DNA of 64,000 bases from Liolophura sinensis (Eukaryota; Mollusca; Polyplacophora; Chitonida; Chitonidae). The translations under genes were made by a program, and so were the position numbers. A model generated the notes under the pieces. It did no database searches and was not told the DNA's origin. It saw only the letters and a program-made list of their open reading frames with translations. Location: NCBI RefSeq assembly GCF_032854445.1, contig NC_088295.1, forward strand, positions 20,387,385-20,451,384, read 5' to 3'. Below are positions 1 to 64,000 of the stretch, piece after piece. Every line of letters starts with the position of its first letter. Within the stretch, counting starts at the first letter, position 1.

Positions 1-162
1 TCATAACTTATAAAATGTATATCGGAGACGATTGGCAATGTTCATGTTTCCATTTGCTATTCACAAAGAGAATACTTCGTTTTGAATATTAAATTATGGT
101 GTATTAATAGTAATAATAATGAACAAAATTTTCTGCTGGTTAAAACTGTTTTGGTGTTTTAG

Positions 163-243
163 GGCCGAGGCCACGGCACTACTGATGGAAGCTAAGGGAC
201 ATGTTCTTCCACTTTTTAAATTCATTGAACTTTTTGACAAAAG
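163..243 (+). CDS. MARF1: MARF1 exon, first half of LOTUS domain 1
   Basis: Acceptor AG at 161-162, donor GTAAGC at 244. It reads [20 protein letters not shown] and then IELFDK, the first helices of a LOTUS fold. It enters with two bases from the preceding exon, which is outside the window, and leaves with AG of a split Arg codon. Confidence 0.88.
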
Positions 244-3200
244 GTAAGCTTTAAGATGCAGCCCCACTGTCATCGGAGACTACACCTAAATGATAGCAGA
301 TATACATGTATGCATTTACACTGATCTTTGGCCTAGCTAACCTACCTATCTATACATTACCAGTAAAATGTGTGTGTGAATAAGGTCTTATCCTCGATTT
401 TTTGAAAACCTTTACATATAGATAAAAGCTTTCCCTGACTACAACATGTTGTCGTGGTTGTAGATATCATCGTTCCATCAGTGTGTGCGAGTTGTATAAA
501 ATGAAAGACATCATAGATATCCGTGAGCAGGGTGGTGCTGGTAGGATGGTGTATCTGTTGGAGGATGTCCGCAGTACCCCCTCCCCGCAGGATAATGCAG
601 ACATGGAGGTGAGGTCTGGTGGTGGTGTACAGGTGAAGATATTGTATCCAGTCCAAAAGGAAGTATTCCTACAAATTTCTAGCTTAGATCGCTGTTGGTT
701 TGCTTTGGGCTTCTACAAAAATTGCTGCCAGATTTCCTACTTACTTTCCCAGTGTTGAAAAGTTTCAAAATAGTTTGCAGAATGTCTGTTTTTGTATTTT
801 CATTTGTTTGCGATTGAAGCTAATTAAAGTAGACCATTCTGTTTGCGGCATAGGAGTTTAATGCAACTTTCCTACATGGTGATATTTCATTCCAAGTTCA
901 TATGTAATCATACATATATGTCTATTTTCAGATTCAAGAAATCCTTGAAGTGCCTGTATGTCTGATCCATTGTCCCGAAGGCAGCACTGGTTATGTAGAG
1001 GCCCTCAACTGCACCATGCTGCCCAACGTCAACATTCAAATGAAGACATTCGCAGCTCAGGTTCATACTATGTTACAGTCACATGAAGGCAACATGGCAC
1101 TCATGAGGTGAGATTCACATGGTCTGCAAGATGACTTTAAATCTGGTGTAGGTAGTCCAGGAAAATGTCAGCAGGTATTTACTGATAGTAAATACAGATC
1201 TACTGATCTAGGTCTCTAGGCCGTGCTTCTCAAAAGTTAAAAATTTCATCAGCTTTGAGAAACAGTGGCTTTGTCATGATGGCCTGTAAGTGGAAGTTAG
1301 CCCCAGTGTGTGCTGTGGTTTAATGTCAGTAATAATCATTACATAACTGTTCACTATGTCTAATAAATCCGTAGCAGTCCATCTGATGGGTTTCGAGTCA
1401 CTGCCTGTTTCTATCTTCCCGAAATTGCCAAGATTTCAGACTGCCTCCATGCATGTCTTTGCCAGTGAGATGCTTAATAAAGCCAAAGCATGCAACGAGA
1501 CTGAAAAAGTACACTGCGTGATATTTTTGTCACGAAGAGCTTTATGTGGGAGCTTCTCTGGTAACAATTTTTTGGAGGCCAAATTTAGTTTGAATACCAG
1601 TTACAATTGATCATGTTGCAAATATTGTCCTTTCCAGCTTCGTGGCCTGCTATGAGGCGGAGTTCTCCCCCCTTGATCCCTGTGAGGATGGTGGTGTTCC
1701 CTTGGAGCATCTCATCAGCTGTGTACCAGGTACTCAGATTGTCATGTCAAAAACCGGTGTCAAGAAGGTGCAGTGGATGGAGAACAAACCCATTCTCCCC
1801 AATGGTATGTTTGCAAGTTTAACTTCCATTGTTTCACTGTTTCGATTTGTTTGTTTGATTGGTGTTTACACTGTACTCAAGACTATTTTACTTATACGAC
1901 GGCAGCCAGCATTATGATGGGAGGAAACCGGTTCGAGCCCGGGGGGAAACCCACAACCATATGCAGACATTCCCATGCATGATCCGAAAGGAAGCTACCA
2001 TAAGCTTTTGGTATTAGGATTTGAACTCACCATGACTGCATTGGAGGGAGGCTCTTGGGTAATCATGCCACGCTTCAAGGTTTTGATAGTTTATTTGCCA
2101 TTTTGCAACTTTAAATGTATGTCTATCCTCCAGCAATGAAGAATTACACAGCAAAAAAAAGAATATTTGAGTGTCAGGTAGTGTTGAAAATATTGTTATA
2201 ATACTTCAAAATTGACAGGGTGCTTTAAAACCTGAATACTTCAACAGTACTCAAATTTGGTTTCTCTTCCTGGCAGGTATCCTGACTGACCTACCAGACG
2301 TGCTGCGAGCATCTAGCAGTCCTTTATTGACTCAACAGATGAGTCAGATCAGTCGTGAGATCGTGGACCTCCTCAAGCATCATCCACAATGTCGTATGCC
2401 TTTTAGCAAGTTCATCCCTGCTTACCACCACCACTTTGGACGGCAGTGCAGGGTGGCAGACTATGGGTATACTAAGCTATATGAGCTGTTTGATGCTCTA
2501 CCACATGTACTGCAGGTTAGTCTCTGTATGGTTGCTTTAGTCATGTTTTTCTTAGCATGTTTATATCTTGATCTAAAATAATACCAGTTTGGTGTGCAGG
2601 ATTTTTGATCATCGGCACAATTATGGTAAAAATGAAAATGATTTACAGATGTTTTTTGCATGCATTTTCAGGTGATGGGGACAGGAGATCGACGGATTCT
2701 TACCCTTAGCCACAGAGCCCAGGTAAGACGGTTCACCACAGACCTGCTGAGGATACTCAAGGCTCATTCTGCTAAACAGATCCAGCTCTCTGACCTGGCA
2801 GAATGCTATGGTAAGTGAAAGTATTTAAAGCCGAAGCAGCCTTTGTCCATGTTGGTTAGTGTACTGCGAGTAGAGTAGACATGATAAATGACCGAAAATT
2901 TAGCCTGAAAAGTGCAGTTTTAGAGGCAAATATGTCAGAAAATATTGCTTTTGTTGCTGAAACTTATATTTTTCCAGTTGATTATTCCTGTACCTTCCAA
3001 ATAAAGCTTTAAACACCTTTCTCACATCAACAGAACTCCTACAATCTATGAAAAAGATTCATGTTAATCATGAACAAAATTTTAGGTCAGTTACCCTAAT
3101 TTGACTGGGTGACAAAATTAGATTGAAATCCAGTTTAACCAGAATTATTGTGATGTTGGCATATTGTAGTCTCATTTTTTTCTGATTTCAGAGAAGGTGA

Positions 3201-6200
3201 TTGGTAAGCCGCTGGATATTTGTGAGTATGGAATGTGTTGTCCTGAAGACCTGCTTACAGAAATTCCTGCTACAACAATTCTGGTGAGACCTGCGTATTC
3301 TCCTGCCAACTGCATAGTCCGTGCTGAGTACTGAACACAATTCATTCCCTGAGCATACCTGGTGTTCAGGGTGTGCATCGTTCTCCAATATAGGGCAGCT
3401 GTACTTTATACCTATTTCTCTGTGACAAAATAGCAGGAAAGAGCTATATTACTTTTTGACATGAGCGTGGTAGACATGAAACATTCTCTTATTTTTGCCA
3501 AATGACCCCACCATAATAAATAAGTGTGAACATTGAGGATGCGATCCTTGTCTGAAATGCTGGTTGGGAGTTCTGTTAATTGGCTCTGCCTGACCACCTC
3601 ATCTGTCGTGCTGGAAAGTTCTCCATTGTGTTATTAGTCATGTAATGAAAAATTTTCCAACAAGACATGAATGTTATTAGTTGAATTGTAATGTAGCATC
3701 TTTCCACAGGAATGATTTGATACTTCGAAGGATGGAATTTTTGACGCTAAATTCAACGTATGAATTTTTTTTTTTTTTTTTTCTCCAGACCAGCTACACA
3801 GAAGCAGGAACGATTTTGGCTATTCCTCGGCGAGGTATGGTGAATTGCAGCATGGGTAAAAATAGTACATAGACCTCTAATAATTTTAATACCTTGTTCA
3901 GACTAGTTGGAAGATAGTTTGTTGTGGAACCATTAAAACTATGGTGTGGAAAATGATTAACAATCTCTAAACCTAGATCAGGCCCTGGCGATGTTGTACT
4001 TCCCTAGCAATCATCAGTCGGATTGTGCTATTGTCTGGAAGGCCAGCTTAAAACCATATGTACAGAACCGTTTCACAAAGAGCTCTAAACTTATGTACCT
4101 ATTATTGACCCATAGGCTAATCAAGATGAATTTTTTCTTTCCACTATTCACAAAATTGAAATTTGAAGAGATTAAAACAAAATAAAAAAAAAAATTTCGG
4201 TTTGAATCACTATTGCCATTTTATAGGGTTAAGAGTCTTTTACGATAGGCACAGGTGGCCAGAATGTAGACTTTGATGCTTGTAACAAAGTAAATGTACT
4301 GTGTACAGATCAAACTTCTGAGGAAGTGGAGCGTACCAAACAGTTCTCCCTGGAGGTTGTGGATCTGCTCAAGCATAACCCACAGTGTCGTATGCCATTC
4401 AACAAGTTCATTCCTGCCTATCATCACCACTTCGGGCGCCAGTGTCGGGTCTCGGACTATGGCTTTGCTAAACTCATTGAACTGTTTGAGGCTATTCCAC
4501 ATGTGGTGGAGGTATTTATTTGCGGATTATCTTTTCAAATAGTATTAATAATCTGAGATTAATAGCCTTTTATCATTGTACTTGAACCCAGAGGACCCAA
4601 ATGGTACAATGGGTGTAGGACTCGGGTTGTACATGCATCTGGTAAAGTAACTGTTAATAGTCGATACCAAGTTGTGTATTGTTCATCTCCAGTAAGAAGC
4701 AGCTTGGTCATGGGGTCAAGGTTGTGGCCTTTCAGTCACTAGATCAGTTAAAATGTGGGTCCTATTTGTGAATGACACTGAAAACTTACCTGTATGTAAA
4801 AGATAACTGTCATTCAAGTTCATTTGATTTTTTTTTTGTACATGTGGTTATCCAGCTTGAAGATGAAGGGGAGGAGCGGTTTGTGAGACTGACAGAGCCA
4901 GAGCTAAAGAAGGTCTTGTCCGAGCAGGTGGTCAAGTTGTTGGGGCTTCAGTACAATGGTCAGCTCTCCCTGGACAACTTCTACAGGGTCTTCACCTGCC
5001 ACTTTGGCTTCACTCTGCGTCTGCGGGATTTCAAAGCTTCATCCATTAAAGAACTGCTGGCTCAGCTGAAGCATGTGGTTCGGGTAAGAAAAGAGATTTT
5101 TTTTGAGGAACTGATGGGACGTTTAACCCTGTTCACCAGTGCATTGACAACACCCGATTTGGATTTTTTCGAATACCTGACACTGTACTTTCTTGAGTGC
5201 TTTGCAGTAGTCCTAGAAAGTGTGAAGTTTATGAGCGGTTGTGGTGTAAAGATTCTTACCTTTATAGTTAGGTGCTACTAATATCGTGCTTGGCCATCAC
5301 TGATGCCTAAGGAATTGCATTAAAGTGTAATTTGGGTTGCAGATTTATTGGTGTTGTAATAAGTGAAGTGTTAGGATGAGTGTAAATGAGAAACTAGGCT
5401 CCCCCAACCTCCTGTCACAAATCTCCTCTGTTTAGATTGATGTTCAAGATGGTGTCGAGTATGTGGTTCTGTGTCGTCAAAGTCACTTCCCCAAACTAGC
5501 CAGACAGATTCTCCAGCTGTTGATGAACCAGAGCAGTGGTAGTCTCCCCTTGGTGGAGCTCTGTAGTCGGTACAAGACCAGCTTTGGTACAGACTGTGAT
5601 GTGGGTCAGATCAGAGAGGAACTCCTTGACTTTGTTCAGGTATTTCATAAGACAATTCTGTTTCTTTTTCATAAGGTATGCCACGTCAGACATGTTGACT
5701 AAAGCACAAGATCACAACAGTGGCCCTTTGGCAGTTGTCATTACATATAAATAGCTGTGTTTAGTTTTTTTACTGAAGATTTTGCTTTGTGACATTGTGA
5801 AAGATTTCCCTTGATTTTCGAATGCAGAATTAAAGGAATCTCCTGCACATAAATGTTCAAGAACACATGCTCTAGGAATGTGTGATGGAATCTCGTACTA
5901 GCATGTTGACAGTACTAGTTGTTGGTTGCAGGTGACTGGCGGGGAAGAGTCTGCAGTTATCAGTCTCACACCACTACAGATATTTGCCAGAGATGTCAGA
6001 ATTCTCCTCAAAGCTCACAATGGCAAAATCCTGTTGCACATGTTCGAGTCAACTTTCCAGGACCACTTTGGTGTGGAGATCAAGCCGGCCCTGTATGGAT
6101 TCCCCACAGTGGTGGATCTGCTGGCAGCCATTCCCCATGTGGTGCTGCTGAGGGGCAGGGGACAGAGCAGATTGGCCATGTTGTCACATGATATGCAGGG

Positions 6201-9120
6201 TAGGTCCCCTATATTGAGTGACTTGTAAAGTTTAATGCGACATGATTTATCAGATCTGCTTCTCGGCATAAACTATCCCATGGTTCTGGGGATGGCAGGT
6301 GGGTAGGGTACATGTAACTATAAAATATTTGACAGGGTTCTTTTTTGGAAAACAGAGCTCAGGAATAGTGCTGAGCAGTAATTATATGTAACAGCCGTAT
6401 CTCCTGAAAGCTACTGGCTACTTATGGAGGGGGTAATGAGGATCTGATGTTCTGTACATTTGTCTTGCTTCTAAGGTGTAGAAATTTGAAGGTTGGTTGA
6501 AAGCATGTGTTTCACCGAAATGTCATTCCTGTGATGCCTTTCATTTTGCACTTTGCAGATGTTCCCCCTATCTGTGGTTCCCCACCACTTAACTTCCTAT
6601 CCAGTCCTCCCAAACTGATGGTCATTTCTCCCCCCAGAGAGCCTCAGCCCAGCAGAACCCCCTCCAAATCACCCTCCAATGACTCTGGTGTCATGGATAC
6701 TCAAGGTCAGTACCTGTCTGGTGTTCTACTTGGTAATTTGGATGTTGAAGTTTCCACATCCAGTGTTTCTGCTTGCGTTTTTCAATAATGGCACTTTAAT
6801 CCTCTAATGAGAGGAATAAACAAATGATAAATAAAACCTGGCATAATGTTCATCTAGTATGCAAACATGTTCTGAACTGTTCATGGCTGTCAAATCTCGG
6901 CAGAAGGTTGGGGACTAAATAAATGAATGAAGATTACTGTCCTAATTTATTCCAGAAGAGAGCAACCAAAAAATAGATGTAAAGGTTGCCTCCCCTGTTG
7001 ATCTTCTGTCTGGCCCAGTTCCTTCTGCCATACCATCTCCGGAGTTACGGCCTGGTGATGTTCGTAAAGATCTCATGAGATTTGAATCCCCAATAGGTGA
7101 TTTCTAATGTTTTTTTTTTTTTTTGAGATTGAGACACTTTGCTTTTTTCGCTCCTGACAGCAAGTTTTCTTAATAGCGCACCATCACTTGGTAACAGACC
7201 GATTAAATAGACATCATAGATGCCAAGCCTTTTATTTTGATTATAAATATTTTCCAAAAGAACCTACACTGATTCTGACAACTTATACCATGTCTAAAGG
7301 AGCTGTAATATCACTGGTGTAAATGTTATTGGTTGTGAATTTCAAGATAAAAACTGATAAAAACTGAAATGTCTTTTAATTCACGGGCATTAACTTTCGC
7401 GGATTTGGTAAGAAAACACATTCGTGGGAATCGGCTTTCGCGGATCTAATTTTTGGACAACTTATTAACGAAAATCAAACTTCAATACAGAAACATCAAG
7501 TTAGAGAACAACTCGAGCATTCAAGTGACAGCGTTATCATTTAAACATGTTTGTACCTCTGAGGTGACAAAAGTTCTATACAATACAGTAACTTGATCAG
7601 ACAAAGGAATTTAATCCTCCTAAGCTTTTAGTCTTTTGAAAACTGTTAATCTTTATTACGAAGCCCTTACCTGTTGTGTGAGCAAATATTCGTGCCACTC
7701 ACTCCGGGAGACTAAGGATTAAATGTGATTTAAATAAATTCCACTGTTTAATTCTCATGCATCAACAGTGTGAGTGAAACTGAGTATACTGTGACAGATT
7801 TGAGTAAATTTCTCAGAAATCATCATTATAAAAAGGAAGTTTGAAGTGCGGAAACCCCCCGAGCGATATCGGGCGCGTCGGAAAGGTAATCTGACTGGAA
7901 GGCAAGTACAGTTGATAAAAAAAAAACAGCCTCTTCATCGTATGTATATCGTATCACGTACACACGTCCAGCACAAATTATCGATTTGTAGGTCTCTGAG
8001 GCAATAAAACAACAACATTGCAGTGTGGCGCTACTTAGACGGAGATAAGCCTCCTGAAAAGAAAGCAAGACTAACTGACGATCAATTAAGCTAGATTTGT
8101 GAAAGCCGGAATACATTTTGATTAGGTATTTCTAATTAACATGTTTGAAAAAGTATTAGAACTGAGGTGCTTAACGAATTTTTAACTGTAACGCATGCTA
8201 CATTAATAAATTACTTACATGGGTTTTATATTTGATGGCACTTATTTTCGCGGAAATGTTTGCCATGAAATCCACGAATGTTAGTACCACGTGAAAAAGG
8301 CATTTACAGTATTGTTAATTACCAGAGAAATGTAAATTTCTTTTGTGACATGTAGTTCTGAGTTGTTCAACAGGTGGCACTATCTGCTCATGTTTCATCA
8401 AAACCTTTGATATATTCTGCATTTACAGATGAGACAGAGTTGCTATGGCAGCTGACTGATGAAGAGAAGAAAGGACAGAAAACTCCTTTATGTAAAACTC
8501 CAACGTCTGAGTTACTTCATTTTGCTGCCCAATGTCTTCAGCCTGATGGTTCGGAAGAGATTGTAGAAGCTGGGCTCCACGAGAACCCAGTGACCCAGTC
8601 AGGTGGTTTCCGTAGGACACTGCCGAGTCATTCCACACCAACAGGACAGGACAAATATGAAGGCAAAATCTCTGAGCTGGAGAAAAGCGGCGATGACACG
8701 GTACAAGAGTTGTCCGAGGCTTTCTCCAAAGGCTGGTGGAAGGAGAGTGGACAATCAACTGGCAAGGACGAGAGAGAAATCATGGACACCACGGCAGATT
8801 CTCTAAACATATCGGCAGTGAAGGGGGAGACCCTGCCCTTCTCCTCTTACCTGCGTGTGGACGCTGGCAATGGTGGTGAGGGTTTGAGTGAAGCCAAATC
8901 AACGACCGCCTCCTCACCATGCGGGGACTCGGGCATCAGGAGCCAGGACGTCTCGGAAAGCTCATTCCAGGACGACAATCCTGTGGAGACGAGCTCTATG
9001 AAGTCAGATCAGAGCATAGGCATGACCCACCTCAACATTACTCCTAAAACCTCTCCCAGAAAATCACCTCGTAAACCACGAATAGCAGCAAAGTTCCTGG
9101 TGCCTATTGATTCCACTTAA
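163..9120 (+). CDS. MARF1: MARF1 (meiosis regulator and mRNA stability factor 1), 3' part, 15 exons
   Basis: Exons: 163-243, 464-608, 932-1107, 1638-1804, 2277-2515, 2672-2810, 3192-3283, 3789-3834, 4309-4511, 4856-5083, 5436-5639, 5932-6199, 6559-6705, 6956-7096, 8429-9120. All junctions are GT-AG, the phases agree, and the chain gives 988 residues ending in TAA. Eight LOTUS/OST-HTH domains lie at about residues 1-60, 100-175, 205-268, 280-345, 365-428, 440-505, 520-572 and 585-650, followed by a Ser/Pro-rich tail. Telling motifs are [27 protein letters not shown] and AIPHVV. Known for the family: MARF1 pairs an N-terminal NYN endoribonuclease and RRMs with a LOTUS series, and promotes mRNA decay and oocyte meiosis. 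The NYN/RRM exons are upstream of the window. Eight LOTUS domains is the count I recall for vertebrate MARF1. Intron bases before 163 show the gene is cut by the window edge. Confidence 0.93.
464..608 (+). CDS. MARF1: MARF1 exon, second half of LOTUS domain 1
   Basis: Acceptor TAG at 461-463, donor GTGAGG at 609. It reads [19 protein letters not shown] and finishes LOTUS 1, then runs into an acidic, Pro-rich linker ([16 protein letters not shown]). It ends in phase 0. Confidence 0.88.
932..1107 (+). CDS. MARF1: MARF1 exon, start of LOTUS domain 2
   Basis: Acceptor TTTTCAG ends at 931, donor GTGAGA at 1108. The first part ([17 protein letters not shown]) is an interdomain strand region. The second part ([19 protein letters not shown]) opens LOTUS 2. 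It ends two bases into a Ser codon. Confidence 0.87.
1638..1804 (+). CDS. MARF1: MARF1 exon, rest of LOTUS domain 2
   Basis: Acceptor TTTCCAG ends at 1637, donor GTATGT at 1805. It reads [20 protein letters not shown], then [14 protein letters not shown], the closing LOTUS helix and wing. A SINE lies in reverse about 45 bp into the following intron. Confidence 0.87.
1851..2082 (-). mobile_element. tRNA-derived SINE, degenerate, reverse orientation
   Basis: Read on the minus strand, it ends in a copy of the same tail as the SINE at 12461, with the CTCAAGACTATTTTACTTATA region at 1877-1898 as its complement. A B-box-like stretch, GAGTTCAAATCC, is the complement of 2018-2029. It lies in the intron after the 1638-1804 exon of MARF1. 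Confidence 0.65.
2277..2515 (+). CDS. MARF1: MARF1 exon, LOTUS domain 3
   Basis: Acceptor GGCAG ends at 2276, donor GTTAGT at 2516. One exon holds a whole LOTUS domain: [20 protein letters not shown], then [20 protein letters not shown], then FDALPHVLQ. It is very close to LOTUS 5 (4309-4511). Confidence 0.92.
2672..2810 (+). CDS. MARF1: MARF1 exon, first half of LOTUS domain 4
   Basis: Acceptor TTTTCAG ends at 2671, donor GTAAGT at 2811. It reads [20 protein letters not shown] and continues [20 protein letters not shown]. The exon ends inside a Gly/Glu-side codon in phase 1. Confidence 0.87.
3192..3283 (+). CDS. MARF1: MARF1 exon, second half of LOTUS domain 4
   Basis: Acceptor TTTCAG ends at 3191, donor GTGAGA at 3284. 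It reads [20 protein letters not shown] and closes with [10 protein letters not shown], the LOTUS wing and last helix. Confidence 0.86.
3789..3834 (+). CDS. MARF1: MARF1 short linker exon
   Basis: A 46-base exon after a long T-rich tract (about 3765-3787) and CCAG acceptor, with donor GTATGG at 3835. It reads [15 protein letters not shown], a likely linker strand between LOTUS 4 and 5. Its phases (0 in, 1 out) fit the exons on both sides, which is the main support. Confidence 0.75.
4309..4511 (+). CDS. MARF1: MARF1 exon, LOTUS domain 5
   Basis: Acceptor TACAG ends at 4308, donor GTATTT at 4512. It holds a whole LOTUS domain: [20 protein letters not shown], then [20 protein letters not shown], then FEAIPHVVE. 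It matches LOTUS 3 almost residue for residue in its core. Confidence 0.92.
4856..5083 (+). CDS. MARF1: MARF1 exon, LOTUS domain 6
   Basis: Acceptor TCCAG ends at 4855, donor GTAAGA at 5084. A 76-codon exon, phase 0 at both ends. It reads [20 protein letters not shown], then [18 protein letters not shown], then [10 protein letters not shown]. Confidence 0.9.
5436..5639 (+). CDS. MARF1: MARF1 exon, LOTUS domain 7
   Basis: Acceptor TTTAG ends at 5435, donor GTATTT at 5640. A 68-codon exon, phase 0 at both ends. It reads [20 protein letters not shown], then [18 protein letters not shown], then ELLDFVQ. Confidence 0.9.
5932..6199 (+). CDS. MARF1: MARF1 exon, LOTUS domain 8
   Basis: Acceptor TTGCAG ends at 5931, donor GTAGGT at 6200. 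It reads [20 protein letters not shown], then [20 protein letters not shown], then [13 protein letters not shown]. This is the last LOTUS copy before the tail. Confidence 0.9.
6559..6705 (+). CDS. MARF1: MARF1 C-terminal tail exon, Pro/Ser-rich
   Basis: Acceptor TTGCAG ends at 6558, donor GTCAGT at 6706. It reads [20 protein letters not shown] and on into [18 protein letters not shown]. Low-complexity, probably disordered. Several SP and TP sites suggest proline-directed phosphorylation (inference). Confidence 0.85.
6956..7096 (+). CDS. MARF1: MARF1 C-terminal tail exon
   Basis: Acceptor TTCCAG ends at 6955, donor GTGATT at 7097. It reads [20 protein letters not shown] and ends near MRFESPI. 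No domain is visible. The phases (two bases completing a Glu codon in, one base out) fit both neighbours. Confidence 0.83.
7368..8305. mobile_element. Non-autonomous DNA transposon-like element with imperfect terminal inverted repeats
   Basis: The left end (AATGTCTTTTAATTCACGGG from about 7368) pairs, with a few mismatches, with the reverse complement of the right end (AATGCCTTTTTCACGTGGT, ending about 8305). Inside both ends are repeated TTCGCGGA / TTCGTGG words, pointing inwards. The element fills most of the last MARF1 intron. No transposase ORF is seen inside, so it would be a MITE-like derivative. The exact boundaries and the target-site duplication are not resolved. Confidence 0.5.
8429..9120 (+). 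CDS. MARF1: MARF1 last exon with stop codon
   Basis: Acceptor TTTACAG ends at 8428 and TAA is at 9118-9120. It encodes 229 residues, opening [18 protein letters not shown] Ser/Thr-rich, probably disordered tail follows, and the end is basic ([20 protein letters not shown]). An in-frame ATG at 8374 is upstream of the acceptor, in the intron, and is not used as a start here. Confidence 0.88.
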
Positions 9121-10430
9121 CATTATTCTAAGAAAACTATTTCGCAAGATGGGACCCTGTTTTATGCAGTTTCATGTCTCTACTTACAAACTAAATGACA
9201 ATTTTTCATAGTTTTCCCTAAGTGCTTATTTGTTTTTTTTTTCTTTTTTACTTTTGTTTTTTTTTTTGTTTGAAACGGTTGTTGAATGTTGCATGAGAAG
9301 ATGCATGGAAGAAATAGATTCTGATTTGTGGACTTACGAATTGTATACTATGTGCAACATTTTTCATTTGGATTAAGTTTTAGGTTTAGTAGTTGAGAAA
9401 CTAATTTGTAAATGTTTACCATGACTTAAAACACTCATGGGACTTTTGATATAAGAAAATATACAAAAACAACTTTTTGAAATATTTTTCAATTAATCAC
9501 TGAAAGTGTACCTTGTCTAGGTAAATTACAACTAGGGTTAAATTGAAAAAAAAACAATAGTAAAGACTTAGGTCTTGCATGTCCTTAAATGACATGGTAA
9601 ATGAAGAAAATTCATTATGCACCAAAGTTTGCATCCTCCGATAATGTATTGAGGTTTTTGTAGTGGTATACTTGATATGTATTGTTTTGGTGTTCTGCTT
9701 AAAAAAATAACCTTATTAAAGGTTGATGGCTACTAAAGTTGATTTATGGCATTAACTGTTAGGCTTAGCAGTGTGAAAATGAATTTTGTTTTTAGCTTAA
9801 CATTCTGGTAAATTAAACATGATGTTCATTTCAATTTGATTGTATAATATTTATGGATCAGTTTTTGTTCTTTCCTTGTAAAATTTATGAATTGAGTTTT
9901 ACTTTTGTGCATACTACTGTCCCGCATGATTTCTTTTGTAGTATTGGGACTTTGTGTGAGTTGGTCACTTTGTTTTTGACCTTATCAGGTTAGGGAGGAT
10001 CTGATAAACTTTCAGGTCAGTTACTCTGGTACTGGCAACTGGTCGAAGCCTTACTAGTCAGCTGTACTACTGACTAGGGGGATGCTGGGTACGCAAGTAT
10101 GCCATAGATCCCTTCAAGGTGGACCAGTTTGCAATGAGCTCGCATATCCCACAGACATTTTTTTTCCTTTAGTTTTTTTTTTTTTTTTTTTTTTTGTGGG
10201 CTCATTCAGGTCTCATATGTAACAAACTTAAGAATTCAATAGCAGAATCTGCTAATGTTTACACAGGTATCCAGGATATATTTCAGCCGTCAAACTAATA
10301 ACTGGCTTGAATAAACAATTGCAAGTAATGTTCAGCTTGTGTATTTTATTGCCAAATGCTTTGGTTACCCATGTGAACAGTGTAATACATATGTGGAATA
10401 AAAGCCAGGCTTAGGTGAAGTTGCTAGATC
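9121..10430 (+). other. MARF1: MARF1 3' UTR and candidate poly(A) sites
   Basis: T-rich, AT-rich sequence directly after the MARF1 stop, with long T tracts at about 9233-9270 and 10158-10195. AATAAA signals occur at 10310-10315 and 10397-10402. Which is used cannot be told from sequence. No ORF of note. Confidence 0.5.
10397..10402 (+). terminator. Candidate MARF1 poly(A) signal AATAAA
   Basis: Canonical hexamer about 1.28 kb after the MARF1 stop codon. An alternative copy is at 10310-10315. Confidence 0.4.
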
Positions 10431-11833
10431 ACATTCACTATAACATGGGCATTTGAACTGTCAAAAAATGTTGTAAACGATGGAGAAAACTGAGGAGGAA
10501 CATTTGTGTACTTCAGAGGTTCTGTCAACACAGGTTGCCTAACACTTTGCACTACTCCTGTGACACAGGACTGTCATGTGACCCATTGAATGTGAATCTG
10601 ATGACCAATCCTGGGCAAACTGTGCTGGACAGGGCAATAGAACACCTAGATTAAACGTAGAACTGGTTCAACATCAACCAACTGCAGTCGGTAGTCACAA
10701 GCCTGCATGGACGAAAACCAGTGCCCAATCGGAGGCTACCAGTCACCAAAAACCCAGTGACCATGTCTGTCAACACCAAGATTTTGAGTTCGCTGGTTAT
10801 TAGTGCTTGTACCCTAGATCTAGAATTTGTTAAAGATGCCCATTAGAAAATTTTTGCTGAATGCACTTGGTCAAGTCTTAACTCTGAAAGATTAGATTTA
10901 TTTTAAACCATTATCGTTCTTGAAAATAGTAAAAAGTATTAAATCACAATGCACTCTCTGATCTGTCAGAGTTGCTACAAGAACTATGTAAAGCTCATCT
11001 GTGGAAACAATATAAATATATTCACAATATTTCGTGCTGAAGTATAAATCTATGCAGATATATTTTATCCCAGTTTAAAGATGTCTGAAACAGAGGTTAA
11101 GTGGACAAGTTAATCACTTGACAAGTCCTTTCCCACAGTTGACAGATTCCTATTTAGGACGCCAGTAAATGAGTATTCGGCATATTCTTGGACACTAGGC
11201 TGGCTATGACCTGATCATGGTCACGAGTTGGTTTCCTGCTTGTATCGCCATCTTATTCATACCAGATTTGGCTCTTCTCCATTCTTAGTGTACTGACAAT
11301 TGTGTGTATTATACACTTTTTCACACACTCCAGCAGGATTTCGAGAATGACACTCGAAATGTTCCCCTTCATTAAATCCCCACCTCAATCTGCAGATCTG
11401 TCATGAGATCTGTCATGGAATGTTTGACAAAATGGTGGGCCAGAACTAGTGTTTAGGCCATCAATCCACCTTCCAACATTATGACCTAACATTCTGTGGT
11501 ACATGTACTATAAGTGGGGAAGGCCACACCACCTTATACAGCTTACCAGTCCAAGTTTGTGACATTAAACCTGTTCTGTTGGTTGCCTCCCAAGCATGCC
11601 CACTAGGAATGTGAACTGTACATAGCTTAGTTTTTGGACAGGTTACTGGTACATGTAATGTCCCAAGTAACAATATGTGGCAGACCACTGAACAACTAGC
11701 CTTACGCAGTACTGTCACCCTCCTCTTTTCACCTGCAACTACATCTTCAGTTTACTTAACCTTTCAGCCAATCGAAATCCAGCTCAGTAGTCCTTACATC
11801 TTGCATTATCCTTGTACATGCATCCAGTTTGGG
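10431..11833 (-). other. B3GNTL1 3' UTR / short convergent intergenic stretch
   Basis: No coding sequence or RNA gene recognised. It lies between the two convergent stop codons and probably holds the 3' UTR of B3GNTL1. Confidence 0.4.
10897..10902 (-). terminator. Candidate B3GNTL1 poly(A) signal AATAAA
   Basis: AATAAA on the minus strand, about 930 bases after the B3GNTL1 stop. Another minus-strand AATAAA is at 10345-10350. If that one is used, the 3' end would overlap the MARF1 transcript. Confidence 0.35.
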
Positions 11834-11914
11834 TCAGTTGAAATGTATGTAATCTTTCCCCTCACACAGGTGGAGAGAACTCAGATTCACTTCAAACCCA
11901 CCACCTGTTAGGTC
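11834..11914 (-). CDS. B3GNTL1: B3GNTL1 exon 12 with stop
   Basis: Acceptor CAG ends at 11915 after a T-rich tract. It reads [20 protein letters not shown], then DYIHFN and TGA (11836-11834). It matches the human end DLTGGAFEDNLRSLHL very well. Confidence 0.92.
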
Positions 11915-14900
11915 CTGAAAAAAAAATGTACAACCTGCACCTACCAGACTTAATCCTTTACAGATTGCTCAACTCAGAAGTTACATTAACAGATTCTGCT
12001 GATTCTGGTTGAAAACACATTTCGTTTAAAATCCCAAGATCGTGTAGTGTCTTTCCATGAGTAATGTCCTGTCCAGCTTGTGTTATCACATTGGCATTTG
12101 ATTTTGTTACAGTATAAAACATCCCAAACTACTATTTCAGACCTAAGACAAAAATCTTCAAGCTGGCCGTGGTTCAGCTAGCACTTGGAAATATGAGGCT
12201 GTTTCTTCCAAACCTAAGATGGTTCAACCAACGCTTGGCATAATTTACAAGCGTTGCTTCCCCTCATAGAGGGATTGAAAGGCACTAAACAAATAATGAT
12301 CATGAGAAATGTCTTACCATCTTAACACAAATGATGAGAGGGGGCTGAGCCTGGGTGAAGTGTACAATAGGCACCTTGGGTTTAGGCAGTTCCTAAGAAA
12401 CATGGCATATTGACAGTACATTTCATAGTGATGTTGCTATCATTACATGTAATTATACATGGGGGCCTCCGTGGCTCAGTCGGTTAAAGCGCTGGCGCAG
12501 CGTAATGACCCAGGAGTCTCTCACCAATGCGGTCGCTGTGAGTTCAAATCCAGCTCATGCTGGCTTCCTCTCCGGTCGTACGTGAGAAGGTCTGTCAGCA
12601 ACCTGCGGATGGTCGTGGGTTTCCCCCAGGCTCTGCCCGGTTTCCACCCACCATAATGCTGGCCATCATCGTATAAGTGAAATATTCTTGAGTACGGCGT
12701 AAAACACCAATCAAAAAAAAAAAAAAAAATTATACATGTAGCAGAGATATTCTAAAAGTTTATGTTCATCATTGTTAGCTCACACCGGATTAATACAGGT
12801 TACATCACTCTCTTACAAATTACACCTTTCATGTCGGACATTTCAACAGTATGTATTTGCTATATAAATTTGTCATTTTAACAGTATATTCCAATTATGA
12901 CTTAAAATTCATGAGTGATGTTAAACAATGAAATAAGTTCTGCTGATACTTACTGAAGAGTCCTCAAAAGTGTAGAACTGTTTCTGGATTTTCTTCTCAT
13001 CAACATCACAGAAGTTGACAACCTAAAATGAGAATAATACGTACTGCATAATTAGAGAATAAATGCTGACAATGATTTTGCCAAGGTACATGTATGTTTC
13101 ACAAAACTTCACTCCTACAGGTGTTGATATACAAATCTCTGATCTTCAAGCAATGCTGTATCGGCACTTGTGTAAGACACTGACCTTCTTACGGTTTAAA
13201 TCCGAGAGAGACCGATAGAGTTTTCTCCCTTGTTTACCAGCATTCCAAATTGTAAATGTTGACCATTTGGATAATACCATCTTCTCCAAAAATTTCACTC
13301 GTAGTTCCCATATGGTATCCCTGGCAACCACATCAAAAACAACATACTTAAGGATGTATTTTAATGAATGTATTTGATGATATGACTGATTACTGGTTTA
13401 ATTAGTGTCTACCATCATACTTAGGAATCCGTCAGATTAAAAAAGATTGTCATGCACATAATTATGGCATCAGTAAGTTGTCCAAATTTTGCAAAGCTCT
13501 TGATACTGACTAAGGCTACTACTGATACGCACATGAACACAAATAAAATACGCTGAAATAAAACACAATGAAATATAATTTTTGGACTGTTTTATGGTAA
13601 TTTCATTTTCAAAAAATTGACAGAATAAAGTTGACATATTTCCCATAAGAAAACTGGCATAGAATGACAAGCCTAGATATATGTAATTATGTGCTACATT
13701 TAATTTGTAACCCAAGCTGATAAACTTCTCCCGACTTAAGAGATAAAGACTGAAGTCAGAACATGCAATGCTTACTCTAACACGGAGAATGTAGTAGCCT
13801 CTGGATGGTACCTGTACATCAGTAAGTCCTGCTGTACCAGCCTTAACTCTCCCCCTAACTCCAGGTGTTTGTAGAAAAATATCAGGTCTTCGGGAGTACC
13901 CTATATCAAACGTGTCACTAGCATCAATTCTGATACAGCAATTTACATCTGTGCTGACTGACAACTAAAGCAGGACAACGGGATGTTGTTTGAGTCCCAT
14001 AAAAACAGATACATGTACACATATTAATTTACATCTTTGTGGACTAATATCAAAAAAGAGGATATGGAATGCTGTTACATGAGTATACAAGAAAATCCAA
14101 TAACAACTGTGTTATGAAAATTTTAACTTAAAAATAAAATTTATTTCTCTATCCTATTTTACCTTTCCCCTCTCATCAAATCCTCCAACAGCCAGGTATG
14201 CCTCCCTTGAGCAAAACCAGGTGGGCATAATCAGCGTGGGGCCATGAGAGGTGTAAGCCTGTCAGGGTAATGTCTTCATGATAACCAGGTTATAATCTAT
14301 ACAAAGGCCTACGGTTCTTCAGACACAAGTTGCATTAAAAGCTGAGTGAAAGTTATTAAACCACTTGAGATTAATATTATGCCACAGTTAAATTTTAAAA
14401 TCATACTAAGACACTGTAAGATGCAGGCATAAAGCTATAGAACAGAAAATAGGTGATTTGAGATATAGTGAGAGAAAATTGTGCTCCTGATAGTGACAAC
14501 TAATAAATGTTGCTAGTACATCTATTACAAGTTCTTGATAAAGTTCCATCATCTTTATATGTAAATACACTAAATACAACAGAAAGTGTAGCAGTACTGG
14601 TTACCGAAAGACTTACTTGTGTGTACAACTGCTCAGGTGTGAGATTGTTAGCCCAGTGTGTATACCTGACAGTTGACCCCTCGGGTAACCGATGAAACTG
14701 ACAACCCACAAGCTGAAATAGAACCAGCAGTTAAGAATAAAATGACACTCACAAATGAACTGCTAGTGTCATCTATCACCTTGCACTGAGCCGTGGAATG
14801 TTCTGGTTGATGTTAATTCATATAAAATTGTATTGTAGGATTCAAAAAAATGGATTTTCATACTAGTTTTTATATCTGTACGAATGTGTTGTGATATCAC

Positions 14901-17900
14901 TAGTTTAAAGTGAAAGACAGCATCTGAATAATGTTTACGTCCACTGAAAGCCCACCATTCAAAGTTAAACCCGCATTCAATATTTTTTTTAGATTTTTTT
15001 CAACCCAGGGAAAGTTTAGTGAAACTTCGTCTTGTGACAGCTACAGCGCCTCTCCAGACAGCAAGGTGACATCACGTTTACTCTAGCTCTCTAACGTCAA
15101 AGGTATTTCCCGTATAATAGCCTAAGCAGTAGCCTATGGCATATTATAGCTGTGTTCTTTGGCGATGAAGGACCAAGTCATAAATAGCTATCTCGGAAAT
15201 TGGACATACTGGACGAATGCTTGAATGCATACAGTAGGCCTAATATATCATATATACAGTTTACAAGAAGCCTACAGATGCGCGGCCAGGGTATTGACCT
15301 AGTAGCCTCTGGTGGGGTTGTTTTGGTACTGGTAATTCTGACCCCTATTAAATGTTTACAGACATTAGACAATAGGATTGTTGTACAAGTAGATTCATGC
15401 TCAGTTCTGACACAAATGGAAATAAATCTAAGCACAACGTAGGCTGATCTAGGCATCTGACTGTCGCTGGATTTTATTCTTCAATTTTGTAGCTGTGGCT
15501 TCTAAGATGCAGTGCTAACTTAGTTATCACGGGCGTCAGATATAGTACCTCGGCTTAAACCCTGCATTTCAATATTTTTTACTGTATTTTATAAAAAAAA
15601 AAAAAAAAAAAAAAACATCCCTTGTATGTGAGAAAGACAAAGGGCAAAATTTCTAAATCCTTCACTTCTAATAAATTCAGAGAACAAACACTATATCAAA
15701 AGATTTGATTAACCTTAAGCACTGTCCGATGAGATGCCATCCTCTCATTTTTTCACTCACTCTGATATTTGTTACTTAACAACTACGTGCTGACTAAACG
15801 CTAATATGAACAACAAAAAATGTATTTGTATTATTTGAACAGCCTGCCTATGTAGGCCTAAGGTTTACTGGGGAGATAAATGCGGTTTGGGCTGGTATGC
15901 TGTTGTGTGACATAATTTGTGATACCGTTGTTGAATATTACACGGCTTGTAAATCAACTGATTTACGTCTGTTGTGGTCCGTAAATGGTACAGACCTGTC
16001 CTACAACACTGTGTGAAATGGCCCTTTTCCTACATGTCACTTCATGGAGTAAATGGATATAGGCTACGTCACATATTTTGCCGTGCAACCTAACAGCAGC
16101 AATGTGTTTGATTGGATAAAATTCTCAAGATGGCGGCTTTGATTCACCCCAGCCATTTGTGGAGTACTGTAATTTTTTTATACATGTTATTTGGTGAAAT
16201 CTCTCTAAAATAAAGTAGGAAACTTTTTAGAAAACTTCAATCCTGTTTTCAATTGAAATATGCTTTAGCCAGGTGCTGTCTTGTCCTTTGAAGGCTAGAC
16301 AAAAGTGTATTCTTACTGCTCTTGCATCAACCTGAGTCGTTCTCAGTTGCTGAGAGATTCTATCCTGGTGCATAACATCATCCTGAAATAAATAAATAGT
16401 GGTGATAATTATTTGTATCACAATGAGGTTCTAAGTCTGTATTCAAACAAGATGTGTATTCCCTCATATCAGTCCCTGGCTTTTACCTTTAGGAATCCTG
16501 CATGTATTTTGATGATCACTAATTTATTGATTTATTTATCTATGTGATTGTCATTTAATGCTATGATCAAGAATTTTTCACTTTAATATACCGTACGATG
16601 GGAGTCAGTATTATGGGTACAGAAGACTGGAGTAAACTAATGACCTTTGGGAAGCAACTGACAAACTTTTTCAAGTGTGATGTACACCATATTAGCAGAA
16701 GACAAGTGGTATTCAATGCCAACCATTAAAGGTCACCAAGACCTCCCACAAACAAAGCAGGAGAATCTGTAAAATATACATTAACTGAATGAATTTCAAT
16801 TTCTCAGAACTTTATCTAAAGGTAAAAGGTGACCCATAAGTGTAAAAATAAAGTTCAACAAGTAAATGTATGCAAAAGTAGACAATACATCACATTTGAG
16901 ATGATTAACTTTGTGCAAAAATTGTTTCAGGGTTATGCAGACTATAGTATAAATAGTATATAGTATAAATGTGTCATAATGGTTGTCTCCCTTTAACTGG
17001 GACTGTATACATTATATATGTACATATTACACTCAGCTTTCCAAAATTCAGCACTTTTCTATGTATACCTGTTGTTTTGAGATGTGTGGAAGATTGATGT
17101 ATCACTAGATCACAATGGTAAGTTCATGTGGTCACAGTCTCTCCATATTTTTTTGATTTCCAATTAAACCTTCAATCACTAAAGACTACTCCAAACCTGG
17201 AAAGCCCATTACATATATACTTACTGCATCAAGAAAACACAGATACTTTCCTGAACTCTGTTTAAATGCCTGGTTTTTAGCATACCCCACTGAAACGAAA
17301 AAGAAATCGACACACAAGAGACATGTTTTCAGCTGTTCATTAAAATCTAGTTAATGTACTACCACCATCATATCACATTTAAATCAACTGTCCTTTTTCC
17401 TTATGGGTGGTCTACAACTACTCCACTCACCACCTGAGCACTGCAAGTCAACTTAACAATACTAATGTATGATACACATAATTCATATAAGGCTAAACCA
17501 CACAAAATGTTATTGAGGTACTCTTTAAAAATACTGATGTGACCACCACTCCTAAATCTGACTGTCACTTTTTTATTATCAACATTAGCAATTTTGATAA
17601 CTGCCTGAATCACTTATCACTGAACCACAGATTTCATTTATATTGACTTCAATGCCACATACCTGCCACATACCTGGTAAAGGATGGCAGTTGACTCCAT
17701 GTAATACAGTTCTTCCATCCATAAATCTGATTGCCAACATATAATTAAAATATTTTTGACCATAAATAAATAAATACATAAATAAATAACAAACCTCCCT
17801 TTGGACTGCCATTTTCATTGTCACTTCTTGTTACAACTACAGCTCTCTTCTCAAGTTTCAACCTCCAGTTCTCCAAAATATCCATTGATGAATCCTGTAA

Positions 17901-20163
17901 CATCAGATAGTGCTCAATAACTGGCATAACTATGCTACCAACCCTTCAAAGATGGACAGGCCAGACAGGCCCGCTGTGCATCACTATGCTACCAACCCTG
18001 TAAAGATGGACAGGCCAGACAGGCCAGCTGCATCAGTATGCTACCAACCTTGTAAAGATGGACAGACCAGACAGGCCTGCTGTGCATCACTATGCTACCG
18101 ACCCTGAAAAGATGGACAGGCCAGACAGGCCTGCTGTGCATCACTATGCTACCCACCCTGTGAAGGTGGACAGGCCACACAGGCCTGCTGTGCATCACTA
18201 TGCTACCAACCCTGTAAAGATGGACAAGCCAGACGGGCCTGCTGTGCATCACTATGCTACCGACCCTGTAAAGATGGACAGACCAGACAGGCCTGCTGTG
18301 CATCACTATGCTACCAATCTTGTAAAGATGGACAGACCAGACAGGTCTGCTGCATCACTATGCTACCAACCCTGTAAAGACGGATAGACCAGGCAGGCCT
18401 GCTGTTCATCACTATGCTATCAACCATGTAAAGATGGACGGGCCAGACAGGCCTACTGTGAATCACTATGCTACCAACCCTGTGAAGGTGGACAGACCAG
18501 ACAGGTCTGCTGCATCACTATGCTACCAACCCTGTAAAGGTGGACAGGCCAGACAGGCCTGCTGTGCATCATGATGCTTCCAACCCTGTGAAGATGGACA
18601 GGCCAGACAGGCCTGCTGTGCATCACTATGCTACCAACCCTGTTAAGGTGGACAGGCCAGACAGGCCTGCTGCATCACTATGCTACTAACCCTGTAAAGG
18701 TGGACAGACCAGACAGGCCTGCTGTGCATCACTATGCTACTAACCCTGTAAAGGTGGACAGACCAGACAGGCCTGCTGTGCATAACTATGCTATCAACCA
18801 TGTAAAGATGGACAGGCCAGACAGGCCTGCTGTGCATCACTATGCTACCAACCCTGTTATGGTGGACAGGCCAGACAGGCCCGCTGTGCATCACTATGCT
18901 ACCAACCCTGTAAAGGTGGACAGGCCAGACAGGCCTGCTGTGCATCACGATGCTACCGATCCTGTAAAGATGGACAGACCAGACAGGCCTGCTGTGCATC
19001 ACTATGCTACCAACCCTGTAAAGATGGACAGGCCAGACAGGCCTGCTGTGCATCACTATGCTACCAACTCTGTAAAGATGAACAGGCCAGACAGGCCTGC
19101 TGTGCATCACTATGCTACCAACCTTGTAAAGATGGACAGACCAGACAGGCCGGCTGTGCATCACTATGCTTCCGACCCTGTAAAGATGGACGGGCCAGAC
19201 AGGCCTGCTGTGCATCACTATGCTACCAACCCTGTAAAGATGGACAGACCAGACAGGCCTGCTGCATCACTATGCTACCGACCCTGTAAAGATGGACGGG
19301 CCAGACAGGCCTGCTGTGCATCACTATGCTACCGACCCTGTAAAGGTGGACAGGCCAGACAGGCCTGCTGCATCACTATGCTACCAACCCTGTAAAGATG
19401 GACAGACCAGACAGGCCTACTGTGCATCACTATGCTACCAACCCTGTGAAGGTGGACGGGCCAGACAGGCCTACTGTGCATCACTATGCTACCAACCCTG
19501 TGAAGGTGGACGGGCCAGACAGGCCTACTGTGCATCACTATGCTACCAACCCTGTAAAGGTGGACAGGCCAGACAGGCCTGCTGTGCATCACTATGCTAC
19601 CAACCTTGTAAAGGTGGACAAATTTTGCCTTAGGTGTCTAAATGACATCAAATATCACTTAAGGTGAAGAATATGCTTAGGAGGATACATCAGTGATAGG
19701 GGCCTACACTTCCTGCTTCTTCAGTACAGTTCTAAAATTCTATCTAGTTTTTTTTCAAAATTGCAACAGTTCTTAATTAAGTTTACCACTTTTTCCATTC
19801 TTATATAGACAGTTGCATGACCTACTTTTTACAGCCATATTTGTAGTTCTGACTTGAGTGACACTAGAGTCATATCTCCAAGTCTTTTATTTCTGGTCTA
19901 AAACGCAGGGGGGTGATATCACCTGCAACCCCTGTATCTGTGTCACTTATTTTTTCTCTTTTTACTTATCACTAGCTCTGTGGGACTATGTTTATGCTGA
20001 TTCTGCATAAACATATCCCCACAGAGCTAAGTATAAGGCAATTTACCTGACTGGCATCGTTAAAAACAGACAACTCAAAACGGCCAGTAAAGGTTTGCTC
20101 GTACACCGACTGCAGGCACTGATCCAACCACTTCTCAGCATTGTAAACTGGGAGAATCACACT
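11834..20163 (-). CDS. B3GNTL1: B3GNTL1, putative GT2-family glycosyltransferase (first short exon not settled)
   Basis: Minus-strand exons in coding order: 20163-20047, 17894-17795, 17289-17225, 16382-16317, 14712-14617, 14258-14163, 13900-13776, 13320-13185, 13022-12954, 12392-12318, 11914-11834. All are GT-AG and phase-consistent, giving 341 residues to a TGA; the human protein is about 361. It begins [15 protein letters not shown], the GT2 nucleotide-sugar fold start. A FNDAS motif and a DxD-type CFLDADDVM follow. Next come [33 protein letters not shown] (the ED of the catalytic-base region) and [16 protein letters not shown]. The product is annotated in other species as UDP-GlcNAc:betaGal beta-1,3-N-acetylglucosaminyltransferase-like 1; its real acceptor is not well established. 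No signal peptide or membrane segment is visible, unlike Golgi GTs. Confidence 0.93.
12318..12392 (-). CDS. B3GNTL1: B3GNTL1 exon 11
   Basis: Acceptor TTCTTAG ends at 12393, donor GTAAGA at 12317. It reads [20 protein letters not shown], then ICVKM. It is separated from exon 10 by an intron carrying a SINE. Confidence 0.9.
12451..12738 (+). mobile_element. Full-length tRNA-derived SINE with target-site duplication
   Basis: The head is tRNA-like, with A box TGGCTCAGTCGG at 12472-12483 and B box AGTTCAAATCC at 12541-12551. The body runs to a tail with CTTGAGTACGGCGTAAAACA and poly-A ending at 12729. It is flanked by an 11-bp direct repeat AATTATACATG (12451-12461 and 12728-12738), so it is a fairly recent insertion. 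It lies antisense to B3GNTL1 in the intron between exons 10 and 11. SINEs move using LINE enzymes supplied in trans. Confidence 0.88.
12954..13022 (-). CDS. B3GNTL1: B3GNTL1 exon 10
   Basis: Acceptor TTTTAG ends at 13023, donor GTAAGT at 12953. It reads [20 protein letters not shown], then DSS, matching human FCDVDENKI. Confidence 0.92.
13185..13320 (-). CDS. B3GNTL1: B3GNTL1 exon 9
   Basis: Acceptor TGCCAG ends at 13321, donor GTCAGT at 13184. It reads [20 protein letters not shown], then [18 protein letters not shown]. This is the best-conserved C-terminal block of the family. Confidence 0.93.
13776..13900 (-). CDS. B3GNTL1: B3GNTL1 exon 8, PED motif
   Basis: Acceptor ATATAG ends at 13901, donor GTAAGC at 13775. 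It reads [20 protein letters not shown], then [20 protein letters not shown]. The true frame differs from the longest open frame through this stretch. Confidence 0.9.
14163..14258 (-). CDS. B3GNTL1: B3GNTL1 exon 7
   Basis: Acceptor TGACAG ends at 14259, donor GTAAAA at 14162. It reads [20 protein letters not shown], then [12 protein letters not shown]. 32 codons, phase 0. Confidence 0.92.
14617..14712 (-). CDS. B3GNTL1: B3GNTL1 exon 6
   Basis: Acceptor TTTCAG ends at 14713, donor GTAAGT at 14616. It reads [20 protein letters not shown], then [12 protein letters not shown], closely matching the human IGCRVRR..RYTRWINQLTPEQL region. Confidence 0.92.
14893..16292 (+). repeat. Long dispersed repeat, copy 1
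   Basis: It matches 44497-45606 in the same orientation over nearly its whole length. Shared blocks include GAAAGTTTAGTGAAACTTC, AGCAGTAGCCTATG, GGCGATGAAGG and TTTTAGCCAGGTG-like words. This copy has about 330 extra bases near 15210-15590, ending in a poly-A run. No coding potential is seen. It fills most of the intron between B3GNTL1 exons 5 and 6. Confidence 0.8.
16317..16382 (-). CDS. B3GNTL1: B3GNTL1 exon 5, DxD motif
   Basis: Acceptor TTTCAG ends at 16383, donor GTAAGA at 16316. It reads [20 protein letters not shown], then RA. The opening DD completes the predicted metal/nucleotide-sugar DxD site. A long dispersed repeat ends about 25 bases past its donor. Confidence 0.9.
17225..17289 (-). 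CDS. B3GNTL1: B3GNTL1 exon 4
   Basis: Acceptor TTTCAG ends at 17290, donor GTAAGT at 17224. It reads [20 protein letters not shown], then DA. The DA begins the DADD motif that continues in the next exon. Confidence 0.92.
17795..17894 (-). CDS. B3GNTL1: B3GNTL1 exon 3
   Basis: Acceptor TTACAG ends at 17895, donor GTTTGT at 17794. It reads [20 protein letters not shown] and ends NENGSPKG plus one base. It is split from exon 2 by the 54-bp minisatellite intron. Confidence 0.9.
17940..19620. repeat. 54-bp minisatellite, about 31 units
   Basis: The unit is 54 bases (18 codons). On the plus strand it reads [18 protein letters not shown]; on the minus strand [18 protein letters not shown]. Both are open because the period is a multiple of three. 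Some units lack two bases (CTGCATCAC instead of CTGTGCATCAC), which shifts the frame. Each unit holds the hairpin CAGGCC-AGACA-GGCCTG or a variant. It lies in the intron between B3GNTL1 exons 2 and 3, so it is read as non-coding. Confidence 0.93.
20047..20163 (-). CDS. B3GNTL1: B3GNTL1 exon 2, GT2 N-terminal fold
   Basis: Acceptor TTTTTCAG ends at 20164, donor GTAAAT starts at 20046. It reads [20 protein letters not shown], then [19 protein letters not shown]. 39 codons, phase 0 on both sides. Confidence 0.92.
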
Positions 20164-20165
20164 CT

Positions 20166-22036
20166 GAAAAATTACGCACAATTCATGTAAATCTCTTCCA
20201 AACAGGCATGCATTGGTAACAAGTTGCAAGGCTTGATATCCTGGAATAAGAGGCATTGACTTGGAGTCACTAAACCTAAACTAAACCTTAACCACAAGAT
20301 AATGAACCCCGTAAGTTTACCACGTCAAACATTTGATCACTAGACAGGCCACGCCGGCATATTTAGGTCATGTGATCAAACATTGGAAGTCACATGATCT
20401 ACAAAATACTATAACAAAGTGAGGTAAACGCTGGAAATATGTGTCGAAATTTACTAACGCAGTAGCCTCCCTTATATTAAAGCCCCGTTTGAGCAATCAC
20501 AGAACGGTTGTGACGTACGTCTATCTGGAAGCTGCTGCTTAAACAAGGCGCAGCGAGTAGTGCTTCGTTCAATTTGTATGCTAAAATTAATTTTTGGGCA
20601 CAAAGACATATCCCTTCAGTTCATTAGGCCTTCATGATCTGTGACCCCAATTTTACGAATTAATCTGAATACCCACCACTGCACTGGCTTCCATCTGTTT
20701 CCATTCAGCTACAGTCTCAGCTCCAGACGCTTGTTGAGATTTGACAATGTAAAAGAGGTGTGGCTGGCTAAGTTACCATCCTTACAAAGGCCACATCTGG
20801 TAAGAGTTTGCCATACCATCTCGGTGTTTCAATACTGAAAGCATACACCTACAGGTAAACTTGTAATCATTTCAATACAATCTACTGTATATAGATCAAC
20901 GTCGAGGTTGATTCCAGTAATACATTCCAAGCAGGATCCTGGACAGCTTTCTGGGACAAGCGTTGACATCCGTGCAATGAAACCAATAACGACACTGTTT
21001 ACCTCCAATCCACCTGTCGTGCCTCACGGAAACGGATTTAAGTCATTAGATTTACATTCGCGGAGAGCAGTGGTTTAATTAGTCTGTGGGTATTCCGGCT
21101 TTAAGCTTTGAACGCGAAAAAATCCATTCTAATTAATGGACCCGTCAACTTGCCAATTACTTACTTATTGTCTAGCATCGTTGTATAGGTGACATTGTGG
21201 TTGGAATGTACTGTACTGGTAAGTGCTAACTTCATACAAACGGTTTGGGCTGAACTCCAGTATGATAAGTTCTACCATTGAAGGTCATTATGACATACAT
21301 GACATACAAAGGAAACACAATAGTTCATCGTTTGATCAGAAATAAGAGAGTGGATGCTAAGGGTTCTTCAGTAACATATCAGTCCGGAGCTCGAGAGCTA
21401 CCGTGGAGGGTACGATAGGCGATAGGCCTACCCACTCTACTGGAAGAACACCCAGAGTGAATGTCAATAGCCACTGTTTGCTTACTTTGTCTGGGGGTAC
21501 TTCCCCACTCACGGGGTATCTCTAGTTTGTTTGCTACACAACTCTAGCCAATTAAGACTGTCAACTTTTACCTTTAACCTCAAACACATAACACCTGAAA
21601 TAGCATCATCTCGTCCTGTCGTACTCCAAATCCAATATGGACACGTTCAGAACTAAATTGTAAGCTCCTTCCCTGATTACATGAGCTGGAGTGGCGCAAT
21701 TGTTACATGATGTGAACAATCTGGACGTTATATGAGAAACAGACAATTGACAAACCTTTAACATTAGCAGGTCACTGGCCAGCAAGGTCAGTGAAATGGT
21801 AAACATAGGTATCACAGGTGCGGGATTAAAAAAATGAAGGGCAATGAAGCAAAGATTATGGTGAGTTGACTGGAGGACGATGAAAATTAATTCGTCCATT
21901 TGGTGTTGTTTTAATGAACGAGGAGAATTCTTACTCGCAAAGTGGGATCTGTCTTCTTGGATGCCGCAAAATAGTTCTTTATTTGGGGAAAAGAAATTTC
22001 TTGAAAATTGTTGAATTTGCGAGTTTTATACAGTTA
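20166..22036. other. Upstream region of B3GNTL1
   Basis: Non-repetitive sequence upstream of exon 2, expected to hold intron 1, exon 1 and the promoter of B3GNTL1. A transcription start cannot be placed. Confidence 0.4.
21879..21899 (-). CDS. Tentative B3GNTL1 exon 1 (start codon)
   Basis: ATG at 21899-21897 reads MDELIFI in phase 0 with exon 2, close in length to the human N-terminus before SIILPV. The donor would be GTCCTC, a poor match to consensus. Other short upstream ATGs are possible, and exon 1 could also lie in the 200-N gap. Confidence 0.25.
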
Positions 22037-22236
22037 NNNNNNNNNNNNNNNNNNNNNNNNNNNNNNNNNNNNNNNNNNNNNNNNNNNNNNNNNNNNNNNN
22101 NNNNNNNNNNNNNNNNNNNNNNNNNNNNNNNNNNNNNNNNNNNNNNNNNNNNNNNNNNNNNNNNNNNNNNNNNNNNNNNNNNNNNNNNNNNNNNNNNNNN
22201 NNNNNNNNNNNNNNNNNNNNNNNNNNNNNNNNNNNN
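22037..22236. other. Assembly gap, 200 N
   Basis: Exactly 200 N characters, probably a gap of nominal or estimated size. Reading frames drawn through it are meaningless. Confidence 0.99.
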
Positions 22237-22399
22237 GTCGGATATGTTTCAAACAAATAAACTGTCTCGATTGATATGTAATGGTTCAAGGAAAAGGAAA
22301 AAAATCAGTTCTTCTTCCTTGTCCACTCTTCCCAGCAAACTCTTCGTAATCCAGAACTTAAAATGGGTTAATGAGAAAACATGGGTTATTTGTGTATTT

Positions 22400-22590
22400 C
22401 TTTATTTATTTATTTGATTGGTGTTTTAAGCCGTGATACTTTTTCGACGGCGGCCAGCATTCTGGTGGAAGAAAACAGGACAGAGTCCGGCGAAAACCCA
22501 ATATCATCCGCAGGTTGTTTCAAGGCCTTCCCACGTCCGGTCGAGAGGAAGACAGCATGAGCTGGACATGAACGAAGGCCCCAGTTATAT
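22400..22590 (-). mobile_element. tRNA-derived SINE fragment, reverse orientation
   Basis: It starts with T-rich TTTATTTATTTGATTGGTGT and GACGGCGGCCAGCATTCTGG, the complement of the tail and 3' body of the SINE at 12461. The tRNA-like head is decayed. Confidence 0.65.
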
Positions 22591-22639
22591 GTGTAGGCCT
22601 ATAGCCAGTCTTACCAATGTGTTTCCCATGTAATGGTAT

Positions 22640-25530
22640 TGATAAGTTCCACAGCTTGGCTTTGCTAGTCAACAAATCAGTATGCACTTAGAGGGGATTC
22701 CCTTAATGATGCAATTTGTGGGCTTGTGAAAACCAGGGAAAGATAAAAACCAGTTAAAGCAATTAGAATGTGGAAAAAATGTACAGCAAATTATTAGGAT
22801 TTTATGGATGACTTATTGGGCAAAAAATCATTCAATCAGGTTTTCTTTTTTCATTTTTTTTGTAGCAAAACCGTAACAAACCAAACGTAGAATGTTCATA
22901 TATAGATCATTTCAGATAGTGGACATGGTTTCATGCATATACGAGAAGTTCTTATATAATTATATGTATATCACAATCGGAACAAGATAACAATCAACAG
23001 GCAGTCTTGACTTAATGTCAGAAATTAGGGGGGGGCGGGGGGGAAACAGACATGTTCTTGCGTCATGCTTTAACGACTTTCAGGTTTATTTATAGCGGAA
23101 ACAACAAAAAAAGCTAAGGAGTTGAACATAACGATAAATCTGGTTTATTATTGTCTGAAGTTCTCACGACAAGTGAAGCAAAAATGACTTGGGAGGTCTT
23201 TGTAAAACCGATCGTAAATCTGACGTAAAGTTACGGCCATCTCAAGAATATAGTAATGGTACACGATATTATGGCAGTCAGTCAGTGGAGCCTGCTTTAA
23301 GGGACACCTCCAGGTGTTGAACCCTTGCCTCTTGTGTCCTCGAGATTAAAAGTAAAGCGCTTTAAACCTATCAGCCACCACCCTCCAACAGTTTACCCAG
23401 TCGAGAACGTCTCCTTCCCCTATTAGCGGATTAGTCTCGGATACGTCACATTTAAACGTAATGTAGCTGCCTATATATTATCCCCATCTTTAACCGGCAC
23501 TATCTATGTACTATGTAAGAAAGACAGTTGAAAAAAATTAACAAAATAGAAGAAATGGTTGAGTTCTTCACAGCCTATACACAGTGATTTTGTAACGTTT
23601 TCTGTGCGCTGAATCTTTGCAGCAAATTGTTCTGTCGGTCTGTAGGTCTAATTTTCTCATTCTATCTTTTAACATGAGCCATACACACACTTAGCGAGAG
23701 ACACCAAGACAACATGATACTCTACTTGTTAAAGTATGTCGAATTTACACCTGTTTCTCTTGGGGGTGACAGTTTTAGTTCTTCATATAGACTATTGCAA
23801 TGAAAGATTCGGTCTGAGATTGTTCCTGTAAGAACGATCTGGGAGGAATCTGCTTCTAAAAATGGACATCTGAGAAGCAAGTCATCAACAAGCATTGTAA
23901 CGAATGTTATGTACTGCTAGTTTCGCAATATATATGCAACCCCAGTATAACGGCATGGGAGATACCAATCATGGCACGCATAATATTTAGTTCAAGTACA
24001 AAAAATGCATGGGATTATCTGAAATAGTAAATACTACGTCATGGAGAGTAAAAACAGAGCCAGGAGGACAGTATGCGGCAATAGTGGTCACGTAGTTCAT
24101 GAAATCCGGCTTCAAAAGTCACCCCGGCAGTAAAAACCTGCGCCACATCTATTTAAATCTACAATTTCCCACACTACAGGCAATTTTAAGGAAAATACGT
24201 TTCTGAGCCATCTGCCAATTGCAGGCTTTTGGATCCAGGTTCGTCTTTAGAGCATTCAATATCATCCAAAGTCCTGCATAACATTTTCCGCTTAACTTGC
24301 TAAATGACAGACATCCCGACAGACAGAGATCCAGACAAAAATATAATACATAACCTTCTTAAAACAATTCATTTGCCTTGGTCAGATTTCAGGTATCAGA
24401 GGAGAAAATCTGCGTGGTCCCGAGGCCACACTCTTCACCATGAACCAGACAAAACCTTTTGATCTACTGCGCGAGAGTTGGTTTCGAACACACGACCCGG
24501 ACCCAGGAAATTTTGACATAAGCCATTTGTCTTCGGACAGCTACTGGGTGAGAAACTGACCGAAAATTGTAACTTCGCGAGGGAAAAAAGACGATTGTTA
24601 ATAAAAAATGTGCAATTCAGCGTAAAGTTAGCTCGACAAACATATAGGCGTCAAAGAAATGTAAGTCCTTTGAAAATAATCAAAATGGTCGTATTCTGAT
24701 AACGCAAGGCAACGAGTCTTAGTCTCTGTGATTTACAGACATCATTTGTGTATCCAGATGTGTGTTTAGTGACTGACACGATATAGGGAGGAACCCTCGT
24801 GAACTGACAGCCCAGTTCATGGTGGTCGGTTAGGTTCACCATTATACTCAGGTATAGCCGCATAGCGCGTTGCTCTCTTCGGTCTTCGCTTTCTCTTTGC
24901 AAATTCAAGAAGGTCACTGTGTAAGAATATAGTGACAACAAGCTTTCGTCCATCAACATATTGCATTCAAGGTAATGAGACATCAGGTTGATAACGATAA
25001 TTTATACACTTCTATAAGGATAAAAGAACGATAAATATGTTAGCCTATTCAAACTAAGTGATACTCCTTATCCTTAAATTCAAATAAGCCTCCCTTATTT
25101 ATTTGCGCATCGATATTTGTTTTGCTATGATGAATCCGTTTGATCCGGTAGTGAACATCTATGCCAATCAATGCTCATCACCTTATCAGACAGCCTGCTC
25201 GTCTCGCGCTGACTCCAGAAATCCATGTAAACAAACTTCGCAGAATATTTACACGAGATCGTCTTATCTTTGAATTAGTCAAATAAACATTTATCTATGC
25301 AATAGTTCTGTTTCCTATAATATTTGTGTCTGGGAGTCTTAAGCCGAGAAAGACTGCTGTCCCACATAAATACCACCATCAGATCCTGACCAGTATGTTT
25401 TCAACAAATTACTATATACTTTTGGTTTATTCTCCAGTAAAGCGTTCTTCCCACGGCAGCCATCCGAGCATTCATCCCAACCAACACTGACACTTGTTGG
25501 ACATGGTACGACTTTAAATAGCAACAGATT
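22640..25530. other. Non-coding intergenic stretch
   Basis: No gene, RNA or well-kept mobile element recognised. A G-rich run is at about 23029-23043. Confidence 0.4.
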
Positions 25531-25532
25531 CC

Positions 25533-25660
25533 TCAGATTTGAAAACCATTGTGTATACTTGTAAGAGATTTGGAAACCATTGTGTATGCTTGTAAGAGAT
25601 TTGAAAACCATTGTGTATGCTTGTAAGAGATTTGAAAACCATTGTGTACACTTGTAAGAG
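25533..25660. repeat. 31-bp tandem repeat, about 4 units
   Basis: The unit is about 31 bases, with core AAACCATTGTGTATGCTTGT. The four units differ by single bases (ATACTTG, ATGCTTG, ACACTTG). Confidence 0.85.
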
Positions 25661-25847
25661 TGGGATGTCAGCTTATATCCGCCATTATGAAAGATACAAT
25701 TGGCTCTGTATAATTCGGCGTTAAAAACGCCACACTAATCTCTTGTTATGTTTGAAGCAAGCTATCCGTATGAGAGTATCAAAACAATACACTGACGGGA
25801 CCCGATGTGGCCGTACAATTTAATTGGGTTTTATTTACTTCAATTAC

Positions 25848-25936
25848 TTCTGATCTTGAACTCACAGCAACTGCTGAGAGGGTACTGGGTCATTCTGCTG
25901 AGCTAGCGCGCTAACCATTCGGCCACGGATGCCATT
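25848..25936 (-). mobile_element. tRNA-derived SINE head, reverse orientation
   Basis: On the minus strand an A-box-like TGGCCGAATGGTT (complement of 25912-25924) and a B-box-like GAGTTCAAGATC (complement of 25852-25863) are spaced as in a tRNA. The tail is degraded. Confidence 0.6.
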
Positions 25937-26219
25937 CAGTATGATTGTGTTTAACTGATGAACACACGAGGTGTTGGTTCAACCCCATCCCGAGACAGTG
26001 CCCTTCAAAATTGTCATGCATCCATACAATGCTCTCGGGACATCAATAGTTCAGTGGTGTTAGGTGGCGGTGCATGGTGTCGTGTGCATGGGTCAATGCA
26101 TTACATGTTAGTTTCTGCCAAAGCCTTTTATTATTTACATTCCGGTTTCCCTTTCCCCCAAAATTGACTGCCGATATATCATTGAGTACGAATCATTCAA
26201 TTGTTTAATCAAGTGTAAC

Positions 26220-26400
26220 TGAATATCTGAGTTGAAAGCGTTGTCATCCTCGCTATCCGGGCTAGAGGGATCAATGGTTCAAATCCCCAGCAATGGTACC
26301 TCCGGCCTTGGGAGAATTTACCTTTAGTCTAGTGGTACAAGCGTGCATGGACTCCAAACCCAGAGATCGCTAGTTCAGATTCCCAGATTTTAACGCCTGT
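26220..26400 (+). mobile_element. Possible degenerate tRNA-like SINE fragments
   Basis: GGTTCAAATCCCC at about 26277 resembles a B box, and TAGTCTAGTGGTACAAGCG at about 26326 resembles a tRNA A-box arm. They are in an order suggesting two decayed heads side by side. Confidence 0.35.
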
Positions 26401-27399
26401 CACACAAGGAAGCTATCAACGAGTCAGTCAACCAGTTTATCAATGCATGCATACCATGCTTATTACTAATTATCTACTAGTATATAGTCCGTCTTTATAT
26501 ACTCACATACTCACAATGGTAATGAAAGGCAAATTATCAGCATCGATTACCTTAATGTATATGGTTGTAGTTGTAACCATTACCCACCCCAGTCTTTAAG
26601 TTTACTGCCAGTCAACTTACAATTCTCTGCGAAAGGAAATCCAAACTTCATGTATGAAAACATTACACTATTTAATTTCCTGCTGAACGTGCAATGAGTC
26701 CTGTAGTCAATGAGAAACGAAGGAACCGACAAGAATTTATGGATGAAATCATAATATACTTTCTGCACGCACATCTCTTTGGCAGCTGGGTTGATGAAGA
26801 ACTTGCTGGCTCTGGGAACATCTTGTATGCTTACGTTTTAACGTACACTTTTACTGGGCAGTGAGTACACCGGTCTAAACTGTCACATGAAAACTTCAAA
26901 CTGCATTATCTTTGTGAGTGATCAATCACAAACATGAAAGGTCTGCCGATAGGCTTGCCGCTTACCAAGTTTATTTGACCTCCCACCGGAATTCGCCCCA
27001 CCACGTAATCATCGGACCAGTATATATATACAAAGCTCAAGCCGGTATCAGACGCAAAGGCATCGAATAAATATAGAAACTCTTATAATAGATAAAGCTT
27101 TTTTCACGATAAGTCTGTTCCATGCATTTGTAAACCAGCTAAGCTTTGTAATGCTATAAACGAAAGCTATATATACTGTAAACCATTAAAGCACTTTTCA
27201 GTACCATTTGTATATAACTATAAATCGATGGTGTTAAATTATGCTATCGTATGGTGTATATCTCTGCACAGAGGATCAAATGGCTACACGAGGCATATAG
27301 GCTCTCTACAACTTATACATTTACAGTTCTTTCATAAATGCAGCGCATATGTAAGGGTTGGTTTTGAAATCATATGCAAAGCGAAAACGCAACGCAGGA
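26401..27399. other. Non-coding intergenic stretch
   Basis: AT-rich sequence with no recognised gene or repeat. Confidence 0.35.
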
Positions 27400-27955
27400 G
27401 TGTGCCATCCACTGGAGACAACGCCAAAAGCGCACCATCCACTGGAGACAACGCACGAAAACGTCATCCACTGGAGACAACTCACGAAAACGCCATCCAC
27501 TAAACAAGGCAGGGGTGCGCTATCCACTGGAGACAACGCCAAGGGCGCACCATCCACTGGAGACAACACAAGAAAACGCCATCCACTGGAGACAACGCAC
27601 GAAAACGCCATCCACTGGAAACAAGGCAGGGGTGCGCTATCCACCGGAGACAACACAAGAGGGTGCCATCCACTGGAGACAACGCCAAGAGCGCACCATC
27701 CACTGGAGACAACGCAAAACACCATACACTGAAGACAAAGCAAGAGCGCATTATCCACTGAAGACAACACAAGAGAGCACCATCCATTGAAGACAATGCA
27801 AGAGAGTGCCATCCACGGAAGACAACACAAGAGAGTGCCATCCACTGAAAAAAAAAACGCAAGAGAGTGCCATCCACGAAAGACAACTTGAGAGAGTGCC
27901 ATTCACGGAAGACAACGCAAGAGAGTGCCATCCATTGAAGACAACGCAAGAGAGC
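27400..27955. repeat. About 30-bp minisatellite, about 19 units
   Basis: Units share CCATCCACTGGAGACAACGC, with variable ends (CACGAAAACG, CAAGAGCGCA, CAAGAGAGTG). The left half has GGAGACAACGC units, and the right half has diverged GAAGACAACACAAGAGAG units. It is open in several frames on both strands through its repetition, and no product is implied. Confidence 0.92.
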
Positions 27956-28442
27956 GCAAGATCATAATCATCATAACCAGTCTCAGTCATAAACTGATTT
28001 GTTGGACGTTCATGAACATGCATAAACACTAAGCACGCCTCTATAAGCACGATAGCAGGAAAGGAAAGACTGCTGTTTACTTCCACAAAGATTCAAAGAA
28101 TATATGTCAACCCATCGGGTATACAGTTGAGAAACAATCACAATATTTGATAACATGTATCAACAGGAAAAAATTTCACGACATGTCTTCTTTGCCTGGT
28201 CTCAATGGAAAAGTATATCTACTTCTCTTTCTTATATACGCACATAATTATACTGTTATGTACACCGGTACTTCTTTGTGTATGGAAATTAATGTTGGCT
28301 TTTTTAGCAAGAGCGGTGAGATTAAGACACATCATGCGGCGTCATTTATGGGTTGACGGCTATAATTAAACTATCAGGCTTACGCAGGGTAAACACCTTA
28401 AGCAATAAAAGAATATGAACAGGGAAAGTTACAGTCTAATTT

Positions 28443-28890
28443 TATGGTGGCTGATAGCGGCGATTTTTTACCTTCCACGCGCGGTCGCGGAGGTCGCGGA
28501 AGGCGTGGATGTGGCGGAAGGCTGACGTCATAATTATTCTAAAGTATGGTGCATGCTGGACAGTGGGGGTGGAGAGTAATTTGTTTTACCATGGCTGCAC
28601 CAACAAGCGGTTAGAACAAACTCCTCGTACAAACAAAGAACAAACAAAGCACAACCTACAGTACTGTCTCTGCGAAAAGACCACATCGCTTTAATTTCCA
28701 AATATCCATTTCTAAATCTATACTGCCGTGAGATCATATACTACAGGAGATAAAATAAATTGATTTATAAAGATTATATTACACTAAATATGATCGAGGA
28801 AGGCACGGATGGCGCGTTTCGGCGCGTTCCGCGACCTCCGCGCCTTCGGCGTGTTCGCGCCCCCAAAAATGGACGCTATCAGCCACCATA
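28443..28890. mobile_element. MITE with perfect 17-bp terminal inverted repeats
   Basis: TATGGTGGCTGATAGCG at 28443-28459 is the exact reverse complement of 28874-28890. The outer TA could be the target duplication, making the element 28445-28888 with 15-bp inverted repeats, as in Tc1/mariner-type elements. Inside each end is a GC-rich, CpG-rich block (CGCGGAGGTCGCGG and similar), about 28478-28520 and 28803-28862. The centre is AT-rich and has no ORF. Confidence 0.85.
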
Positions 28891-29239
28891 CAGTTTAACC
28901 CTTGTCCTGTCTTATCAGTTTTGTAACCCTGCCTAGAGAGCTATACGATAGATACGGTTGAGCACTCTGAAGACGACTTGCCCACCTGGAGCCCTGGACA
29001 CATTACCAGTGCATATGTAAGCCAGTCTGATATCCTATCTCCGCCATCTTCATCCTGTTAACGCAATTATACCCACATTAACACTCCTGACCCGGTTTCA
29101 TTAACCTGGCGCCTTCTGCTGAACGTATAGTAATAGGTCAAATTAGTCAGCGGTAAAGACCGACAGTGCCTAGATCTGTGTGGGAGTTGCACACATATTT
29201 GTATTTGGCCCATGGGCTGGAGATATAATGGCATGGTAT

Positions 29240-29500
29240 TTGATTTATTTATGTATTTATTTCATTGATGTTTTACGCCGTACGCATGGTTGGAAGAAAC
29301 CAGGCAGAGCACGTGGGAAACCTAGGACCAACCCACTGTATTTGACGCCCTTAATTGTCACTGGTTCGGATAGGAATTTGTATCTTGTAAGCGAACGGGG
29401 TCTGTTCGGGGTCTACGGGTTTTTGTCAGTTTGTCCCATGAAAGATGTCATCGTTGTCGTATAGGTGAAGATTTGTACAGCACGGCATTAAGTCACTGTC
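29240..29500. mobile_element. SINE tail fragments, degraded
   Basis: TTGATGTTTTACGCCGTACG near 29263 is the complement of the SINE 3' tail. GTCGTATAGGTGAAGATTTG near 29456, followed by ACGGCATTAAGTCAC, looks like the same tail in plus orientation. The body between them is decayed. Confidence 0.45.
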
Positions 29501-32500
29501 AGATCAATAAGTTCAGATTATGTTCAGAATGTCATGGTGAGTTCGTGTAATATTTCGTACGACTGCATATTGTGATTTATTGGATAAGAAACGCAATTCG
29601 GTTAGGCTGAAATGAGTAGGAATCACGTCTTCTTTAAATTCTATGATTCTGGTTCTGGGTGCGCCGTAAGCACGTAGCTAATGTTTTGTTTACTACCACT
29701 GGCTGTTGCATTCTGAGAAGACCATATAGTCTAGCCACAAACATCTTTGTACCGACTTTTATCACCACTGGTACCGTTAAATCAGTCAAGTGTTAAGTGA
29801 GGCGACTTATTCTCACAGACTGTGGTTAACAAGACTGAGATTACGTCTGACAGATGGTGTAATTTACTGATAAGATAGAAACTATCCCAGGGTCCGTGCT
29901 GGCCAAGCCAGCGCGATCTCTGCTGGATGGGAGGCGCGTATAACCAGACATGACGTCATCACGTCACCAGACATGACGTAACAAACTACAGTCCAAGTAA
30001 TGAAGAGAACATCACACTTGTCTAAACAACACGGTTCTGTCAGTGAAAATAAGGTTTTATCATCAGCTGTAGTGATTGATTATTCTGCTTCACCAATTAT
30101 CCACCCATAACCTTACCGATATCGTCTTGCCAGCAATGTTCCCCGCCTTTTGATGGGTGTGAGGTCTTACAGGTGTGTTCATGTACAGGGTTTAATGGTG
30201 TGGCGGTCTGGAAAGGACGGCCTTGTTATTTTGGGCAATATTTGAGTACGCGTGTTCATTAATACTCAGCGAGACACCCCGTTGGTCTTTAATGATTCAA
30301 ATGGACATTATTATGTGATCATTGTTGTGCGATTCTGTTAGATAAGCAATGGGTATGTGGTGACGTTTATATTTGTGCTATACATGTACTTGCCTATACA
30401 TGTGTCAGTGTTGAAAGGTTTGATGAGATCGAGACTCAAAGCCAACACCTATTACAAGCACCCTGATACATATGACTAAATCTAGCCTGTATTTTTTTCT
30501 AGACAGAAATGCCTGAACACATGAGAAGCCGAGGTTGTTCGATATATGCGATATATAACCTAATTCGGTACACGTTAAATGCTGTTAATGTCATACATTT
30601 TTAATATTGAGATGACTGTAGCTCAGTTCTCTTCTACAACCATGAGTCCACAGCGTGTAACCATGCAGGACTCAATAGCAACAGTTAACTCTTGCTACTC
30701 GGAGTTGAAAATTCCCCTCCTGATGGAGATTAGATGTCTTGTATTATTTTACACGACTTGTGGATTTGCCGGGATTACAAACCGATAACTCTGCAGTAGA
30801 TGGTTTCGGCTGTCAGAGCGATAACATCAGATAACATACACAGCACTCGGTGTGAGACCTCGTGAGCTCTCGGATACGCAGTCATTGTCTGTACTACCGA
30901 TCTAAGATAGACATCCGATTCTAAAAGGGTTGGCTGATTTATGCGTCAACTATCCTATCGCGAAATAGATTTGTAATGAAAATTTCTTAAAAACAGGGCT
31001 CTTCATAAAATTTGAGGAACATTACAGTAGATAGAATGATATTTTCTTTGTGAGAAGGCAACGTGAGAGGGGAAAGGGCGCAATAGTTTGAATGGTTTGA
31101 ATAACATGTGAGAAGGATCTACAGTTTTACTAATAAAGCGAACTTATATAAGCTAAACGCAAGAATGGAGGAGTACACCATGCTGCACAGCAGTCCTTAA
31201 TTCCACCCCCTTCCCATGTCACCCCATCCCCAATATTCCGCACAAGAGCGCGTGTATCTAAAATCTTTGAAGAGATTGCTCCACATACAACCCTGATAGA
31301 TCTGTTATATTAAAAACATAATAACCTATAATACTGTGCTGATGTAACAGCATGCTCTACAAAGTATCCCTGGGTACATTGTACCTATTGGCAAAAGCTC
31401 CCCAGTACTATGAAGTACAGTAATGACATGTAACAAGTTTTACGAAATAAGCAGCAGGACTAAAGTCAAAGATTCGTATAAGTACTGGACATTGCAGGTC
31501 GCAAATGCGAAAACAAGTCTTGTTAATACAGCGCGCAAAGTGAATTCAGAAGAACCGAGAAACTAAAGCATACAGTACCGCGCAAGGTTTCACGTGACCA
31601 TATATCGGCGACAGAAGAACCGTTATCACCTCCAAATGCGAAACGTTCTCTGATGGCATCATGCAGCATATCTCGTATATGGTCTTTACGCTCTTTTATT
31701 GGCGCCTACTCGACATTGGCGTCTTGACCAGAGGAATTCCTCTGTCCGGATAATACTGTCGTCCTCGGTATCTCACCACGTGACTTCGAGTGTCCCATCG
31801 TCTGGAGATTGACGAATGCGAAGACCGAATAACGGTGCAATATCAATAAAGCATACCTTAGTGTCTGGTGCTAATAGTCAGGCCCGTAAGCTACCCTATC
31901 AGCGGCACCCCCCGGGCTGGTGCCGTCTCCCTCACAGCCGGGCCGCTGGGATGACCGGCGTCTTCGGATTGACCAGATACGATAAGTATGAGTCTGGCCT
32001 CAGCCTGACACTCTACTAGTCGCCAGGAATGAAATGATTTTATGTTCAACATGAATAACACACAGTAAGGCATTAAGCGCCAGAACAATTTGATGATGAG
32101 ACCGTTAGTACAGTCTGCATCTCAACGAGATAACTTGATTTAATTAAACGCATGTCTGGGACAGCCACATATATACTGCAGAGTTATGCTTGACGACTTA
32201 GGTATGGCTCCACTGTATACGATTTTAGGATAAACATGGTGGCACTTGATCAGTGCTATATGAACGGTTTGTCTATACAAACGATCATGATAAACATATA
32301 ATCACGAAATATTTTCTTGAGGAGAAATCTGCGTCAATTTCTGAAAGAGTTATCCCTTTAGCACTTCCGGTAAACTCCAGAAAAAAATATTGATATTGAT
32401 AGAGGGGTTCACGCGCACGTGACCTGGCGATCAGAATCACTGATATAGGCAAACCTGATTGGAATGATATCTATGGTTTATAAACTTGGTTGGAGCATGT

Positions 32501-32850
32501 GGGGGAAATGCTGACTTCACAGTCCTCCAATGTAAACAAATACGACTGACGTGGCGTGACCCGTGCCTTCCTCACACCATTAAGATTAGTTTGATGCAAC
32601 ACAGATACATAAGACTGTGTTCAGCTCTTTCATACGCCACGCAGTTCTTACCACGGTGTGGAAACTATGGCTAGAAAAGGTCAAGAAACCCACGAAGTTA
32701 GTTGGTTATCGTCGCCATGATAGCAAAAATACTGAAACTAATATACAGTAGATTTCCTCTCTGGTAGTTTCTGTGCTTTATGTGTCATTTCGTCAACTTT
32801 CCTGGTGAACTATCACCAGAAACGCTGTTGTTTACAGTACGTTTTTAATT
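29501..32850. other. Non-coding intergenic stretch
   Basis: Apart from the CRE-like cluster, no gene or repeat is recognised. Open frames are short and unlike any family I know. Confidence 0.35.
29951..29980 (+). promoter_or_regulatory. Clustered CRE-like sites
   Basis: A full palindrome TGACGTCA at 29951-29958 is followed by CACGTCA and a second CCAGACATGACGT copy with TGACGTAA at 29974-29981. CREB/ATF-family proteins bind such sites. Regulatory use here is inference only. Confidence 0.3.
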
Positions 32851-32899
32851 CCAGTTTTTGCACGGAAAAAGAATCACATTAAAATGTACATCGCTGCAT

Positions 32900-33265
32900 A
32901 CTTATTTTCGCAATGTGTACCCAATCAGACACCCCAAATGCCCAAAAACCAAAACACAAGCCGACGCCCCAAACCAGAAATTGGGCCGGGCATCCCATGT
33001 AAACACATACAAACCAAACTCGTACAACTCAGAACCCATATCGTCAGACACTCAGAATACTAAGAAACCGTAAATACCTCATAGCCAGGAAACCAAAACA
33101 CCCGAGGACGCACATATGCAGACTCCCACGGAATAACCACAAACTACTTGAAACATCCCACACATCCAGAAATCTATACAATTACTGAGAAACCAATAAC
33201 ACTTCAAAAACCACACACCTAAAAATGAAATGCCTATAGAACCAAAACACATCAGGACCCACATA
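32900..33265. repeat. A/C-rich degenerate tandem repeat
   Basis: Strongly A+C-rich on the plus strand, with recurring AACCAAAACAC and GGACGCACATAT / GGACCCACATAT words (about 33091-33118 and 33241-33270). It looks like an old, decayed minisatellite. Confidence 0.45.
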
Positions 33266-36200
33266 TCTAGAATCTGATTCTGAACTTTTCTTCAGATGAG
33301 GTCATCCAGGATTGAGGGTCAGATAGACGACCTGACAGTGTCTGTGTGATAATGGTATGCTGATGCACCCTTAAGTGTGTACTAGATTAAGATATATCAG
33401 AAAAATGGCTGTATATCGGACTTCACGGTCTTCATGTATACACACTCAAAAAAGCTTGAGCTCGGACAAAGAGACCTTTCATTGGGCAGGACCGTGTTAA
33501 CCATATGTCGGCAGATAGTGTTACCATCCCCCAGGTAGAACCCCGTCCACAATACCAATTACTTCTCAAGTGCTCAGAAAAATCCCCTCGATGGCCAGTA
33601 ATTGTAGCTCGCTATGGGCGCCACTGATCGTTATTTGTCCGTCATCCTAAACTCGGGACTAAATTGTGCCACCCTCTCAGGTCCGCACGTGGTTGTGTTT
33701 AGTTGGCATGCCCGTCAACTGCAGAAAACATAGTACTGTTATACAAATAAACAATTGGGCAGCCTCGTCGCGTGACAGGCTTCACATTTCAAAAAAGACC
33801 AATCCTGAAGTTTTTTTGTGTTGTGAAAAGGGAATGGTCTTTCAACCAAATATAATTCGATTGAAGATCCGTACAGAGATAAAATCAAAAGCAACTGTTC
33901 TTGCATTGAAGAGTTCGCAGACGCCCGTCCCTGGTAGAGCCTTAGCTAGTCTTGCTCACATGGCTCTCCTATCTGGTGAACTAGTACATGTAATTGTATT
34001 AAACATGCCTGACGCTTTATACAAATATAGGGTTCTATTACCACACATAGACCAGCAGAGCTGTGAGCTTTTACGGGTCACACTGTACGTATGGACCTCC
34101 AATGCAGTGGAAAACTTTGCTATGCATGTACACTGTACAAACTTATCTTTCTGTTAAAAAACACAAGTGAAATATAATAGAATAATATAATACGCCTTAA
34201 ATCATTCTACGTGAACCGTTTCAGGAATGGAGAGAGAGAATATATGTGTCGGTATCATAACAACATTACGCGTACAAACTGGATGTTCTGGCCACGTTTA
34301 TACGTCCATCGTAGCCAGGGTCTTCGTGAAAATGCACTGATCCTCCGCAGCAAATGATGTAAGTCAATGTATGAACATTAGAAATAAGCGTTATGTGTAT
34401 AAAACATTCTCTACACATTTTTTGCATTTCAGTGATGAGGCGTTGGGTCAAGCTTCGTGAATTTGGCACATTGCTTTAATTCGTTGTCGGTTGTTTTTTT
34501 GGTGCATGGCGACTATTTTCACGAGTGACATGCAGAGCATTTTTCTGGTCTTGGACATAATTCTTTCATACAACCACAAAGAAATCGAAATACACGACGT
34601 CATTTATAGATGGCATCTGCAAATATATTATCCTAGAAGTGCTGTTAATTGTTGAAAGCGAAATTACTGATCTGTAGAAACTCATCTGTACCATAACATG
34701 CGTTTTCAGTTGCATTCGGGTTTGCATTTCTAGTTCCAATACCGGGAATATCGAGTTTGTAGCTTTCCCACAAGAAACTAAGGTGCACCAAAAACCTTTT
34801 TAAGAGATCACGGACATGGATTTGAATGAAGTACAAAAGACAACGTGGACACTAGCTTCCGAGGTGACAGATATTGACATCCCACTGCTGTGTATTAAGA
34901 ACAGATCAATTTGAGGCAGTGATAAGGGCTAGGATCGTGTGTGTGGAAACGTCGTTTGTTTATAGCAGAGCCGATGGGTCTAAGGAGTGCACTTTTGTGT
35001 GGCCGACACGCGCCACGGTCAATAACACTTAGATTTCTCCACGAGAAACCTTAGATCGTGGAACGGATCTTACGGTCTGTAAATATCGATATCCCTTCAT
35101 TTCTTTCGTGTCGGTAAAAAAAAAAATTCTCAGGAAACTAACATAATGTTCCTTTCTATTCCCTGAGAGCCGTCACGGTCTCCGGTGGGAATGGAAGCTC
35201 CTCTGGAAATGGTTAAGGTCGCCATTGTTTCAGACACATGGAATGGCTTCTGGAGGGATTCTTGTAAAGAACAAAGCAAGCTTGTAGATGCCAGGGAAAT
35301 TTGTTGTTTTATTTATTTGAAAGAAAAATGATAGAGATTGGATTTTCATGTTTTGCCATTTCCCGAAGCATACTGCATTAAAATGACAAACAGATTGGAT
35401 CCATTTGTTGTGGCGCGTTCTGAACGCCTTGGCCTCCCTGGGGACTGGGCGGGTCTTGTTGGGGGAACCCCTCACCAGATAGAGCATTCCCGGGGGTATA
35501 TCATATATACACTAGCTGCTCTCTGAATCAAGACGTTAACCTGGATATACTACCGGTGCTCGCCAAGAACTGCCCCACGGCCCTCATTTATTACACGTTT
35601 CCATTAGTACCAACATCGACACCATCAGTTTCATCAACATGTACATATAATAAGATTGCTCCCCCTTTTTTATTCTGGGTTGACACTGTAATGTCTTACA
35701 GATGGTCACTGTAAAAATTAACCGAGCCGAAGCCATACTCGTGATGTATTGCTCCTGAAGAGATAAAACATTTACATGAGCGGCTTCGATTTCAGCCAGA
35801 GTAGACAGAAAAGTCGTGCCAGCTACACCATTAAATTAAACATGATGAAAGACACAACATTTGGTCAAAGATCGATCGTCTCTGTCCGGCGGCTTTATAT
35901 GGTGTAAAAATGCAAAGGAAAACATGCGGGAATAACAACTGTTTCCAGCATACTAGTGATGTAGTTCTCTCTCTCTTCAACAAGTACCAGTATGATACAA
36001 TCTGCATCAACATTGTCATCATGTTGTGAATACGTAATACATTATTATGTGCCAGTGCCAGACCAGTTAGAACGTATTAGTGTCCGCCATGTGCTGCTAA
36101 GACGAAGCTTCCTAGCTGCCCTTAGTCCCGCTAGAGAGACGTTTTAATAGATAGGGTGAGATACTGAGGGATGAAGAGCACCAATCACGGGACCCTAACT

Positions 36201-39200
36201 GCCCTTAGTCTTTGACAGTTGCTATGCGATCTCGACTCATGACTAATGACTCAAGCGAATTTTTCAACACACTGACCCCAGTAATAAATTCTGTTGACAT
36301 TTATGTTCTTGAACGCAGCTCCGACGATAACAGTTTATTTTTTGCTCAGAATTTACTGTTGCCTTTATTGCGTTAAGTGTTTTTTTTTTTTCGAGAAGAG
36401 CCATTTGGTCAGTGTGAGGTTTAGGCGTAGAGGCGAAATTGGCATCAGCCCTAAGCTTTTATTTTTTTCAAGTCATTTTCATGTTTTAAAATAATGTACA
36501 GTATTCGGTGAAGTTTTTACCCCATGCCACTTGACTTCCACTTCGGGCTTGCCGGCGCCAATATTTAATACAGACCACATACTAAACGATTTAAAAGTTT
36601 TATAGTTTGTGCTAAAAGCGTTTACCTATCGGTTCCATTATTAGTAAGAAGCATATTCTTAGTAAACACCATACAGATGAATTTTTACGATATGATACCG
36701 TTGGTGATACTACATGTAGTTTGCTTTGGTCTATATATGGTTGAAAAGCACTCGTTTGTAGAAGAGCGATTTATCTGAACAAAGTTTAACACCACCTTTT
36801 GTTTGCCAAACCATTTAGCCGTTTCATGTGTTAAGTACCATGTTTATCAACAACCCTGAATGTAATTGACGATTTTCGTCACTGTAGACATTCCAGTTGT
36901 ATTCGCTCAGTGGAGTCATCCAACCTGCAGTGGCCAAATTACAGATTTCTTCAGTGAGTCGGACAGCTGCGCTAGAGACTTCACCCTGTCGGCGTCTAGA
37001 CAAATGTCTTTAACTGGCCTGTTAATGTCATTATCACAGCCTGTAAGTAAGGACCCAGGCCAATGTGCTGAAGTGTTTGAATGACAATGTAATTAAGCGC
37101 TACACATCGGTTCCATTCCGTCGAGTTAAGAGTTCAACATAAACACCGGGAGCGTAACTTTTGAGTCTACCTGATGTAATGTACCAGACAGTCTGACTGG
37201 GCGTGTTACACGGAATACTTATGAGTGGTTAAGTGGCAGGAACAAACCTGTAGAATATACGGTTTATCGTTGACAGTTAAGAAGATAACTTGGAGTATCT
37301 TCTCGATGCACATATGATGGAAGTAGTGATTAACTGCAATAGCTTCCCATACACAAGCAAATAATGCCCCTGCTACGGATAAGAAAATATTTTTTCTTCC
37401 AAGCCATCAGAGCAAAATGTCGAAAATACTGTCTCGGGGTTTTATTCGCCACTCGGCGTTTTATTCCCGCTGTCCTCTGAATTTGTACGCTGAAACAAAT
37501 AATAATCATAAGACACTGCTTGTGTTGCAGCATGCAGATGAAAAGTAAACTGTTTGCCTTTCAGTTTTTTCTCTATGTTTGAGACGATTTTAACATATGA
37601 AAAGTTTTCATTAAGAACAACATATAAACTTATAGATTTGAATAATTATTAAATTTACGCGCCTTGCATATTACTTGCTTCTTTTCGGCATCATGATTAT
37701 TAAAAACTGTTGACTTCTCTTTACAGGAATTTCCTTCTTCATATACTCTTAATTCTTTAGTAGTTTGTGTTGAACGTTGTTTTGGAAATTGGTCTTGCGC
37801 CGACAATGTCCATTATGTTTGGCGTTGGCCATACCAATGGATGTTAAGACGCCTATTTTTGGTAAGTTCCAAAGACATATGAGAATATAAGGCGCAGTCA
37901 GTAAACGGCGTCTCTATATCCCAGACTAAACATCAAGCTCTACTGTTTTTGCCCCGTCTTATTAGAGAAACATCGCCCTCGTAGCTGTTTTGTATTACCA
38001 CTGACTGATGGAAGGGCAGGTTTTTATTTTGTGATTGGGCGTCATGGAAAAACAAAGGCTGTTACAACCGTGCCTCTGCCCTGTAACTACTTACGGGCCA
38101 TTCCTCAGCTCTGCTGTTTGTTGTGTGAGTAAGCAAGGAGTCAGGCATACATTCACACACCTGGCCCCTGGACGCCATTGATCGGCATCAAGCCACTCTA
38201 TCATGTCAATCCGCTTACTCTGCTTCAACTATGCTCTCTACGTCTTGCACAGCAAAAAACACCTATGCACAAAGCCCCAGAAGCTATACTTACAACGATA
38301 TTTTAATCAACGTGATATTTTAGACTTAACATTTATTTTGGTAATGAGGAATCAACATACATACAATCCTGAAAATTACGAATATAATCTGTTTTGTTAC
38401 TATGAACTTCGGAAGCCGAATGTTAGACCTAAAATTGACAAAACTTTTAAATTTACCATTGATGGCAAAAACTCCTTGAAAAACAGTGTTCATAATGGCA
38501 GCTGATGTTTCCGTATTAGGACTGTCAACTTGGTGACGTCATCCCTGGATGGGTCTATACAAGTGTTAGTTCTATTTGTATTTCCGGTTAACTTGGTTCT
38601 GAACAAACACTGGTTGAAAATCCGATGAATCTGTGGAACGACAACTGGTCAGAGATCCGAGATTTGTTTAGGTAAATTAAGGTGGTTCGGGAGAAAATGA
38701 AAACAGGTGTACAGAACGTGTGCTGTCCCAGTAACAATGGTTGGATCACCCCCATGTGTTAACGCAGAAACGTTGGCAACGGGACAGGACATCCAAAACC
38801 ATCTACCATATGAGGTAACCATTGTAACAAGGATTTAGATAGTTTCCATATTGGAATCTTGTGAGAATGTAACGGGTATGCTATCATATCGAATTAGTGT
38901 GAACACTTGTGGTAGGAAATACCGCGATAAAGCGCCATAGTTTGCTTATGTTCTGAAGGCCTGGCCATGACTAATAGAAAAGCAGTATACCCGGCGATAC
39001 ACATTTCCTATCGATGAATAAGAATATATGGAAACAAAGCAGCAAATGTCTGCAAACACATATCTAGGGACCATAGTGTCGCATATAAAGTTAAGTCAGC
39101 CAGAATTTCATTTCACGAGTCTGAGAAGTTAGAATGCTATCGGGCCAGTTAATCTCGCTGTGGACTAACACATGGTGAACTGTTTTCGGTTCCACCTGTG

Positions 39201-41228
39201 TTAAGGCGACACTACTCTTCCAACACGTGCTAGTCGTTTTCGTTGACACGCTAATTTTGAACAACAATTCACTATTTTGAAAAGGCAGTGTCCATGCTTT
39301 TACTTCTTGGTTTATACAACACGTTAAAAACCCCTGCTGGGCAGCTGAGGGCTTGTTTAGACGCATAGGGACAGCAATCTGGAGGCAATCACTCCCAAGC
39401 CAAAAAGGCTGAATGTACGTAAAGTGTCAAAGTTGGGAGGTTCCAGGCTGGTTTAGACTGACCAGATGGCCGAGGGCTGCCCACGGAATGCTGACAAATG
39501 TGGCAGAAACTCTGACAATGTTTGCAAAAATATCTCACTCTGTTGTAAACTATTGGTTACTGCAGTGTAGGATACAATCCATACAGTTGTAAAACCACAA
39601 TTTATAGCTTATGTATAAATGAAAACGCAGTACACTTTGTCGGGATCCGGGAACAGTAGTGCCACTGTCACACCTGTAATGGTATCATATTGTTATTGTA
39701 CAGTCATCTGCACCTGAACTATCACAAAGAGATAAAAAAACATTAGTTTGTATACAAATATTCATCATGCACATGTTTACATAAAACAAACTAAAAGTTT
39801 GAAACGCTATATTAATAAATCCTCTTGCCTTAAATATGGAATATTCACACTTTGCAATCTACGACTGTAGACAAAAATTTATTACGAAAATATGATCCAC
39901 GATAACACATTTTTCTTTAATGAAAGAAATTATCATTTTGCAAAAGATTTTTACAGTTTTTACATACAAAAATTTCAAAGAAAAGAACTGTAACTTATTC
40001 AAGCACATCTCTGTTGTCCTTTTTTCAGTGTTGGCCCACATGACAGAATCCATGCTTTTAAGATGTGTGATATTAGCTATTAGAACGGCGCAAAACTTGT
40101 TGTCTCATCTTTCGGCAACAGGCAATTTAAGGCGCTTTTCGCCTGATATAAATTACCAGGGCTTTGAGTGATACTAAAGACGCAAGTCCATAGACTGAAG
40201 GGTACAACACGATTGACCTCGGTAAAAGAACAGTGACAGTTTTATAAGTCTCGTTGTTTAACCTTACATTCCCGCTGACAAAGACAGCACTTAAACTAGC
40301 TTTACCGTTTTGGCTTGGGCATATTTTCTGACGAGAATCTTGCTTGAGAAACGATAACAAGGCAGTCGGCATGTCTGCCTGCTCTGGTGCCAGGCCGATA
40401 ACAGTGGAGGGAATGAGCTGGCCACTGACCCATTCTCCAACTGTTCTTCTCAGACTCAATCCGACAGGCCTGCCTATCGCTGATTACCGGACTGTTAAAT
40501 GGCTGATCCGTCAGACCTTGTCAAAATGATGAAGTTTCTTCGGTGAAAAAGTCAGTATCTAACAAAGCATGTAGGTGAACCTAGCTTTGCACCAATAAAA
40601 CAACTGGTTTTACTCTTGCTTCATTTGAAACAAGTCTGGCTGCTATCTCATCTTGCTGGGTCAACTGGATTGAACCTAAGAAAATCCTTCTTAATAAATG
40701 TAGCGTTATAAACAAGGAGGGCAATTTTATTTCGTTTTTAACCCGATCTTTGATGAGATTATATCCTTCAACTTTTCACAGCTTCGACAAGACAGGGTGA
40801 TCAGGACGCGGAAAATATATAATGTAAACCTACTGTTTACTGTTTCTTTTGCATACAGTGACGTACATTCATGTTCGAAAAATGGTATGTTTCCACTACA
40901 CTAAATATAAGCAATCCTTAAACTACAGTTCAGGATAAGCTGAAATTTGAACCAAACCAATCAATGAAGTGGATGTCAAACAAAATTACATCAACAGCGG
41001 TCGGTCGATTTGGTTTAAACTATGTATTAAAGTAATCCGAAGTTCTCAGCGAGACACTCCGTGAATACTTGTATATCTAGTACATTCACAAAAGACTCAG
41101 TCCTCCTTTAAGGTCGCGTAGCTGTCCCGAAACACGGCAAAAATCCAGATTACGAATATGTCACTCATTATATTACAGCGTTATCCAAGATTTTTTTGTT
41201 ATGAATCTGTGTAGCCTATTGCGTCCCC
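33266..41228. other. Non-coding intergenic stretch
   Basis: The longest open frame (33666-34157 plus, 163 codons) has no recognisable domain or good exon signals. Nothing else is supported. Confidence 0.35.
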
Positions 41229-41690
41229 GGCGTCATTTGAAGTCACCATAAGTAGCATATATGTATCTGTGCATTGTGTCCACGACGTCATTTGGGGGTC
41301 ACCTTGAGTAGCATATATGTATCTCTGCACTGTCTCCACGGCGTCATTTGTAGTCACCTTGAGTAGCATATATGTATCTCTGCACTGTCTCCACGGCGTC
41401 ATTTGGAGTCACCTTGAGTAGCATATATGTATCTGTGCACTGTGTCCACGGCGTCAATTGGAGTCATCTTGAGTAGCATATATGCATCTGTGCACTGTGT
41501 CCACGGCGTCATTTGGAGTCACCTTGAGTAGCATATATGTATCTGTGCACTGTGTCCACGGCGTCATTTGGAGTCACCTTGAGTAGCATATATGTATCTG
41601 TGCACTGTTTCCACGGCGTCAATTGGGGGTCACCTTGAGTAGCATATATGTATCTGAGTATTGTGTCCACGGCGTCATTTGTAATAACGC
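41229..41690. repeat. 55-bp minisatellite, about 8.4 units
   Basis: The unit is about 55 bases, with GGCGTCATTTGGAGTCACCT, then TGAGTAGCATATATGTATCT, then a CTGTGTCCAC end. Units start near 41229, 41284, 41339, 41394, 41449, 41504, 41559, 41614 and 41669. Each carries the palindrome CATATATG (CATATATGC in one). Confidence 0.93.
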
Positions 41691-44496
41691 TGAGAGGTGA
41701 ATGTTTCTATGTTATGTGCACAGCAAACTGAGAAGCTCTTGTCTAAAGCTTAGCAGTGTACCCTATCCCCGTCAGTCGTACGTAAAGCTGATGAGTCTGA
41801 CATAAACCAGGCCCGTCCTACCCGTAACATACAGGTCAGTTGACGGACGTTACTTCTGATCACAGCCAATTACTGGTATATTTTAACCTTAGTGTGAAGA
41901 CAAGTGAAGGGAACTTTATCAGGCGGTAGATTAAATAAAAGTGGTCATGTTGATCATGGAGTTCGTCAAACTTTGGCGAAGTGTACGCATGCCTACGCAC
42001 TAGTTCTTGCCCTTTCAGTTGACACCATTGGCGCCAAAATCCACTGGACAGTTACCAAAGTTACTACAGATGCTTTAACACTCCCAGTTCAGAAATAACT
42101 GAGCCTGTACCTTTGGCAATACCCGCTCGAATCTAGCTCTGTCATAAAATCTACCCAGTACTTACATGGCGACTCACTTGTATCCTGATCGCCCAAGCCC
42201 TGCCAAGTATCTTCCACCCGCGCAACTACTCTGGCCGAAGGGAGTACAGTGAAAAACTAATGAAATCAAAGAGTAGGGTGAAAGATATTATTCCAAGACA
42301 TACATCTACGTCTTAGCTGAATATATCCGAGAGAGTCGATGCCAGTTAAATTTTATCTGAATAATGATGCATATATTACTAACTCAAGTTGACCGATGCA
42401 CTGTACTGATTATCAAGAGAAGTAACGGTCATATAGACGGGGAAAATATACCAATATACATTATGATAACTGCAACCACTGGGAGAACATTCAGTTATAG
42501 AGATTCTGTTATTCTTGTACGACATATCTGAGCTGGTTTTGCACACAGCTGAAGGAGTCGTTTTTCTGAAGACATAACTGGTGTCTACTCTAATACGTGA
42601 GAAGAAAGGCACACCTTATCTTTCTAAAAGTAGCAGATTACTGTGTTTGTTTTTGAAAATCCTCTGTAAACAAGAAATGTACCTCTGGGAGGTATTAAGA
42701 AAATTAGGGAAGCGTATGTTTATGACAAGAAGACAACCTAATCACATGCCTGAGGTGTAATTAAGTTCAGTTCGTCCGCCTAAGAAGTTGCCAGTAAGAG
42801 TTTAAATTAAGACGGTGTTAGCTTTCACGGTCTGATCATCTCGGACAGTTAGTTAGCCGAGGCTCGTCGCCTGTTGATGCCGATCAGAATTTGGACATCA
42901 CAGAGAAACTATCTTGACATCCAAAGTGTCCGGTGATGCTTATAAAAACAAGTTCATGTTACACTTTTTGGTTGGGTTAGATTTGTTTGAGGGTAAGTTT
43001 TGTGGGAGTGTACCGGGTCAAGTGTGGGGGTCCGTGCAGTGTTGCAAGCTCGTCGTCAATCATACAGCCATAAAGCAGGCCTCATCACGCACCACCCTTC
43101 ACAATTTTCCTTTACACTCAAATTGTTTTTATGAGCACGGAGTCAAGTGACCACTGTGAGTGTGGACGTGAAATCGATTGGGGGTGACCCCTGCCAGCGT
43201 TCTCTCCCTACAACCATTTGGCCATGGACGCAAAATGTGAGCGTATAGTCGGTATTGTATTACCGGTGACTTGGGTAATTTACAAGGGTTTGAGTGATGC
43301 GGAACAACTGCCATAACAAAGTCGCCTGACTGCTGAGAAGGCGCAGAACCCGGGGCCGGGCCTGATTCTTGTGATAACGGACACACTCGGGCCGGACATA
43401 TGATCGAACTAACACACACTCTTATCTTAACACATTTCAAAAACTCTAAACGACATCTCTTTTAACGTGGCCATCCAAAAATATTGTTGTTGGTGTTTTT
43501 GGTCGTAATAAAGATGTCAATATCACAGCTTCCAACACGCACGTTCACACCTATGAGACTTGTTTTGGTCACACACTGATCAGTCCTGGCTGATCAAATA
43601 ACGTTTATATTACGGCGAATAATACATATTTTTAAGCGCTTTATGACACAAGCTTATACAGCATTTTTTTTATTTCCCCGAGGAAACGCTCCATAAGACA
43701 TTAAGACATAACAGAATGACTACTTTCCAGGTGATACGAAAATTGTGGGGAGTATGTTGTAAAACCACGGAATACATTTCAAAATAACAATGCTACATAT
43801 ATTTCTAAAAACAAATGTATGTAAGTGAGTATGTAAGTGTATGTAAGTATTTTGAGTTATTGTTGCACACAGTTTTAGTTGCACTGAATAATGTGTTGGT
43901 AAGAAATGCGAATCGTGTGGGCCCTATAGAGCAGAATTAACCTAACTGTAAGCACATTTCGTGAGCCACATGGAGACGAATGTGTTTGCTGTTTTGCGAA
44001 CAGGTCGAGAGAAAAACATGGCTCTATTTGATATATCGATATGACACATGAGTCTTGTGGTCTGGACTGTAAACAACGACTCCACACATATGTATTAGCA
44101 GTCCACAGTGAGGTGTGCTTTGTATAGACATAAGTGATTTTAGTTATCTTGAAACCTGAGGTTGGTCGACCTGTGGGCAGCGGGGGGCAGTTAGGCTGTT
44201 AGCTCAGAGGTAAGTCACATGAACGCCGTGTGGTTGGACACCTGGTCAGCGTGGCTGCCTCTGCGCATACCCTGTGACCGCAAACAACCACTGATTATTT
44301 TTACCTGCTCACCTAACGGTCGCCCAGGGAAAGACAATATATATGTGTGTTCGGATGTGTGTACATATCGTAGATCTTATTCTGTCAGACCTTGAGAGAA
44401 CCACAATAAACAATATCACTAGCCATAAATATTTAACACTGACATAAGCTCTTAAAATACATAGGGATAAAATCTCACACAACTGAAAGGTGATGG
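41691..44496. other. Non-coding intergenic stretch
   Basis: No supported gene. Short frames only. Confidence 0.35.
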
Positions 44497-45606
44497 CTTA
44501 TCACACTAGTTCCGTGAGAATTTAATGTGAAAGACAACACCTGACTAATTTTTATGTCCACTGAAAGACTACCACTCAAAGTATCTTAAACCGGCATTCA
44601 ATCACTTTCTGGATTTTTTTTTCAAACCTGTGAAAGTTTAGTGAAACTTCATCTTGACACAGCTTCAGCACGTCTCCATTATCGAGGGCGCAGGGACGTA
44701 ACGTTTATTCTAGCTCTCGAACGTCGAAGGTATTTTCCGAATAATAGTCTAAGCAGTAGCCTATGACGGATAAAAGTTGTGGACTCCGGCGATGAAGGCC
44801 CTAGTGATAAACATAGTTTTCTCGGAAACTGGACATGAACCTGTGCCTAAACACGGCGTGTCAATAATTTTACTAGATTTTATAAAAGAAAACAGAAAAA
44901 ATACATCCCTTGTGCGCGAAAATGTAAAAGGGGCAAAATTTAAATTCTACTGTTGTAATAAATTCAGAGAAAAAAAATTACACCATAAGATTTTTAATTA
45001 ATTTTAAGTGTTGTTCGGTGAGATGCCGTCCTCTCGTTGCCATAAACACTCGGCATCCATAATGAATTTTGCACTGACTTTGATATTTGTTATTTAGAAA
45101 CTGCTGACTAAACACTAAAATGAACGACAAAAAATGTATTTGGGGCGATGAAGGCGGTTTGGACAGAGATATCCATGGTGATACCATCGTTGAATATTAC
45201 ACTGCTTGTAAATTAACTGATTTTACATCCGTGGTGGTCCGTAAGTGATACAGACCTGCCCCACAACTCTTTGTGAAATAGCCCTTCGACTACACGTAAC
45301 TAAATTGTTGTAAATGATCTCAAATGATGTCTTCTGCAGTAGTTCTGTGCTATCAAATGTCACTTCTTGGAGTGAATGGGTAAAGGTTACGTCACAGCTA
45401 GGCCGCTCAACCTGATAGCAACGTGTTTGAATTCTCAACATGGCTGCCTCGACTCACACCAGCCATTTGTGCAGTATTGTCATTTTGTTCTTCATGTTAT
45501 TCAGTGAAATGTCATTAAAATCATAAAGTGTGATACTTTTTAGAAGGCTTGAGTATCCTACTTTCGATTGAAATATGTTTTAGCCAGGTGTTGTCTTGTC
45601 CTTTAA
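44497..45606 (+). repeat. Long dispersed repeat, copy 2
   Basis: Diverged second copy of the 14893-16292 repeat, in the same orientation. It lacks the 330-base segment with poly-A and has about 70 bases of its own near 45285-45360. No transposase or reverse transcriptase ORF is visible, and no clear terminal inverted repeats are seen. Confidence 0.8.
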
Positions 45607-48600
45607 ATCATAACGGCTAACTGTCACTATTGTAAGGACTTCAGCTTTAATTTGCAAGGCTGCTATGTTGAAAACGGGCGAGACGCACGCTTTAATGTGG
45701 GCCTATAATTGTCAGGTCGTGGAGCTCTATTTATCACGGAGACAGAACAGCATCTAATAAGCGTGACAAGCACACGTGTGCGAAATTGACGGCCCGCTCT
45801 GCAAGATTTTTACTTTCACCCTCATGGACACGATTGTCTCTATATTTATATCCAAAGTTAGATTCAACCGGAAATGATTGGTTCGTGTCTGCCGGAGTTA
45901 ACCGAGGCTGAAACTGACACGTCCACTTTGGGTAAGCATATTGGTCGATGTCATAGAGGAGGGTTTTTTTTCTCACGGTTGTTGTCGTGATAAACTTGTT
46001 CTGGGAAAATTAAATGCCACCTGGGCTGACCAGTAGCATTGTGTGGCGCCCGTATAGCTAGAACCAACATTGACCTCCTCCGTGAAGCGGCTGCGGAAAT
46101 TGCGAATCGTTATTGTGTTACGAGGCGACAATGCAAATTTAATTAGAGTTGGATCAGCTGTAAATATCCGGTCGTGTAACGAAGAAATGCCGTCAACTAG
46201 ACACAAAATGTCAAATCTTGTAAAATCAAACTGTTTGCTTGCGTGGTGCAAACACAGAGACCCCTGCTGAAACCTGTGTTTTAACGTTGATAATTTCCTA
46301 TTTAGGACTTATGGCGAACTATCGACCAGTATTTATGGATCAAACATTTGCACGTATATACATGGCTGTATAACGGAATTGCCGAAAGACATTCTAACGA
46401 CCAGATTAACAGCAGGGTTTTAAAGCAAAGTATGAGTATCTAACTCGGAAATCCACAACAGTGAGTCTGAAATGGGATTTGGATTTATTGTCCCCAACAT
46501 TCTTCGAAGTATATGTATACTACAATAACAATCTCACATATGGATATCGATAGGTTAGCTGCAGCTGTTCGGGTCTTATGTCCGTCGAGAGTATTAAGAA
46601 TTCTACAATCTACTGTCACTTGTAGATAAGACATCTATCCCATGCATCGAAAGGGTCTTTTCGTTTCCCTTCAGTAAATCGAATTTTAACTTTTCCAGCC
46701 GAAAGAAACTGAATCTTATAACTTATTTGAGTTAATTAAGATTTTTAGCTGAGAGAAACGGATTAAAATTGTCATTCTACAATGCAAATCATTTTTCTTA
46801 ACGTTTCTAGTATGTCTTAAAAACCTCTATCAAAGGCCTTGAAAATCGCATTTGAAAACCTTTGTCAGAGGTTGGTATACTCAAAGCCATAATAAATGTT
46901 GCTTTTACAAAAGTAGGGATTTTTAGTTTAAACAGAGAATTACAAGACCATTGTGAAGATAAAAACCGGTTTGTGACAGCTCTACCCAACTAAGACACAT
47001 TGATCACAGGAAGTGAATTCCAGTCACAGTCTACGTTCGCCAGGATATGTGTGCTAAATCACTGACCGAACTGAGAAGCTTGACACTTAGCTCTATGGTA
47101 CCGGGACTTAGGTGGAACAACATCAGTGGATAATCCGTCGCCTTCACGGGCCTGTGTTGAATCTAGGCGTCTAAACAGATATTCGCATAACAGCCTTCAA
47201 CCACTGAATGTCCCTGGTTAGTTATCGCAGCAAAATTTCCAAAACAGCATATAAAACGAGCCAGAAAGCATATGTAGTAATAAATTAGAACGAATGGTTA
47301 ATGCCAACAGATATAATCAGTAATTCCCAACTATGACGGAAAGACGCATGCAAGAAGTCCAAGAAATTGCACGGTGGCAATTATAAGTGAAGGACGGATT
47401 GCTGACGAGAAACTGGTTTAAGTAATCTATCACAGAGTGTAGGGATTTTGCATACATGTATTTTGACAGAGCGATGTATGTATGAATGTTATGCTTTTGT
47501 TGAGAAAAAGTACGTGTTCTGAGAGGCTTTCGTACGCAGCAAAAGTCTTATAGTTATTTATATTGCATGTGACCATCGTACGTACTGATACTTCCAAAAA
47601 AAAATCCTTAGGTCATATAGTTTGTGCATGGAAACGAATTCGAATTCTGGCTCACAGAGCCTCTGATGAACACTGATGTCTTGCATGTTTGCATGATATT
47701 GTTTGTCATTATATTAAAATTCATAATGATACTTTTAAGCAACGGAAATGCTTCAGACACGCCTCATTTGTTTTGATTTACAGCTATAGCCCGTCAGGAA
47801 AGTGTCTCAAATATTTATATATGCTTTTAACACATGTATAATTCACGAAAGGTGCACGGAGAGCACAAGAGGACGTTCGGAATTTTCGAACAATGTGTAG
47901 CACGTATTCGTCGCTGTGTGTTGACAAGTTGCATATCTACATTATATGTCGACTTGTTTTTTCGGCCAAAGGCTTTCTGTCGGAGAACGCAAAAGTTATT
48001 TTATATCTTACAACAGAGAACATGTCAAACATCAGATCCTTTCTGTCGAATCCTCGATCAAACCGCGTCATTGGGTTAGGTTGCCCTGTCAACTGTCTCA
48101 CTCCGCGCGCAAATCGATGGTGTCGGCGGCGCTTCCCTGGGACAAGTGAATTACATCGATAACCTAATCTTCAGAGAATTCCATGCCGGATTCCCATATG
48201 TTTACATGACATGAAAGAAAAATAAAAGCAAATTTTTTTTAGATGTATCTGGCACACGACTCGGCCTTTGTGACACCTGGTCTTGGCCAAGGTGTCGGAT
48301 TATCTGGAAGGCTGTGTTCGGCATACACAGGTAATACTTAACCAGATATTCCTTCTCCATGTCTATATACACATGTACAAGTATATACCGGTATAAGAAA
48401 GCCTTGAAGCTATATTCAGCCATGCGTTACAGACCAGTTTACACTTCACTTCTTAAATTCGTATATGTATCATTTGTTTATATACATCCATGTGTTTACT
48501 TATCGGATTGATGTGCTTGACTGCCTTAGTTATATACAGATATTTGCCAGATATTCCAAACAAAAACCTTGACGTGAAGCATTAAACCCAGTGAAAACTG

Positions 48601-51600
48601 AACAAACTACTTCGTTGGCAAAGGGGGTCACGCAGTGATTTTGAATGTTAAGTTAGGACAACTTGATTCAGTGGTTTAACAGCTATATTACCCTTTTCAA
48701 CTTCACCGCAGCGGTTATGTAACGTATCAGGAAGTGTGTTAATGATTCCGCGGAACGTGACGTCCAGCTATGTCTGAACGCAAATGTTAACTCATACTTC
48801 CTGGCTCATTTTCTCCACAAAGAGCCCAATATGACGAAAATATCTAAAGGTTTCAGAAAGATTTCATTTTCCATATCCATGTTTGAATAGGCACTGGCCT
48901 AAAGCCAGAGAGGATGCTCGGCTTCTCTGTTGCGTCCGTCCTGGACGGTTGGAGGTGTTTTGTGGAGGATTTGATACCATTTGCTCAGAGGTTAGGCTTG
49001 TCGATTTATTCTGGACGGGAGAAATTTCAGGGGAACTGGCTGTTTGGATGCAACAAATAGAGTAATACCCAGAGGAGTGAATGGAAAGGCTTAAATTGGA
49101 TCAGCTACTTTGCTCAACGTGATGACTGAAGGTTTGCGGAGAGTCCTTTAGAGTCAGGTGCCACGGGTTGTTCCCTGAACTGGTTACGGTGAGAAGACGC
49201 GGTGGTAGCCTCACCACTTCTAGCATCACGCCTCTTAAAACAGGCGATCACTGTCCGAGGGAGCTGCTGAGGTCGGCGATTCGCACGAGTTGTTTAACTT
49301 CCATAACGAAATAGCATTCTCCACGTATGGCCATCCTAACTGACCACAAGCGATGACCGCCCTGCACAACCCTCTTTGTTGTACGATTCATGACACAAGC
49401 CTTGTCCACTTCGGAGGGAAGGCGTTTGCCGTTGACCTTTGACATAAAATGTTTGTATCTTGCCCCATGTTCGGAAGACAAACGGTTTGGTATTCCGCGT
49501 GGGCCGCTTGTTTCATTTTGACCTCTTTTTGGAACAGCTAAAAAAAATTCATGATACATGAGAGAGAATTATGTGTTTTATAACTGACGTTATATCATTG
49601 GCGGTACATAAAAGTGCGATGCTGTAATTAACATTTATACAGTTGCGCAGTACAGTAGCCGTAATACAACTTTTTCCATACACGAACCACCTGGTCAGCA
49701 ACCACCCGCCTGATGACATGATAACTAAGTGTGTTATACCATGCTAGCGGTGCATGTTCTGTATATAGTCTATAATCGACGTGACCCGAGTTATACACAT
49801 GTACTGTATAAAGGTCTTCAATCTATAGATATTCTTAACATTTGCATTAGAAGTATCTGCGTTGCCGATAAAAGAATTCAAAATGCACGAACCTGAAATA
49901 TATTCCTGTTTATGATCGAAATAATTGCTAATATTAAATGCCAATGATTATATGAGAAAATAACGCGTTTTATACAAATTATAATTGTAAATGATGAAGA
50001 AAAAAGGCAATGCAATAAGTTCAGTTGTGTCAAGTCTCAGTGATTAAGTACACCAGCTTCGCTCAAGCAAGCAAATGTATATGTAAGTGTGTATATCTAT
50101 CGTTGTGCGCGGAATGTTAAAGGGATTCCTTGCTCCGATGAAAAAGTGACCTTATTCATACGTCTGACACAAGTCGAAAATAGCTTGGGTCTCTTCAGTA
50201 TTCGACAATCAATTTTATCTTCGAACATCAGCATCTGTGTAGAAAAGTGATATAAAACCCCTGATAACATTCTGCGTGACGTAATATTATCATAGAACAA
50301 GGCATTCACCTGTCGACCGATTCGCTTCACTGACAACACAATATACCTGTTGCTGTTTGGTGGCTTTTCAGGCATAACTGCCCATGGCTATAATTGGTAG
50401 GTGATTTAGCTCGATTATCAGATGAAGTAAATTTACACTGTTATCTAAAGAGAAGCGCGAGCGACAAGGGTTTGCTTGTTTCTCAGGAACACAGGCGTAC
50501 GGCAGGGAAGCCAATGTCGCCACAACTCTTTTCAACTGCCACATTATATACTTACATACAATGTAGTTACGTGCTGTGCTTAGCTTTCCCAGGACTTTTG
50601 CGGACATATATTTATTGTGCTTAAGTAAATCCAACGGGATACTATACATATGAAAATAAAGGTGTCGCTGGGTTTTATTCAGCCAAGTAGGCCCACTCTC
50701 TCTCGTCTTCAGCTACATGGAATTCTTCCAGTTTGCACCCTAGCGGTAATATTTTACAGGCAGATTTCATCTTATCCATTCAATCATTTTTCTTTTCATT
50801 ACAAGTTTTGGTGTAATTTAACATCTCTGGCATTTGTTCTATACGATACGATTTTTTTTAAAGTGAAAGATAAAGTACAAACACTCAGAAAACTATCTGT
50901 GATACCTTCAATTATTTATTTTTTTTTTCAATATTTCTTACAGATCATCAGATGCAGCAATATATTTAAATTCTAGGGTGGGTTAAACAGCATATCGGTA
51001 GTGTTCGGCGATGATCATGTCGCGCGATATCCTTTTTTTTGCATGTGTTTAGTCAACTCTCATTATATTCAGTTTTTATAGTTTTATATATCTATACTCG
51101 TACTAAGTACAGAACTTTTTTAGCACAGTAATAGGCAAATTTTTTTCATTTATATGATTGTTCAACACAATACAACACAACACCGGTACTCAATTAGACA
51201 ATGATTGCCAGTTTTTATGAGACGAGGGAATGGGAGTGCTCAGAAGAAACTGGGTCCACCTTTATGGCAAGTCACTGACGAACTTTTCCCCATCTTTCAT
51301 AGATTTAGGCGCCATATCATGGCAAGGAGTCCTCGGCGGATGTACTACTGCGCTAACGTGGTCGACATATTCTCTCCTCGTGCAGAGTCCTGTGACCTTC
51401 CGTCTACCACCTCTCCTGAAATCTGATATTGACGACAGATTAACGTAAGCCATAATGATGAACCAAAACGAGGGTGTCATCGTAAGCGGTAACATGTTGT
51501 TGTTGAAAAGTTGTTGTGACTAAACGAAGCGGGAAGGTAAATAATGGCCACATTTCATAATATTCGTTGATGGAGATTTGGTTTTAAGAATGGAGAATAT

Positions 51601-51911
51601 TTATGGTTCACAGGTGGGCTATCGGTGACGCCAGATATGGCTGAAATAGTTTTCATTTCGTTGGAAATACGAGACTCGGTAGTCAACACCATATCTCTGT
51701 AAAAGTTATGTGAATATTAATGAAGACACATGACCACCTCGACCGATGGAATCTCTATTCTTTTTGTCAAGGCATTTTGCTTCGTTGACTAACACGGATT
51801 ATATCACTTTTTCGCTCGTATCAGAAAACCAGCTGTCTTTCAACAGATAACTGGAATGATCTGTCGTGAAGAGACTAATTACGAACAATGAGAGCGGGGA
51901 ATCTAATTCTG
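45607..51911. other. Non-coding intergenic stretch
   Basis: No supported gene. One minus-strand frame at 49248-49559 is discussed under findings as a weak exon candidate. Confidence 0.35.
49248..49550 (-). CDS. Unrecognised open frame, possible terminal exon
   Basis: A minus-strand frame of about 100 codons, entered just after a T-run and TAG acceptor-like site (about 49551-49543). It reads AVPKRGQNETSGPRG, later ARYKHFMSK, and stops at 49248. The spacing of basic, Gly and HF residues faintly recalls the C-terminal strands of fibroblast growth factors. No matching upstream FGF exon was found, so this may be chance. Confidence 0.12.
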   Translation of the reverse strand, partial: EFFLAVPKRGQNETSGPRGIPNRLSSEHGARYKHFMSKVNGKRLPSEVDKACVMNRTTKRVVQGGHRLWSVRMAIRGECYFVMEVKQLVRIADLSSSLGQ

Positions 51912-51980
51912 TCTGGGATTGAACCGCCACCTTTTGTGCCTCGTGCTCAGCATTCGCGCGCCTTATTCACTCAGCCATGT
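51912..51980 (-). mobile_element. tRNA-like sequence, probably a SINE head
   Basis: On the minus strand, TGGCTGAGTGAATAAGG (A-box region, complement of 51961-51977) is followed at tRNA-like spacing by GGTTCAATCCC (complement of 51915-51925). Arm pairing looks imperfect and no clean acceptor stem was found. Confidence 0.5.
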
Positions 51981-54900
51981 ACACAAGCAATGTATATATA
52001 GAAGAATGTGTTTGTATGCCTAACATAAAATGCTTTCACGAAGTCACGGGATAGTTCGGTCTTTCTTTGGATGTAAGTGTCCAGCTGGTCAGAATGAAAT
52101 GATCATATAGATAACAAGCGAACACCCGCGGACAAAATGTGTGCAGGACTGGAATAAAGAGAAAATGATCACAGAGTCGCGTTTACTTCATCGGTGCCTG
52201 TATACAACTAAATCCACCGTGAAGGGAATGTAGAAAACATAGATCAAGTTAAAAGGCAAAAAGTTTAATATAGAAACCATGACTGTGAGTTCCTTTCTTC
52301 TGTGCTCATTCAACATTTCTCAGCCACACCTGGGGAGAATTATCCACCATTGTTATGAGTGCTGACATCATAGGGGTGGCCAAATCACCACCAGTTGTGT
52401 CACAGGCGGGGGTGTCGGGGATGATACCCCTAGCTCTCTCTGTATACGTAACACCACCGTCTCTATCTCAGATCACCAGCAGGTTCGGAAACAAAGAATT
52501 ATTTTGGTAGCCCCATGAATCTATACAGCCGTATACAAGGCCGAGAGAAAACTAAACATTTGTACTTGGCCGATTGTCTTTCGTGCTATGACAACTGCAA
52601 ACATTCCTCCCCCACCACACGTGCCGGGTAGCAGAGCCTAGAGATGAACATCACGGGGAGATAAGCCAGCGATCTGTTCGGCAGACCCCAGAGTGAATAT
52701 CTTCACACCCCTCCAATCAATGTCAAACACAGCACACCAGCATACACTCCTCAACAGCCATATTTGCCCACACCTGTGAGTTGACGAACATCCAACGGCG
52801 GGAAGTGACAATAACTTAACTTTTAAATCACTTTGAAAAAGATAGTGCAAAGAATATGTACCCCACGTCACATGTCAGAAGAAACCTTCGGTTCTGTCCC
52901 TGTTTATGAAATTGCATAAAAAAACAATCTAAATAATTCGTGTTTTTGTAACTCAACATAACAGCTTTTATGAAACATTAAAAAGATGTAAAACAAACCA
53001 CCAAAATAGATATCTAATATATTTGTATACTCAGTATATATGCACAAGCCAGTGTAAACTTACCAACTCTCACGAAATATAATACAATGAGGTGAATTGT
53101 TCAAAAAGGGAAATTTGTGCTCATATACAGGCTTTTTCCATGTGTCGAAAAAAGGGAATTAAACTAAGCCACATGTATGTTATACGTCCGACAGTGAGTA
53201 TGCGCAAAACGATGCATGGCGACACGGAAGTTTTAAAAGGGATTTGAATTCGGGTTTTATGTATCAATTGTCAGACATGTCACTGTTAAGTGGAGTTGAA
53301 ATCCGGTTTGATTACCATGCAGAGGCACAAATATAGGCTTACATGTGCCTATCGGGCCACATTAACACCCGTTCAGTTTACAGCCCATATATCCCGTGTC
53401 AGGACATAATCTCCAGGGACCTGATTACGACGTGAATAAAACTTACGGGTGTCAAACACTTGTCAACTTCAAGTAGTCGACTAGACTAGATTTCCAGTCA
53501 ATCCTAGCTATTAGCATATACCAATCCCACTCGGTATTGTATTTCTAGACAGTAAATAACGAAATATCACGTCTGCACTGTTTAGTGCTGAAAAATTGGA
53601 CATATTAATGCAATACTATTTACTTGATGGGTGCATGTTGAACGCCGCAATCCTAGACGTATATGTTGACAGCGTTTGCACAGAAAAAACTGAGCATTAC
53701 CAACTGCTTTACCAATGATAGAGTGTATGGAAATTAAGAATATGTGGGGATTTTTTGCATGGTGAACCGTTCCATTAAGGTGCACTATTGGCTTTTCTCG
53801 GGCAGACCGATCACGTGAATCGCAAATTCAAGTTTACAGTGATGCTCCAATGTTTAAAATCTCGCGTGATAATGCATGAAAAGTGGATAGTGCACTAGCT
53901 CAACTGTTCGTGGAGTCAAACTGTTGACGATTTTATTTTGGCGTTCCGATGCATGTATAGTTCGCTCTCATAAAATTTTTTTTTTTTGCATTGCAGAACA
54001 GACGAAACACAATACTAAAAATTCCTTAGTTGTATTTAATTCTGAGACGAACATCGGCAATAAACCAATGGAAAGTAATGTGGTGATTTACTGTGTGGAA
54101 TATGCATCAACAACCAAAACACTGAGATTCGATGATCTGCGTGAATGCCGCAGTGATCTTTGCATCATCCAGTGTTTGCAATAAACTTATATTAAGATGT
54201 CTTAGAGCTGGTCAGTGACATTACACTGCATGCTGAACGTGGTTGTGTCCAGTTCCGTGCTGCAGATCAGTATAGAAGCTCAACGTTATGCATGTGTCAG
54301 TCGATTATACCTTATCATCCGATCAGGTAACTATTCCATATCTGCATGGTATGTTCGGCGATCTGAAAAAAAAAACAACTTATATTCATGCTCGTTCATA
54401 AATTTCTACGACGTACGATTTCATTTGTCAGCTATTATAGCATTACGTATGATAGTGATCAAGAAAATTACATGCTATTTGACTGCAAATACGGTGACGA
54501 ATAGCTTACTTGTGAATGCCATCCTCACCACGCATGGTTCTGACTTACATGGTCATTAACTGAAGATTTGTTTGCATTAACAATAAACAATTTTTTCTTC
54601 TAAAACCTGGTTTGAATGCGTATAAGCAATTCCGACCCATTCAAGCTTGGGCTATTTTTTTGTTTTTCAACTGTTTCTTCCACCCTACTTCTCTCGTAGT
54701 CTTGGTGACAATCATCGGTCGACAACTGCCGTATATATATATGACGGCCGTGCAATATAGGTAGTCATCATATGCACTCCATGTAGATCCCTTTCCTACA
54801 ACCAGTATCATACAGGCCTACATACTGAGCATATACCCTACATGCGGGGTGAAAATGTGTCAAAGGTTTACTAGTCTACACCGGTTTCCTTCACCCACCA

Positions 54901-55779
54901 AACTGATCGTCCTTGTACCTGTAAAATATTCTTAAACGACAATGAAATACAAGCAAAATATCATTTCGAATATAGACAACACATCTGAGGATGCGTTTAA
55001 AACCCATCCATCTCTTAAAAGGCAAAGCCAGTATATTAGACTGTAGCTTTTACCTGAAGCGTGAATGTAAACGCGTTTCTGTTAATCTTTCGTATGGCAA
55101 AGAACAATGAATTCGCCACCAGCATGAATTTGTTTTTAAGTCTATCGACAGATCGGTATCTACATATTTATGAAGCTTTATAGCAGCATTGTTTGATGAT
55201 TTGATGGGTTGCAGGAAAACAGAAACAGAATCCATGCATAAGAAGTGTACAGACACACTTTCCCAATATATATAGGCTGGAGATCTACGTGATCGATGAT
55301 TATACATGCTATGTGATAGTAGTCAAATGATGGACGTGAAAGCGGGCCAATTCAAGAGTTATGCCCCATTAGTTTATACTTAGTTTATAACAATTAGAAT
55401 GTATAGGCCTTTATACAGGTTCTTGCTCAGTCTTAAACGTCAGCTTTCTACCAAAAAAATTCAATACTCCACAGCAGTTTTGTGCCTATTACAATACGTA
55501 ACTTTTCAGTTGGGTGTTAGAACACTGAGTGTTGTGAGCAATCATGTGGTCGATTCAGCCATTCTCACAGAGGTGTGTCAAGTGTCAGAAACAGTTCACT
55601 AAAAATTATGTGTTTGTTTACAAATGCCATTTTCAGTTTGTTCGGTTTGAAAAGTTGTTTTAATATACAAAACTGTTTGTACAGCGTTGATTTTTATGGT
55701 TTTATGTGCACAGCTAGTGAATGGTGCCTTTCCACGCAGAGCTAATCACCCTGTTTTGACTATGGACTGGTCTGGTCGG
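51981..55779. other. Non-coding intergenic stretch
   Basis: AT-rich, with no supported gene. A short (AT)n run is at about 54732. Confidence 0.35.
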
Positions 55780-55862
55780 GACCACCTCGCGTGTCACCAG
55801 TGCTGGGGGACCGATGAGGGCAGATAAATGCGCTTACTGGCTGAGCTATCAGCCACTTGTCG
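55780..55862 (-). mobile_element. Possible tRNA-like SINE head
   Basis: Minus-strand TGGCTGATAGCTCAGCCAG (complement of 55837-55855) followed by TAAGCGC resembles a tRNA D-arm with A box. The B box is not clear. Confidence 0.4.
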
Positions 55863-55971
55863 CTGAGTCGGGCTAGCTGTGTGTAACGCTCATAGTGGAT
55901 GTGTACGGCACGGCGAACTGAGCAACACGCTACAGCTCTCCCTCACTGTCCGATCTCTGTTGGCGTTTACC

Positions 55972-55998
55972 ATGGGAGTGTTACCGGGCAAGATGTAA
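55972..55998 (+). promoter_or_regulatory. Short upstream ORF in the likely meteorin 5' leader
   Basis: ATG to TAA, nine codons including the stop (MGVLPGKM), with a CCATGG start context. It could lower translation of the downstream ORF if it is in the mRNA. The transcription start is unknown. Confidence 0.3.
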
Positions 55999-56095
55999 GA
56001 ATATGTCGAATTCCAAAAAGAGATCAGATCGTCTACATTTTGTATCTGTGTTAACTTTTAAGGAAGGAACGTGAATTTCACCGACAGTTGTGGAA

Positions 56096-56238
56096 ATGTT
56101 GACAATGTGTGTGGGGGGGTTCCGATTGGTGAGGGAGGTGGTGCTCTGGGCAGTGCTCCTCGTCTCCCTCGGACTCGGGGTGTGGGGCCGGCCCGCTGTC
56201 ATCCAGCGTTACTGTGACCAGTGCGAATGTATACTGAG
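56096..56238 (+). CDS. METRNL: Meteorin-like exon 1, signal peptide
   Basis: Starts ATGTTGACAATGTG and ends at donor GTACGT (56239). It reads MLTMCVGGFRLVREVVLWAV, LLVSLGLGVWG, then RPAVIQRYCDQCECIL. The hydrophobic core and GVWG/RP cleavage-like site fit a secreted protein. Confidence 0.78.
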
Positions 56239-59200
56239 GTACGTACTCACTTATCTGTGTATCCCCAGCTTCAACGGCGGACATAATCTAAGCAATCATT
56301 GTGTAGAATTTTTCTCCACACAGTGGATAGCTTCTCTCTGACCGGTCAACATCCTTAACACGCTATCAGTAAACACGTGTGCGTGTTCTCCCAACAACGG
56401 ATGTTATGTCACTGGTTGTCTATAATTACACACTGATGTCTGCTATTATTTGTCTTTCAGCGGAATTTGCTCTTTTTTCATGTCACCATAGTTTTTGCGT
56501 GTGCAGTGCTTATGAAAATAATTAAAACCATTTATTTCTCTTGGTGACATCCTGTGTGAACAATGTTATCGGTAAGCATGTCAAGTTGAGTACATACTGA
56601 TACCAGCCCTACTGCACTGACTTGTGTCTGCTGCGATTTCAGAGCTCCCGAAGCGTGCCACGATATGTGGCAAATTATTGCGTATATTAGTCACTTTCTG
56701 CTCCAAAATAAGCCTCGGTGAACTGGGCAGAAACAAACTGAGGCTACAAATAAGCAGAGTATCATTGGAGTGAGAGAGCTTTCTGCTGGATGGCAGATAT
56801 GCAAAGAAAAGAAGAACAATGAAACCACACTTTTTGTGTTTCGATCGATCCACTTTTTATATCCTCAGCAACTGATAGAAATGAACACATTAGTACTTTT
56901 TTTTAAGGCTAAATGCAGTTTTCTTACACATGTGTTGAGGTTAAATCCATTTAGGCAGTTTACAACATTGTAAGTTTCTGTTAAAGAATGATCTCACAAA
57001 TGAAGAGCATTTAAGCTCTTTGTGTTATTTTCTTAACCACATGTTGCATTATTTTGTCTGAATTGGCAACAGTAGTTATTGTGCATTGTAGTACATATGT
57101 GCAATTCATAAATTTGTTTTCAGTTGTTTAGACTGTCAAGCCAGATAGATTTCCCACAGAAATGTACATGTTTAATTATCGTTAATGTTCAGAATGGCTT
57201 AGTGTAAAGAAGGAATTTAATGACTCTGTTTGTGCTTAATTTTGTTACAGTACGTCAGTTTTTAGTATCATTTGTGGTGTCTTCAGTGCTGATGTTATGT
57301 CGTACTTAGTGTTTAGGGAGGAAGTCAACCAGAATTAACAGTGCAATTCATGGTCAGCCAGCTAGTTTGTCATGCTTTGTTATGACCCAGTCACAAATGT
57401 GCCCTTCATTAAACTAACATATGTAGAGGAAGACCTGTAAATAGTCTACGCCTAGTAAAGATAATTTTTCACTAGGTAAAGATCTTGATTTGATAATTCT
57501 ATACAAAAGAATACACTTCTCAGGGACAAAAGTTTGTTTTTTATGGTGAAATTATTGTGAACTTTCCCACCCGCTGCAAGTTGGGAGATTTGTGTGTTTA
57601 AAAAATGTACAGTTGTTATCTTAATATTTGCTTTATGCTATAACATAACTGGCTGTAAAACACTGGAGTAATAAACTGTCGTTAAAAAGTACCTACAAGG
57701 GCCAGAAATCAGGCTATAATTGTATTTTGAGGGGTCAGTTTTAAAGGTGTGGAGGATAGAACTAGGATTAGAGGGACTTCAGGTAAACACTTAGGCTTGG
57801 TCTGACACCTTTGATGTGAAGATTTAGCGCCTTATTCCGCCAGGTTGGTCAGGTGCATTGAAAGCTAAGGTCGACACTCCACCACTCACAGGAGAGGCTT
57901 AACTGTTAATTTCGCCTCCCTTTTGATCTGCCAGTGGACTGGAGATCCAAATTAAGCAGTTCCTGGGTCAGGTGGACATAGGCATCTGTACAGAGCCAGG
58001 GTCCTGGCTCTCTATGGTCAGATTTCCTCACAGCTCTGGTTCAAAGTTCAGTTGGCGGTGCAAAAGCTGGAATCTCTGATAAGAGGCTTTATTATATCTA
58101 GTATATAGCACAAAAACTTTTGCAAATATTTAGTGCAAACTTAACAATCTTATTAACAGTACATTTTTATAAGAAAAACATATTTTGTCTGTAATAATAA
58201 AGAACATACTAAGTCTTTATGTATGATGCATTTGCAAAGTGCTGTGGTAATTTGAAGTGCAATAGATCACTATTACTATATGTACTGCTGAAAACAATGA
58301 GTATGCTATGTGTGTCATCTGTAGTGAGCCTGTCCTGGCACTGACAACCAAATAGGCTCTATATCACAGCCATTAGGCGATTAAGTAACAGGTTCAACAG
58401 GTTGCAAACTTGTTTTCCTTGAAAATGATTAGAAAAAACATGTACGTACAATACAGAGGTTCTTTTATGCTATAGATGTTCACAACACTTGTGTTGCACA
58501 TGTATGCAGGAGTGGAAGAGCCAACTAACTGTGTGCAACAAATATTAATTATGTAACCTTGTGAAACTTGATTGTGTGGAGAAAATTTTCCACAGACAGT
58601 TTGGAATAAATAATGTGACTGGAGGTTAAGGGATTGGCTGTTGGTGTCGTTAAAATTGAAGCTTTTTTTATCTGGTAGCCTAAATAAGAAAACACATCGC
58701 ATGACATTATATATCTTGCTATCAAAAAAGTAAACTAGTTGTATGACTGACGTGTCTAACTTATCAAAGGACAATACATGTTTCTTTTTCTGCTATGAAA
58801 GAAAAGGAAATGTTTGATAAAAACTGTAGCATATCACCTAAGTACTGATATATGTTATTTTTCTCTATGCTTTTTTCATCACATGTACACTTGGGTATTT
58901 TTAACTGTTTAATATTTCTTGCAGGCTTTTTCTGTGAGAGATTTCTTTAGATGGCATAGCTTAAGTCTGGAATTGGCAGATCAAAGGCAGGATTTCATTG
59001 GAGAGGAGTATAGCAGACAGATCAGATTATTGATCCCAGGTTTAATCCTCCAGTGATTTTCTAATGGACAACTCTTTAGTGATCATTGAACATGCATTGA
59101 TAACAATTCTGTACTGCACTGCTCAAGTGTGCAGGTGGCCTGAAGCTGTCGATTTCATTGTAATGTCCGGGAAAAGAGAAAGCTAATTCTCCCCACACAA

Positions 59201-60433
59201 AATGTTTTTAAAATGTTGATTTGTTGCCAAATGAAACGTCTCCACAACAGGTGTTGAGACATTTGAAGTTGTCTGCTAAACATGCAATGCCTTTGATGTT
59301 AATATATTTAGTAAAATAGACGTTTTACTTCAGTGTGATACATGAAAACCTAAATGGCCGCATTTTTATGTTTTGCTTTTCCATTTTATTTGATTAGTAC
59401 TAGGTGTCATCTGTCTCCAGTTGTGCTTATAGTTCAAACATTTGAAACTATTGACTATAATTTCTGAATTGAAAGCCAGAAAGTGTAGTTGGGAGTTGAC
59501 GGTAATGTTTCCTTTGTGAGGCCTTTTCAGTAAGTTTTAAAGGTATTGCTTTATTCGTGTTAGTGCCTTGGACTGCCTTGGTCAGGTTTATAGGTAAGGC
59601 ATAAAAAGATTCAAAGCATGAGGTGTGTGTCATGAACTGGGCCAGACTGGGCTTTACATATATCTACAGTATTGGGGTAAAAATTGTAAAGGCTGTATTG
59701 TAATCTCTGAGACATAATAAGAGTAGAGTTTATGCAAGCTGGCCTGTGTTTTGTTTGAGAGCATTCAGGGACTGTTGTCGTAACGTCTCTCCACCAGCCT
59801 CGTGTTGGTTTTGGCGTATTTCTTAATCTGTTGCATGAGCGGGCTGTGTTTGAACAGGATATGTAACTGCTCCTCTTCAAACCCAGCCTTGTTGTTATTG
59901 CACAAATCTCGCCCAATCTGTAAACCTCATGTCTTTCGATTCTTATTTTTTTACACAATGGCTACGTGGTGGATTTTTTCAAAGTGCAAGAGAGTTGACA
60001 TGATGCAATCAACAGTGTAAATCAAATCAGCAGGGTCTTGGTGGTTTGTGTTTGGAATGCGGGCACCCATGCTGGGGTTAGAAATCAATGGCAGGGACTA
60101 GATGGGCACACAGGAAGTGAGGAAGCATTGTCTAACTGGCAGAAGAGAAGCCAGAATAACTTTTTCTGGCCCAGACAAAACAAACCAGAGGATGGCCTTT
60201 TGCCATGTCTGGCCCCTTAACCCAGACTATCAGAAGTCTAACAAGTTATTCCCCACCCTAATCATGGGTTTATTTATCCAGGCGAAGGTAGCATCTTCTC
60301 AGTCTCCCCTTCTCAGGAATGTGACACAAACGAAAATATAGAAGTAGATCAAATAACCAGCAGAGATAACCTTTTAGATTGATTCAGATGAACATGTCTC
60401 TATTGCTGGTCCCGTGTGGAAGCCATTTTAAGA

Positions 60434-60494
<61 letters not shown>

Positions 60495-62217
60495 ATGCAC
60501 TGTATTATGAATGCAACACATGATTGCCAAAGATTTAAATCTGTATTGTATATCCAAGCTAGAGAACAAGCTAACCAATTTTAAGTCTGCTTTCACAGTC
60601 TACATATACAGTCTCGTCTTTGATTAACCTAAAATTAATCCATGTTTGACTTCACAAGTTTGTCCAGGACATTGTCCCAGGTAATGGTGCCCATTAAATG
60701 CCATTTAATATCAGTGTGTTTGGGGCAGGGTAGTGGGCTCCAGGGGACTCTGCAAACAAACCCAGGAATGTGGAGCATACACCTAACATGCCCTGCACGT
60801 CGCCACCCCTCGTGCTTGCATACCTCTCCCCAGGAGTGCTTTTGTCCCAACCAACTCACTCTAGACCAGAAAAATGATATCACAACTCTGAAAAGAAATC
60901 TGAGAGAAAAAAAACTGGTCTGAAGGGCGTGCTTATTGAGCATCTGACATAGCGTCTAGCGAGGTGTGTCATCTGAATGATCTGGATCTGAGTGGATGTG
61001 TTAGGTTACATTTGATCTTCTAATTGTGACAATACAACGCCACAGCTAAGCTCTAGCTTTACCAAGTTGGAATGCTTCTCTCAAGGGTATGGTTAGGAAT
61101 GGGTGGGTAATAATCCAATAACTTCAAATGACTCTCAGACATGCAAGCCAGCAGTTTAAGCTACAGGCCTATTGTCATCAATCTATTTGGCCCGGATTAG
61201 GTTTACTTGGACTCCTGGATTTATATTTATGAGTCAGGTTCTTGTGACATGCCAGCAAGATATTTTTAAACTTGTGAAAACTTATTGTACACTAGTTAGG
61301 CTTAAGCTTCCTCATGGAGAAACCAGATATCATCAAACTAGCATACCCTGTTTCAAATTTTACTTTAAAAGCCCACTCACATACACGCAAAGGCATGCAG
61401 GTCTGCTTTCTCGGATAAAGTTTGAAACACTTCAGAAATAAGTTTAAGCTACAGCTACTAAGGTGCTTCAGTACATAAATTGTGATTTTTCGAAGAATAT
61501 TTATTTGTATTTATTACTACCGATGTTTTAAATCGTTTTAGTTAGAAAATCTGTGGTCTTACACTTTGCTGTATTGTTTAAACTGCTTATCTTTGCATGC
61601 CATTTGAAAGAAGCTATACATTGTCCCCCACTCTCACCACTCCTGACATCCTCACTAAGAGGAACATTGTCAGCTGTATTATATTGCAATAATCATAGTT
61701 TTCTGAAGATGTTCATGTATCAGTAAGAACTGTTTTATTTATTTATTTTCTTTTGAGAAAATTTCTTTCACTTATGTCTCTCTACTGTGACTGTTTTGTG
61801 AAGATACTAAAATCATAACTGTTTTGTGTGTTTTCAGTGAGGACACATCTGAACCTAGAGGAATAACCAATGTTAAAGCCAAGTGCAAAGAAGGCCATGT
61901 GGAGTGGTCTAACCCATATGGGGCTGTCCGAGTGGAGATAAACCCAGGTTATCCTGTAGATTTCAAAGGATGTGTGCTAATCACCAGTGAATATACCCGT
62001 GTTAAAGTATCTCAGGAAACACGAATTGGATTAAAACACATACAGACAGTAGAAGGTGTTTCCAAAGAAATATGTTTGACTGCTTCATCTGCACCTATAA
62101 TGCTGTATATAGAACTAGTCCCAGAGTCGTCAGTGGTCTTCAAAGGTGTACCCAGGGTGGTTATAGACTATGATATAGAGAGACTACAGTCAAAACTGTA
62201 TTTTGATCCATTAGAAG
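56096..62217 (+). CDS. METRNL: Meteorin / meteorin-like secreted factor, first two exons
   Basis: Exons 56096-56238 and 61838-62217, joined in frame through a split Ser codon; the second exon leaves in phase 1, so the gene continues beyond the window. Residues 1-31 form a signal peptide (VVLWAVLLVSLGLGVWG). The mature part has DQCEC, then an ITNVKAKCKEGHVEWSNPYG segment and AVRVEINPG. This matches the vertebrate DRCSW...C.EGA.EW.YP.GAL pattern. The later C-terminal, NTR-like part is missing here. Family role: secreted factors acting in neural/glial development and, for METRNL, in metabolic and immune signalling; invertebrate roles are little known. An in-frame stop at 56072 supports the start at 56096; the fourth codon is also ATG. 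Whether this is METRN or METRNL cannot be told from sequence; the symbol rests on gene order. Confidence 0.8.
56239..61837 (+). other. Meteorin-like intron 1
   Basis: A 5.6-kb intron without recognised exons. It holds the (AT)n microsatellite at 60436-60492. Open frames inside are short and chance-like. Confidence 0.7.
60436..60492. repeat. (AT)n microsatellite, about 28 repeats
   Basis: An uninterrupted AT dinucleotide run in intron 1 of the meteorin-like gene. It is likely to vary in length between individuals. Confidence 0.97.
61838..62217 (+). CDS. METRNL: Meteorin-like exon 2, conserved N-terminal domain
   Basis: Acceptor TTTTCAG ends at 61837, donor GTAAGT at 62218. It reads CKEGHVEWSNPYGAVRVEIN, later GCVLITSEYTRVKVS, LTASSAPIMLYIELVPESS and VVIDYDIERL. 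Cysteines in CKEG, GCVL and ICLT match positions conserved in the family as I recall it. Confidence 0.85.
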
Positions 62218-64000
62218 GTAAGTCGGACTTTACTGTTGATACATGCTGTGTTATTGTTTTGACTTTTTGGGTGCACTCACTGCTGTCTCGCAGGGGGTGG
62301 GGGGGGGGGGGGTGGTGAGCTAGTGGGCATGTTGTTGTATCCAGAACTGGTTAATGTGATTGTTACAGGAGTTTTATTTGTGATAATGTTACAGGAGTGT
62401 TATATAGCCACTCCCCTCCCTTCGATGTGACACCAGGTACCACAAACTTTAGCACTTGTAATGGTGGGTTAGGGTTTTAAGAATACCTTGGAAATGTGAG
62501 GTGACTGTCCGTACTATTGTTCACTGATTATCAAAGGGACCAGTGACACTGCTATAGGTGGGAAGGTTGTATGCCATTGTGTAATAATCCACCAGAGCTT
62601 GTCACAGCTTAGCCTCTAGAGAACAATGAGCTTTCCCTCCCAGTGTAAGTAATGAACAGGTAAGAAGGGGCTCTGTCATAATCTGGACATTGAGGAGTAG
62701 CATAGACTTAAGATTTGGTGATAATTACCCTGCTTGAGTGAACCATTACCTCTGACTTAAGCCTCTGTTTGCATACTTTTGTTGGCATTTGGCAAGGCTG
62801 TGCAATGACCCCCTACCTGTTCACAGTTTGTGGTTGCTATATACACAGTTAAGCTTGCAAAGTGGTGTGATGATCTTCCTCCACTGGAACCTAAAAACTT
62901 TGTCTTCAAATTGTGCCCCTCCCTATGCTGGGATTTCCAGACATCAGCATGAAGAGATATCTTTCTCATGCATGTTTTGTGTTTGACCAACTATTATTGA
63001 TAGTTAACATGATGGATAATTTGGTTAATTATTCAAGTGATGATGTGAACACAAAGAATATGTCAAATAAATACCATCTGAAGTACCAATTTATAATCTT
63101 AGATATGCGTGGAATTTTTCTGTGTGATAAAAAAAGTATAAAGTATTGTAGGAAGATGGCATTAGTTTTAGCACATTCTTTTTTAAAATTTTGTTAAAGA
63201 GGTATATGAAAAGTATAGCCCCTTGGCAAACTTTCACAAGAATTTAGAAAAGCAGGTAGCAATAATTAGCTGTGATAAACTCCACATGTACAAAGTAAAG
63301 TTGTTAGTTTACAGTTGATATAGGCACAAGATTCATGTTTGGCCTCAGTACTTCCAGTCCACAGGTATGGGTAAGAAACAGTTATGTAACAAGATGAGTG
63401 CCTTTTACCAAGCTTACTCTTTAGTATCAAAGCAAATGACGGTTTTCATGTCTTTGTGTGAGGACATTGTATCCTGTCTATTATACTATAAGTCATCATC
63501 TGGACAGGATCTGTGGCAGTGTATCTGTATTTACCTCGTCTTGTAGTTCCAACTCATTGCCTATAGCCACAGGTGTACACACTTATCCTTTAGTTACTAA
63601 ACCCCTCAGTCTCTAACTGATGTTTTCTTAATGCTCCATCCTGCTTTAATGTTGCCATAGGCTCATAATGTATCCTGGTTTTATAGCATTGTATCAGTTA
63701 GGGACCTTTAATTGTATTACAGACATCCTGTGTAAGTAAGAGCTTAGGATTTTAGGCTGTCCCCTAAAGGGCTCCTAATAATGCCTAATGGTTTGAAATT
63801 GCCTTTTCTAAACACTGCATGGATGGGGTTGTCCACTAAGTTGTACAGATGTATTGTTAAGGATTCTTTAGGCTAGGAACTGAAGCTTTTTGTGTACATT
63901 GTAGTTTGTAAACTTTCAGAAAAGATCCAGCATATTGTTAAGCGTTATCTGCACCGCACTGTAAGAACTTAGGATAGGAATTAAAATTACAGAATGTGAA
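62218..64000 (+). other. Meteorin-like intron 2 (runs off the window)
   Basis: No later meteorin exon (CxxC...E cysteine-rich NTR-like part) was found here, so the next exon should lie beyond 64000. Confidence 0.6.
62291..62310 (+). repeat. Poly-G tract
   Basis: Five G, one T, then fourteen G, about 70 bases after the meteorin exon 2 donor. It could form a G-quadruplex and is also prone to sequencing length errors. Confidence 0.9.

Follow-up and report, generated by a model that had tools for sequence, protein, structure and literature searches.

A divergent B3GNTL1–meteorin gene pair in the chiton Liolophura sinensis, probably inherited from the bilaterian ancestor

The window analysed here, a 64,000-nucleotide stretch of the Liolophura sinensis genome, comprises the 3' part of MARF1, the gene B3GNTL1, a long spacer and the first half of a meteorin gene. 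MARF1 occupies positions 1 to 9117 on the plus strand, tail-to-tail with B3GNTL1, and its LOTUS/OST-HTH repeats gave two OST-HTH matches above the cut-off (E 1.4e-13 and 1.5e-9). Further matches to MARF1 fell below it, both within the repeats (OST-HTH, 0.0011; MARF1_LOTUS, 1.6e-5) and at an RRM upstream of the window (RRM_MARF1, 4.5e-5). The last long frame, at 8362–9117, is assumed to be part of MARF1.

The coding region of B3GNTL1 spans positions 11834 to 20332 on the minus strand in 12 exons, running from a start codon at 20330–20332 to a TGA stop codon at 11834–11836, where the sequence-only reading had begun the locus. Eleven coding exons (exons 2–12) were placed on this strand by exon mapping, among them exon 8 at 13775–13900. 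Exon 1 is putative and was assigned by eye: at 20321–20332, the sequence ATGTTTGACGTG encodes MFDV, enters exon 2 in phase 0 and is followed directly by a GTAAAC donor, with a change point in CpG content close by at 20237. Candidates for a far-upstream exon 1, with donors at 49215 and 48012, came from a scan for the pattern ATG...GTN/GTRAG; since chance alone would produce about as many (1.1 per 36 kb and strand), we prefer MFDV/GTAAAC at 20321. The strict form of the pattern misses the MFDV/GTAAAC donor. Intron 2 harbours a 54-bp minisatellite of 31.6 copies (17924–19620, by TRF), which stops about 30 bp before exon 3.

A hand-spliced part of the gene matches Glycos_transf_2 (PF00535) with an E value of 2.1e-23, and GT2-type structures in the PDB also match (best E 4.1e-14), showing that the GT2 catalytic domain is present. 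The protein is probably B3GNTL1 along its whole length, including the C-terminal part, as judged by eye against the human sequence. The gene is single copy: when a 345-residue model was searched against the genome at E values up to 1, 11 of the 12 matches listed were its own exons, the twelfth lying on another contig (C6) with an E value of 0.18.

The meteorin gene lies on the plus strand and has four exons, the first two of which fall in the window (56096–62217), while the gene reaches 75282. Exon 1 (56096–56238) encodes a hydrophobic N-terminus, recognized by eye as a candidate signal peptide, and the motif CDQCEC. Exon 2 (61838–62217) encodes the N-terminal domain, CUB-like by family, and ends where the sequence-only reading had ended the locus, which thus took in two of the four exons. 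The first part of intron 2 fills the rest of the window (62218–64000); in coordinates extended beyond it, exons 3 and 4 lie at 71071–71127 and 74963–75282. All four genome matches, at E values up to 10, are these four exons, and the gene is single copy.

PDB structures of Meteorin (7tlh) and Meteorin-like (7tlw) match the chiton protein equally, at 66.9 bits and E 1.5e-17 each, with 45 of 111 and 45 of 120 residues identical; in the aligned stretches, 5 of 5 and 6 of 6 cysteines are shared. The matched C-terminal half corresponds to the NTR domain of the Meteorin family as described in PMC11756984, and an NTR-like domain with its cysteines is present. The N-terminal part matches Meteorin weakly (7tl6, 47 residues, E 0.019). 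A single-sequence structure model of exon 2 is all beta and of low confidence (mean pLDDT 64.1). Searching the PDB with this model, Foldseek returned a dioxygenase as best match (E 6.5e-4) and VIA-align many cupins and seed globulins (best Z 7.9), with neither Meteorin nor CUB in the titles of the 50 matches listed by either program; given the low confidence of the model, these searches say nothing against membership of the meteorin family. The sequence-only reading had related the gene to METRNL. The relationship stands, but the identical scores to METRN-type and METRNL-type structures do not place the chiton gene closer to METRNL, and it is best described as co-orthologous to both METRN and METRNL. 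Equal bit scores and a single copy together point to a pre-duplication gene.

B3GNTL1 on the minus strand and meteorin on the plus strand are divergent neighbours in the assembly, an arrangement already proposed by the sequence-only reading and now confirmed in exon models, identities and coordinates. Their start codons lie 35,763 bp apart, and the spacer between them (20333–56095, a length that includes a run of N) has a CpG observed/expected ratio (o/e) of 0.84. Human B3GNTL1 and METRNL are presumably divergent as well, with a spacing of about 28 kb. The distance between the start codons rules out a bidirectional promoter, as do the CpG change points found at each gene separately, at 20237 beside B3GNTL1 exon 1 and at 56650 just within meteorin.

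The run of exactly 200 N, at 22037–22236, is the sole one within the 244 kb examined and is a probable scaffold gap, or else a withheld stretch; PMC12134992 describes another Hi-C scaffolded assembly in which 200 N marks gaps. Because it lies between the two genes, their adjacency probably depends on how scaffolds were joined and is not carried by continuous sequence, and the size of the spacer is provisional. Two contigs wrongly joined or oriented at this point would create the adjacency as an artefact, and comparing the 20 kb on either side yielded just two SINE-like matches, with no match bridging the run. Against this, a random misjoin would hardly rebuild the same neighbours and order as in human, and CpG per kb is similar across the run, at 0.67 to the left, 0.71 across, and 0.78 and 0.88 to the right. 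We consider such an artefact improbable, and the join would then be right. One 300-bp window to the right of the run has a CpG value of 0.23.

No gene was detected in the spacer by a codon-usage scan, in which the best of 49 frames scored 7.6; the best of 43 frames in a gene-free comparison stretch (75.3–114 kb) scored 7.8. The scan, whose training set comprised few local exons, is poor at picking up short ones: the B3GNTL1 exons that it detected score at most 8.0, barely over the best spacer frame, so that a gene of short exons could lie there. A stronger argument against a hidden gene than the coding scan is that the CpG ratio stays uniformly high throughout the spacer, although a gene that is non-coding, weakly expressed or made of short exons may be present. 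Across the 64-kb window, a tRNA search with bacterial settings found none, and no Rfam family reached its gathering score. We treat the spacer as probably devoid of genes.

CpG o/e in the bodies of B3GNTL1 and meteorin is 0.21–0.37, against 0.84 in the spacer, and stays at 0.21–0.24 across meteorin. In oyster, methylated genes vary little in expression between tissues, according to PMC3840415; by analogy, the CpG-depleted bodies suggest that both chiton genes are broadly expressed. This bears on the regulatory block shared by the two genes that the sequence-only reading had offered as an alternative to slow rearrangement. Sharing of that kind finds no support in the roughly 36 kb between the start codons, in the depleted bodies or in human germinal-centre B cells, where METRNL was detected at a low level and B3GNTL1 was not (PMC13323050). 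In a different form of block, long-range enhancers of meteorin would sit within the spacer or inside introns of B3GNTL1; selection would then act against breaks, with B3GNTL1 as a bystander gene. Toward this, the B-cell difference is neutral. Its attraction is that meteorin sits in gene-poor DNA, with 36 kb upstream and about 76 kb downstream lacking a detected gene. Pairs held by cis-regulation are moreover a described class, and bystander and target expression are uncorrelated in human blocks, as set out in PMC8851819. The low CpG o/e of the meteorin body points indirectly to a broadly expressed gene and not to a tissue-restricted target, and CpG depletion thus lends no weight to a developmental regulatory block. 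Together with the gene order described below, this leads us to regard a block of this form as unlikely.

Our comparison of gene order covers two species, the L. sinensis genome being set against the published human order. In published work, the human subtelomeric order at 17q25.3 is TBCD – B3GNTL1 – METRNL – telomere, and the adjacency of human B3GNTL1 and METRNL, which the sequence-only reading had put forward, is thereby stated in print. B3GNTL1 adjoins a meteorin-family gene in both genomes, the human genome having two meteorin genes and the chiton one. Human B3GNTL1 lies beside TBCD, whereas its chiton counterpart lies tail-to-tail with MARF1; no protein-coding gene is found to the telomeric side of human METRNL, whereas the chiton locus sits 20.4 Mb into a 96.4-Mb contig (C1). 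TBCD, the other human neighbour of B3GNTL1, is 14.8 Mb away from it in the chiton, indicating that local order is not generally kept, and this also counts against a regulatory block.

Linkage beyond the pair was searched with eight families, which were chosen as neighbours of METRN or METRNL in vertebrates and are not a complete set. Three come from 17q25.3 and five from the 30 families in Table 3 of PMC3560075, which covers the SSTR2/3/5 blocks and lists METRN, NDE, RHOT, TTYH, FSCN and RHBDF (iRhom). TBCD, RPTOR, NDE, RHOT, TTYH and FSCN all map to C1, in the interval 2.07–35.24 Mb; FSCN has a third, weak match 10 kb away from its other two, and all three were taken as one locus. FN3K has two loci, on C10 and C7, and none on C1; as its human counterpart is placed in 17q25.3, it counts against conserved linkage. 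iRhom matched nothing in either this genome or the controls; being uninformative, it does not figure among the eight loci.

The contig that carries the pair holds six of the eight loci of vertebrate-linked families, compared with 2 of 13 proteasome loci used as a control (Fisher p 0.018; nearby exon matches of the proteasome genes were merged by eye), and C1 makes up 15.8% of the genome (binomial p 3.3e-4). GT2 clusters, counted by script, gave 1 of 19 on C1, a poorer control in that many are clustered on C11. An old linkage group accounts for part of the association of B3GNTL1 with meteorin, and adjacency in the same orientation appears to go beyond that. By hand arithmetic, assuming a linkage group of about 1,400 genes (41 genes per Mb across 35 Mb), the chance of both adjacency and orientation under a full shuffle is about 1 in 3,000, which calls either for slow rearrangement or for some force keeping the two genes together. 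Such an excess over what linkage alone predicts would also be expected of a regulatory block.

The same figures bear on whether the genes came together by chance, once in the chiton lineage and once in vertebrates, inside a linkage group that was itself conserved. With six of the eight tested loci on one contig, only intrachromosomal moves would be needed, and the comparison is limited to two species. The same neighbours in the same divergent order would nevertheless arise only about once in 3,000 random shuffles, and we judge such a re-association very improbable; the adjacency would then be ancestral.

Ancient metazoan microsyntenic pairs and blocks were reportedly catalogued by Irimia et al. 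in 2012. The B3GNTL1–meteorin pair is a probable member of this known class, being likewise made of unrelated genes that would have stayed neighbours since early animals. The ancient blocks of Robert et al. (2022; PMC8851819) require three or more genes, unlike the two-gene pair compared here in two species, and neither B3GNTL1 nor meteorin is named in the main text of that paper. The same source gives wnt7–atxn10 as an example of a genomic regulatory block, which resembles the chiton locus, with its putatively secreted meteorin, in placing a secreted signalling factor next to an unrelated gene in gene-poor DNA and differs in that the chiton meteorin body looks broadly expressed by its CpG depletion. 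In the literature outside subscription journals and supplements, we found neither a description of B3GNTL1–meteorin as a conserved pair nor any work linking B3GNTL1 with synteny; the papers naming both B3GNTL1 and METRNL appear to concern human, mouse and pig genetics.

On balance, we favour the reading that B3GNTL1 and meteorin are an inherited ancestral bilaterian pair, kept mainly by slow rearrangement, and hold this to be probable; of the two alternatives in the sequence-only reading, slow rearrangement fits the linkage with the vertebrate METRN paralogon, and the regulatory block is left without support. B3GNTL1 and a single meteorin gene would most likely already have stood side by side in divergent orientation on a chromosome of the bilaterian ancestor, of which the first third of C1 and human 16p/17q and related regions would be descendants. 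The chiton lineage would have retained the adjacency; on the human side it would have come through the genome duplications of vertebrates at the METRNL copy. The pair would persist mainly in that no breakpoint fell in the spacer, presumably with no constraint holding it, each gene having its own promoter and both probably being broadly expressed.

A bilaterian-age pair held by selection, with long-range control DNA of meteorin in the CpG-rich 36-kb spacer, seems unlikely. If it were true, an unrelated glycosyltransferase gene would have been kept in tow since the last common ancestor of protostomes and vertebrates, and the pair would have outlasted both its scrambled surroundings (TBCD, MARF1) and the vertebrate genome duplications. 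B3GNTL1–meteorin offers a concrete pair for telling slow rearrangement from regulatory constraint, and its significance would be much greater if the adjacency were general in bilaterians. Interest in Meteorin and Meteorin-like centres on their roles as neurotrophic and metabolic hormones of vertebrates. An invertebrate co-ortholog that is present in one copy and shares its neighbourhood with human METRNL provides a pre-duplication reference for the meteorin family, and suggests that METRNL kept the ancestral position.

We placed the exons of both genes on contig C1 of the Liolophura sinensis genome (window at G000:C1:20387385-20451384; C1, 96.4 Mb; genome, 609 Mb in 632 contigs). B3GNTL1 lies on the minus strand, where 11 coding exons were placed on the window sequence from 11837 to about 20163, with the stop codon at 11834-11836. 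They are preceded by a 12-base exon 1 (ATGTTTGACGTG, encoding MFDV; 20321-20332) with GTAAAC directly after it. The name is presumptive, based on likeness to the human B3GNTL1 sequence. A partial B3GNTL1 protein matched Glycos_transf_2 (E 2.1e-23), and the 345-aa model matched GT2-type PDB structures (best E 4.1e-14). Searched against the whole genome, the same model recovered its own 11 longer exons, with no further match at E <0.1. Intron 2 holds a 54-bp minisatellite (17924-19620; 31.6 copies, ~90% alike), which stops ~30 bp short of the exon 3 acceptor and could affect splicing.

The meteorin gene lies on the plus strand, with exons 1 (56096-56238) and 2 (61838-62217) in the window and exons 3 (71071-71127) and 4 (74963-75282) in flanking sequence, given in window-extended coordinates, the window numbering run into the flanks. 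The splice model, picked from many possible combinations for its intact cysteine pattern, encodes a product of 299 aa with 12 cysteines beyond residue 32. Its C-terminal half matched both PDB 7tlh Meteorin and 7tlw Meteorin-like at 66.9 bits and E 1.5e-17 (45/111 and 45/120 identical residues, respectively), and the N-terminal domain gave a weak match to 7tl6 Meteorin (E 0.019); METRNL is described, in a passage of PMC11756984, as made up of a CUB and an NTR domain. The four genome matches to the protein are its own four exons, making meteorin single copy at that search sensitivity. The gene is best seen as a co-ortholog of METRN and METRNL.

The sequence-only reading had called these genes divergent neighbours, and in the assembly so they are: both names hold, and the start codons of B3GNTL1 (-) and meteorin (+) lie 35,763 bp apart, N run counted. 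The human pair is likewise divergent, with a spacing of ~28 kb. The human adjacency is confirmed by passages of 17q25.3 deletion and translocation papers, which give the order TBCD, B3GNTL1, METRNL, with METRNL distal and its telomeric side described there as without a protein-coding gene (PMC4472615, PMC10334611, PMC13323050). Between the Liolophura genes is a run of exactly 200 N (22037-22236), the sole one within 244 kb. So round a number points to a scaffold gap rather than to withheld sequence; another assembly is described as having 200 N in each of its gaps (PMC12134992). B3GNTL1 and meteorin would then sit on successive contigs. A misjoin that recreated the human neighbours is improbable, and we therefore keep the adjacency with this reservation. 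Over 20 kb per side, the flanks of the run have two SINE-like matches in common and nothing else. A ~240-bp SINE-like element occurs at 12475-12715, 72188-72428 (window-extended) and elsewhere, with 25 blastn pieces in 244 kb including the query copy and a nearest full-length copy 92% alike.

According to Table 3 of PMC3560075 and the text around it, 30 families make up the SSTR2/3/5 blocks (human chromosomes 7, 16, 17, 19 and 22), a region set assigned to early vertebrate duplication; they include METRN, NDE, RHOT, TTYH, FSCN and RHBDF. C1 carries RPTOR (2.07 Mb), NDE (6.41 Mb), RHOT (17.87 Mb), the B3GNTL1-meteorin pair (20.4 Mb), TTYH (22.25 Mb), FSCN (23.03 Mb) and TBCD (35.24 Mb); two FN3K-type loci lie off it (C10:7788932 and C7:24868815), and iRhom gave no match in the genome search. 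Both FN3K-type loci contain a stop within the matched stretch when read without introns. In this small, hand-chosen set, 6/8 linkage loci fall on C1, versus 2/13 proteasome loci and 1/19 GT2 clusters (Fisher p 0.018 versus proteasome loci; binomial p 3.3e-4), which supports common ancestry of the linkage group. Gene order within the group is mostly scrambled: TBCD, the 3' neighbour of B3GNTL1 in human, lies 14.8 Mb from it in Liolophura sinensis. MARF1, a gene of the BTB-kelch type (BACK E 4.3e-29) and UTP6 (7mq8 UTP6 E 1e-6; UTP6_C E 1.7e-5, below cut-off) lie to the left of the pair. The human MARF1 and UTP6 genes lie on 16p and 17q. Within the span of the UTP6-like exons, a proline-/serine-rich open frame on the minus strand (-65162 to -64593, window-extended, flanking piece L017) had no Pfam match above cut-off and is either a nested gene or chance.

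Across window-extended -90000 to 154000 (the window plus L001-L018), CpG o/e is sharply bimodal, at ~0.2-0.4 in genes and ~0.8 in intergenic DNA, and traces transcription units. It falls to 0.30 in B3GNTL1 (0.37 once the minisatellite is excluded), 0.24 in meteorin and 0.29 in the left flank, versus 0.84 in the spacer and 0.80 in 78-154 kb. Change points fall beside B3GNTL1 exon 1 (20237), slightly within meteorin (56650) and ~3 kb beyond its stop codon (78250). By analogy with oyster, in which methylated genes vary little between tissues (PMC3840415), the CpG-poor bodies suggest that both genes may be broadly expressed. The top coding-scan score was 7.6 in the spacer versus 7.8 downstream of meteorin, in a scan insensitive to short exons, the top B3GNTL1 exon itself scoring only 8.0. 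The spacer contains tandem arrays at 25535-25660 (31 bp x 4.1), 27390-27957 (29 bp x 19.6) and 41223-41681 (55 bp x 8.3). No gene was detected in the ~76 kb downstream of meteorin (78300-154000, window-extended; L002-L005, L011-L014), where a reverse-transcriptase-like fragment without a Pfam match was spotted by eye near 120124.

On the evidence of a single genome, either simple inertia or a regulatory tie may have maintained the adjacency. Long-range regulation would fit the gene-poor surroundings of meteorin, with no gene detected over 36 kb on one side and ~76 kb on the other, but the CpG-poor body of meteorin is ill-suited to a tissue-restricted target. Of the two explanations first offered, slow rearrangement and a shared regulatory block, the old linkage group fits the former, and the CpG-poor meteorin body does not favour the latter. 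B3GNTL1 and meteorin are most likely independent genes, each with its own promoter, their side-by-side position kept through inheritance. By hand arithmetic, assuming 41 genes per Mb and a group of ~1,400 genes, free shuffling would yield identical adjacency and orientation in ~1 in 3,000 cases, making re-association unlikely.

We found no description of B3GNTL1-meteorin as a conserved pair in literature searches on the neighbourhood and synteny of B3GNTL1, meteorin and METRNL. Passages of a survey of 49 animal genomes report hundreds of ancient blocks, 256 of them new in the bilaterian ancestor versus 45, 48 or 56 in shuffled genomes, and 84% of the 256 lost by vertebrates (PMC8851819). With ancient blocks in the hundreds, one further conserved pair is expected; given the vertebrate losses, a pair still intact in human is a minority case. 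On a comparison of two species, B3GNTL1-meteorin is probably a further case of a known class, the ancient microsyntenic pairs.
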